Assembly: GCA_963457665.1 (NCBI GenBank)
Contig: OY735207.1
Span: 37,507,316 to 37,571,315, forward strand
Source: Thysanoteuthis rhombus
Taxonomy: Eukaryota > Mollusca > Cephalopoda > Oegopsida > Thysanoteuthidae
Direction of reading: 5' to 3'
DNA length: 64,000 nt
The first letter of the stretch is position 1. Each line of letters opens with the position of its first letter. The notes under the pieces were generated by a model. The model was not told the DNA's origin. It was given only the letters and a program-made list of their open reading frames with translations, and did not search any database. Of this stretch, positions 1 through 64,000 are shown piece after piece. The translations under genes were made by a program, and so were the position numbers.

Positions 1-24
1 CAAAACCTCACATCACCTAGGTCT

Positions 25-270
25 GCTAGACCCCTGTATAGTCCAGATTTGACATACAGTGGATCCTGGCTTCTGCCAAAGAGATTTCAGACTGTGGATG
101 AGATTGAGAATGCAAATGCAACAAGGCAGCTGACGGTGATCCCGAAAGAAAACTAGTAATGTTGGGAGAATTTTAATGGGGATTAAAATGCCATTGCCAT
201 AGACAGGTTATTTTTTTTTTCAATAATAAATAGCTGGATACTTTTTGGACAGATATCATGCACACACAAG
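25..270 (+). pseudogene. Mariner transposase C-terminal relic 1
   Basis: The plus strand reads LYSPDLT, then WLLPKRFQTVDEIENANAT, then QLTVIPKE before stops. This is the mariner-family pattern: SPDL before the third catalytic acidic residue, then FLFPRLK-type and IPKEDF motifs. The following 3' non-coding part (ending near CTGGATACTTTTTGGACAG at 232-251) recurs at 3130-3160, showing the two are the same family. The catalytic Asp region is altered and there are stops, so it is dead. Confidence 0.6.
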
Positions 271-663
271 AAATGATGAAAAGATAGGAGTAAGAGCAAG
301 ATTATTCAGATAAAACGAGAATCGGTAGAAATAAGCTTTTGAAGAATTCCTCGAGAATTGAATTCTCTGTTGATAGTTGGTAAGAACAAAATACTATCCA
401 TCACTACTACCGGCATAACACTCACCCTATACTTTATTGATGCATCTAGTTTATTTCTATCGGTATACACACAAATGCACTCATTCCTTCTCAGCATGTA
501 TCTATTGGTAACTTCGGTGAAAAAACAAATTTGCCAAGCACACAATCATGATCGAACCGACTAGTAACAGCATACAAATCATTGTTCTATGTTCGGTAAG
601 TATTCATATCAGATATCTATCATATAAAGATTATATATTTTATCACAAATTTCATAATCATGC

Positions 664-687
664 ATACACACACACACACACACACAA
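664..687. repeat. (CA)n microsatellite
   Basis: Twelve CA units followed by AAATATATATA. Confidence 0.95.
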
Positions 688-1605
688 ATATATATAATTG
701 TAGACAGGTATAAAAAGACTGAGTAGACTTTCTTGTACAATATATAAGAAAACTAATACAAACAAAGTGTGACTATTGTATAACAAAACTGGAGCCCATG
801 TAAGTCAAACAACAGTAGGCACACATGAACCACTTGTTATTCGTTGATCAATGGGCAAGCATAGACAACCCCTGAAAGTTTCAACCTACTTGTCTCTTCA
901 GTTCACGTCACTCGAGGTAGACATGTCGTAAAAAATGGTCAGTTCGAATATCGAGCATCACATTCATTTGAAAATTTTGAGTGAAATAGAACAAAACAGC
1001 TACTGAATCTTTTCCTGCGCTATATGAAGTTTATGGGGAATTATACATGTCATGTGCACTTGTGTTTGAGTGGCGCAGGAGATTTTGTGAAGGTTGGGAG
1101 GATATTGATTTTGTGAAGATGATGAACATTGTGGACGCCCATGAACATCAAGAACCGGCAGAAAAAAAAAAAAAATCATATGAACTGTTCAAAATAATGA
1201 ACCACTCAGAATCAGGATAATGGCAGAAATGGTCATCAATAATAAGGAGATGGTTCTTGAAGTGCATAGGTGTTTACAAGTTCTCCAAGATTGGCTTGGT
1301 CAGCATAACTCTATGGTAGGTGCCCATTAGATATATCTATGAGTTAGTTTGGCAGAAGGCCACACAGTGGGGATTAAACTCATTACAGAAACAATGGTAT
1401 CCAATGTAAATGTTATTCTACGATATCATTATATGAACAGAAAATGTTCATGCACATGTTTTTGTATAAAGAAAGCAAAATTCAGGAAAGACCCAGATGT
1501 TGAGGATAAAATATTAAAAGAAAGAAGAGTTTATAGGTTAAAAAAAAAACAACAAAAATAAAATCCAGTAATAATAACGAAGCAGAATAAAGAGCTTTTA
1601 CTTAC

Positions 1606-1750
1606 TTTCGTAGAAAAATGTAAAACACATGTTCATCAAGGATTTGGCAGGGGTGTAGTCCTCAGCCATATGGCATTCGAATAAAACCACAGAGAAGTAC
1701 TGGACGAGGCGAAAGAAAATTTGCTCATCCACTTTCTTGTTATGCACTCT
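1606..1750 (-). CDS. KIAA0513: Third coding exon of the KIAA0513-family gene (145 nt)
   Basis: The acceptor TTATTTTTCAG ends at 1751 and the consensus donor GTAAGTAA starts at 1605. The frame reads 48 codons plus one base: it begins RVHNKKVDEQ, then FFRLVQYFSVVLFECH, then AKSLMNMCFTFFYE. Human KIAA0513 has RCNSKCVSEQ, then FYRLVQSFAVVLFECH, then AKNLMTMCFTYYH in the same place, directly after the SAQ that corresponds to the NSQ ending exon 2. Codon phase at the 5' junction is 0. The exon leaves a phase-1 junction. The following human segment (helical, then the C-terminal part) was not found in bases 1-1605, so further exons must lie left of the window. Confidence 0.93.
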
Positions 1751-2889
1751 CTGAAAAATAAGAAAAATTTATTAGTACAATTTAAATCATGGTGCGAAGA
1801 AGTTATTATTGCATCATTTGTTGAGACAACTGAACTTTCTTTTTAGTGTTGCTGATACTGTTACCATAATGGTTTGGTCAACACATTCTGTAGGCTTCTT
1901 TAGGTGTATGATCAGTAAGGAAAGAGAAAAGTCTCTTTTCTTCATGGAATATGATGGCAAACAGAAAATGGTAGCTTATATACCACCTGGCACAATTCAT
2001 TCCCAGCAATGCAAGCCACATAAATTACACCTATTCTTTGCTACCCGTGTAACTTGAGTGATTCTAATCTATACATGACGGTGTTCTCCAATTCCTTTTC
2101 TGGTGAGCAAAGAAAAGTACACAATTATAAAATCCATACTGGCCTGACAATTTGATGCATACCACTTCTCTCAATTTTCTCACTCTCCACTGGGGTTCCC
2201 TTCATTTGGACCTCATGCCAGAGACAGTAACCTATGCCCTTCTCTCTCCAGATATGGTCTGCCATACTTGATTTTCTACTTTCCCTTTGGATATGGCTTT
2301 CTTATGTTTCTTGGATCTAAATTCAAAAGGACTAGTTTTTTCTCAATAACCTTTCCCACATTTGCATGGGATGTTATAAATGAAATTTTTGTCAAACCCT
2401 TCCCCTATAAGTTTATTTGCATTTTCAATATTAGTAGGATCTATGGTATTTCCATGGTAAAGCTTTGTAATTTGGGAATAGAATACTAAATATATTTTTA
2501 CAGTAATATCATTAATTACAATGAACTTAATAACATAAGACTTTATTATTATGAATGCAGATAGTTCTAAATTTTGCTTAATGTTTTCATCTGGCTATCA
2601 TTATCTAAAAAAATCCTGTCCCAAAGTAATTACCATAAGTAACTTCCTCTGTATTCTAATGATATGGAAAAACATGTCATATTGACAATATTGGTGGATG
2701 GCTCATGCATTTATGAATTTCTTTCAATAGAAAAACTCACAATTAAGTGAAGTATTTGTGACAAGTTCAACAGCCCAGGTTAAAATGGTTTCTGGGATAA
2801 TCATTAGGACTTATCATACAATTTTATTTGATCAGAGCAACAGATGCTATTGAGTAAGCTTGTTTACTGTGTGACCATTACATCGACAA

Positions 2890-3175
2890 GGTTTTTTGGC
2901 AAAACATCACTCAGGTCTTTCTATTTCCCTACTTCAGATTTGTTCCCTGTAACAACAGGCTTTTCCCAAAGATATTTCAGAATGTGGATGAGAATGTGAT
3001 GAGGCAGCTGACAGCAATCCCAAAAGAGGATTTTGCAGACTTTTTTGAAAAGTAGAAGGTGGTATAAGTATGTTTAGTTCTGAAGGGACTAAGGTGCCAT
3101 TACACCAGGTTGGCTATTTTTTCAATATTGATAAATGGCTGGATATTTTCTGGACAGGCCTCATATACTACTCAA
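2890..3175 (+). pseudogene. Mariner transposase C-terminal relic 2
   Basis: Same family as the copy at the left edge. It reads FPKIFQNVDEN, RQLTAIPKEDF and FFEK before a stop, then the shared 3' tail including CTGGATATTTTCTGGACAG at 3139-3157. The rest of the transposase is absent, so this is a truncated, inactive copy. Confidence 0.6.
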
Positions 3176-6100
3176 GTATTATTCTTCACTTGAAGATCTG
3201 GAAAATTGCATGAGGATTAACTCAGTCATTTTTGAAAGGAGGAAAGTTAATAATATGAATTACAGAAAATAAATATTAGTTTACCTATTAAGAAAAAGAA
3301 TGTCAATGCAAATAAGAATCAGTGAAATGAAGATAACCTCACGAGCAAGGAATAAAAAAAATGTATGTCAAGTAGAAATTCTGCTCTTACTGGCTCTGAA
3401 AAGCTTGCATATTGATCTGAAAAATCTCTTGATTTAGCCAGACTTAATACAAATACACGAATCATTCATTTTTCTTCTACAATAATTTCCACTTAAGTAT
3501 CATGTTTGTTAATGTCGAAGGAATTGATTTTATTGATAGCCTCTGTTCACGTGGTCCCATCTGACTTGGCTCTGAGTAAGACTTATTAGGGAATTATGAA
3601 AAGTGACAACATAAGTCTATTTCTAATAAATAACTATGTGTCCAGATGTCAGATTTAGCAAGAGAATGACCCAGTATTCTAACCGTTTTAATCTTCATTT
3701 GGCATCATAGAAGTATAGTTACTAGTTGTATAAAAGAGTCTGTATTGGCTGTTTTATCTGTACTTTCTTCTTTGTAAGTGAGAGAGCATGTGTGTTTTTT
3801 TTTTTCAATATAAAAATGCATTAGGTTATTACATATGAAATGTTTTCGAATAGTAAGATGAAGGATGATGTAAGAAATGAAAAGCGATAAGTAATTAATC
3901 AAAATTGACGCAATGATCCTCTAAGGATAATATGCAATTCCTTTAAAAGTCTTCTAGTGGTTGAAAGTTCAGTCATTTTAGAGCAATCAATACGCAGAAT
4001 ACCGCCTATTGAGAGACTGTTGAAGTAGACACTTTCCTGATTCTCCAAATCTCTATTTGAATCTGAAATCCCAGCTGAAATACTTGATAGGAAGATGTTA
4101 TGACACTGATTGAAAACCTGATTACTTAATATCGAACTATCTTTTCGATCACTAGAAGAAATACTGAACAATTCTTGTTTGCCACAAGAATCTTCTAATC
4201 TAGTATATTTGTGACTAAAACCAAACAAAAAAGCAAATTCTGGCATGAACTCCAAATGACAGTAATTTCATTCAAACTTGGTATATTCTTTTTCTCCTAC
4301 AATGAACTTACATATACATATAAGTTTATAACTTTCAAACACACATAGTTATATACTATTAAGGCATGAATTTTCACTTGTTACAATGATATGCTAAAGA
4401 AATTTTACGGTAAAATTTTCATAGCTAATTCTAAGAAAATATCATACATTTGTTTGAATAATTTTATGCATTTTGCAAATGTGTTATTCAATTGAAAGGG
4501 GACTGCAATGGCCTAATGTTTAACAATGCAAGAATGGAACCAAGAAATCAAGTTCAATATCAGCTGAGACAGTTTGCATTCACTTTCCACTAATGGGAGA
4601 GGCATCAATCCATTCCATTTCTCCCTCAGCTATGAGTAAATAAAAAAAAAAGTAGAACAGGTTATTAAGCCATGATTGGCAACCAGTCGAGGGAAAGATA
4701 CCTGATTCAAGGCAAGGGAGTTGAGCCCCCTTAAGGCAGCTGATTGTCAACTTTCACGTCCTTCTGGCAGTTCCTACAGCCAAGTTGATGTGCAATGTAT
4801 CACTCTGCATTTCTTTGAACTACACAAATGAAGTGCATAGGGGTTTTCTATCAATTTGACATCCCTGGATATCCATATGCTTCACCCTGGCTTTCACTCA
4901 GGAGAAGTCATTTCATTGTCTGAGGCAAAAGAAAGCTTTCTATAAATATCAATCAAGGTCTGAAATTGATGGATCATTTTGCATGAAGTGTTTTTTTTTG
5001 TTTTGAAAAAAAAAAAAAATCATAATATTGGGGTTGATAATTTCCTATACATTTTCATACTACTCTTAAGATTGTATGCATATGGGAACTCTTCTTTTAG
5101 GGTGAAAGGCTTGTTTTGGCCTGGATTATATTGATTTGCTGGAAATTTAACACATTGTATTGCTTTTGCTTGTATACTTATGTGCAAGCCTATATATCAC
5201 ATTACAAAGAAAAGACAATGTAAACAGTTTTGCTTTGCATACATTAAAAAGATAGAAATAGTTTAGTAAGCTTGTGTTGCAACGCGTCAACAGATGGTAC
5301 ACGAATATAGCCTTATATCAGTTTGTATGGTATGATAAAATGTCCCCAGAAATTACAAATCAGACAGGAAATAATTAATCTATCTCTAGCTGTGTTTTAA
5401 AAGATTGTCTCAAAGATATCAGTCACTTCCACAGATAGAGACCTGAAGGCTCCTCTGCTAATATTTATTTTAATAAGTGTGCATTGTCCTTAATGTAATT
5501 TCATTTGATATTTTGATGCATTTAGAACTACCCAAACTACGTCCATGTCAAACAAAGGCTTGCTGTGAACTCGCAATACAAATATGGTTACCAAATTTAA
5601 GCCAAATTTTTCATGTTAATAAACTGGGATATAGAATCATAAAAAGAACCATTGTTTGCTTTTCTTGTTTTATCTTCACTCAGATTTGTTTACTTAACTT
5701 TCTAGGGGATAAATCTCCCTTTCAATGTTACAGCCCAAAAGTGTATAAAATCTGTTCGTATTAACATAAGTCTTTGGTTTCTTGTTATAATTCAATGTTT
5801 GACACACACTTTATGCTTTCCAGGCTCCGCTTAAAAAAAGATGGTTCTAAGATGAAAAACATCAATAGATAATTCAGATAATAGATATAGAAGCAAGAAT
5901 ATGGCTCCTGTCTTTCCGAGTCCTTGATTATGACCACCATAATGGAAACGCTTCTTGTATGGCAAGGATTGTATGAATGATAATTTAAAAAAACAAATAT
6001 CAGGCTCAGTTGTGCTTTGTATATAAACTGACGGATAAACTTGGAAGTGTGCATTTCCTCTGTCAAAACTGTTGGCAGAGGTAGATATATTTTTCCAATA

Positions 6101-7233
6101 AATTTTATGATTTGATTTTGATAAATTGCACACAAGCAAAATAAAAGAGAATAAAAATGGGAGGAGGATGAAATGATGTGACCGCCAAGTCCATTTCCCC
6201 CACTGTACTTTGAGTACAAGTGAGAGACTAAAGAAAAAAAAATTACAATTTGTTGCTCAAGGTTTGTTCTGGCTTTCAGAAGTCCAATTGAAATATATAT
6301 TCTTAGAGAGGAAACATGCTAAAACTATGTCTTTGTATTATATAATAGAAGAATAATAGAAGATAATGATATTCGTCTATTGACGTCTCTCCAAGTCTTC
6401 AGGAGTAAACGTAGGGTTATATTGACCATTTCTTATCCCAAACATTGATATTGCAGGCTTCAAGAAAAAAAAATGAACTCTGGAAAGAACATTAATCATT
6501 TAATATCTCAATGAAATTTTATTGAGGGGTGGAAAATAGGCTGTGAAGGAATCAATTAAATATTGGGGTGTGAACATGCGCAATTGATCCCTTTATGTCG
6601 TAGTTATATGCCCACATCACACAATATTACCAAAATTTCATGTCAGTTCTCGCAATATTTCCAAAAGTTCTCAATCAATTTCAATTAAATTTCATGGAAT
6701 AATGTCCGATAGGCTACAGAAGATCTGATTAAATTTCACTGTGGATCCATGCACAATTACTTCCTTTGATAATAGTGTTGGCAGAGGTATGCACTCTCTG
6801 AGTGCTTTCTAGTTAAAATCCAGCCAGAGAGGAGTAGCAGCAAGCTTAAAGATGATTACAGAGGATTATCATTTTGTTAATTATTGTTAAATGATTATTG
6901 GATAATCTATGTATCTTTCAAATAATCGATTGGACAATTTTAGCAGTGCGTAGTACAGTAGAATGTGTGAAAAATTGCTTTTGATGTTCATGAGAGATAA
7001 TTTCATTTTGTTAAAAAAAATAGCCTTCCTTCTTTCTATGATAATCTGTTAGACAGCTTGCAAGAACTGAAAGATCAAGCAAACAAAAAACAGTATGTAT
7101 CATATTGTAGATATTAGCTGGCCTTTGATCTAAAATTCTCACCGGATAATATTTCATCTATATGAATGATAGAGAAGTGAATTGACAGGGAAGGATGTTG
7201 TGTTGAAAAAGAAATATTTGTTGAGTGAAATAA

Positions 7234-7725
7234 ATGCTCATCAGGCATCATAAATCCACTGCTGGACAAAGGCCTTTCAAATCTCTTTCTATGACAAGTG
7301 TGATTGCGCTAATCTCTACCATGTCTTGCCAGCAAGCTCGTTTATCTTGTCTCTCAATCACGTATCTGGTCTCTACTTACTGTGTTTGCAGTACCATAGG
7401 CTCTAATCGCTTAGCCTTTTGTTCCATCTGTTGTCCCTTCTTGCTACATGCCCAGCCCATCTCCTATTTTGTTGTATAATTATTTGTACGATATTCTTCA
7501 TCTACCATGATACTCTGTTAGATTCTTGTTGATGTCTTCTATAGCTAAGAGTTATTCCTGATATTGTCTTTTGTACTATTTCGAGTTCATTTCGAGTGGT
7601 CTCATAAGTTTCCAGGTATCACATCCATACGTCATAGCTGGTATTATATTTTGATTGTGTAATTTATGTTTTGAGTTTATTGGCTATAAGCTTTTCACTA
7701 TGTCTCTACTTATACCAAATGCTGG
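7234..7725 (-). mobile_element. LINE relic of a second family (antisense)
   Basis: Antisense sequence of the type GTCCGCTGCTGGACAnAGGCC: here ATCCACTGCTGGACAAAGGC at 7252-7271, then CTACCATGTCTTGCCAGCAA at 7316-7335. This is the usual 3' part of another non-LTR family, differing from the 15.5-kb LINE. No intact frame. A related copy lies at 49225-49500. Confidence 0.5.
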
Positions 7726-7787
7726 CTAGTGATAGAGAACAGATTCAAGGCCTTGTGGAATAATGTAAGTAGCATTGAGGAAAAGAA
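7725..7787. repeat. Short repeat shared with 58855-58918
   Basis: GTGATAGAGAACAGATTCAA and GGCCTTGTGGAATAAT recur almost unchanged 51 kb away (58860 onwards). Both copies sit at the edge of a LINE relic, so this is probably a retroelement end. Confidence 0.5.
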
Positions 7788-7798
7788 TAAAAATTTGT

Positions 7799-7800
7799 GT

Positions 7801-7836
<36 letters not shown>
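7799..7836. repeat. (TA)n microsatellite
   Basis: TA repeat with one GT interruption. Confidence 0.95.
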
Positions 7837-7837
7837 A

Positions 7838-8670
7838 AATGGAAGTTTATAAATTAGGGCAGAAAAGTAGTTTTGATCCAAAATTGTACTGCAGAGACCT
7901 TGGAGGTCAGTGCCACCCATTCTACATTATTTCGGGGGATAAGTTACCCTTATAGACAAGTTTTCGGACCCTAGGGTGCAGTCATTTTGGCAGCTATAAC
8001 ATGATAACGAATGAACATTCAGATATTCACTGGTTTTATAGAGATATCTTGAATAGAACAATCCACCTCCCACGCAATCTCTAAAAACTTTGAAAGTCTG
8101 AAACTTTTAAAATCTTTCTCTCAAAAATGCTATGAAAGGTTGGAGGTCTAAAAGAGCAGGAACACGTATGATTGAAAGAAAAAATATTATTGATTTTTCT
8201 CTTTTGGAATTTGAACTTGGTCCATCTATTCCATCCACTGTGATTTCTTATTTGGCCATTATAGTGACCAATGATTTTTTTTTCTTTCTTTGAAATAAAT
8301 GAATCTGGAAATATAAACTTATAAATAAAGGCAGAAAAGTAGTTTTGACCTTAAATTGACCGGTAGGGATCTCAGAGGTCAGTGCCACCTTATAGTCTAG
8401 TTACCAATGGAGACTAATTTGCAGTGACTAATTTGCAGTGACTAGATTGCAGCCATTGAGTCATCAGTTTTTTAGTTTCAGATGCGTACACTAAGAAAGG
8501 TTTGTTTTTTTCCAAATAAATGAATTTAAAAATAGAAACTTACAGATTAAAGCGGAAAAGCAGTTTTGACGCTAAAATAACGGAGGTCAGTGCCACCTAT
8601 CTTATGTTAATCCTGGGGTAAAGTTATCACTATACGCAAATTAGCAGTGACTAGATTGAGGAGTCTATAA
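7838..8670. repeat. Three diverged copies of a 150-250 bp repeat
   Basis: Units starting near 7838, 8300 and 8519 share AAACTTATAAATTAGGGCAG-like openings, AAAAGTAGTTTTGA, GGAGGTCAGTGCCACC and GCAGTGACTAGATTG. They are head-to-tail on the plus strand and unequally spaced, so a locally amplified interspersed repeat rather than a regular satellite. No coding potential. Confidence 0.6.
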
Positions 8671-9065
8671 GACATATACATGCAAGATAACAAACAATGT
8701 TGAGTTTTCTAGTTTAGATAGACACTCTAATCCCAAAACATAGTTGCGTATATAAACTTAACACATGCAAATTTATACATACGTCCAGCAGCAAAATCCA
8801 TTCACCATTAACTGACATTGACAGCACAAATCTATACTGGGAAATGTGGATAATTCTATTGATTGTCAAAGCCAGAAGAATTTCTACCGTTTATGGAATT
8901 TTTTTTTTTTCTTCTTTTTACTCTTTAAGATTGGCAAAGAATGGAAGCTTGATGTCTCAGAGGAAAACTGAAGAGGAAATTCTTCCCAGAATAGTTCTGT
9001 GCTAGATAGTTTACCAAGAAGCATATGGCAGAAATCTGGTCACAAAAGAAAGTCAATGTTCCGAA

Positions 9066-9524
9066 AGATAAGTTTCCTGAGGAGGGAGGGAGGAAGGGAG
9101 AAGATGGGTGTCAGGGTGAGAGGAAGAAAATGAGAGAGAGAGAGAGAGTGTGAAGTGTGAGGACAGATGGATATTTGAGAGAGAGAGATCGATGGTGGGG
9201 CAAAAGGAAGATAGAGAAGAGGTGAGCAGAGAGAGTGACGGAGAGAGAGAGAAGAAAGAGAAAATTCATAGGGGATAGAGGAAGGAAGAGAAAAGGCAAG
9301 GGATGAGAATAGATTTATTAGTAGGAAGGAAGAGAGGGAGAAAAAGAGAATGAAAGAGAAGCTGTAAAATAGGAGAGAAAAAGAAGGTGACAGGGAAGGA
9401 GGAAAGAGCAGGAGATCCTCAAGTCAGAAAAGAAAAGGAAAAAAGGGAAATTATTCTGAGAACAAAAAGAGAGAATAGAGAAGAACAGAAAAAGATAGAG
9501 AAAGAAAACTACGGAATAGAAACA

Positions 9525-9583
<59 letters not shown>

Positions 9584-9790
9584 TATATAGATAGATAGAT
9601 AGAGAGAAGAGAGAGATTAGAGAGTGAGAAGAATAGAAAAAGATAAAATAAACTATGAAAATGGAAATTATATATATATATATATATATATCCATAAGAG
9701 AAAGAGAGAGATGAAGTAAAAGTGGGGAAAAAAGAGAAATAGAGAGATATGAGTACGTGGGGTAAAAAAGGAAAAAAAACATGATATTTG
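9066..9790 (+). repeat. GA-rich region with (TA)n
   Basis: Irregular GAGAGA- and GGAAGG-rich plus strand with (TA)n at 9526-9575 and 9669-9690 and (GATA)n at 9581-9602. Open frames on the other strand (Ser/Leu/Phe-rich) are composition artefacts. Confidence 0.85.
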
Positions 9791-10164
9791 CTGGAATTGA
9801 TGTCTTTCAGTTAAAAAGTTGTATGGAGAAGGAAAAGAAAAAGAAGAAATCAATACAGCACAAAACTAATTGAATTAAAAGGTCTTGAAAAAAACCCAGC
9901 CCTAATAGAGTTCTCTCCATCACTTTTTACGACGCACATTGACTTGTCTGTCACAAGTTACCATACCAATCACAAATCCATGAATGATTATATTAGCCCG
10001 AGGAAAAAAATTAAGCTCCACGCCAAACTTTTGTAGAGGTTTGAATATACTTGTAACAACAAGTGCTGGCGCTGACCAAAAAGTATCCAGCCATTTCGAA
10101 CATTTTGAGAACCAATCTGAGGGGACCTCCCTGCGCATGCATGAACAGTAAGATGCCACTGAAT

Positions 10165-10480
10165 GTACATGTGACCATCGCATTCACAATGATCGAGTGA
10201 GTAGATCAGCAAATATACATCAATGCATGAAGGATTTTTGGTGAAACATCTCATCTCACTGATCCAGACTGCACTTTATGTAGCTTCTGGCTCTTCAAAA
10301 GGCTAAAACTGCTGATGAAAAGACCATGGATCATGGACAAGATTAAGGAGAAAGTGACAAAGTAGCTGATGACAATGCTGAAAGAGGACTTTACAGATTG
10401 TTTTGAAAAGTGGAAGAAAGGCTGGGATAAGTGTGTGAGGTCCCAAGGAGAGTACTTTGAAACTCTATCAGTGTTATATT
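10165..10480 (+). pseudogene. Mariner transposase C-terminal relic 3
   Basis: The best-preserved of the three mariner tails. It includes KEDFTDCFEKWKKGWDKC and then GEYFE, the hallmark end of mariner transposases, preceded by an FLVK-like stretch and a damaged SPDL region. Internal stops and frame changes make it non-functional. Confidence 0.65.
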
Positions 10481-10729
10481 GGTAGATATAATATGGCTCA
10501 AAAGAAAAGAAAGATATAACATGATATAAAATTATGCGTTTGGAAATATATATATGTGAGGAAAAGTAAAAGAATACTATGTATACAGATAACTAAAATC
10601 ATAGTGAAAGTTATACTCCGTGTATATAACAACTGTAAGGCTAGTTACATTGTCCATCTGATGAGCTGAGTATAGCAAAACTATGGTATACCAGTCATAG
10701 ACAAAATTCATGTATTTAATCAATGTATA

Positions 10730-10730
<1 letters not shown>

Positions 10731-10822
<92 letters not shown>

Positions 10823-10854
10823 GTATATATATATATGTGTGTGTGTGTGTGTAT
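10731..10854. repeat. (TA)n(TG)n compound microsatellite
   Basis: About 50 bp of TA, then alternating TGTG and TATA blocks. Confidence 0.95.
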
Positions 10855-11159
10855 AAGGATATATCTCCCGTGGTGGTTGAAAGGGTATAATTAGAATATA
10901 TCTTGGTGGTAAACCTGTTACCAGCGATTATGAAGTCTTTTTACATGGGAACATTAGGTTTGGCTACATAAAACAATTGTGTAGCACCATTATCCTCTAT
11001 TGACAAAGGAGTTCCAACTTCCAAACCCTCTTGCTCTTGATAAGAAGGCTTGAACCAAGGGAGTAATGTCACCCCCCCCCAACGAACAGCCATTGGCTAC
11101 GAGGCTAGCATATTGCCCACAATTGACTGCCTTACAGGGCTAGAGGGCTCTAAATGCCT

Positions 11160-11320
11160 TACTATTTACCCACATTTACCTATCAGTTGATTCATGCCTT
11201 TCCCAAGGGCATTAGTGTGAATGATCTATGAAGTGAATGCAAACTATCCCAGCTAGAGTGTGGACATCGTTCTGCTAATTCCATTCTCTGTGCCATTAAC
11301 TGTTAGGCCATCCACACTTC
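11160..11320 (+). repeat. Interspersed repeat C, copy 1
   Basis: Defined by GATTCATGCCTTTCCCAAGG, GCATTAGTGTGAA and, about 80 bp on, AATTCCATTCTCTGTGCCAT. The same blocks in the same order occur at 19690-19800 and 38770-38875. Class unknown. Confidence 0.45.
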
Positions 11321-12583
11321 CAATTTTATAGTATTATTTGGTTGGTAAAAAATATTTGCCTTGAGTTTGTTGTTAGATGGCATTAGGAGTATTTAGTTTT
11401 ATAAACTCCATTTAGAATGATTGCTTTTGATTGTATTGTGGTAGCTGTCATAATAGTGTTCACTTTTTAAGCTGGTATATTTTTGTTTATCGTTTCAAAC
11501 ATTGAAGATGAAAGGAAAAAAAGCACCATTTTTGGCATTCAATGATTTTCTATTGTAGGAAAAGTAAAACTGTGACTTGAATTGAAAGAAAAAAGATTCG
11601 TGCAGTTTATGGAGATGGTACAGTGAATGACTGAATGTATCAAAAATGGTTTCTAAATTTTTGCGCCAGAGATTCAAATTGAAAAAATTCTAAAAAAATA
11701 TTTTATGGCATATTATCTACAATTTTTTTCTCTATTTTCAATTAATTTGTCAATATATAAGGTAAAGGATACATTCCTCTATTCTGTCTGAAGGCTCATT
11801 AAAAATTGATTATTAACAGCATTGTTCACCCTAAATTCATACTTTGCCTATCTGATACCATCATTATACTAATTTTTGTTCACCAAAAAAAAAAATTCTG
11901 GTGTGTGGAAATTTTGTAAAATAATTAATGATTAAAAGTTATGAGGAAATCAATTTTTTTTCACCCATTTTATGTTGTAAAATACACCTTATTCAAAACT
12001 TTCCTCAGCATAATCGATCATTTTCAAGACAATAAAAAGCAAATATCAGGAATCTATCAATACAAAAAAAAAGAAATTGAAATTTAAAAAAAAAGGAACT
12101 TGAAATTAAAAAACAAAGCAAATCATGTGGTTAAGCTATTTTCTTGATTTACAATAATGTTACAAAATAAGATGGAATTATAGTAGTGGGTGATTTCATG
12201 TTCATTACTCTTATAAAGTTGTATTTTTTAAAGTATTTACTTTCTACAACTTCAAAAATTTCATCAACAAGTCAAATAATGCATTATTGTGATATGAGAT
12301 ATGGTAAAAGCCAAAAAGATTTCATCAGTATCCTGAGAACCAGGAAAAATTGCGCTATGGCAATATTGTTTGCTTTGTCCTGAATTTTGGAAACATTTTT
12401 TTAAGCAAAAGTTCCCATATTTACTGACATATAAATGGCACACTAAAATAGAAAAAAATGAAAATATTACATTACATTGCCTATGTGGTATTATATCTAG
12501 GAGATCATCCACCAAAGCTCGAAATAGACACCTATTTGGATGGATGATTTACAGTGAGTGATAGCTCTTCCAAAAAAACACAC

Positions 12584-12585
12584 AC

Positions 12586-12617
<32 letters not shown>
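12584..12617. repeat. (CA)n(TA)n microsatellite
   Basis: Short CACACA followed by TA repeats. Confidence 0.9.
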
Positions 12618-12908
12618 TATGCATTTTATATGCTGGCAAATATGGTATATCTAGTGACATGACTTCTTTATCAAAGAATGTACCCAGGACAAACAGAGAA
12701 AAATAGATTTTCTGGGTGAGTATCAAAGTCACTTTCCTCTCAGATTAACTTGTTTCATGAGTTTTACAGCATTTACTTCTGGAAACATAAGACTATCAAA
12801 AGTTTTAGATAAGATATGTTTTGCAAGAGGAGAGATCATGAAAAATCAATAACATTTTGTCAGGGGATGGGGAAGGGCCATAATGCATAGAGCCCACATC
12901 TGACTCAC

Positions 12909-13067
12909 CAGGATCAAGTCTTTCAAGTTTTCCATTTGTAACGGCAAACCATTTGTACTTCTTACTTTCCCGTTACAAACTTTGTTAGTGATATGAGGAG
13001 TTCCTCTGACTGAAGACAGTGCATCGTCTAAGCAACTGTTGAGTGCTTCCAACACAGTCCCTTCAGT
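12909..13067 (-). CDS. Candidate cassette exon (53 codons, phase 0-0)
   Basis: On the minus strand a 159-nt open block is bounded by GCCTTTCAG (AG at 13069-13068) and a strong donor GTGAGT starting at 12908. It reads from TEGTVLEALNS to LKDLIL with no stop. Both ends are phase 0, so it could be inserted between exon 2 (ends phase 0) and exon 3 (starts phase 0) without shifting the frame. Against this, the human core has no insertion at this point, I do not recognise the peptide, and the polypyrimidine tract is weak. It may be a transposon remnant or an exon of unrelated origin. Confidence 0.3.
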
Positions 13068-13148
13068 CTGAAAGGCATCAAGCACATATTGAGGCCAGAT
13101 TTAAATAAAAGAGAAAAAAAAAAATCTTTAGTTATAACTATCTTTATA

Positions 13149-13337
13149 CAGGGGATTCCGATTAAATGGACCATTGGTTATATGGAGTAGCTGCTTAGTA
13201 GGACCACTTATGCAAGAGCCGGATCAACTATATAAGTAAGATTGTCCTTCTTGTGTAAAAATAGTTTGAAAGGAACAACCACTTATAGGAACCAAAATTA
13301 GTGGTCCCAATATGTTCCGCTTAAGTGGAATCCACTG
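13149..13337. mobile_element. Pogo/Tigger-type MITE, 189 bp, TA duplication
   Basis: Starts CAGGGGATTCCGATTAAATG and ends, on the other strand, CAGTGGATTCCACTTAAGCG. These are imperfect terminal inverted repeats of about 30 bp, of the Tigger/pogo type (CAGTGGATTCCGCTTAA). TA flanks both ends (13147-13148 and 13338-13339). The length is far too short for a transposase, so it is a non-autonomous copy. Confidence 0.75.
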
Positions 13338-15360
13338 TATAAGAATCCATGAATGTGTGTTTACCTGAGCTTACTTTTTGAGGTAACAGGTAACTTTACA
13401 TTTATGCATAATCAGTGCTTTCCAAGTCTTTGAAAGATTGGTTTCCATTTTTTTTCATACTTCTTTGCTTATCAATTTAAAAAAAAATTAATCTATAAGA
13501 AATCATCAATCATACTTATGTTTTCATTTCTTATTGATTAAGTTTTAGATTTTACTGGTACCATTTTTTTTTTTTTTCTAAAATAAATAATATCTTTCTG
13601 GAATTGCATAATGAGAAAATGGCACACGGGATATACAATCATTTTGTTGCAGGTAGATGGGTCACCAGTTGTGAGGTGAATTTGCTGATGGGACAATTCA
13701 TCGCTAACTACAAGAAATACTAAAGATTAAAAATGCTAAAACCTAAGTTCAATACAATAGATATCAAAATATTGAAATTTAAGATTATTTGTGGTCGCTT
13801 TTTAAAAAATAAGATTAAATAAAAGCTAAAAATAAAGTTTAATACATTAGATATTGAAAAAGCCGTCCATAAGTTTATTTTCCATAAAATCTAGCCTAGC
13901 ATGCATGATTTTTATACCTTCAATATATCAGAGCCATCAGCATTTTTTTTGTATATAAATAGTTCTTTACCTATAACGTTGTCTGTTCTTATCTCTGAAG
14001 AGATAAGCTATAAGGTAGCCAAATTACTGCGTAGGAATCTTTAATGAAATTTTTCCAATGACTATTGTTCGAACCAACGAACATGAACAAATTAAATCAG
14101 ACAACGGAGATAAATTGTCCTATTGACAAATTCACCAAACGGCAAATTGACTGGCGACCAGTTTACAGCAAAGAATCGTCCTAGCACTGGCACACAGTTT
14201 TGATGGCACTTAAGGAATCTCAGAAAAGTGCAAACACACATTCTTTTTTTTCTTTTAATACTAAGGACATTACAATAAAGCTTCAAATCTCAGCAAGTTT
14301 GCATGAAAACAAATCTATCAGGTAAGTAATTGAATTATAATATTATGATATTACTGAAATGCACTTTTTGATAGCATTTATAGCCTTTTTGGTTGTCTAC
14401 AAAAATATTAAGGTGAACAATTTTGTTAAAAATTAATTGCTATTCGTGACTATGTACCTATGTATTCAAGGAATTCTGAAAATTCAGAATTGAATTTAAA
14501 GCAATTTCTCAAGACAGTATGTTGAGTTCTGTGATGAAGTATTTCAAAACTTAGATGAGGAAAACATTTCTAAGATTAAGAAGTTACATTTTGAGATACA
14601 TTCATTTAAAACCTTATTTACATAAATGCATTCCCCAAAAGAAGATTTTAAGGCTGGAAAACTTCTTTTATGAATATAAAAGCTAATAATAATAATTATA
14701 ATAATAATAATAATAATGATGATGATAACAATAATAATAAAAAATAAGCTATCACTAAAGCAAACAACACTGAAAAAGCTATTAAGAGGCGCATGCCAAA
14801 GCGAAGCAAAATGTAAGTTAGCAAAAAGAATTTCTATAAAGAATTTTTACGGTCATAAAAAAGAGAAAATAACGTCTAATGCAAGCTTTTAAAAGGCCTC
14901 AAATATCAAGTAACATGCTGCTCTAGGAGAAATGAATTTGTATTTTAAATCTCTTCTTGCAGAGAAATTGTGTTGACTTTTGTAAGGTGCTGTTGATGCG
15001 TGAGAAACTAAATGATGTTGTTCTGAAAGTCGAAAGAAATACATTATGAAGAGTGGTTCAAGGATTTAGCCATGTACCATCTGAATGTTCATGAACAAAC
15101 TGAACAGTGTCCAAGAAAATTGATTATTACCCAATGTACCCTTTTTGCTTTGAATGGCAAATGAGAAATTGTTTCTGAAAATGGCTATCAGTGAAGATTG
15201 TTACATGAAAAAGTAAATTAGATGACTGTTGTGGCATGTGAATGCTAAAGTAAGATTGTTGGCCTTCGCATGAGCTTCAGTAAAACAAAGGTCATGAATA
15301 ACAATGGGGGTTTATATCAATATACTCCTGTCAGTTAAATAAAGGGTTCGGTTCGTTACT

Positions 15361-15496
15361 TCCCCACACCTACCAGATGATACCTGATGAAGGCCGTAGA
15401 GTACAACGGCCGAAACGTTGTATGAAAAACAACCAAGATGAGGATAGTCCGAATTATAATAGAAATGATAATAATACCTCATCTCAAAAATTCAGA
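15361..15496 (+). mobile_element. Penelope-like terminal repeat, copy 1, with hammerhead-like core
   Basis: Shares CCGAAACGTTG, ATGAAAAACAACCAAGATG and CTCATCTCAAAAATTCAGAG with the repeats at 45308-45520, and the latter half with 21955-22055. It contains CTGATGA (15384-15390), a 6-bp hairpin GGCCGT/ACGGCC (15392-15397 with 15406-15411) and GAAAC (15412-15416). This order is the core of hammerhead ribozymes, which are known in Penelope-like retroelements. An extra A before the hairpin and no clear cleavage triplet argue for decay or for coincidence. Confidence 0.5.
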
Positions 15497-15504
15497 GATA
15501 CATA

Positions 15505-16113
15505 ACAAACATGTCAGAAATAAAAGTACAGCTATCAAATCGAAAATGCAAAGCTGGACAAAGTAGACCAGTACATCTACCTAGGACAATGAATCTCCAT
15601 GAAATCCTCAAAAGATGAAGAAATCAAGGGAAGAATCACTCTAGAATGGCAAGACTTTGATTGAGCAAGTTCAACCTTCAAGAACAGGAAAATCCCATTA
15701 GTCCTCAAAAGAACTATGGAACTGAAAGCTTGGAACCTAACCAAGAGACTGACCCACAAACTGAGAACTATGCAACATGCACATGACAGAATCATGCTCA
15801 ACCTCAAACAGAGAGATCACAAGACAGCACAGTATATTAGGGTGAAAAAAGGGGGTCCTAGGTATCATAGAAACCATTAGAAAACTCAAATAGCAACGGG
15901 CTGGTTACATCGCCAGAATGGCAGATGATGTACATCACGACTCACAACATGGATCTCCAGAGATCATATATAGAACCAAGCTGGCAGAATATGAGATGGA
16001 GAGACAAACTTGATAAGTTCAGAAAATACCCCCACAATAGAGAGATGGAGCGAATCCTGAGGAAAGTATGTCCAAGGATGGACAATAAAAGACTGAAGAT
16101 GATGATGATGATG
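15505..16113 (+). pseudogene. RTE-like LINE 3' relic
   Basis: The frames contain QYIYLGQ, DEEIKGRITLEW, LKRTMELKAW, LRTMQHAHDRIML and RDHKTAQYIR, followed by GWLHRQN-like and WRDKLDKF stretches. These are the ordered C-terminal motifs of RTE-type endonuclease-reverse transcriptases (YLGQ, LRTxQRxMER, RDxxTxxxIR, WAGHxAR, RWRDxLxKF). The element ends in a (GAT)n tail at 16098-16113, as such LINEs do. Many stops; 5' truncated. It starts just after a Penelope-like repeat at 15361-15496. Confidence 0.75.
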
Positions 16114-17639
16114 TATGGATCCTGCTTGTGCAGAAAGTTCTTCTTAGAATGGAGAAAAAATTTGGATATGGAAGAGATTAAAATATGGGGAATATGGAAT
16201 AAAGATTCTGAAAATGGATAAGTTTGTAGGATTTGGGGGTCAATCTCTATGCAGATGGCATAATTGTTAACAGCACAGAAACCTGAATCAGCAAATAGGA
16301 ATTCAAACTGAGACAGTTTACCTCACTTTGCATAAATACCCTCAAGAAAGGCAGGAGTTCGCTTTTTCTTCCCCAACTATGGATGAATAGCAAGGAAAAT
16401 TGGTTTCTTGGACAGGCTAGCCTAAGAGATAGACCACTCTGATTCCAACCCGAGAAAGTCTAACCTCTTGTCCAGTGTTGTGAGAGATGGGAAGTGAATA
16501 GAGTATGGGATGTGCCTGGAATATATGGTCATCCGGCTCTGGTAGAGCTTTAATGAGCCTAGCAAGTCAGAAGTGAATTATCATAATAAATTGCTCAAGT
16601 AAAAATAAATGGGAATAAAAAATATAAGATGGATAAAATAAGACATCTGCCGTCACAACCTCCTCACAATATCTTGAGTACAAATGGGAAAGAATAGAAA
16701 ATACTTTATAAGGGTATTATTTGATGATACCAAGCCAAGAAGTAACTGAATAGGTAAGAAAAAGTGTTAAAAGGTAAAAAAAAGTCTTTGGAAATAAAGA
16801 GCAACTACAATCAGCATTTAAAATCTTATACATTAATGCTGGTAACTTGAATGAGAAATGTGTATAAAAATGGAGACTGATTTGATGTATAACCAGAGGT
16901 ATTTACTAAAACTTAGTCTGAAATAAGTGTGTATGTGTGTATGTAAGAAAAACAGTGAAATATTTCTGTAGGTGAGGGGTATGGAAATTGAAAATATAAT
17001 CAAAGTTGATATTTAGAAGCTGATAAATTATTTATCTATTGTACAAGTGAATTGCATAATTTGGAAACTGATCTCATGATAGCTGTATTATATACTAAAC
17101 TTGGGCATAAGGCCACAAATTTAGGGTTCCAAGTACACTACAGTAATTGTTAACTACATGACTACACAACAGCTAAGTTCGATGATAATTCTTAAAGGAA
17201 TATTCGCTCTTTTTTCAAATTTCAAACCTGAAACAAAATATATGAACTGTTCTAACATGTGAGGCATGAGGTACCATTTCTATATGTTGAAATAGACTGT
17301 TTTTGCTGTTTAAAAGAAAATGATATTAGTGTAAAAAATAGTGATTTTGTTAGTGTAAAAATATGAACAAGAATATGCTTTTATTGTCTTGCAAAACCCA
17401 AAAATATATGTGAGATAGACGAAAAACAAAAGTGAATCTAGTATTTTGGCACATTAAGGGTTATATAGTTTCATTTATAATGATAATGTCAATGCTTAGT
17501 TATTTCAGGTCCAAAAGAATAAGCTCCTTTGGGAAGTTGGGTAAGAATTTCTCTTGCACAGGCAAAAGATGTGAACTAAAATTTCCTATAAGGAAAGCTC
17601 AAATATAATCTTACAGATCTTGCTAGATTCGACCTCTTT

Positions 17640-17745
17640 GCTGCCAAGTATATTTTTTAGGGTCGTGGCAAATCCTGGGGACGGTCTATGTCCAACGATG
17701 GACCTTAATAGACTTATGATGATGATGATGATGATGATTATGATA
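17640..17745 (+). mobile_element. LINE 3' terminus with GAT tail
   Basis: Matches the last 100 bp of the LINE at 15505-16113 (GTCTATGTCCAACGATGGAC, then GATGATGATG at 17718-17738). A severely 5'-truncated insertion. Confidence 0.6.
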
Positions 17746-18034
17746 ATTTCCAACATTGTAACCTGTGCAGGGTTTTCCTTCTAAAAAATGATGAAAATAG
17801 AAAGTCTTCTTTACACGCTTAAAATGGTTTTATTTTCATGCAAATCAGCCAATATGTACAACAGAATATATAATAGATGTCTTAAAATATTATAATAATT
17901 TGAACAAGTATGAAATATCTTAAAGCACGGATCAACAAGCAAGACCACCTTACATTCATATCCACTCTATTGTCATTTTGCATTTTGTTACCACAGTTTA
18001 CTCTTTCAAATATTTTTTTCCCATCTCGTGAAAA

Positions 18035-18130
18035 ATAACACACTATCATGAGATGAGTAATCTCTATCATGGCACTAGAATGACGACTTGCTAAGACAAG
18101 TTATTTCCTCCATGGCAGCAAACAGGTTGA
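18035..18130. repeat. Short repeat shared with 31765-31890
   Basis: GGCACTAGAATGACGACTTG and CTAAGACAAGTTAT match the 31.8-kb region, where the unit is duplicated in tandem (GGCACTGAACTGAAGACTTG and GGCACTGGAGTGATGACTTG). Class unknown. Confidence 0.5.
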
Positions 18131-18134
18131 ATAA

Positions 18135-18470
18135 TTCATCATCATCAGCCTTTTAGTGTCCGTCATTGGATATAGACCTTCCCCAGAAATCGACAGATGT
18201 CTCCATCAAGGATATAGCAGAGCCAGTACTTTCTAAATTTGTCTAGCTTATCATGCCATCTTACTTTCCGTCGGCCACAATTTTGCATATGACCTCTGGG
18301 GATCCATGTTGTGAGTTGCGTTGTCCAGTGTTTGTCTGATATTCTTGCAACATTTCCAGCCCTTTGCCATTTGAGTTTGGAATTGCTTGTTGCTTATTTT
18401 CTCTAGTGCAAAATTTTCAGTACGTTCGAAACAAAAGATGGATTGAGAATTGTGAGAAATCAATTTATAT
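18135..18470 (-). mobile_element. LINE 3' relic, antisense to the plus copies
   Basis: The reverse complement of the same LINE 3' region: a CATCATCAG tail at 18138-18146, then GTCCGTCATTGGATATAGAC and the ATCCATGTTGTGAGTTGCG stretch that mirrors ACTCACAACATGGATC of the 15.9-kb copy. Inactive and 5' truncated. Confidence 0.65.
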
Positions 18471-19479
18471 TAACAGCGACGTATTTCCACTTTCCATCAT
18501 ATTCTCATTTTCCTTCCCTTGCCAGCATTTCATAAAATCTGTTTAGAAGAATTGGATGGGAAGAAAGAGGAGAGAAAAGAGAAAAAAAAAAAATAAAAAA
18601 GAGAAAAAAAAAAAAAATCTAGAAGAGCAGATTAGAAAAGAGAGATAAGGATGTCCAATTCTCTAAAGACAGGATTTAACAAAATTTATTATTTTCTTGC
18701 TTTTTCCCTTTGTCGTCTTGCGTTGCAGAATTATCTGATTTACCTTGAAAAACGTACGTGCATAAAAATGGGAAAAAGGACAACCATTGATAAATAGAAG
18801 AATTAACACAATAATAATCCTCACACAGACAAGTTCAAGTAAATATGAGGGGAAGAAAATCAATGTTCGAACGAATCTGTTTTGCATGCTCATTCTTTGA
18901 AAAAAAAAAAAGAAAAAAGTCTGGATAGTCTCTTAACAAACTATGCTATAATTCACACTCGTTAAAAGTTTCTTTGATCTTATGTTGAAAGTCTAAATTA
19001 CTGTCAATAACAAAAGGAAAGGACTGATAAGAAACTATATATGATAATTGAACAGAGGAAAAGATTGATTTACTCGCTTAAAGGCCACCTTAAGCAGTCT
19101 TTGCTCAATATTAAGTCACTTCTTATCTTCAGTTGAAAAATAACAGAAATTAGAACTAATTTTGAACACAATTTCACCATATCAGGCCAAGATATCAGTC
19201 AGGTTTAATATTGTTATTAAAAAAAAATAGTGCAAGTTGAAAACCTGACAGTCATGACTAAAATTCATTACTGGCATTATTACAGTAAAAAATTTAAAAA
19301 TCATTTCAAGAACAAAATAGATATTAACTGAATTTCCAATCCACAGTGCCAATTGATGATTGTGAAATGATGATCTTGCAATAAAAAGCAAGAGAAATGA
19401 GCTTGTGTGTTGATCATCTTTAGCAAATGGGTTTTTATCCGGTGGAATTACCTCTCCACCTCTCCAGCATTTTTGTTAT

Positions 19480-19805
19480 TTTTACCCACCTGGGTTTCAG
19501 TTCAGAGTTGTCCTTTGCTTAATAAACTGGTCATAAACCAAAACTAGAGATCAATCTGTTTGATTATTTTACCCTTAGCTAGTGGGAGAAGTGGATTCCA
19601 CTCATGGGTTTGAGTTCAGGGTTGTCCTTTGCTTATTTAATTGGTTGCAAATCAAAGCTTGAGAGCTCAATCTGCTTGATCATTTTACCTACAGATGGTG
19701 GGAGACAAGGCAGATTCATGCCTTTCTCAAAGGCATCAGTGCAAAGTATTTTGAATAAAACTTGCTGATTCCACTTTCTGTGTTAGTAACCATTATGTCA
19801 CTTTG
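19480..19805 (+). repeat. Interspersed repeat C, copy 2, with internal tandem duplication
   Basis: Two related units of about 120 bp, each with TTCAGnGTTGTCCTTTGCTT and a GATCAATCTGTTTGAT-like stretch (19498-19592 and 19612-19710), precede the GATTCATGCCTTTCTCAAAG block shared with the other copies. Confidence 0.5.
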
Positions 19806-21121
19806 ACCTCCACAAACAATAGTAGTGGTGTAAAATGTAAAGAAATCGACTCAAGTTGTTGAAATTGATTTCTGTCTTTACTCCTCATTCATCCAATACA
19901 GTAATCGCTGTTCATTGGATATTGGTCAAATGTTAGTCGTCACCACTTCAGATTTTCGCAATGGCCTCTATACTGACAGAGGTCATCAGCTTAGGTGCTA
20001 AAAGAAACCTGGAAAAATTTGTCCTTTTATTTTTCTGACAAAAATGGAGCTCTTGTAAGAGAAAAACAAAATTCAACTAACGCGTCTGGGAAGTGAGTAA
20101 TAACGACTAGAGGAAATCATGTGACCTTTGATTTCTCACTATTCAGGATATATTACATTGTGAAGGGCTGTTGGCAAAAGGTTTTGTTGGTTGGGTATGT
20201 TTATGAATATGGTTTGGGGTGGGGTGGGTTGGGGTGGGGGATTAAGAAAGATTGCTTTACAGGAAATTAAGATTACACCCCAACAAACAATTTTTGAAAA
20301 TTGGTTGTATAATTTTTTTGAGTTAGTTATTACAGTGAGATTAATTATATACCTGATGCCTAAGGCTTGTTTGACTCACAGAGTATCTGAGGAGGGGGTA
20401 GAAAGGGGTGAATCATTTCTAGGGTCGGGCAGACATCCAAAAGGTGCCCAAAGAGCTAAAGTGGATAAAAACAGGATAACTAACGAAGAAGAGAGACCCC
20501 CCCCCTGCGCACGCACACTTCTGGGAAGTAAGAAAAAAAATTGTACTCGCAGATAAAATTTATCTGAGAAGCTCACAGACACGCACAAAATGCTCTGCTT
20601 CTAAAATATTTTCTATAACCTGTTTATATAATCCTTGATGTTGCAGGAATTAGTAAACAAATTTGTGAAACCTTCCATTCACGCTAATCATTACATATAT
20701 AGTGACAGCAAATATTAGATACAAACACAAGTGCATATTGATTAGCACAGTTGATTTGTTCCAAGATTTTCTGTACTGTCCAAAATGATACTTTTCAAGG
20801 CCTTATGATTTAATGTGCTTTTAATTCCAGTACATATGTCGCAACACTATTTTGTTCAGCAATACCCCAACCATAAAACCTGGTGGAGTGGAAAAAAATG
20901 CAATAATAATGATAGTTACATTTTTAGCACCAATTGTACTTGAAGTCTGTACATATTGGCATGTTTTTGTGTCTTCTCACTGGTGCTCACTGGCTTTGCC
21001 ACTACTCCACTACTTCCACACTTAGCTTTGGTCATTTTCTGCCTTAACAAATTGAATATTACTGGTGGTAAGGGGAAAAATTTGATGATTAAGCGATTTT
21101 TTACACTTCAGAAAAAAAAAA

Positions 21122-21312
21122 ATACTATAGAACTGCATTGTAAATAATTTTTTTTTAGAGATGCATGGAAAATGATTTTTTATAGAGCTATGTACAAAAT
21201 TATTATACTTTAGAAATTCATGGAAAGTAGTATTACTATAGAAATGCACGGAAAGTAATTTTACTATAGGAATGCATGGAAAGTAATTTTACTATAGAAA
21301 TGCATTGAAAAT
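21122..21312. repeat. Degenerate 28-30 bp tandem repeat, about 6 units
   Basis: Units of the form TTTTACTATAGAAATGCATG + GAAAGTAA; the right-hand three are nearly identical and the left-hand ones diverged. Confidence 0.85.
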
Positions 21313-21954
21313 TAGAAAAGAGAAATTATCAGTGGTCAGGAATTATTGTGTTACTAATAGAATAAGGCTATTTCATGTATAGCTTCCAGGTTAATCTGAG
21401 AAAAAATGTACGCATGTGTATGAAATGTGAAAAAATTCCTTCGCTTTCCTCCAAGTCGATTACTTCTAATATAAATTATAATTTTCCCAAAATTGATTCA
21501 CTTAGTGGTTACCTTTTTTTTCATCTAACCGAAATAACAACAATAAACTGAAAAAAAATTACACCCAGTAACACAGAAAGAGAGAAATTACTAAATGTCA
21601 AGCTATAATCATTATACTTGGATTTCTTCCGACTATAACCGTCATTTTGGTTGTTTATCTGCACACAATGCACTGACCATAGTACCCTCTCTTCTACTTA
21701 AGGTGCTTATTGAAATGTTAAATCAAGACCCTCATTCAATCTATCGGATTGTGTTCATTTTGGGGGCTGTGATTTGTTTTAGGCCATTTTGTTTTTTGAA
21801 GCCTCTCTTTGGAAAAAATAAGATGGTTTTGTAAAAGATCCCACTTCTTCCACACACGAACTACAGAATGAGAACAGTCTACCCCAGATTCATTCAAGGT
21901 CTCAACTTGACATCCTGACAGTATTTTCGACCGCAACAGGCACCTAAAGAAAGC

Positions 21955-22055
21955 TGTAATGTTGTACATAGAAAAACAACCACGATGAGGACAATAGCCT
22001 AAAAAAAAAAAAATCAATGTATAATGATAATTCCTCCTCTCAAAAATTCAGACAG
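21955..22055 (+). mobile_element. Penelope-like repeat, degenerate copy 3
   Basis: Retains GTTGTACATAGAAAAACAAC, CGATGAGGACAATAG and CCTCTCAAAAATTCAGA in the same order as the two better copies, with an A-run inserted. The hairpin core is not preserved. Confidence 0.5.
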
Positions 22056-22218
22056 AAATTAGGCTATAATCAATTGTATGTAAGCCAGTGTAATGTGAGT
22101 GAAAGAGAAAAAATCTTTCGAATTTTACTTGTAGGGATAGAAAATGCAGCCAAAAAATCTAATTACTTTTTTTCATTTTGAAAATAGAATGTGGTAAACA
22201 TATTTAGTATAGATTAAT

Positions 22219-22324
<106 letters not shown>

Positions 22325-22569
22325 CTGTGAGTAACATTTTCTCCTACATTAAATACTGAGGAATGACTTGAAAATTTTTTCTTTTAAAATTTCTATTGCA
22401 TAGTTAAGATTATACAAAAAAAAGCCTTGTTTGAAACCCCTGATTTGCTGCAAGGAGTCTCTTATACAGCTTGGATTTGTAGTAAAAAATAAATTTTTGC
22501 CCAATACTGTACTTCTCATATTTTTTATTTTGAAATTCTACAGAAAGTCACCAAAGTCAGAATATCATT

Positions 22570-22985
22570 AGTTCCAGATATTTACTGAGCTGAGCTTAGT
22601 ATGGCACGAAGCTAAATGGCAGAGAGACTAGAGGAAACGCAGATAGAAAGATTGTGCTGCAACAATTTTTCAAGTGGGGAGGGTCGACCAGAAAATCAGT
22701 ATTTGAGATCTTGGCCATTACTTGGGTTTGAACAGCAACCACTGGTACCAGAAAGATGCAACTATCTAACCCACCAAACCTTTTTGATAATAATCTTAAT
22801 ATAGCACAAAATTGAATGGGTGAAATCAAGTTAGGAAGATTATGCAGCTTCAATCTTTCAAGAGGGCCTGCTTGCCTTGGAAATCTGCATCAAATCCTGG
22901 CTTATAAACGGGTTCTTAGAACTGATCACAGGCACCGATGGGAAATACACATCTATCAAATTCAACAGGTACACCATAGAGTATC
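22570..22985 (+). repeat. Dimeric SINE-like repeat
   Basis: Two related units of about 200 bp follow each other (GAGCTTAGTATGGCACGAAG... and CTTAATATAGCACAAAATTG...), both continuing with an AGATTGTGCTGCAACAATTT-like stretch and a box B-like GGGTTTGAACAGCAACC in the first. Likely a tRNA-derived dimer. Confidence 0.4.
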
Positions 22986-23514
22986 ATTAATTTTATGTAA
23001 TGAACATAATAAAAAAATTGAACACAGTATTGTGCAGTATAGGGAGCTATCATTGAATACATACTTTTGATAACAATTGTTATTTATGTATGTCTAATTT
23101 TTGGAAATTCATTCATTGTATTTTTTTGTATCATGTATCTTCAAGTTATATACATATTTTAGTAAATTATTTTACAAAAATTGAATAAAGAGAAAATCAT
23201 ATGACCTTTTAAAAAAGTGAAAAATCAATGAAACATATCAGACAATAAGCTTCTTGCAAAACTCATCACACACTTACACGTATGAGAACATACACCAGAG
23301 CATATTTACATAAGCACACAACAATGCATTTGTACACACATATTTGTACAAATCTATCCAAACACACATGAGAATTACAAATATATCAATGTAATTACAA
23401 TTGCTTATATTTACAGAGATGCAAATACAACATTAATACCATACCAAAAATGAATTTCATGCACACTTTTAAGCATATATCTACATGTGTGTTAGTGTGT
23501 GTGTTTGAGTGCAT

Positions 23515-23516
23515 AT

Positions 23517-23579
<63 letters not shown>

Positions 23580-23605
23580 TATATATAAATATATATATAT
23601 ATAAA
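23515..23605. repeat. (TA)n microsatellite
   Basis: Long TA run with AAATA interruptions near the right end. Confidence 0.95.
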
Positions 23606-26251
23606 TATACATACATATTGCATTAGTTTTAGTAACACATTTGAATAGATTTATTTATGATTATGCAAGTTAAAAAATGATAACACTCAAAAAATATCAA
23701 TATAGAATTAAGATAAAAATCAATACTAATTTCTCTTTAAATATCACTATCACACCTTCTTGATAATGATCTACGATGGTCAAAAAATTCCAAACCATCT
23801 ACTTTGAAATGTTTAAAAAAAATTTTGATGACATCAATAAGAGGTTTGTATGCAAACAAGAAAAATTGAATAGATACAGTTTGTGTTAGTTTTAACAATA
23901 TATGTTTAGATGAGGAATATGTATGTATAAATATATACATGTGTATATACACATATGTATACAAATATAGTCTAGAAAGCTTTTCAAAAAGTGTCTAGAA
24001 AGCTTCCAAAGTGTTTTTCCCCCCTTCTTCCTAGTACTTTGTTATCATGGTACAATGTATAAATTGTCTTTTGTTGGGATCATTAGTTGTTCACCATGTA
24101 ACTGTTTCGCGGATTTAAAAAAATCAGTTATATCAACATGGCACCCCAGCAGTGTTGATTGAATGCCAACTTCCTTTCTTATTATATAGTTTATGCCATA
24201 CATGTAGTTTGTCATTTTATATTAGGTTTTATGTGTAATGTATATTGATATTATTTATACTACGTATCTGTTCTTTGAAACAAGGCTTATGTACGCAGGT
24301 TACCCGAAACACGTTTTTAACGACGAGGGATCAGTAAGTGTAACAACAGATATGACTCACTCCTCGTATCATTTCTATAGAATGCTCAACCATGTGAATA
24401 TTAAATCCGTTGTGTCGGTTTTAATCTCAGACTGCATGCAAACCAACTTATGATATCATCTTTAAGAATACTAATTACGCAGAGAAAACCTCTTCGAGTC
24501 GATTCTCTACCAACATATTCAATGTCTGTGCGTGTATGTATGAATGTAAAAATATTGTATAAAATATGGTGTACAAAGTGTTTCTGCAAGTGTGTTTGCC
24601 TGACAAAATGCAAGCTGCCTGTTTGGGTTGCTGAAGTCAAGTGGAATGGCTGATAAAAAGTGCCAGCAGCTGGACTTGGGAATTCTTTTTCCATTACTCA
24701 GAGTTGGTGAGAATAGGTACTGTGGGGCTAATTGGACCTGACAGTACAAAAGACAAAGATCTTAGTCCACACACAGTCAGCTTGAGAGGGAGAAAATGCC
24801 ACAAAGATAGTGATAGAAACAGATCCACCAGATTCGGGCCATCAAGAGGGAAAAAAAATGAGAAATATTTTTGTATGTGGCATGTCTTCTTTTGCCTCAT
24901 TGTTTTAAGTTCCACAGGGTATGCATTTCTTGTTCATGGCACTTCTTCATTTCACATCTATATCTAAATCCTCGAGGAATTTCCGTGAGGCATTTTCCAG
25001 AGAAAGTTAACATTGCAACGGTATATACAGATATCCCTTAATTAACGCAGTTTTGTTCAATGCTAGTTTTGATTGACACAAGTGAGTATGCTGTAAAAAT
25101 TTCAAAATTGTAAAAATACCAATGTCAATAAAAGAAAACAAGTGATGAACTTGCTGATCCATCCAGGTTAAAAAAGAAATTAATCATGATAAGTAAATGA
25201 ATGGCTCGGAAATCATGTGTTGAAATAAACTGTCTGAAAGTTGATGGAGAGCCTGGGGATTTTGAGTGAAGAGGACACATTTCTTTTTTGTCTCCCACGA
25301 AAATGATACACCTGAAGACTGAATAAGTAACTGAATCCATCTTTAATTATTTCTAATTAAATATAATCATGCCAACCTCTACTTTTTCTGATTCTCTTGT
25401 ATACAACCATTATATGACACATGTAAATTCTATGCATATTTAAATGTTCCTGCATATATAGACACAAAGGTAATTCTTTATTGACAACTTCACCACAAAG
25501 AATAAAGACCACACTTGATCTTGTTATGTCATCTGACAAAACCTGCTAAGTTGAATTAGTATAATGCACTTAGGCTCAGTTCAATATCTGTCCTTAAGCA
25601 TGAAATCTTAAAAATATCCCCAAAATCAGGTAGAAGATTGGAGACTCTCAAGTAATGTTCCCTCTGAGCTGCACAAGAGAAAAATCTTACCGCGCAATAG
25701 ATTCTAAATGCTGAGCACAATATGAGATCGAATTATAATGAATGAATAATAAAGAAAAATCAAACGTTAAATCAATTATTTCTTTTATTATACACATTTT
25801 GTCGAGAGTAACTGACCTTTGTTTCATATACTTTAGACAAAAAAATAAATCAATGATTGACTCAAAAGTAAAACTATTTTCTGCACACTCCACTTCTTCA
25901 GTTGCTCACAGGCTTTTTGGTTGAATCACTTGGCACGATATGTATCCGCAAAGAACAATGGAGACGTGATAACATACATACATTCTTTCATGCAAACACG
26001 TATTATACAACAAGCACATCACGTGTACTGCACACATGGGGAGTCATCAAAGGCTAAGGAAAAAAAAAGAAAAGAAATTCAGCTCAGGCTTCAATAGAAA
26101 GCCTGTCTTTATGTGAATAAATGATTGAGTGATTGACCTCCAATGGAGATGGTCAGTGAGGAAAGGTATTAGCATCTGGTTGTCAGCAGCGAGATCCTTC
26201 AATGAGAATGTTCATGCAAGAAATAAAAGAGATCGCTTGTAAATTCTTTAC

Positions 26252-26345
26252 CTGGGAGTTGACGTATCTGGCAAACCACAATCTTCCGGGCTGGTGTTGG
26301 CACAGTTCACCAAATTTTGCTTTCTCTGTTTGTGAAATCTCTTCA
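26252..26345 (-). CDS. KIAA0513: Second coding exon of the KIAA0513-family gene (94 nt)
   Basis: A short exon found by reading the minus strand for splice sites. A pyrimidine-rich stretch ends in TATAG just upstream (AG at 26347-26346), and the donor GTAAAG starts at 26251. Its first base completes the split codon AA|T from exon 1 (Asn). Then 31 codons read without a stop, with EKAKFGELC followed by GRLWFARYVNSQ. In human KIAA0513 the matching stretch reads EKAKFGEYC then GREWFARYVSAQ, directly after the VEKIF motif that ends exon 1. Match of sequence, order and phase makes this a confident exon although it is too short to show as an ORF. It ends in phase 0, which fits exon 3. It belongs to the SBF2-like core. 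Confidence 0.92.
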
Positions 26346-26824
26346 CTATAAAAAGGAAATGAAAAAAGTTGGGATTAGGTTAAAGAAAAGAAATAACACA
26401 AGCTGAAATGAAGCAATGCAACATTCAAGATGAAAGTGACTTGGAAAAAACATTAGCATTTAATAAAAAGTAAGTATGGAGAGTATACAGCCATCTTATA
26501 ATAATGATTAACAGATAGCCTTCTTAGGAATAGTGCCCTACTTCCCCTCTGAGTGCCTCCCTTGGGACCTTACACATTTCCCAGTGTCCCTTTCACTTTG
26601 CAAAATAGTCTGAAAAGTCAAATTTTATTTTTATTCCTTTTATTAGATCAAGCATTAAGATTAAGTATTAATGAAGTATTAATAGTAATGGTTCATAACG
26701 TTTCATCCACTAAAATGAAATAAAAAAATTATATAGGATTGAACTGAACAACTAAATAGTAACAAACATGATGCAGAGATTGTGAATAAGGGTGAGTTTA
26801 AGGGTTTGATTTGGACTGATGTTT

Positions 26825-26960
26825 GTCACCTTGTTCCAGTAGTTTAGTGGTAAGAACAGTTGTGCATTAAGTGAGCTATCCTCTGGTATAGTGGTACGTG
26901 AGCTCAATTCTCATGCTGAAACTTATTCTTTATTCCAAACTACGCTGTCAATTTATTAAC
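26825..26960 (+). mobile_element. tRNA-derived SINE head
   Basis: Reads CCAGTAGTTTAGTGGTAAGA (box A-like) and later ACTTATTCTTTATTCC, collinear with the head at 35640-35775. It starts 480 bp from the acceptor of coding exon 2. Confidence 0.4.
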
Positions 26961-27209
26961 TCACTGCTGAACAGTACCCGGCCTGAGTTTAGTTGCGATA
27001 ATGAGCATAAATTAATGATAATGAGTCTGCAAAGTCCTTGTTCGGGATTGCCATCAGCCAGCTACTGTACGATGTTCTCTTCAATCTTATCGGAGGTCTG
27101 AAATATCCTCCCTTTCAATTGCCAAAAGGCAGAAGATTCAGGGAGTCAAATCTGGCTTAGGTTGACAAACCTCTGTGATGTCATATATAGCCAAAAGAAC
27201 CTGAACAAG

Positions 27210-27430
27210 ATGTAAAGAATGACTCACTCAGTCATTGTGAATGTGAGGGTCACACGGTACACAAGGTCATTAAATGGCATTCGACTGCCGACTAAGTAAC
27301 CCAACTGGAGAGTGTTCATTCATGTATAGCAAGGTATTGGTTTCCAAGTTACCTCAAGTCTGTGCAACCAATTCTTGAGATATTCAAAATTACTGGATAG
27401 TTTCCAGTAATTCCTCCAGGTTTTGTTTTC
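27210..27430. repeat. Interspersed repeat shared with 43280-43490
   Basis: Both begin with a CTCnGTCATTGTGAATnTG stretch and end with a TATTCAnAATnnnnGGATA motif about 190 bp later, resembling the 3' tail seen after the mariner relics. Possibly a non-autonomous mariner relative. Confidence 0.35.
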
Positions 27431-28661
27431 TCTAGATACTCTCTAAATCTGTTAATAAAATTCTTGCTTGCAAAACATCAAAATATTCCTTCTAAAATGA
27501 GGGATTGTTTCATATTCATGACAAGTATATAGCTATATTGTGGGTCAAGGGCTGTCATTGCAACAGAAGAGAAAATGTATTCGACATTTTCAAGACAAGT
27601 CCAACACATAGATAACATATGCAACATCTGGGTATTTGTTTGTACAAGCCAAAATGATATTCTTATGTAAAGCCACTTGCAGAAGTGAGGAAATATTTGA
27701 GAGGAACAAGGAGAAAGGAAATGATGGACCAGTAAGAAATAAAACAAATAAATGTGACTAGGCTAGCTAGAAGAAATAAAGGTTGAAATATACAACTAAG
27801 AAAAAGGCATATCTCCTGAAGATGTTTACACAGTGAAAAGATAGATGTTCACTGATAGTGTAAAGATACGAGACAACTGCAGTAGACTGTTTACATCATT
27901 GATTGGAGCAAGGTTTTCCCCAACCGTTACAAGAGATCGGTAATTAGATTGCTGCTCTCATACCATAGAGCTGGGTTGTGTTGACAAGTGATGAATCAAA
28001 AGTAATTATAAATTACCTGCAAGGCAAACATTCTTGGAGAATGGGCTGTAGAGCCAGCATGAAAAGAAAAATTGATGCAGATTTTTAGTGGCGGGGTGCT
28101 GTAGGAACACATGGGGAAGGTGTTTCCTTTCTTTTGGGGGGAGGCAGAATGGCGTCCCCTCACTATTTACTACTAAAAACCTCTATTCGAACAATTCACT
28201 GATAAGAAAAAAATAACCAGTGTTTGTTCAAATACTCATCATTTCTGGTTTTACAACATTTCTTGAATTTAGTTGATATCAAAAAAATTTACCCACTATG
28301 GCGGGATGGGATGTGTGAGTGTGTATGCGGAGTGAGCCCTGTGTTCCCTCATTTTTTCTTCCCAGTGCTACACCACTCTAGATTCTTGTCAAACATTTCC
28401 CCTACACGAATCGTGACTGAGAGGACATTTACAAAGTGCTATTCATTTGCAAGTCTAAGTATCAGCTTATGACTAATTTTTCAACATTGTCTTAGTATAC
28501 TTCAACCCTTTTTGAAGAAAGCAGACAGAGACTATTAGCTGAATCCTCAAAGCATAAAGAGTCAGAGAACAGAAAGGTCTTTTCTTCAAATGTTGGAGTT
28601 CCTCAATAAAAGCCTAAGAAAGAGAAGAGACACACACTAAAAGGACTTATTAGTGGCAATA

Positions 28662-28776
28662 GGAAAAGCAACACTATGAGGATTGGAAAAGCAACACTAT
28701 GAGGATAGGAAAAGCAACACTATGAGGATAGGAAAAGCAACACTATGAGGAGAGGAAAAGCAACACTATGAGGAAG
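28662..28776. repeat. 23-bp tandem repeat, 5 units
   Basis: GGAAAAGCAACACTATGAGG + ATA, starting at 28662, 28685, 28708, 28731 and 28754, nearly identical. Confidence 0.95.
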
Positions 28777-30149
28777 AAGTAAGTATAAAAATATTTCACT
28801 GGTATATCGCTTTGCCTGCCAGTTTTTAAAATAAACCAAACAAGAACTGATCTTATACACTGACATTATGAGAAAGCAATTTCTACAAGTAAATCACCAT
28901 CTAACTACAGGGGCTCCAGTATATGCCTGGCCACTTCTAACCATTCAGCCACAGACACTTGATAGTAAAACAGAAGCATTATAGGCCGCAGGAAATTGTG
29001 TGCTCCTACACATATGTGCCCCGGGTCAACTGCCTCCTCTTGATCCCCACTCGCTAAGTCTCCGATCTTCAGTCTCTTCTGATCTTACTTTTCTCTGATT
29101 GACCCATCATTTTGATTTGTAACGACTGAATTAAATTTTAGACTAGGAGACATTTTCTGAATCACTCCCATCCACCAGAAGGCAATCTATCAACAAATAA
29201 CAGAAGACTAAGAGATTTACTGAACACTGAAAATATTTATTGTTTCTTCATGGCTGTTTCTCTGTCTTTCACTATGTTTGTCTGATTAGATATAGGAGTT
29301 ACAGTATGATAAATTATACATTATATTGTCCCAGGGTAATTGTAAAAAAAAAAAAATTCAGATTCTTGAAGACCTTATTACTAAATTAAAGAACCAAAAA
29401 CTGATTGAAATCTTCTTCAATCAAAGAATTGGATTTTTAATGCATTTATCAACCAATTCATACATTCAGTTCAGAGAAGAATTTCTCTTTCATATATCAA
29501 TGTGTGTAAGATCTTAATGCCATAATGCTGAAATTTATAAATTGAATGAAAAAAACAACAACAAACATCTATAATCAAGAACCCACTGATTATTGGGATC
29601 TTAGATTTAGAAAACTACGGGGGTGCCCAAAGGCGCATGTTTGGAGAGAACCTGTGCTATAATTGTCATGTAAAATAATTTTCTGCCCATCATATGAAAC
29701 TATGGTTTTGAAGTATTTCAGTTACTTCTGTTCAGTATTGCCAATTTAGATATTTTGGATCTATGATTCTTGGTCTATAGTCTGTAATTTTTTATTCATT
29801 TTTATTAGATTTCTCAAAACTGCTGATCAAAAAAACTTCAAACTTGATACTATATGCACAAAGAGTATTTGGTCAGAAGGTTATGGAAGATACTTGTAAA
29901 TTACTTGTAATGAGGGGTAAATGTTAAGATTTTCAGGCCAGTAGCTCCAAAGGTGCAGCCTGAATGTAAGATACATACATAGAATTCTTCAGTTTTTAAG
30001 TGATTCTGGCTGGCTACGAAGAGAGTTTTGGTTGATGCTTTCTAATAACAACAATAGAGTGAAAAATATTCCTTGTCTAATTTGATTTGTTTGATAAACT
30101 TTTATTAGCAAATATATATATGAAGTCATTTGTGTATAATTTTTTCCCA

Positions 30150-30443
30150 ACAAAAAAAGATTCTTATTTGAGGAACTGACTGCTGCTAGTTGACCATAGA
30201 GGCTGCCGACAAGGAAACAATGTGAGATGAGGACCTACCAGGCGGCGTCCCTTTCAAAACCAAGCCACAGAGCCAAAGCAAAGGAGGAGGAGTAGCAGCA
30301 TAAAACTCCCTGCTGTTACTATACCTTTCCCTGCAGCGACTGTGGTATAACCAGCCTCTTCTGCATAGGCATTGCCGGTCATTGGACATACGTGGAAAAC
30401 CATCTTAAATCTTTGTTTGTGAAGCCGAGCGATGATGATGATT

Positions 30444-30445
<2 letters not shown>
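30150..30445 (+). mobile_element. LINE 3' end with a C2H2-like terminal finger
   Basis: The plus strand reads FPCSDCG, CIGIAGH, then VKPSDDDD, a decayed form of the CxxCGRxCxSRIGLxSH finger that ends many invertebrate non-LTR ORF2 proteins, followed by a (GAT)n tail at 30432-30443 and then (TA)n. The first finger cysteines and one His are still visible. An earlier stop shows that it is a relic. Confidence 0.5.

Positions 30446-30493
<48 letters not shown>
30446..30493. repeat. (TA)n microsatellite at a LINE 3' end
   Basis: Pure TA directly after the (GAT)n tail of the LINE relic, so it probably grew from the insertion's tail. Confidence 0.9.
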
Positions 30494-30495
<2 letters not shown>

Positions 30496-31764
30496 GATGT
30501 TTCAATATTTTTTATATATAAATTTATGATTGTTTTCAGTCATTATAATCTTCAGATCTCTTATTCGATGTGTCTGTTTTTCTCATTTTATGAATATTTT
30601 TTTTTTCACAAGAAAAGTACTGAATGAGCTACATAGAAATGTCTATGAATAAGAGTTGATTCTATTTGTAGATTTCCAAATATCAAACTGAAATGCAGCT
30701 GATAAATTGAATCTTACTTTATAGAGAACTCTTGTTGATGTCTGAGATACGTTTGATTCAAAACACCACCATCACAGACATGTATGCATGTACTGAGAAC
30801 AGATGGCAAAGTACCCATGATGCCACAGTCTGTGAGATTCAAGAAAGGAATAATTCTATCTGGAAACATATGACAACTGAAAAATTGTACAAGGAATCAC
30901 TTGGTCTGATCATAAGATGAAAGAAAAAGGAAAACACACAAGACACCAAGAATTTAAATTCTTTCTTGTTCACATATTGATTCTTAGACTCCAAAAATAG
31001 AAAATAAATCTAATTACTGATCTCAGATAGAAATTTAAAAAAATGATTCTCCAATGAAAATAGAACACTGCATTCTGAATTAGATTCAAAGCTGGGACGA
31101 AAAAAATCTGGTGCTGTCTTCTGCTTATTTTTTTATCTTCTTTATTCCTCGAGAGAGAAGATAAAAACAGCTTATGACTAAAGGCTTTCAAATGGATTTT
31201 GCTTGATTCGTTAACTGTCTTCTTATAGAATCAAATCTCACGCACTCACATAAAGAGGCCAGGTTCAATGAGTGTGGGTATATAAAGGGAAGTAATACAT
31301 TCTGCGATTAACTCTAATCCTGATCCTTTGTCATTTATGGCCAAAGATCAAAAATTCAAAGTCTCATTCCAGGAAACCTGTTCACCCAAACAGCACTTCC
31401 CGATTGCGCTAACAGGAGTAGGATCAGGGCTATTCCCTGACCAAAAGGCAAGGCCAAGGAAAGCAGGCAAATTTAGCCTCTTTCCAATGTTTACGTGGTG
31501 TTCCTATAATAAAAAAGGTCCCATACCTGCAGAAGGATGAAGGAGCAACAGAGAAAAACTCCTGTGAAAAGTAATGGCTTGCAATTCATTGCTAGATTAT
31601 TCATCCCTATCTGGATGCTCCATAAACATATTTTCGTGTCAAAGTTCAACAGATCCAACGGACATTTGCTCTTATGCAAAAAATCTAAATGACGTTTTGC
31701 ATTTTGTGAACACACTCTATACTTTCTTATGTTGGTTTTGCCTATCTTGTGAGAGAATAACACC

Positions 31765-31890
31765 ATCGTAAGATGACTTATCTCATCTGTGGCACTGAAC
31801 TGAAGACTTGCCGAGACAAGTTATATTGTCTGCGGCACTGGAGTGATGACTTGCCAAGACTGGTAATCTCATCTGTTGCATCAGACAGGT
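31765..31890. repeat. Tandem pair of the 18.0-kb short repeat
   Basis: Two units about 50 bp apart, each with GACTTGCCnAGAC followed by a TCATCTGTnGCA-like stretch. Confidence 0.5.
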
Positions 31891-32089
31891 TAATATCCCT
31901 GATTGTATGTAGGAAATTGACAAAGTTAATCAACAGCTGCAATTTCTGGGCAAACGCATTCTTGGAATCAAGAAGTTTTCGGAAATACGCCGACATGGTT
32001 GGATTTAAAATCCTAAAGAGAAGACCGATCAATCTATCTGAATTAATTGGCATCTGCGTACATGAAGATAAAACGATGTCATCATGTTC

Positions 32090-32219
32090 TGAACAAAAAA
32101 GTACAATCCACATCCCCTGAGGAGTTTGTCTCTCATGGTTGGATGGACAGCATATGAGCTCTTCATTCAACCATGAAAGACAGAGTCCTCAGGGGATGTG
32201 GATTGTACTGTTTTCTGTC
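32090..32219. repeat. Hairpin-forming inverted repeat (MITE-like)
   Basis: Arms 32100-32123 and 32186-32209 are perfect 24-bp inverted repeats (AGTACAATCCACATCCCCTG...). The pairing continues inward with a few mismatches to about 32145 and 32164, and outward a further 10 bp. The loop is about 18 bp (GACAGCATATGAGCTCTT). No TIR-type ends or target duplication were recognised. Confidence 0.7.
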
Positions 32220-32459
32220 TGTTTATAAGAGGCGATAATAGATTTGTCCACAAAGTATTCTTTGTTTGCTAACCATCATCTGGCCATTCTTTTAAGCTAC
32301 GTCTCCTTTTCTTGCTCAAGATAATCGAGGAGTTAGGAGATAAACTATGATGAGCTGTTGAGCAGCTGCTGTCGGGTGGTAATTGCCAAGCTGTTTTCAC
32401 AAGTTTGATCTTCATGGGTGATTTACCACTGTGATCTTGGTCTTGATCCAGCCTAGTTT

Positions 32460-32670
32460 AACTAAAATAGTATTTATTAATTTTTTATTAGTATTTTCTT
32501 TAGTCTTTATTCACTTTACTTGAACCATCAATCTACAATAGTAAGCAAACAGTGCAGATTGATGAATGAAGAATAACTCACATCCCGTCTACCACAGGGA
32601 AGCCTGGTTGGTCACACCAGCTGCTTTTCCTGATTGAGCTATGAGAACTCTACCTATAAATCTACACTCC
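32460..32670 (-). mobile_element. tRNA-derived SINE, near full-length
   Basis: On the minus strand a tRNA-like head (box A-like TAGCTCAATCAGG, B-box region degraded) is followed by GAGTTATTCTTCATTCATC and a body ATCAATCTGCACTGTTTGCT. Head and body motifs each recur elsewhere in the window, which defines the family. Confidence 0.5.
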
Positions 32671-32754
32671 ACTCTTCCTTAATCTCTCACCAATCCATAT
32701 TTTGTTATTTTTACATTAGTAATATCAGTAGCATCTTTATTTATTTTTTTCAAT

Positions 32755-32930
32755 TAGATGACGCATTGTCAACCATTATGATTAATCTTTGACTAGGATT
32801 TTCTTTCATCTTAATTTTTTAGTCGCTTTTTCACTGCAACTTTATTCTGGCCGTCAGTCTATGGCAGTGAATAAGCAGGGCAGATTGGAAAATAGAGTGT
32901 AAGCTCTTACCTTAGCTTAGCGATATTTTC
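32755..32930 (-). mobile_element. SINE body fragment
   Basis: Contains, on the minus strand, CCAATCTGCCCTGCTTATTC and ACTGCCATAGACTGACGG followed by the TTAAGATGAAAGAAAATCC tail. This matches the body of the SINE just to its left. Confidence 0.5.
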
Positions 32931-33775
32931 TTGAGCAGGTTTTATGTTAAATCCTCTCCTCCTGACTCATGTAATCATTTTATATTTTTACATGACTAAT
33001 CTGTTTATTCCAATGTTTATCAAGATTGTTTTTGAAAGAGTTCATATATCTTGAACTCACTATTTCATTAAACAGACTATTCCATTGGTGCATTATGCAG
33101 ACATCGAAACTATACACTCTTGGTGAGACATGAAAAAATATGAATGATAAGGAAATTCTTTTCGAAAATTCTGAGGTAAGATATTTATATTCTGGTTTTA
33201 TAATCAAATTTCAAATCATCTGTGGCAATGATAACTTGATACAGACTAAATTGATGATGAAAAGAGATGAGGATATTATTTTGCTCAGTATGATATCAAA
33301 TATGTCTAATGTGCAATGCTTACCCTTTACTATTCTATGCTTCATGAAGAATAGATACTAACACCTACTATCAATAAATACTATAATACTAAGGAATAGT
33401 ATGCATTGTATTTTTGAGCTGATGGAATTAGTTCCAACATACATTTAGGAGTAATAGAAACCAGATCAATAAACAAGATAATTTGCTAAAATTCTGATAT
33501 CTATACAAGTAATCCTCAAAATATTATATGTAGAAGTTCTTAAACTGATATTCATATAAAAGTCAAATAAAGAATAAATACTTTAAAGAATGATAGAATA
33601 ATGAAAGACAAAAAGAGAAGAAAAAGTAACAGCCCATGAATTTCCAAATTCAACTAAAGAAAACAAAGGGAAATGAATGTCTGATGCAAAAATAAGAAAT
33701 TTTCCAACATTATCGGCTAAGAATGTTATTTTTTTTCTGTCTGATAAAAATTGCTTTCTTGTCTTATGTGAATGG

Positions 33776-34515
33776 AGTGTTTCATTTTGTCCAAAGAGAA
33801 TCGAGTGTTTCATTTTGTCCAAAGAGAATAGACTGTTTTCATTTTGTCCAAAGAGAATAGAGTGTTTTCGTTTTGTCCAAAGAGAATAGAGTGTTTTCAT
33901 TTTGTCCAAAGAGAATAGAGTGTTTTCATTTTGTCCAAAGAGAATAGAGTGTTTTCATTTTGTCCAAAGAGAATAGAGTGTTTTCATTTTGTCCAAAGAG
34001 AATAGACTGTTTCCATTTTGTCCAAAGAGAATAGACTGTTTCCATTTTGTCCAAAGAGAATAGACTGTTTCCATTTTGTCCAAAGAGAATAGACTGTTTT
34101 CATTTTGTCCAAAGAGAATAGACTGTTTTCATTTTGTCCAAAGAGAATAGACTGTTTTCATTTTGTCCAAAGAGAATAGACTGTTTTCATTTTGTCTAAG
34201 GTGAATAGTGTTTTCATTTTGTCCAAAGAGAATAGACTGTTTTCATTTTGTCTAAGGAGAATAGAGTGTTTTCATTTTGTCCAAAGAGAATAGACTGTTT
34301 TCATTTTGTCTAAGGTGAATAGAGTGTTTTCGTTTTGTCCAAAGAGAATAGAGTGTTTTCATTTTGTCCAAAGAGAATAGAGTGTTTTCGTTTTGTCCAA
34401 AGAGAATAGAGTGTTTTCGTTTTGTCCAAAGAGAATAGAGTGTTTTCTTTTGTCCAAAGAGAATAGAGTGTTTTCGTTTTGTCCAAAGAGAATAGACTGT
34501 TTTCCTTTTGTCTGA
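33776..34515. repeat. 29-bp minisatellite, about 25 units
   Basis: Unit ATTTTGTCCAAAGAGAATAG + A(G/C)TGTTTTC, mostly 29 bp with some 28-bp units and CTAAGG variants. The last units (34500-34600) decay into GTCTGATCAGAATGG-like forms. The period is not a multiple of 3, so no long frame forms. Short open stretches over it are artefacts. Confidence 0.95.
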
Positions 34516-35414
34516 TCAGAATGGAATGTTTTTACTTTGACTGATCAGAATGGGGTATTGTTTTTGTTCCTGATTAGAATAGGTTTTCTTTTATCTTGTG
34601 GGAATATTTACGTTTTGAGAAGAACTTGCTGAAATAAGCAATAGATTAATCTATCCACTCTATATTTTGAAAGCTATTTTCTAATCAGATTGTCTTGATA
34701 GGATTAGAAAAATTCCAAGTTGAGAATTGGCCAAAACAGTCATTAACTAAGAATATCAAGAATTGATGTGATCAAATAAAAAAACATTATTTGCAACCGA
34801 AGTTAAGAGATTACAGGATAGGCAGTATTTCCAATACCGTTTTATAGCTTACAATACTAAAAATACAGTCCTTGTTATTATATTTTCAACTTACCTGACC
34901 CAAATAAGTGAGTTTAATCTGGATGACACATGAATGTGGTCTTGTGCAAACAATTAGCTTTGTTTACTGAATAACATGCGACAACATTCTTTGTTCTTGG
35001 CATCACATAGACCAAAGGATTCCAAGCACTACCACGGGTTGATGGGATAATTCAGAAGGCAGAAAATCATTAGGATGTCAATTAGGGATTGATTGACCTT
35101 TGTGCGTCAGAATGGATCAGAATGGATCACATAATCTAGGAAATAATAAGTATATTTGGAACTGGTTTTAACATTTGAGATGCAATCCTAACAAAGCAGA
35201 GAAATGAACTGAATCAGAGAAGCGTGATGATTTATAATTAAACTAATCCATTTGCAATTAAACACAGTTCTTCTCAAAGCTAATCAACCACATTCCTCTC
35301 ATTAGAAATTTCAAATGATTAATGAAAAAAATGGTTATTTCTTTTTTATTTTTTGATAAAAATATCTTCATTGAAGTAGTTCCACTTTCAATTGTAATAA
35401 TGTTACCTTGATTC

Positions 35415-35575
35415 ATTTTTCAAAAAATGAAGCATTGTCAACCATTATAGATTTTTGACAAGTTTTTCTTTCATCTTAATTTTAATTGCTTTTTATTTCA
35501 ACTATTCACACAGTCTACGGCAGTGAGTATCTGTGTGGATTGGAAATAAAGAATAAGCTCTATGAGTAATGTTCG
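35415..35575 (-). mobile_element. SINE body fragment
   Basis: Same body as 32755-32930: AGTCTACGGCAGTGAGTATC and GATTGGAAATAAAGAATAAG on the plus strand, with the shared TTTCTTTCATCTTAATTTT at 35465-35483. Confidence 0.5.
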
Positions 35576-35639
35576 AGAAAACAATAACAAATATGATCCC
35601 AAGTGATCGGTTAAAACAAAGGATAAGGTTCAAGGGTTA

Positions 35640-35775
35640 GATTTGATCTGCTCACTGTGAAAGCTCCAGTAGCTCAATCAGTACAGCAGTTGTCATACAT
35701 AGGCAGGCTGAGGTAAAGGGATGATAATCCAAGTCTCACTGAGAACTCATTCTTCATTCTGCATTTTGTTATTCT
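35640..35775 (+). mobile_element. tRNA-derived SINE head
   Basis: Reads CCAGTAGCTCAATCAGTACA, then GAGAACTCATTCTTCATTC. The box A-like TAGCTCAATCAG and the end of the head match the other SINE heads. It lies beside an inverted SINE body. Confidence 0.45.
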
Positions 35776-36619
35776 ATTTTCCCTCCTTTTTTCTTTCCCA
35801 CCTTCATTTCTCTCCTTCCTTCCTTCCTGTCCTCCATCCTTTTTCCTTTCCTTCCTTGCCTACCCACCTTAACTTCACCTACCACCTCACTCATTATCCC
35901 TCTCCTACTTCAAAAGGTTTCTGCTCTTAGCACCAAACCTGTGCACAGCCACACTGAAAGTCTCTGCACTGGTGAGATTTCTCACATTCAAAACTAACCA
36001 AATTGAATCCTTATCCTGAATCTTCATTTTCTTCTCTCGGCTTAACATTCTCTGGCTTCCAACCCCCAAAGATAACATGTTTCTCAATGGTCATGGCAGG
36101 TAACTGTCAGTATCGTTACTTCCATTCCACTCACTGAATATTCTGAATGAAGATAACACTTGGTGAATCTATCAAGTGCAAAGCTCTTGTGACAACTGTC
36201 AAGTGAATTGATTTGAGTTATGCTTATTGCATTATGTATAGGGGGTCCTGATTCCTAATATTTTATTGATAACATCTTATTATATGCTAGAAGGCGAAGG
36301 GCCATCAAGTTGGTGACCAAGGTAGTAAAAATTGCTTCAAAGTGACTGTATATCAGGAGAGTTATGGATGGAATAGCTCTATCTGGACACAAACTGGGGC
36401 TGGGTCTGGGACTTGGTTAACCCCTTGGTGAGGGTGTCTAATCGTTGAAAGACATGAAACACCCAATAACCTCAGGAGACATCACTGATGATGGGTCCAG
36501 GTGCATCACAAGATGATACGTGCGAAAAGAATATAAAAGCCCATCTCACTTTTTTGTCTCTTTGTTTGTTGGCTTTCCATCAGTGGTCATGCTAAAGCAA
36601 AGAGATGTATAAAATTAAG

Positions 36620-36715
36620 GGAATCTTGCCAGGATTTGAATGCCTGACCAGGAAATTAGGCAGGCAAATGTCATATCCATTTAACCATTGTTTCACAGTT
36701 TGAATATAGGATGAA
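36620..36715 (-). mobile_element. tRNA-like SINE head, second type
   Basis: On the minus strand TGGTTAAATGGATATGACA (box A) and GGCATTCAAATCCTGGC (box B) are spaced as in a tRNA. Arms do not form a perfect cloverleaf, so a tRNA-derived repeat is more likely than a functional tRNA gene. Confidence 0.45.
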
Positions 36716-38739
36716 ATTAACTTGAAAATACCGAGAGTTTTTCAAAAAGATGCTTGGAATTATTTGATTTAGTCTCTCATATTTATTTTTTTCTGAATCA
36801 TACTGATGCATTAAACCCATTTAAATGGAAATTAAATTCAATATAGACAACAGGAAATATTAAAATTTGTAAAGATGAGTTCTATATGAAGTTGATGAAA
36901 AATTCCACAACAGTGCCCAAACCCACACCTATCTAGTGACTACGTTCAAGCTTAGAGAATTGAGATATGAAGTCTTGCAGCATCCTCTATAATTACCAAA
37001 TATTTCTCCTACAGATTGTCATCTTTTCAAGCATTTTGAACTTCAAATCTGTTATAAAAAGCTTCAAGGATAATGAAGCCATGATTCATGCTTTGACTGA
37101 ATTTGTGACCACTAAACAGAGAATTTTGTAGAGGTGGCACATGATTGTTAGAGAATTATTGAAAAAAGTCATTGCTTCAAAAGGGTTATATTTTGATAAA
37201 ATATTTACCGTTTTTTTTATATCACCTAACTATTCAAAAGACAACATTTCAAATGTAACGACCTAATACCTGGTTTGAAAGTTCTAGCTCTTAAAATTGA
37301 ATCTCAAGATACAAATTCTAAGAAGTATTTTCAAAAATGGGAGAGTGCTGAAGATATCCTATGGCTGATTTATGGCTTGAAGCTATTTTGTTAATCATCA
37401 TCTTTTCGTACCAAACTAACTCGAGCCATGTTCAAGTAGTGATGAAATGAATAGATTAATTATTTAAAGTTTACATTGCTTTTTTTTCAGATAAACTCAT
37501 GTAAATAAAAGATGCTGTTGATTATTTATTATCTTATGTAAATGTCAGATAACAAAATGAAGGCAAATTATGTTGTCTTCAGTAAATGTCACATCATTTA
37601 TTTGCCACGTATAATCATATAAATGATGTGTGCTATCCAGTTGTTTCTTCAATGTCAGGTTTCTCATTTGTTTTCGGGAAAGGTTGCCAGATAATAGATA
37701 GTGTTGACAAAAAGCTAAATTATTTGTGCTGTTTCCTTTCTTAATGGGTTTACATGTAAGAGCTTCATAGATGGAAAAAGCCCTCCAGCGCTCTTTTAAA
37801 GTTCTCTAATGTACTTTATACTTCAGATCTAAAATAAGTTATACTCTGCTGATGATTTTGTTGTTGGTTGACCATTTCTTCTTCTGCTTTGCAGCCAGCA
37901 GTATCAGCAAATAATTTCCAAAAATAATTCAACTCAAAAAGTAATTTCAACTTTTGCATCACAACAATTTATATGATTTGTTTTTGAACTGATCCAGCAA
38001 TAAAGAAGCTGAAGACTAAGGAAATTGAGCCAATAAACCGAAATGCCAGCAAACTTAGAAATAGTTTTAATTTTAGTATCTCAGTAAATTGTTTTAATTC
38101 CATAGTTTGTTCCTGAGAAAATTTGACAATAAAGAAGTGAATCAACAACTATAAGAATCAAGTAAATTAAGTTATAAGAATAATTCAACTTGAGAATGAT
38201 TTAAATTTTTGTATCTCAATAAATTATTTCAACTCCATAGTTTGTTTTTGCTAATCCTTCCACTGAATTGTCCTTGCAATGAATTATTATCGCAGGAATG
38301 TTGGTGAACCTCGCCAAACATTGTAGTAACAACAAAATTAGCAAAAACAATAAGCTCAATAGTTCAAACAAAATTTGAAAGCTGAATTCATATGTTTATA
38401 AAGCTGTTAGTCGTTATTTGTCCATTAATTATGCAGATCATTTTTATCAAGTCAAAATGCTTATTACTTTCTAAACTTCTAACTGATTCAGTAAATCCTT
38501 CTAGGTTTAGAAAATATAACTCAATTGGACCCTGACAATACATAAGAAAAAATGAAAATAGACATTATAATGTCATAAATGATTGATTAGTCCCCGTAAA
38601 TATTGACATTGGATGTAAGATCTTTTTGCTGCTACTACCTGGGCAGGTAAGGTAGTTTCGTTCAAGTGCCCCTCCACCCACTCTTTTCTCCATCGATCAT
38701 TATGACAGACAAGTCATGAGACATTTTTGTCAAAATATC

Positions 38740-38880
38740 TGAGAATGAGACAAAGTGCAGAGAAAGTGGATACATGCCTTCCTTAAGGGTATTGGAATGA
38801 ACATAAATAGCGTTGATCAAATTTTGCATATCAATCCTACTTTCTGTGATTCTGTTATGCCATTTGACAGCTCTAAAAAA
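38740..38880 (+). repeat. Interspersed repeat C, copy 3
   Basis: Carries GATACATGCCTTCCTTAAGG, GTATTGGAATGAA and AATCCTACTTTCTGTGATTC, collinear with the copies at 11.2 and 19.7 kb. Confidence 0.4.
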
Positions 38881-39529
38881 TATAGAGGACTGGAGGTAAG
38901 TATTCTAAATATGGAAACGAAATGTCTTAATACAATTTACAGCCATCAATGAAAAGTTATGGCCGAGCTTTCCTTGTGCCTTTTTTTTAGCTAAGTCATT
39001 TGATCATGCCATAAATTGTACTCAAGTGAACCAACTCTGTCCAAATTAAAAGGTTTTTTTTCATACATATTAAAAATATTTGTGATTTGTATGTTGAAAA
39101 ATATTATTACTGACATGAAAATTTCAAGACAAATTATCTCCAAAATATGAAGCCTGGTAAAAAACGAAAACCCCAACTCTCCCAATATGATTTTTGTTTC
39201 CTAGATTACAAGTCTTTTTCTAAATTTAAAATGTTTCTGTCACAGACATTAATGTCAGTTTCAACTGTACTATAAGATTTAATGAGAAAAACCCAAAGCA
39301 GACAACATATCAGCCATGCCAAAAAAACAAAAATAGACAAATTGCATTCTATAAAGAAAGATTTACAAGACGCAAGGAAATGATTAGTTTTTCAGTAAGT
39401 TGATTGTCTGTGCCAGAAGAGTAATTTGAATGATTAAGTTTCAGCATCTTTCCAAAAGACAATGAATTTTTCTTGAAAGCTTTTAAATAGGGAGAAATCA
39501 AGCTATGAAATTCAATGATTGTCAGTATT

Positions 39530-39735
39530 AAAACAGCCTATGGAGCCCTGGCATAGGACCACGGAAACATGGGGCATCCCCCCAAATGCTATAAGGGCTG
39601 CATCAAAGACAGCCTGAAGCACTGCATCATCCACGTAAATGCACTGAAGACTCATTCTAAGGACAGAACTGAATGGTGCAGCAAAACACACCTGGCCTGT
39701 AAATTCTTTGATTAGAGCCAAAGAGAGTGGATCAC
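39530..39735 (+). pseudogene. LINE ORF2 C-terminal relic
   Basis: The plus strand reads KHGASP, then GCIKDSLKHCIIH and SKDRTEWC. This follows the non-LTR pattern GAPRKRWKDCLKxSLKxCNI...ARDRxxWR. Frame breaks are present and flanks are unrecognised. The open stretch on the opposite strand here is its shadow. Confidence 0.45.
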
Positions 39736-40764
39736 CAATGTCAGAGAATGGTGAAAGGGCTTATCTGTAGACAACACCAAATGTGTTGTTAGAGAATCAA
39801 ACTTGTCGGCCATGTTTGGGTCCATTAGTGACAGCACAGCCACAGGCATCATACTGTTTAATTACTCCAAACAAACTGAAATCTGAGAGTAAATTAACTT
39901 AAAAATTTTAAACATTAATTATGGTGCAGTTCCAAAAATGTGTTTTTTAGGTTAAAAAATCATGGAACTCTTTAGAAATTATAAAAACCCTATAGCACAG
40001 AAGCCTGGTAAGGTTCTCTTTGGTTGAAATGCAATTTTTCAATGAGAAACATGGTGACAGAGGGGTTAAACAAATCTCCATTATATATAAGATGTCAAGC
40101 TTACGCAAAGACTGATAAATGAAAAAGAAAAAGGCACTTAGATTTAGAGAAGTGAATAAATTAACGAATCCCTAGGAAGAAAAATGATTCTTTGCAAAAT
40201 TATATTTTAGCAAGTATTTTATTGTTATTTACTGGTGAATTTTCATCCAGCATATTTTCTATTATTTGTTGAATAATATAATTTGGATGAGATCTACCAC
40301 ATTTACACTTGCATCCAGGTTGATAAATAAAAATTACCAGGAATACTTATCTCAAGAAAACATTTTAGAAAATAATCATTTTAGAATGTGGCGTTGAAAT
40401 CATATAACAAAATAGATAAGTAAAAACATTGACTTATTTTCAAGAAGCTTATCACACATTGTTCAAGCTCACCTTTAATCAAATGAAAAAAAATATTTCT
40501 TTCTTTTGTTTTTCTGTTCTTGTAATATTTCAAAATCTTTTAGAGCTTGTATTTGTCAAGACACTTACCGTTTAACAAAAAGTGATGTTGTTATTTGAAA
40601 CTATATGGCTACCTTGGAAAAAACAAAGAGAGAACTTTTTTGGAAGGTTGATTTTGCAGAAAGTTGGTCAATGTTAATTCTCTGTTCTTTCAAAGTAAAA
40701 TTTTACAATCCCGATGACCAATTTGCATAAGCTGAACAATCAGCATCAAAAAGGAAAAAAAGAT

Positions 40765-40845
40765 TTATCGCTATTATTTGATTTGAACTCGCATCCCTCA
40801 TCTTCTGGAGCATGTCTTTTCATAACATGGCGAGATCCTTCACCA
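40765..40845 (-). mobile_element. tRNA-like SINE head, second type
   Basis: On the minus strand GGATGCGAGTTCAAATC is a good box B, with a degraded box A (CCATGTTATGAAAAGACATG) about 35 nt upstream. It is a decayed tRNA-derived copy. Confidence 0.4.
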
Positions 40846-41329
40846 GAGAAATTTGTTGACTAATATATCTGATATAACTAGTATAAATGATAAACAAAAT
40901 GGGGGCATAGTAGCAATGTGTGAAATATCCGCCAAGACACAAGGAATGCTGCGTAACTTGACATGAACAGATTTATCATTCTTTTCAAATTCCTTTAACT
41001 TCAGGGTTGCACCTTGGGTGTAAATATTTGTCACATGACAATTATCAAATACAGCAGCCTGATGATTATCTCCTGAAAGTTACATAACATCAGTGAGAGG
41101 GTTTAAGCAGAAATTGAACAAATAGTTACATGATAAGCTGCCAAACAAACATTTCAGAGTATTATTCTGGGGGATTGGTGTAGAATTTGGTTGAAATTAC
41201 TTACTTTGTGATAAAAGCATACAATTTGGCATACTTTAGGGTGTACTGAACAAATCCAGATATGGAGATATTCCCACCAACTGATAGGCAATATTTCCAA
41301 CCTAGCAAGCCTATAGATATCTCCCAATG

Positions 41330-41645
41330 AAACAAGTTCCTAGACCCAACCAAAAATTTGATCTCTCCTTTTCTATCCTTATTATCCTTATAATCTGGTC
41401 TATGGTTTTACAAAATTTCATTGAAAAATTTCTGAAATATGTAGACAGACATAAGTGAATACAAACGTCACCCTGTCAAAAAAAAAAACAACATCTAATC
41501 AAAAACGAATTTCTGGTTCCACCCCGAAATTTGATTACTTCTTATCTATTTTGTGGCTCACCTTTCCATAAAATTTTATAAAAATTCATCAAGAATTTTT
41601 TGAGATATAAGGTAAACAGACAAGTGCGATTATAGAAACGTACAA
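41330..41645. repeat. Two tandem copies of an interspersed retroelement tail
   Basis: Units at about 41345-41470 and 41520-41640 each contain AAATTTGATnnCT, a TTTnnATAAAATTTnAT-like stretch and a GAnATATnnGnnnACAGACA end. This layout resembles non-LTR or Penelope 3' UTRs, but I cannot assign it. Confidence 0.4.
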
Positions 41646-43199
41646 AAACAAGAACCATAAGTTCAACAATACATCCACCATCTGTGGTGGTAGTAGTATC
41701 AGGAGGAGAAAGACAAGGAAGAGGAGCAAGTAGTCTTCAATCAATACATATACTTGTAAAATATTGCAATATGAAATATTCTATTAGTATCATTTTCAAT
41801 TAAAATTGAAAAGGGCCATTTTTAGTGTTTTTTTTATATATGTAAAAATCTGGATCTTGAATGTTCTATTACGATTATCAGCAGCAGCTGGTGAAAAAAA
41901 AATTGATTGGAAGGATTTCCTCTCAGTGATGCCACACCTTTTAATGACATCACATTTTCCTACCTATTTCCGTTGTTAAACATAACTTGGACTGACCAAT
42001 TGACAAACCAAGTAACCAACAAGCATCTAACAGAGATGTGTGGACACATCTAGAAACGGAAAAATATTGCCTGGACAAGGGATTATTTTTTTTGTTTTTC
42101 ACCCATAAATTTTTTCTCCACTCGTGTCTGTCTATACCATGTATCTGAAAGTTCTCAATCAATTTCAATTGAATTTTGTGGAAAGGTAAAGCATATCATA
42201 AGGAAGAAGTAACTAAAATCGAGGGGTAGAACTTTTTGAAAAGTATACCTTTCCTGTAGTCTTATCCAATAACTGTAATGCTTACCCATAAATACACAAT
42301 AGACTTTTTTCAAAATATTCCCTGCTGAAATTGGAAGGGCCTTATATGACCATGGTATCTAATATGCCATCAAATATGGTAATTCCTTTTATGACCCTGT
42401 GGAACTGAAGTTTAGTCTACCTGGGACTCTTTCCTTTCCTCAAACTCCTCTGACAGTTTTGTAAACCAATTATTTGTAATAAAAGGCGAGAGAAAATTCA
42501 CTTTCATACTGAACAATTTATGGCTGCCACTTTACTCAAGAATCAAATGTATTTCTCTTATATATCATGTATCAGCATAGGTAATTTTTCATTGAAGTGA
42601 GACACTATTAAATCATCGTAACATTTCTTATGTCTGGACTATCTTACCAGAGACTGTAATTATTGATAAAACTATCGATTCCTCAGTTACTGTGTGGGCA
42701 CTTTTAACTCCATTCGTTGCAATGAATATAAAATCTTAGTTTCTAACTCTCGGCTTCAAGGGAGGGTCAGTTTTTTCTGATAGCCTCAGGCTAAAACCAT
42801 TCTCTACATCCATGGTTCCGAGACAGAAATGATCATGGCACCATGTATGAATAGATATTATCTTATCCATGCGATTTTCTTGTGGGTGGAGTAGGTCGTT
42901 TTGAAAAATTTTTTTCTAGTATTTTCTTAAAGAAGTGAGGCTAATAGATGTTGCCCATTCACTCTATTTTAAGTAATTTCTATTGTTTATATCCATTTCA
43001 AACCAATGCATATCACTCATATGGTTAAAACAGTTGGATTCATCAAGTGAAGTCTGTGTGGGAAGTATCCAGCCATTAAATATTGATAAAAAAATAGTCC
43101 ATATGCCTTACCCCCCCTCTCCAAAATTCTCCCCTTGGGATCTCATGCACTTATTCCTGCATCCCTCCAGCTTTTCAAAAAAAAGCCTGCAAAGTCCAC

Positions 43200-43490
43200 T
43201 TTTGTGACTGTGAAGGGAGCTGACGGACCTGGGTGGTATGATGTTTTGCCAAAGAACCCTGCACGAAACGTTAAGAATTGGCAGGCTCTGTCATTGTGAA
43301 TTTGGTGAACACGCAGTACTCAAGTTCTCCCAATAGTGTCTCAGTGCTGATAGAGTAACTCAACTAAGATTACTCTACACATGTGCAGTAAGGTCCCTTC
43401 TAATTGATTGCCAACTCACATCAAGGCTTTTTAATTGGTTCTCAAAATATTCAGAATAGCAGGATACTTTCTGGACAGACATCTTATAAT
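43200..43490. repeat. Interspersed repeat shared with 27210-27430
   Basis: Contains CTCTGTCATTGTGAATTTGG and ends near GGATACTTTCTGGACAGACA, the same end motif as the mariner tails at 232-251 and 3139-3157. Confidence 0.4.
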
Positions 43491-43907
43491 CGTGGAAAAA
43501 CGGATTCATGCTTTCAGTACAAAGAATAGATTTATTATAGATTTGTCTTCAGCTTTCTAAAACAATAATATCCGGTTTCTTAATCCTGTTATGGCAATGT
43601 TTGGTTGATAAGTATATGATTACTAGTTTTTTATGTAATTCATGATATCATGGATAGCAATTATTAAACAATCATGTCAAAAACATTCATTCATTCTAAT
43701 GATTTGATGTATATAGTAACTCAGTTGTTCTTGGCTACAGGAAAAAAGCCATAACCTCACTTGTAATTTAGCATTAGCTGCATTTGAACGTGGTATACAT
43801 ATACATTTAATATAAAAACTTGCTAAAATAAATCTTAAGTAAAGAATTGCAAAATTGAAAGCATAATCATTAAAATTTTCTCCAAAATATCAGAAAATGA
43901 CTAAACT

Positions 43908-43971
43908 GGTAGGAATGTAGTATAGTTAAGGTAAAGTTAGTGAACAGCAATAAGAAAAGCTAAAACCTTGT

Positions 43972-44009
<38 letters not shown>

Positions 44010-44080
44010 TAGGAATGTAGTATAGTTAAGGTAAAGTTAGTGAACAGCAATAAGAAAAGCTAAAACCTTGTCCATATATA
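43908..44080. repeat. 100-bp tandem duplication with (TA)n
   Basis: A 73-bp block (starts GGTAGGAATGTAGTATAGTT) is repeated exactly 100 bp downstream (43908 and 44008), each copy followed by (TA)n. No mismatch was seen, so the duplication is recent. Confidence 0.95.
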
Positions 44081-44103
44081 TATATGTATATAAATATATA
44101 TAT

Positions 44104-44141
<38 letters not shown>
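44076..44141. repeat. (TA)n microsatellite
   Basis: Interrupted TA run after the second copy of the 100-bp duplication. Confidence 0.9.
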
Positions 44142-44143
<2 letters not shown>

Positions 44144-44308
44144 ATAAATGTAGTAGTTATGGTCTTTTAGAATAGCACAGTAACCATTATCCTATGACAA
44201 AACATCAAATTATTAACCAAGTTCAGCTTAGTCTGGTGAAAGACTACAGTAGTGTGTTCCCAAATGAGGATCAAATACACTACAGTAGTGATGGGCTGCT
44301 CAAATAAC

Positions 44309-45244
44309 CAGTGGTGGATAGACCTACCGGAATACTGGGAAATCTCCCAGTGGGTCCCTTCAAGTTAGGCCTTCCTTGATGGTAGACAAATTATTGGTAA
44401 ATATGTTTGCTTAGAAAAAGATCTATTTCATAATCTTCCTTGCTTACTAAAGCACTTCTTTCATCATTTTTAATAATTTTTTTTCTATGAGATTGTTCAT
44501 AGTTGTTAAACGACATGATAACTAAATCTAAACTTGTTTTAGACGAGCAAGAACTAAATAATGAATCGCAGTCATTCATCCTCAATTTTGACATCCTTTC
44601 AAAAAGTTAGAATGAAGTGTTTGCTATTACCATACCCTTAGAATCAGAACCGCAGACACATCTTGATATCAATTCAAGTTCACATTGCCCCTCTGGAAAG
44701 TCATGTAAAAAGTGTCTGCCTTGCTGTTTCTGTATCCTGTATAGGTATTCATTGCATGCATCTTCATACTCGAATTCATTCTTGGGTTATAAATATCTTT
44801 TGAACCAGTCATTCAATCAAGTTAGTTGTAAATGCACATTCAGAAAGTTAAATATAGTGAAAACTTGATTTTGCTCATGCTCTCAAATAAATTACCTAAA
44901 ACTTCTATGCTGATGAGCATTGAAGAAAAATTTACTGGCTGAAATAACTGAGATTGATATCATTCCTTCTCTTGTGAAATACTTGACAATGTTCTAGATA
45001 GTTTGCTATTGAACTGATTTGTGCTTTATGAAATATTCAGATTGTTTGCTTTGCGACGAAATATTCTATTTGTATAGTATCTGTATTTTTTAGCATTAAG
45101 AAATAAAATATCAAAGGAACATAGTTTTTCATTTACCTACTTAAAACCAGTGCTTTGATTTGATTCCCTTGCTAAATTTTAGGATTCGGTGGGTCCTTTT
45201 ATAAGTGTCCCCCCAGTAGAAATGTTTGGCTCAGTCCACCACTG
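44309..45244. mobile_element. Non-autonomous hAT-like element with terminal inverted repeats
   Basis: The left end reads CAGTGGTGGATAGACC and the right end, on the other strand, CAGTGGTGGACTGAGCC. Further inside both arms carry ACTGGG/GGGACC-like motifs. It is 936 bp long. Interior open stretches on both strands show no transposase motif. The flanking octamers do not match clearly, so the target duplication is lost or the ends are misplaced. Confidence 0.5.
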
Positions 45245-45307
45245 TTGTTGACCATGGCTTCATGACAATGATATCTTAATTGATATTTTGAGAGATAAGT
45301 GGTCAGA

Positions 45308-45520
45308 TTATTTCTATTGATATTCGGACCATCCTTATCTTGGTTGTTTTTCATACGTTTCGGCCGTTACACTCTACGGCCTTCGTCAGATATCATCTGG
45401 CAGGTGGCCGTAGAGTGCAACGGCCGAAACGTTGCATGAAAAACAACCAAGATGCGGATGGTCCGAATATCAATAGAAATAATGATAATACCTCATCTCA
45501 AAAATTCAGAGATATACTAA
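45308..45520. mobile_element. Penelope-like repeat, head-to-head fold-back (copy 2)
   Basis: Two copies of the repeat seen at 15361-15496 face each other. The left arm (45308-45380) and right arm (45406-45482) are inverted repeats of about 75 bp with few mismatches, around a short centre (TTCGTCAGATATCATCTGGC). The left copy keeps CTGACGA-hairpin-GAAAC on the minus strand; the right copy has lost the first part. After the right arm the single-copy tail continues (CTCATCTCAAAAATTCAGAG). Inverted partial copies at termini are characteristic of Penelope-like insertions. Confidence 0.55.
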
Positions 45521-47891
45521 GTGGTCACATATTTTGCATTAATCAACAAAACTATGAATACTGTAAACATTTAGCTATTTCAGACTTTAGGCCATGTATT
45601 CTTCCTATTTGTTTCAGGGCCACTGCTGTCCTTTCAAGTGCCTGGTTGTGGACCTCTCCCCAAAGAAAAACACAAAAATATGATCCCTAAACCAAAGAAA
45701 TATACTTCACAAACTTTGCAAAGATGAAATAAACCAAAGAAAAATATACCATAAAATGAATACATACAAATAAGAAAACAGAAGTATACAATTAGTCACA
45801 CAAAAAGAGAAAAAAAAGTCACAAATGTTTGCAGAGACAGAGATATTCATGTATATAAGCAATTTTAAGTAGTTGTGGTAGGCTCAATAAAACTTCTCAA
45901 GGAGGTTGGTTCATCCTTGAAACTAATTCATTAAGCTGTACAACAAACAATGCTTAGTTGAAGCCCAAAATTAGAGCGTTAGCTCTCAACCCAATAAAAA
46001 GTATTGCATAGTGCTTTGCTCAACAATTTGCTATACAAAAGAACACAACAAAGATGTAAACATATAAGCATACAGTTATGATACAGAGACAATTGCTACA
46101 AAATCTTTTAACAGCCCCAGCCTTTTACAAAACTTAGTGAATAGCATCCAAGCAAAAAAATTTCATATTCTGTTGATGCAGTTCTGGTTTCTGTAGATGC
46201 TGCTCTTTTCTCTGTCTGTTCAGGTATGATGGTTATCACTACTCATGCTATCTACTCAGTTCTTCCTCTGTTTTATACGAAACAATCCACTGTATCTGCT
46301 TCTAGAAACCTGCTTACCAGTGGAGTTTCCCCAAGAAAAGACCACCACACACTGGGTGTTTAGAACAGAAAATGGAAAAGCTTTCATGCACTTGATAAAG
46401 TGGCACACATTTGCATTTCCTGGTTGCAAAATTGTTAATAAGGTCATCTTCTGACAGTTTCTGAGCAAATTCTGCATTGATGCTGACGACAGCAAAGAAC
46501 TTGAATGTTTCTATGCCACTGATGAATGCAGGTATGTTTTGATAAGTTCAAGTTTTGAAAAACTTGCCCCAGCAGAGACAACTGTAATTGGGAGAGTTAT
46601 TGCAATCCTCAGAGCAATCCAGAGGTTTGAATAGAGGTTTTGAAGTTGGTTCTCCTAGAAAATTGTTGACAAAATCAGATCTAGTACTTATTATAGTAGT
46701 TAATACCAATGGCCTTAAACACCAGGCCATAAACAGGTACCAGGCCACAAAGCATATGCTTCCGGGCCTCAAGGAAATGATAGGATTTGGTGATGAAATA
46801 AAAGACGTAAATTTTTTTTGATCCTTATATCAAATGAGTTAGAAATGAAATTGAGTGTATTGGTCACTTATAAGTACCATAGTTGACTTTTCACCTATAT
46901 TGCAGTCATGATTAACACCCGCTCCTACCAGATGCCCAGTGGAAATATTGTTGATATTGAATTGATCTGGGGTGCCATAAAAGCTGGAGACCACTGGTAT
47001 AGACAAATGTGATAGTCACCACTAAGAATAGATCACAAAAAATCTCAATCAAATTGAATTATTTTTAATCAAATTATAATGCATTGTATTAAAAAAAAAA
47101 AAAAAAGGTTTTGGTCTGTGACTTTAAGGCCTATGATTTTATGTCTGATATTCTATAAGTCCACAAAAGACAACGGTCATATTGAAAAAAAAGTAATTAA
47201 AGAAAACAATAAAAGCAAAAAGTAATGTTTTTTCTAATTTTGCAATAAAGGTGTTGTTTTTTTTTCTACTTGTCATTTTTCAACAAAAAGTAAATATTTA
47301 AGAAAAGATTTCCAAGGCTTTTTTTTTACTACTTGTATCTCTCAACTTGAATCAGATCCGAAAGTTACTTTTCTAATATTTTGAGAATTAACAACATACC
47401 AGCAAGCGAAGCACAAGCATCATCAAGGTGTTCCTGCTTCTTTCTCTTTTCTGCCCCCAACTCTTGCGGCTTTTTCCCTAAACTTTCTACCTTGTGTCTT
47501 AGAGAGAACTACCTGAGTTCAGCAGCCAGCACAGCCCAATGGTTTGTGATGAGAGGTGCCAGGGGCACCAAAACTAATTTTATTACTTTGAGAAATTATG
47601 AATATCTTGTATTACCTTCTTTATTTTTGTCTAAATGGTGCCTATTGTAATTATGAATCATGATTAAAAAAAAATAAAAATGTTCAACTGCTTTGGTGCC
47701 CCTTTCAGCATGTGATGCTGTACATGTAGCACGCATGTGCCTCGCAGTGACCCTGATTTGTTTAGCTTTTCTTTTTCATCCCATTCAAATGAATTTAGAA
47801 ACAAGAATACTATCATTCTATTCACAATCTGACTTAATGAAAGATTTGAAGCAAATATTCAATAATTCAACACTCTCTTCACGATCCTAAC

Positions 47892-48360
47892 TTTACAAAT
47901 GAACTCAATATTTGACTTATATTTCATGATATTACTAATGACCTCAATATTCCACTCATATTCCGTGATATTACTAATGACCTCAATATTCCACTGATAT
48001 CCCATGTTATTACTAATGACCTCAATATTCCACTCATATTTCATGATATTACTAATGACCTCAATATTCCACTCATATCCCATGATATTACTAATGACCT
48101 CAATATTCCACTCATATCCCATGATATTACTAATGACCTCAATATTCCACTCATATTCCATGATATTACTAATGACCTCAATATTCCACTCATATCCCAT
48201 GATATTACTAATGACCTCAATATTCCACTCATATTCCATGATATTACTAATGACCTCAATATTCCACTCATATTCCATGATATTACTAATGACCTCAATA
48301 TTCCACTCATATTTCATGATATTACTAATGACCACAATATCCCTTATATATTCCCTAATA
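47892..48360. repeat. 39-bp minisatellite, 11 regular units
   Basis: Units start at 47931 and every 39 bp to 48321 (ATTACTAATGACCTCAATAT, then TCCACTCATATTCCATG), with a degenerate unit on each side. As 39 is a multiple of 3 the array is open in three frames (EYEWNIEVISNIM on the minus strand). Lack of any upstream exon signals and sequence identity between units argue for a satellite, not a gene. Confidence 0.95.
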
Positions 48361-49224
48361 ACATCGATACTGACTTAACGATTAATAAAAGTCTTAACAG
48401 GTTTGGTGAGGGAGGAAGTTTACAAAGTGTTGACCAGTAGAAATGAATAACTCCATTAGCTTAAAAGCAAATTGACAGAAATACATTTACCCAATCTAAG
48501 ATTGAAATGGGAGTGCATTCTCATTGGCTAATCTTTGTATCCTTGGTAACCATTGGCTTTAAAAGCTATTTTGTGTGTCAAAGGACATTAAGAGAAAACA
48601 ATCGCTGTGTATAAAGAATGGTATACATCCATCTTGTGCGACAGAAGAATCATGGAAAATTTGATCGGAAATTAGAATGTAGCTTTCCGGGAAATATTTA
48701 TTGGCTTTGTACTGATTATTATTTGACTAACAGATGATATATTAATCCTACGCCATGTAAAGGTCACTGGCTTAGTATACAAACAATTTTCAGAGAAACA
48801 GGTATCAATTTACTTCATTTGATCGTTTAAACAATGCACTTTAGAAACAATAATTATATGAAGGCATTTTCAATGGGTCATTATTAAACCTGATCAAATT
48901 ATCAACATAATACAAGCATCTAATTAAACACTTTGGAACCAAAATAGTTTTTATCTGATCCATTGCTAGGCTAAGAAGACCAAGAAACAAAGAAATTCTC
49001 ATGAGATATCTCGTCAGCTTCTCTTTAGAGGTCAAGCCACACAGAGTGAGTGAAATTAGATCACCAATCAGACCAAACAATATTCAATAAAAGATAATGG
49101 AATATTCTTGTAGGATATCAAGTAGGCAAAATATCTTGTCAGCCTCTCCAAAATCATCATAGCTTTCAATGCTTTTATCATCATCTACAAATTGTCTTAA
49201 ATATTGTATGAAATGAATACTCAC

Positions 49225-49500
49225 ATTTCCATATACGGATATCATTGTAAGTCCGCTGCTGGACAGAAGCCTCTCCAATCGCCTTCCATAATGACTGCAG
49301 CTCTCTACCATGTTTTACTCAGCAAACCTTTCTATCTCATCTTCCCCTCTGTGACTGGTCTTTCCTTAATGTATTTTTCTGTCCAATGGACACCAATCAA
49401 TTACCTTTTTAGTCTATTTCTGGTATTTTTATTGCTAATTGTCAAGCCCATCCCCATTTTAAAAAAAATATATTTTGTCTTAAATCTTTCACTCTGGTTT
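49225..49500 (-). mobile_element. LINE relic, second family, copy 2 (antisense)
   Basis: Contains GTCCGCTGCTGGACAGAAGC at 49250-49269, then CTCTACCATGTTTTACTCAG, matching the order of motifs in the 7.2-kb copy. Short and decayed. Confidence 0.5.
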
Positions 49501-50079
49501 TTTTAATGGACACTCATACACTCACTTATATGCATCAAATAATGATGCAATTATTTATGCCTGAATAAATTATACATTTCAATACATGCATATACACACA
49601 GCAACAGTCACTTGACACCACACCGTTTATGTGTCCGTATTTAGCCAACCAATCTTTCGCTTGGCTTGTTCATTGGTCAGTCGTGCCAGCCACTTAGAGA
49701 TCAGTTCGAACAGTCAAGTCAAAAGCAAGCAAAACTGAGTGAAGCAAAGTACACAAACCAATGACCGATCAATGCAGATTAGTCGTTTCGATCTACATTT
49801 AAGACTAATAATCAATAGTCTCTCCTATGTTGTTGGCTGTGACTGACTGATTAACATTTACACCTCTTGGCGAATTCAGGTATGGATAAGGTAGTATCAT
49901 CTTGATGGAGTTGATTATGGCCTGGTTTAGTTGAGGTAATAAGATGATCTGAGGGTTTTTTTTCATTATGTGACATAATTAAATATTTTTTTAATAAATC
50001 TGAGGATACGATTGGAGAAGAGCTGATGCAATATTTTGATAATAGTCAGAGTAAGTTGGAGGGGGGGAGAAAAATGGAA

Positions 50080-51052
50080 AGGAAAAGAGAGAAAAAGGAG
50101 AGAAAAAGAAAAAGAGGATAAGGAGAGACAAGAAAGAGAGGAAAAAGAGGGAAAAGGAAAGAAAGGAAAAGACAGAAAGAGAAAGAAGAAGACAGAAAGA
50201 GAAAGAAGAGAGAAGAAAAAAGAGAAAAAGAAAAAAGAAAGAATGAAAAAGAAAAAGGAAAGAAAGAAAAAAGAGAAAAGGAAATTTTTAAAAAGAGAGA
50301 AAAAAAGTGAGAGAAAAAGAAGGGAAGAAAGAAGTGAGAGAAAAAGAAGGAAAGAAAGAAGTGAGAGAAAAAGAAGGAAAGAAAGAAGTGAGAGAAAAAG
50401 AAGGAAAGAAAGAAGTGAGAGAAAAAGAAGGAAAGAAAGAAGTGAGAGAAAAAGAAGGAAAGAAAGAAGTGAGAGAAAAAGAAGGAAAGAAAGAAGTGAG
50501 AGAAAAAGAAGGAAAGAAAGAAGTGAGAGAAAAAGAAGGAAAGAAAGAAGTGAGAGAAAAAGAAGGAAAGAAAGAAGTGAGAGAAAAAGAAGGAAAGAAA
50601 GAAGTGAGAGAAAAAGAAGGAAAGAAAGAAGTTAGAGAAAAAGAAGGAAAGAAAGAAGTTAGAGAAAAAGAAGGAAAGAAAGAAGTTAGAGAAAAAGAAG
50701 GAAAGAAAGAAGTGAGAGAAAAAGAAGGAAAGAAAGACGTGAGAGAAAAAGAAGGAAAGAAAGACGTGAGAGAAAAAGAAGGAAAGAAAGACGTGAGAGA
50801 AAAAGAAGGAAAGAAAGACGTGAGAGAAAAAGAAGGAAAGAAAGACGTGAGAGAAAAAGAAGGAAAGAAAGAAGTGAGAGAAAAAGAAGGAAAGAAAGAA
50901 GTGAGAGAAAAAGAAGGAAAGAAAGAAGTGAGAGAAAAAGAAGGAAAGAAAGAAGTTAGAGAAAAAGAAGGAAAGAAAGAAGTTAGAGAAAAAGAAGGAA
51001 AGAAAGACGTGAGAGAAAAAGAAGGAAAGAAAGAAGTGAGAGAAAAAGAAGG
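50080..51052 (+). repeat. 27-bp polypurine minisatellite and GA-rich tract
   Basis: From 50307 a 27-bp unit (GTGAGAGAAAAAGAAGGAAA + GAAAGAA) repeats about 27 times with almost no length change. Variants GTGAG, GTTAG and the preceding GAC or GAA form runs, showing recent block duplications. Upstream, 50080-50306 is irregular GA-rich sequence. The plus strand is nearly all purine. Because 27 is divisible by 3, long ORFs appear in several frames (KEVREKEGK, SERKRRKER and FFFSHFFLS repeats), but these are by-products. The array lies in the host intron about 1 kb past the exon 1 donor. Confidence 0.95.
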
Positions 51053-52034
51053 ATAAGGAAGGAAAGAGAGTGTTTACCTCAACCAATGCCATACTCTAAC
51101 TAGAAACTAAAAAAAAGATATTAAAAAACGAAGGGGGAGCTACTTTGGAATTCTGTACAAATATTGAATTACTTCCCCTAAAATTTTTATTGACTGTTCG
51201 TTCAAAACCTCTTTTCAGGCAGAATAACGAAAATCTTTCTCAGTCAGAAACAAATAACTGGATCTGCCTCAAAATTTAATCACTGTTTTCTTAACCCACA
51301 GTCCACTCTTCCTCGAGAACACTTGGAGATAGACCTGAGTGAATACATAAATGTATGCAAAAAAATGGAAAAATATCTCTTAATCGAGAAAATATTTTTG
51401 GATATCGTATGAGCAGATAGAGAGATGGATCCTTGCGGTACTGGATGGGATAATGGAAAGTCTATAGCCACACTGAAGAGATGTAATACATCGAAAAAGC
51501 TGTCTGTGGATGACACAATAATATATATATATATCACTTATTTCGTTGGCAGAGGTAAACAGAAAAAAAACGAGAGAGAAAACAGAAAAACAAACGGGTA
51601 CCATTATCTTATTTTTTTCATTTTTTTTTTTTTTTTTTGTCGAGCACATGATGATTTGACAAGTTCAAGATATATTCGGACCATGACACCCATGGTTGAG
51701 AAGTCCCTCAGATCTAGGGGAAGCATCAAATCCAACAACAGATCTTGAAAGACTGATGATGACCAACTGGAAGTTTGAAGAATACAAGTCACAAAGATAA
51801 CAGGTCTTTTTTTTCTCTTCCATTTGAAGTTTTTCAAGTAAAATATTCAAAACAAGTAGTTAAAGGAAATTTTTTATCGTTGTAATAAGTAGGCTGATCT
51901 TCACATTTGGAAGATTGGAGCACTACGATCTTCTTACCTTGCATTCGTTGACGTCCGTTCGGTCCTGCATCTGACTAAATGAAATTCAGAAAATATCAAG
52001 AATGAAATGCGGAAAAGAAAAAAAAAACACTTAC

Positions 52035-54772
52035 TTCAACAAGAAGATTTTCTCCACAAACATCTTCATGAACTCCATGCACTCGAGAGTGATGTCGTCA
52101 GGTTGGCTTTCAATGCTATAGGTAGAGTCCCAGGACTGTTCCGATTCCATAGACAGAGAACGGTGGTAAGGTTCTCCACCAAATTCATCTCCTGATGAAT
52201 CGATGCTCGAATGTCGGCCGGCCTCTCCGCCGTAACCTCCGTCAGAAGAATCGGGACTCACTCGGCGACGGTCGGTTTTTCGTTTGGCAGCGGTCGGTTT
52301 ATGACGCCTTTCATTATATGCCCGCTGATCTTCCTCATCGAACGAAATCAGGTCTCCCATAGGCATCATCGTCCGTCTCCTACTCGCTGTATCTGCAGCC
52401 TCCAATGAAGGGGCTTCTGTTTGTTCCTCAGGTGGTTCAACGTAATCGTCGAATAGCATTTCATCTACGGTGCTCGACCTGCGACGCCCAGAGGCATATT
52501 TTCCTGACCGCTTATCAGACATCTCTCTATCTAGTTCTTCTGATGAAGGGGATCGAAGTATACGCTCAGAGGGTTCCGATAATCTGCCACTGGTGACCCG
52601 TTGGCGGTCACTCAACTCCCTGTCTGTGTATTCTCCTAACCGAGGTGCTGATCTACGACCGGGCCGGTCAATAGGCTGGAAAGCAGATCTGTGTCTGTCA
52701 GCAGGAATGGGAGTTGGTTTTGCAATGTCGTGATCCGGTCTATGGCGGTAATAATCTGATTCTCGGTCCGCCCTATGTGTCTGCCTTCTGGCTGGTTCGG
52801 GTGCTACCTTCTGCGTATGCTTATCAGGTAACGGGGGTGCTGCTCTGTGACTGTGGTAGTATTCAGCCTCTGATGAAGGCGACCGAAGGACACTGCGTTC
52901 TGGATCATCAGTTACCCTCTGAGTTTGCCGAGAAACTCTGGGTCGGTCAGCAGGTTCCGGAGATGAATGCTGTTCATAGTAATCTGAACCCGATCTTTGG
53001 CCACGCTGGGAAGCAAGTGGAGGTGCAGTTCTTTGAGCGGTTTGCCGTGATATAGGTTCATCAAATGATCTCTGACTGTGGCGTTCAATAGACTCTCGAT
53101 CTAATCTTTGTCCATATCGGTCCGATTGGTCGTCAATAGATCTCTGACTGTAACGTTCGATTGAGTCTCTTTCTAACCTATGACCATCTTGTATAGATCG
53201 CTGACTATGAAGTTCAGTTGACCTCTGACTTCTGAGCGATGAGGTGGTCTTTGAACCTATAGAATCGTGGTAATCTTGGTCTACTCTTTGGCTGCGTCGT
53301 TGTGGTGGTTCGGGCGATGATCTTTGGCTTCTTCGTTGGGCAGGTATGGGAGATGACCGCTGGCTACGGCGCTGTGCTGGTTCAGGACCAGTTCGCGGTT
53401 GCCCAGCAGCGCGCTGGCTAAGTTCAGCAGCTTCTTGATATCGTGGATCACGAGGATCAACGAAGCTTGATTTGTGTGGATCAGATAAATCAGTGGCTGA
53501 TCTGTGTCGATCAGCTGGGTCTATACCCGACCTCTGCGGGTGTCTGCCCGAGTGATCAAGAGGATCCTGACCAGGCCTCTGGCGGTCTGAGATCTCTTGA
53601 CCTTTAGGTCCATATCGATCCACTGATTCTTGGCTAGCTCTTTGACCACGGTGGTCAACTGGCTCTTGTCCAGACCTATGGCGTTCAGTAAGTTCCTGAC
53701 TTCCTCTTGATGTGCGACGAGTTGTTGGCTCCTGACTTGGTCTTTGATCTCTGTGGCGTTCAATTTGATCCTGTCCTCGTTCAGTGATACTCAGATCTTT
53801 TCCAGATCGTGATAATCGGCGTTCAACTGGCTCTGGCTTTGATCTCTGTGTTGGTGAAGACCTGGAACTGTGGCGTTCTGTTGGCTGGGGAGAGGCTCTT
53901 TGTCTGTCACTTGGAGTTTTTTGTGCTTGCCGTTCTGACTGAGGTTGGGGTGTTTTTCGACCAGGAGCAGTTGGACGATCACTAGGACCTCCTGGTCTTT
54001 GACCACGACGCTCTCCTGGCTTTTGCCTTTCGGCTGGAGTGGGAGATGACCTTTGTCCTTGTTCAGCAGAAGGAGATGACCGTTGACTTTGTCTCTCAGC
54101 AGCAGTTTTTGGGATGGGTCTTTCCGCGGGCTTCTGGCTTGGATATCTTTCTCCGGTTGGCTGTCCGGGTTTTTGTGCAGGTTTCGGTTGACCGGAGCTG
54201 CCTATTCGAGATTCAGGCGGAGCATCTCGTAAAGTCTCGTCTTGGGGTGTGCCACTACCATTTTGATGTGTCTTAGGATCTTGATCTCTTAAATCTCTCC
54301 GAGAAGCAAGAGGTTCTGTTTTTTCGGGCACTTTATGTGGGACACCAGTTGTTGGTGGAGGGGTTGATTTCAGCCCTACTGGGACACCGATTCTAGGGGT
54401 GTGAAGTCCTTGTTGCCTGGCAAGTTTCGGATCAGGCAGTACAGGGGGAAACCCTTGTTGAGGAGTGATTCCCCGTGGCTGGTTGCCTGGAAGTACAGGG
54501 GGAAAACCTAAAGGACGTTGTTGCCCTTGAGGTGTAGGATGCTGTGGTGGTACGTTTCTTGGTGGATTCCTGTTAAAAGCCGGCGGGGGCACAGATGGTA
54601 CTTCTTCACCTTTTATTAAAGAGTCAACTTTGTTGGAAAGGTCACTAAATATGCCGTCTTTTTTGGCAGAAACTGAGCTAAGAAAATTAGATGTTCCCGT
54701 AAAGAAGCTGGAACCAAAGCCGGCTGTAATAGGATTTGTTGGAGCTTTCTTCCCTAAGAAACCGAAATCCAT
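52035..54772 (-). CDS. KIAA0513: First coding exon of a KIAA0513-family protein (912 codons + 2 nt)
   Basis: By far the longest non-repetitive open frame in the window. The start ATG at 54772-54770 has A at -3 and G at +4, and an in-frame TGA lies three codons upstream, so the N-terminus is well fixed. Residues 1-57 are an ordered-looking Phe/Gly/Ser segment (begins MDFGFLGKK). Residues 60-140 are Pro-rich with PPVLP motifs. Residues 140 to about 790 are low complexity, rich in S, R, P, Q and E, with repeated RRSQRSSP, ERHSQRS and PEPAxR units, and look disordered. Residues 805-912 resemble the start of vertebrate KIAA0513: a DLISFDEED motif near 807, a Ser-rich acidic stretch, then the core opening EFMKMFVEKIF, comparable to human DFMRGYVEKIF. 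The open frame reads through to a TAA at 52031, but a consensus donor GTAAGT begins at 52034 and joining there gives the family sequence. Function is unknown; the human protein is brain-enriched and has reported signalling and cytoskeletal partners. Confidence 0.88.
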
Positions 54773-54778
54773 TCTAAC

Positions 54779-54784
54779 TCACAT
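54779..54784 (-). promoter_or_regulatory. Start-stop upstream ORF 2 (ATGTGA)
   Basis: An ATG followed at once by TGA sits 12 nt upstream of the main start and in frame with it (ATG TGA GTT AGA ATG). Start-stop elements of this type are known to stall or pause ribosomes and repress downstream initiation. Its TGA is also the in-frame stop that fixes the protein's N-terminus. Use in vivo is inferred only. Confidence 0.5.
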
Positions 54785-54800
54785 CCGCACCTCAACAATA

Positions 54801-54809
54801 TCACACCAT
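54801..54809 (-). promoter_or_regulatory. Minimal upstream ORF 1 (Met-Val-stop)
   Basis: In the 5' UTR segment the minus strand reads ATG GTG TGA, a two-codon upstream ORF 35 nt before the main ATG. It has C at -3 and G at +4, so initiation would probably be moderate. If used, it would lower translation of the main frame or make it depend on reinitiation. Confidence 0.45.
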
Positions 54810-54917
54810 GGGTTTGGAAACGATTCGAAGTTACCCTGGAAAGACAAAAATAAAAAAGAACAATATCAAATATGGTGAACATAGCAAAACATTATAATAA
54901 GAATATCCAATATCTAT

Positions 54918-55290
54918 ATACAAGGTGCTACCCAAAAGTGTGGGGACTTCAAAAAGCACATACACAAAACTAATGTATGTGAACTACTCTCTGTGAGTAG
55001 TACCTCTTACAAGATTGCTGTATATATGCTCAGGGGGCTGTTTTAAAAAAGACTGCAGAATATAAGTTTTAGAGTTATTAATTTTCATATTCATGGTCAA
55101 ATCCTCAGAACTTCTGGGTAGCATCTTATATTTACATGAAATAGCATTGTATATCTGAATATTCTTTGCAAGAATAACTTAGAAGCAACATCTTGGTAGC
55201 ACGTCACAAACCTTGTCCATTTAGTGTTCAGCTTCACTGTTTCAACACTAGATGGTGCTCCGTCTATTGACACGTTTCACATTCTGGATT
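54918..55290. mobile_element. Possible mariner-type DNA transposon end
   Basis: Begins TACAAGGTGCTACCCAAAAG and includes an AACACTAGATGGTGCTCCG stretch near 55243-55261. Both look like terminal and subterminal sequence of mariner/Tc1-type elements with no transposase. The call rests on the look of the terminus only. Confidence 0.25.
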
Positions 55291-55499
55291 GTTTTTTTAG
55301 ATAGGCTGAAAAATTCTTGCATAGTGGTTGTATATAATTAACCACAAATTCACCACGTTCTCATTTGAGATTGAATATACTGAATGGTGTGATCACACTA
55401 TTAAGTAAGTGTATGAATATGATTGATGTTTATGTGATATCAGTAAGTTATAAATATGAATTGAGAAAGTTATATAAATCAATATAAAGTTGTAGTCCT

Positions 55500-57168
55500 T
55501 GTTATCTTACGATTAGAAAAAGTTTTTATTAAAGATTGATAAGCATCGTGAAAGTGATACAATACAAACTGGTGGTAGAGATGAGATTAGGTGGTAATAT
55601 AAGAAATATGACTATAGTTATTTGGACTTCAGCTTTACATCAATCTATATCAACATTGAAGAGAGTGTATATTGTGTATGAAAGCTTTGGCATTAGAGTG
55701 AGTGCTTCCAAAAATATGTCAATACTAAGTAATGCTTTGTTAGCATCCTACAAGGTGACACAGAGTCTCAAAATGTAAACAGTCTCATACCAAAGAGATG
55801 ATTCTAATAACTTCTATAGATATGATAAACGTTATGATCAGTGAATCTGCAAGGAAACTGCTTTCAAAAGTGGCTTAATCAAACTATTCTATTAGTTGCA
55901 GAATCCGGCAGATCGCAAAAGACCTCAGTGATCAGTTGATTGAAAGAATCAAAGGGAAGGATTTTAGGTTGCAGCTGGTCGAGGCCGTGGACCATAAATA
56001 GGATGCTAATTTGATTTGCTACGTACGATTGCAAATAACATTGTAGAAAACATTCTTGTAAAAGTATCACTGCACGTACAAAGGATCAAGATTTGATTGA
56101 GATCCTTGAAACATTTATGATGGAGAATAATTTGGAGTGGACAAAGTGAGATGGTTGTCGTTTGATGTCCGGATCTTATAAAGGGTTGCAGGAACTTTTT
56201 CAAAGCAAAGCTCCAGATGCACTTTGGACCCTTTGTATAATTCACAGCGAACTATTAGCATCAAAGTATCTTAGTCTCCCAGTGAATCTTGTCCAAGAAT
56301 GAGCTGTGAAAACAGTTAATTTTATAAAAATTGGATATCAAAGGCATGATTTTTTTTAAAAACTGCGGGAAAATATGGGAGCTGAAAATACAATTTTTGT
56401 ACTTCTATAGTTCCTGATGGCTATCTTGTTGCAATATACTGTCCAATAAGTTCAAACTATGACAGGAACATATCTTGGAAACAAGGGACACGAGTATACT
56501 AAATACTTTGTTGAAACAGATTTTTTTCAACCATATTAACAAGTAAAATCTCTCCCTGCAGCAACATGCACTTATTCAAATTAAGAGAGAAGATTTCCGC
56601 CTTCAGAAGAAAATTTTCAATATGGGAGAGGTAAATGAATGACAACAATCGCAAAGACTATTTCCTATTGTTGCAATTGTTTGTGACCGCCAATGGAGTT
56701 GATTTCTCTCATAATAAAAAAATTGGTTCTTAATGAACTCCTATTTCAGTTTAGCAACTGATTTAAAAGAATATTTTCAAGAAGATAATATGGAGAAGCT
56801 CTCCACATTACTTTACATCTCATTTAGCTGTCATTGACAATGCATGAAAAACAAAATTTGCCAAAATGGGATTAACTGAATTTTGGATATCAGTAAAAGA
56901 TGAATATCCTCTGTTGGGTGCTAGAGCTAAACCAATCCTTATTCCATTTGTGACGACTTATCTCTGTGAATCTGGGTTTTCGATGGTAGCTATGATAAAG
57001 AGTAGAGACCATTTGCAACTATTGACATGGAGCAAGAAATAAAGGTTGCTGTCTCAAGTTTGATTCTAAGGTTTGAGAACAGGATCACCAATCATACTTG
57101 TGATGATGATTATTAAAAACCTTATACACTGAGGAGACCAAGAGTCGAAAAAGTTTGGAAACCACTGT
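55500..57168 (+). pseudogene. hAT-superfamily (ZBED5-like) transposase fossil
   Basis: Broken plus-strand frames match hAT transposases of the ZBED5/SCAND3 type: DQDLIEILETFM, then LCIIHSELLASK (usual HCFIHREALASK), VNFIK, and near the end FWISVKDEYPLL, PFVTTYLCESGFS and KSRDHL, the C-terminal dimerisation block. The order and spacing fit one decayed element with many stops. The 3' terminal inverted repeat is intact: 57137-57168, reading inward CAGTGGTTTCCAAACTTTTT. I could not find the 5' terminal repeat. It is inserted opposite in sense to the host gene, upstream of its first coding exon. Confidence 0.75.
57137..57168 (+). repeat. 3' terminal inverted repeat of the hAT fossil
   Basis: On the minus strand reads CAGTGGTTTCCAAACTTTTT then CGACTCTTGG, a typical hAT end of the ZBED5 group. 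It lies about 30 bp after the last recognisable transposase residues. Confidence 0.7.
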
Positions 57169-59249
57169 CTTAAGGTATTTTTAATTATTTGTTTAATGAA
57201 ATACTTAGATGTAATAGCTGAATTCTTTTTTTAAAAAGAATTTTTTGAGAAGGGAATTAAAGAAAAATTCTCCCAATGATCTCTTATCTTTCTGACATAA
57301 TTTTACTTTTTCAGCATCATTTTTAATGAGATATCAAATGAAGGAGAAAGAAATCAGAATTTGATAAGAGAAAAGAAGCAATATGTTGTGAGTATCCCCA
57401 ATTTTTGTTTTTGTTTATGCGATAAAATGAACAGAGAGATTAAGGCTTGAGGGTGAAAAACCAAAACTCCATTCTTGCTTGTGAGCAAATCTTCAAGTGA
57501 AACTGTTGACTGTGATGTTGAATATTCACCAGATCTTACACATTTACATTCAAAATTCAGATCTTTTTTGCTAGAATTCATTAAAAAAGTTGAAGCAAAA
57601 TACCTAAAACATTTTTAAATGGAAAAAGCAAATAATATAAAAATTCAATCACAAAAAAGCAGATTAGAAAAACCCACTGCTCAGATAAAGTCTTTTCACT
57701 ATCAAAATGTTTGAATTCTACAAAGTCCGATTGTTTTCACTCTGAAAATTAGAAAAGCATTTCATTCCAAGCACCATCCAGAGTATTACTTCTCTCCCTT
57801 TTCTCGGAAAAATTAACCATCTCTCCCTTAACTTCATCCCATGTGGATGCCCCTAATACCAGCACACTCTTTCAAGGAAAAATTTTCAGTGGCACTCAAA
57901 TCAAGCAGATGTCATGTTACCTTTGCCCACAATATATAGATAATTCTCCAAGTGCTAAACTTGATTTAAAAAGTGTATGTCATAAGATTAGAATAAGGTA
58001 TTTTTCCATCGATTTGGAGATAGACATTGCAGAAACAATCAAGCTATTACAAATTGATTTCTACATTCAATGCCTTGGAGATATGCCATTGCAAGAAATT
58101 AATGATGATAAATCTGGCTACATTGCATTTGTAAGCAAACACAATTGAAAGAGCTTGATTAACATGACTTAGGGATGCTCACTTGAACAGGAAGGAAGGC
58201 AAAAACATAACACAACCAATTATCATAAATCATTAGATCACTTATTTCAAGTTCCTAGCATGAAAGGAAATGGAATGAAGAGATACAATCTGCTAATTCC
58301 CCAATGATTATAGAGCCAAACACTGTGGGCAGGCAAAAGTAATTGCTAACTGACAACATTTATCCCTTCGAAAATGTTTGTTTGAATTGCAAATGCTCAT
58401 TTCACGTAGATTGCTGTCGAGAAATGGGATTGCAGATTGTTCGATTCTAAAAAAGCTGAACATTGGAAACTTGATGGAAAACTTTCAAACTTCTATGAGC
58501 TGAACTGAGTAAAATTTGGCTTTAAGCATGTGGAGATGCACAAATACAACCTATTTGATTAATGGAGAAGTATTTGGTTAAGGGCATTGACAAGGAAGGA
58601 GATTATATAGTAAAATAGATGTATGTTGCATAAAATAAATGCTTCTTTCCATCATTAGAGTTATGTCTAAACACACACACACACACAAAATAATACATAT
58701 GACACTAAAGACATTACTGTTACAAAACAAAGTAGAATAGGAAGTGACCATAGAATGGTAGCATGAAGAACTAAATTCAACTTTGAAACTGAAAATGATT
58801 CTCAAGAAGAAAAAAATGCCCAAATAAGATAGAGATAGAGAACATTACCGATTTTCAAGTAGTGATAGAGAACAGATTTCAGGCCTTGTGGAATAACGAT
58901 AGTAACAGAGTAAAAGAGCAATAGCCTAAACAAATATAATTAAGGAAGCAGCTGCGATAGTAGGCTATGTGAACATAAACAATAACATGGGAAAATACTC
59001 TTAAGTAACAGTGAAACTTACCAAAAAGAAGAGAAAGATGGGGATGAAAGATAAAGAGGATAAAACCAGAAGAGCGGAACTAATAAATAAAAGAACAAGA
59101 GACAAGAAAAAAAGGAAGAAAAACATGAAAAGGGTAGCAGGGGCTATCAGAAAGGGAAGAGGTCAAAACATGCCCAAACTGCAGATCACAAGGCAAAAAA
59201 AAACAGATTCTTGCGGTAAAGCACAGATATGGCAAAATTATCAAATTTT

Positions 59250-60240
59250 AGGGACAAGCTATCAAGAATACAACAGTACAGAATTTGTACTCTTCAAGAG
59301 TAGAAGTACCACAAACTGATCAGCGATTAGATATTAGTGATACCCAGACATTACTGAAGACAAAGTAGCATTGGCAATAAAGATTCTGAGAGGCAAGAAT
59401 GGCATAACAAGAAATTTTCTAGAAGATGGAATGGAGATCTTTCACAAAGGACTAGCACAGCTATTCACTCAGTGCATGCAAGAAAGAAAGGTATCTCAAG
59501 ACTTCTGTTTAGGAATAGTGATCTTACCCCAAAAGAGAGGAGATAAATGCAACCTCAGCAACTAGCTCTATCACCCTTATCTACCATATTTAAACTATTC
59601 CTAGAAATACTCAAAGACTAACAGGCACTCAGGATGAAAATCAACCACACAAACAGGCAAGTTTCACAAGTGGTCACTCAACACCAGACCGCCTACGTAC
59701 AATAAATCAACTAATTCAAACGTCAATAAAATATTTAAACCATTTGACATTTCAATGACATCAGAAGCATTGGAAAAATTACGAAAAATGTTGACTGACA
59801 TAAATGGGGAAAGCAAAAAAGTAGGGTGAATAGAACAAAATAATGCTCAACAATAAAGTCCCCCAAAAGACCATAAGAATAGAGGGTGAGGCTCTAAGAT
59901 AGATTAATTAATTTCCCTAGGCCAGGTGATAAAGTTAGAGAAAAACCATGAAAGCGAAACTAAAATGACACATAACAATCAGCTGGGAATCATTTGGTGT
60001 GAATAGAATCATATTGGAGAACACTTTGCCAATGTGCTTGAAGCATAAAACGTATGATGAATGTATAGTACCAGCTATGACTTACAGGTGCGAAACATGG
60101 AAATTAACACAATGATCTGAGAATCAACTTAAAACCACAGAGAGCCACAGGAAGAACAACACTAAGGATAATGTGAATGGCCTGAAGGTCTCTGCAATGG
60201 AGTTTCAAAGTGAAGCATAGTGTGCACACTACCGACCACA
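59250..60240 (+). pseudogene. RTE-like LINE reverse-transcriptase relic
   Basis: An open run at 59371-59565 reads AIKILRGKNGITRNFLEDGM, then LAQLFTQCMQERKVSQDF, then VILPQKRGDKCNLSN, equivalent to RT domain blocks RGKAPGxDGI...LF..CL....P..W....I.L..KKGD..N. Further on come stretches like YHPYL...LNYS, SLNTRPPT and KIDQL, and near 60080 TYRCETWKLT (usual TYGxETWxLT). Stops and gaps occur throughout. A short block at 58855-58918 just upstream also recurs at 7725-7787. Confidence 0.65.
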
Positions 60241-60642
60241 ACCTTTAAACCAAATTATATGGAAACTATTAGCTAATTAATTAATGAGTAATGCATATTT
60301 TGAGAAGAGTTCCCATCCTCAGCAGAGTGAATGTACTTTTTAATGGTTAAAAGGTTTGGTTTCTGCAGAAAGTAAAAGTCCGTAGGAAGCCATCATTGAG
60401 TGTCCGGCTTATTCTATGTGTGGGAGGAATCACGGTGGACCTGATGGTGAAGGTAATGGCAGCAGTTGTTGGTAGTTTCAGCAGTGAAAAAATATTTTGG
60501 TCAAAGGGATGGGTAGCATAAAAACATGATAGCAATAGTGACTGGGAATCAATCTAGGTCACTGTCCAGTAAAATGCAAGTAAGATACTAGCTGGTGAAA
60601 TTCCATACACACGGTGTCAGTATATGTTTTATAGTTTATCTC

Positions 60643-60649
<7 letters not shown>

Positions 60650-60691
<42 letters not shown>

Positions 60692-60692
60692 G
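60650..60692. repeat. (TA)n microsatellite
   Basis: TA run with one CA step. Confidence 0.9.
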
Positions 60693-61156
60693 TATTATTA
60701 AACAACTGTAGTCATCATAGATGGTAAAGTGTTCAATCTTTTTTTATATTTGCAGTTGTTTGTTTATGTGTTCCAGCATTCCTGACCATACTGTTTTGTC
60801 TACAGACTTGATAATTGGCATCAGTACACCACTAGACCCTTCTAAGAGTAATTTCTTTGATTCTTGAAAAAAAAAGCCCTTTTTTATATTTTTAAGGACT
60901 TATTTTGATGGTTTATCAAAGATATCTAGATTCCTCAGGATCTGGATGTTTTGAGATGCTTTTTTTTTAACCCTGTTTTAGATGTTTTCTCATGGAGAAC
61001 GTCAGTGATGTCAAAAAAATAATTTATTCAGACCATATTCATTTTTTGGTAGAGTTTTTTATATGACTTCAAATTTTTTATATGACTTCAAATTTTGACA
61101 CTATGGTTGCTCAAATATTGACTGTGAGGGAAAGTCTTTATTACCTTTATCCCAAG

Positions 61157-61160
<4 letters not shown>

Positions 61161-61209
<49 letters not shown>
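61161..61209. repeat. (TA)n(CA)n microsatellite
   Basis: TA units followed by CA units. Confidence 0.9.
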
Positions 61210-61954
61210 TACGACTGTGGATCAATAAGTCTATAGCTTGACATCTGAAATTCTAACCATATAATGTCTGATCTATATGAATAATATTCATCACTGAATT
61301 AAGCCCATTGATAAGGAAGGAGATAATGTTAAAAAATGAATATCATTTATTTTAAATAAATGAATGATTTTTTTTTATCATTATCATACTAATTGATTTA
61401 CAAATGTATATGGCTGCAATGAAATAACCAACATTAATGGAAATTAATAATGCATTTATCCAACTAAACTGATGATAAAAACTGTTTAGTCTGTATTCAA
61501 CTTGTGAGTTGAACAATCCCTACACACTGAAAAGGGATTTGTAAGAGTTTATATATATTTTCAATAATTCCAACTGCCAGCAGAGGAAGTTGAGATGTGA
61601 TTCTCAACAGTGGAATTCAAACATACACAAACATTGTTAGATATTCAGGCTTGTCATCTGTCATACAAATCAGATGTAACAAAGCAACACTAATTAACCA
61701 GTAGAGACTGAAGTTTTTCAAAAACTTTTTTTGCCTTCTGGTGGAATTTTCATTTAGAGTTATTTTTTGTGGAAAATGTGACTTATTCTCCTGAGATATC
61801 TGCATACTATCAATATCAATGGGCAAATGCATATCGGTGAAATATCTCATCAACAACTCCAGGACAATGATTGCTTTCAGTGCCTTCATTATCATCGATT
61901 AAGATGTCTTAAATTGCTAATTCACTGCTACAATAAAAAGACATACAATAAAAA

Positions 61955-62045
61955 GACTTCATTAATATTTGACTAGTTTTTCTTTCATCTTTTTTACTTT
62001 GCTTTTTATCGCAATGCAAAGGTCATTTTTATAATTTTGAATTGC
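61955..62045 (-). mobile_element. SINE body/tail fragment
   Basis: Shares GACTAGTTTTTCTTTCATC and a CTTTTTATCGCAATGCAA-like stretch with the SINE bodies at 32755-32930 and 35415-35575. Confidence 0.35.
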
Positions 62046-62644
62046 ATCTCATATGTTTGAGAGCCTCTCTGACATGGGCGGGACCTTACTAAATAGACTA
62101 CAATGGGCAGTCAGATGTTATTCAAATTTAGTCATAAAACTGTTCAAATTTCTTGAATCATATTCTATTGAATGTTTTAATTTTCCTATTGTTTCATAAC
62201 ATATGTTGTAAAATAGTGCCAAGTAACTGTATTTTGCAGCATGAAATGTCAGAAAAATAGAATTATGGAAAATTTTATTGAGCCTGATGAATAAACCACT
62301 GGAAGAGATTCGTTGACGTTGATCTCAAGCTTGTCAAAAAAGAGGAGAAAAAAAGTTTTAGACTTTTTTTTGCCTTTTTAAATAAATCCATATAAGCTTT
62401 TTTTCATCTGGTACTCATCAGAGAATGACTTATCAGAAAAAGCGTTTAGATATAATGTGTGGAAACCATTCGAATAAATTTGAAAAATGCCATTTAAAAT
62501 GGTGAACAAACATGTTTAATTCATGTTGTATTATTGAACATGTTGAAGTTATATGAAAACAATTACAGATGCAATGATCAAAAAACATAATGTGCTTTAA
62601 CTACTGTCAAATTTTGAACTGAGGGGTGTATCACGCATTTCAGT

Positions 62645-63015
62645 TGTTAAATACTCACAGCTATGTCTTTCAAAATTAAGATATTAATTAAACACAGCCA
62701 TGTTTGTCAGATTTAAAGTAATAATTAAACACAGTTATGTTTGTTAGAATTCAGGTGATAATTACCCACAGCTATGTTTTTCAAGATTAAGGTGTTAATT
62801 AAACAGAGACATGTTTTTCAAAATTTAAGTATTAATTAAACACAGCTATCTTTGTTAAAATTAAGGCGTTAATTACCCAAGGGTATGTTTGTCAAAATTA
62901 AGTTGTTAATTACAAATAGGTGTGTTTTTTCAAAATCAAGGTGTTAATCAAACAAAGTCATGATTGTTAAAATTAAGGTGTTAATTATCTATAGGTGTAT
63001 ATTCTAAAATCAGGC
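62645..63015. repeat. 37-bp minisatellite, left block
   Basis: Diverged units CACAGCTATGTTTnTCAAAA + TTAAGGTGTTAATTAAA, starting near 62658, 62695, 62732 and 62769 and continuing to 63015. The array resumes after the LINE at 63475. Confidence 0.85.
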
Positions 63016-63016
63016 T

Positions 63017-63475
63017 GTCAATTTGTTTGTTGTTGGACATAGACTTTCCCCAAGATTTGTCACATCTTTCTATTGTGGGTGTTGCAGTGCCAATATTTTC
63101 TGACCCAGTCCAGTTCATCACACCATTTCATATTCTGCCGGCCATGGTCCCGCATTTGATCTCTGGAGATCCATGTTATGATGATGTCCATCAGTTGTCA
63201 ATCATTCTTGCAACATGGCCATCCTTTGTTATTTGAGTTTCCAAATGGTTTCTATGATCTATCGGACACCTGCCATTTTCCTAATATATTGTGCTGTCTT
63301 GCGGTCTCTCCATGTGATGTTGAGCACGATCCTCTCATGTGCACATTACATAGATCTCAGTTTGCAGCTTAGTCTTTTGGTTAGTTTCCATGTTCCAGCT
63401 CCATAAGTAACTATCGGGAGGATGCATTGGTTTTATACTCTTTTTTTCTGGACCAATGGGATTTTCCTCTTCTTT
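63017..63475 (-). mobile_element. LINE 3' relic inserted in a minisatellite
   Basis: Antisense LINE of the same family as the copies near 15.5-18.5 kb: it begins at TTGTTGTTGGACATAGAC, includes GGAGATCCATGTTATGATGA and runs into the region encoding the ML/RD motifs (GATGTTGAGCACGATCC at 63317-63333). The 37-bp minisatellite lies on both sides, so the LINE inserted into it. Confidence 0.7.
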
Positions 63476-63665
63476 CACAGCTATGCTTTTCAAAATTGAA
63501 ATTTTAATAACCCACGAATACTGCGAAAGTTCTATGGTCTACAACGGATGCTAAAAGGCTGCTGTTGTGGCTGATGTTTTCAAAAATGTTGGTGTCAATT
63601 ACCTACAACTCTTTCTTTGAAAAATTAGGGTGCTATTTACCCACATGTATGTTTTTTGAAATTCG
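63475..63665. repeat. 37-bp minisatellite, right block
   Basis: Starts CACAGCTATGCTTTTCAAAA and ends near CCACATGTATGTTTTTTGAA, the same unit as the left block, more decayed. Confidence 0.7.
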
Positions 63666-63735
63666 TTGTGATTGGTATAAAACTGTCAAATCAAAATAGC
63701 AAGAGGAAACACACACCATAGCATTTTACCATCTT

Positions 63736-63738
<3 letters not shown>

Positions 63739-63777
<39 letters not shown>
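63739..63777. repeat. (TA)n microsatellite
   Basis: Uninterrupted TA run. Confidence 0.95.
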
Positions 63778-63780
<3 letters not shown>

Positions 63781-64000
63781 CAGTTACTTTGAAACTTATT
63801 CCCTCAAAGCATATAAGTTTGTAAAGTAACAGGCTCAAAAAGAATCTAAAGTTAATTCTACTTTTGTTTAGTGGATAATATCAAATAAAGTACCTCTTGA
63901 ATATGAATGTAGATTACAATTTTAGATTTTAACTCCAAAAGATTTTTATATGATGTTTTATTCAAAACGGTATCTTAACTTTCCATTAATATTTGCTGAG

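Follow-up and report, generated by a model that had tools for sequence, protein, structure and literature searches.

KIAA0513, called Krang in zebrafish, belongs to a protein family that is conserved across animals (PMC11302925). According to this zebrafish study, the product of the krang gene comprises 424 aa and its mRNA is located near the cortical granules of the egg. In krang mutants the cortical granules form and are poorly released after egg activation, and the authors state that the action of the SBF1/2 domain needs more investigation (PMC11302925). Binding of KIAA0513 to KIBRA was found by two-hybrid assay and co-immunoprecipitation (PMC13339755, citing Lauriat 2006). No functional study of an invertebrate member of the family was found in our literature search. 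Here we describe a stretch of 64,000 nt from the squid Thysanoteuthis rhombus (hereafter the window; C10:37507316-37571315 in a 2.73-Gb assembly of 514 contigs), which very probably holds the 5' part of the sole KIAA0513/Krang gene detected in this cephalopod genome.

Gene structure within the window

A first-pass annotation had drawn three minus-strand exons between positions 54835 and 1606. All three are present, with AG acceptors and GT donors throughout, and join through phases 2 and 0, with phase 1 at the final donor, into 992 aa without a stop (Table 1). The two exons said to be shorter than 150 nt measured 94 and 145 nt, the introns put at about 25 kb measured 25,689 and 24,501 nt, and all five core motifs that had been quoted were found in the 992-aa translation. 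With a generic splice-site matrix, the acceptors of exons 1, 2 and 3 scored 15.3, 12.4 and 14.3 bits and their donors 8.6, 7.9 and 9.5 bits. The 913-codon frame of exon 1 is an outlier in the window; the next three start-codon frames (348, 249 and 199 aa) all fall within a single tandem repeat. CpG observed/expected is 0.77 in exon 1 versus 0.38 in the entire window, which is depleted. An in-frame TGA (54781-54779) stands immediately 5' of the exon 1 ATG, and since the exon begins at a splice acceptor, an additional 5' exon probably lies further upstream.

Table 1. Features of the squid KIAA0513/Krang gene. Locations are window positions, or contig positions where preceded by C10.
Feature	Location	Strand	Description
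Exon 1	54835-52035	minus	acceptor 54835, ATG 54772, 2738 coding nt, phase-2 donor 52035
Exon 1 product			Arg/Pro/Ser/Gln-rich long N-terminus, then conserved-core start ITLECMEFMKMFVEKIF
Exon 1, 5' untranslated part	54773-54835	minus	
Intron 1	26346-52034	minus	25,689 nt
Candidate 37-nt micro-exon	51938-51974	minus	60 nt past exon 1 donor; sequence evidence only
Exon 2	26252-26345	minus	94 nt, phase 2 to 0, encodes EEISQTEKAKFGELCQHQPGRLWFARYVNSQ
Intron 2	1751-26251	minus	24,501 nt
Exon 3	1606-1750	minus	145 nt, phase 0 to 1, encodes RVHNKKVDEQIFFRLVQYFSVVLFECHMAEDYTPAKSLMNMCFTFFYE
Exon A	C10:37449294-37449150	minus	tblastn 68.2 bits, fitting phase
Putative exon B	C10:37446693-37446625	minus	tblastn 28.9 bits, fitting phase
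Exon C	C10:37444873-37444779	minus	tblastn 40.4 bits, fitting phase
Likely last exon	begins C10:37441158	minus	reads EKQKLLKDNILYSKEN-stop

Identity of the gene

For comparison we used a presumed human KIAA0513 sequence, which we take to be the human protein. Its length of 411 aa equals that of human isoform a (PMC11228693). Over the N-side block, from VEKIF to MCFT, 58 of 106 positions are identical to residues 85-190 of this presumed human sequence (E 2e-32 with the database size nominally set to one million letters). This agrees with the assignment to the KIAA0513 family that had been made from the letters alone, which is reinforced by the exons found further downstream. The protein-to-genome comparison that had been proposed as a check gave the same picture: in a tblastn search of the window with the presumed human protein, exons 3, 2 and 1 were matched in order and on the same strand with 71.2, 43.5 and 30.4 bits. 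Among 40 dinucleotide-shuffled versions of the window no score exceeded 27.7 bits, so that exon 1 taken alone is barely above chance.

A search of the 2.73-Gb genome with the conserved core gave six matches, all at this locus (11 candidates were scored; the small last exon was absent from the matches). The gene is an ordinary KIAA0513/Krang ortholog and apparently single-copy. Against PDB, the conserved 134-aa core returned five rows, all haemoglobin with E of at least 0.41, which we take as chance. No believable Pfam match was obtained for seven pieces of the window; CNOT1_CAF1_bind, DUF365 and TNF, which came up for this core and for one variant with the micro-exon, stayed far under the curated cut-offs (E at least 0.04) and were rejected. 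Relatives of exon 3 were sought in viral contigs (7 pattern stretches) and in a collection of genome contigs (88 stretches), and none was confirmed in either, as expected for an animal gene.

The C-terminal half beyond the window

The window match stops at human residue 190, and Pfam recognises SBF2 in the presumed human protein at residues 289-337 only (25.1 bits, cut-off 22.1). A Pfam hit to SBF2 had been predicted for the exons of the window, and their 992-aa product returned no family at E up to 10, because the part that matches SBF2 sits in the C-terminal half, outside the window. A Pfam check of a window product may thus fail solely because the decisive exons fall elsewhere. We searched the 200 kb below the low end of the window (7,500 of 200,000 bases being N) and found the C-terminal half on the same contig and strand, 58-66 kb beyond that end, as three exons and a likely last exon (Table 1).

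A 40-residue peptide of exon A, which lies 58 kb outside the window, matches Pfam SBF2 with 27.0 bits (cut-off 22.1). The score of putative exon B is near the shuffle maximum, and its call rests mainly on place, splice sites and phase. The candidate for the last exon scored 29, with the next at 23, as the best of 70 strong-acceptor candidates, and 29 versus 27 for the runner-up when any AG was permitted. Together the C-terminal block, from QPIWH..RFWNAAFFDAV to TFGQLGTFT..FGL..LC..FL, is identical to the presumed human protein at 59 of 106 positions and has 14 gap positions (E 8e-37 when just the two sequences are compared, and therefore not comparable with the E of the N-side block). For human residues of about 191-287 these 200 kb, with their 7,500 N, contained no convincing exon candidate.

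These exons bring the coding span to about 121 kb, so the window contains under half of it. The first-pass annotation had let the gene fill the whole window and rebuild the core of the family. In fact the gene extends about 66 kb past the low end, and positions 54836-64000 are unproven as part of it; what the window does rebuild is the N-terminus together with the first of the conserved blocks, with the C-terminal half lying outside.

The SBF2 match of the C-terminal exon A would also be expected if the gene belonged not to KIAA0513 but to the pseudophosphatases of the MTMR5/13 (SBF1/2) family. Such an identity is extremely improbable, as two blocks of the gene match KIAA0513 at 55-56% identity and no DENN or myotubularin domain was matched in the exons scanned with Pfam (1-3 and A). 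The best SBF2 matches of the genome (87.3 and 44.6 bits) lie instead on another contig, at C5:41188543-41190416, in a frame that differs; they are probably exons of an MTMR5/13 gene. The genome-wide SBF2 search reported these two places and missed exon A. That the locus might be a decayed KIAA0513 copy deserves next to no credence either, as no observation speaks for it: the 2738-nt coding exon is open, introns are retained, splice sites are canonical, the phases match across all six joined exons (the three of the window and A, B and C), and the core search of the genome showed no second locus.

A long N-terminal tail

The squid protein has 887 residues before the matched core versus 84 in human. 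Residues 61-880 consist of 14.6% Arg, 12.6% Pro, 12.4% Ser and 8.8% Gln, and contain the motif SQRS seven times (mean 0.18 and maximum 2 in 1000 shuffles). This Arg/Pro/Ser/Gln-rich tail of about 800 residues is probably disordered.

Exon 1 could be genuine and its long N-terminus still be mostly untranslated, if a downstream start such as the Met near residue 802 were used to give a protein of vertebrate length. Two tiny upstream ORFs before the first ATG, ATG-GTG-TGA (54809) and ATG-TGA (54784), would fit such a start, as would the similarity of MPMGDLISFDEE (residues 803-814) to human VPVGSLIDFGPE. This likeness is however insignificant, since 277 of 2000 shuffles of the target and 341 of 2000 of the query do equally well, and a frame that stays open for about 800 codons, retains CpG (0.77 vs 0.38) and repeats SQRS is typical of coding sequence. 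We consider a downstream start unlikely and translation of the long tail the better reading. The N-terminal LIDFG/LISFD resemblance was accordingly dropped for lack of significance. PPxY and LPxY motifs are ligands of the KIBRA WW domains; neither occurs in the protein encoded by the window or in the presumed human KIAA0513.

A candidate micro-exon

Shortly past the exon 1 donor lies a 37-nt segment with a G+C content of 0.54 and four CpG (Table 1). Its AG acceptor (6.9 bits) is weaker than the acceptors of the three window exons, and its donor (11.3 bits) is stronger than each of their donors. It runs from phase 2 to 0, identical to exon 2, and would leave the frame open if it substituted exon 2, while ahead of exon 2 it leads to an immediate stop. 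A second, weaker AG 4 nt further on (5.6 bits) defines a 33-nt form, which inserted before exon 2 keeps the frame open and adds 11 codons; without exon 2 this form breaks the frame.

At such scores no other acceptor-donor pair of 15-60 nt exists on the minus strand in 264 kb (7,500 N), and the plus strand has two. When the donor threshold is lowered to 8.0 there are 20 minus-strand and 14 plus-strand pairs, of which 2 and 0, respectively, have at least three CpG. We treat the segment as a lead, because these thresholds were chosen after it had been seen. It is possible, though doubtful, that positions 51974-51938 are a genuine alternative micro-exon, acting as a 37-nt poison exon or exon 2 swap, or as a 33-nt in-frame insert. 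If so, the 37-nt form in place of exon 2 would replace the stretch EKAKFGELC...WFARYV by QMQDRTDVNECK, and cephalopods would tune the KIAA0513 core via splicing, besides having a tail that the human protein is without. Brain-specific splicing of KIAA0513 is described for mouse, human and zebrafish, and that study gives a pre-vertebrate origin for exons of MAP2 and KIF2A only (PMC4438066); nothing links this splicing to the 37-nt segment.

Other features of the window and genome

Rfam gave no match in the window at the gathering score. Among 21 weak microRNA-family matches (E up to 3), the four alignments shown all fall on AT/GT repeats and were not believed, and one match within 15300-15560 was put down to chance. 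Of 394 stop-to-stop segments with 50 aa or more, 10 open frames were compared with Pfam, which gave three sub-threshold matches and none above a curated cut-off.

Two plus-strand repeat copies at 15384-15500 and 45406-45514 are 91.7% alike over 109 nt, and a palindrome lies at 45307-45483. The first copy reads CTGATGA-AGGCCGTAGAGTACAACGGCC-GAAAC, which resembles the hammerhead ribozyme core known from Penelope-type elements, and the second is without CTGATGA. No hammerhead was detected in the window by Rfam. Diverged copies of a single interspersed repeat (67-74% alike) lie at 15715-16113, 18136-18378 and 63033-63405. The first of these ends with an ATG-repeat tail and on visual inspection resembles a LINE 3' end; no Pfam domain was detected in the single open frame tested. 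A GA-rich tandem array at 50301-51061 (27/54-nt period, 97% matches) is open for about 250 codons on both strands and is most likely a simple repeat rather than a gene. Minisatellites are present in the introns and flank at 33770-34553 (29-nt unit), 47893-48340 (39-nt) and 62645-62987 (37-nt).

Elsewhere in the genome, mollusc-type haemocyanin units gave 52 matches. One tested unit was closest to two neighbouring units of PDB 6r83 (708.7 and 662.1 bits), presumably a squid (Todarodes) haemocyanin, which accords with a cephalopod origin of the DNA. On the minus strand of C25:56607734-56625492, nine matches of equal score follow head to tail at a spacing of 2174-2184 nt, and their 108-residue peptides are identical; over 2178 nt, copies 2-9 share 99.1-99.8% identity with copy 1. 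This array is either a recent amplification or an assembly artefact.

Possible function

The pre-mRNA would be spliced over introns of about 25 kb to yield a cytosolic protein. In this protein the tail of about 800 residues would precede a conserved core that is helical by the zebrafish model and, in its C-terminal part, similar to the SBF2 domain of MTMR5/13. The tail might serve as a tether, or as a phosphorylation and binding platform. Tentatively, the whole protein could act as an adaptor, itself non-catalytic, in the regulated secretion of granules or vesicles, with a neural use as in vertebrates. This is our best guess because of the granule phenotype of krang and the binding to KIBRA, carried over to the squid by analogy.

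Comparison with known systems

The squid gene shares the Pfam SBF2 stretch of its exon A with MTMR5/13 (SBF1/SBF2), whose DENN, GRAM and pseudophosphatase domains had no match in exons 1-3 or exon A. With human KIAA0513 it has both conserved blocks in common, gapless from VEKIF through EKAKFGE, as well as the SBF2-like C-terminal part. The human protein is without the roughly 800 extra N-terminal residues, and its residues 191-287, in the presumed sequence, had no convincing counterpart in the squid DNA searched.

The exon structure of zebrafish krang can also be compared. There, a change of GGC to GGT in a Gly codon creates a donor inside exon 3, 35 nt short of its normal end (PMC11302925). 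Because 35 nt amount to 2 nt and 11 codons, the regular exon 3 donor should lie 11 codons after this Gly in phase 0. Exon 2 of the squid gene finishes G-RLWFARYVNSQ, likewise 11 codons past Gly and in phase 0, so we infer that the zebrafish exon 3 donor has the position and phase of the squid exon 2 donor (directly after GRLWFARYVNSQ) and that a phase-0 intron position after FARYV..Q is common to both genes. This check is independent of the presumed human sequence, because it derives from the published krang change. The zebrafish guide site in exon 5 begins ATGTCACCAGGTGG (PMC11302925), which would place a zebrafish intron just before (E)CHQV, whereas squid exon 3 runs uninterrupted through FECHMAED. 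A squid ortholog with a very long N-terminus, an intron position probably shared with zebrafish and a candidate switch exon offers material for comparison.
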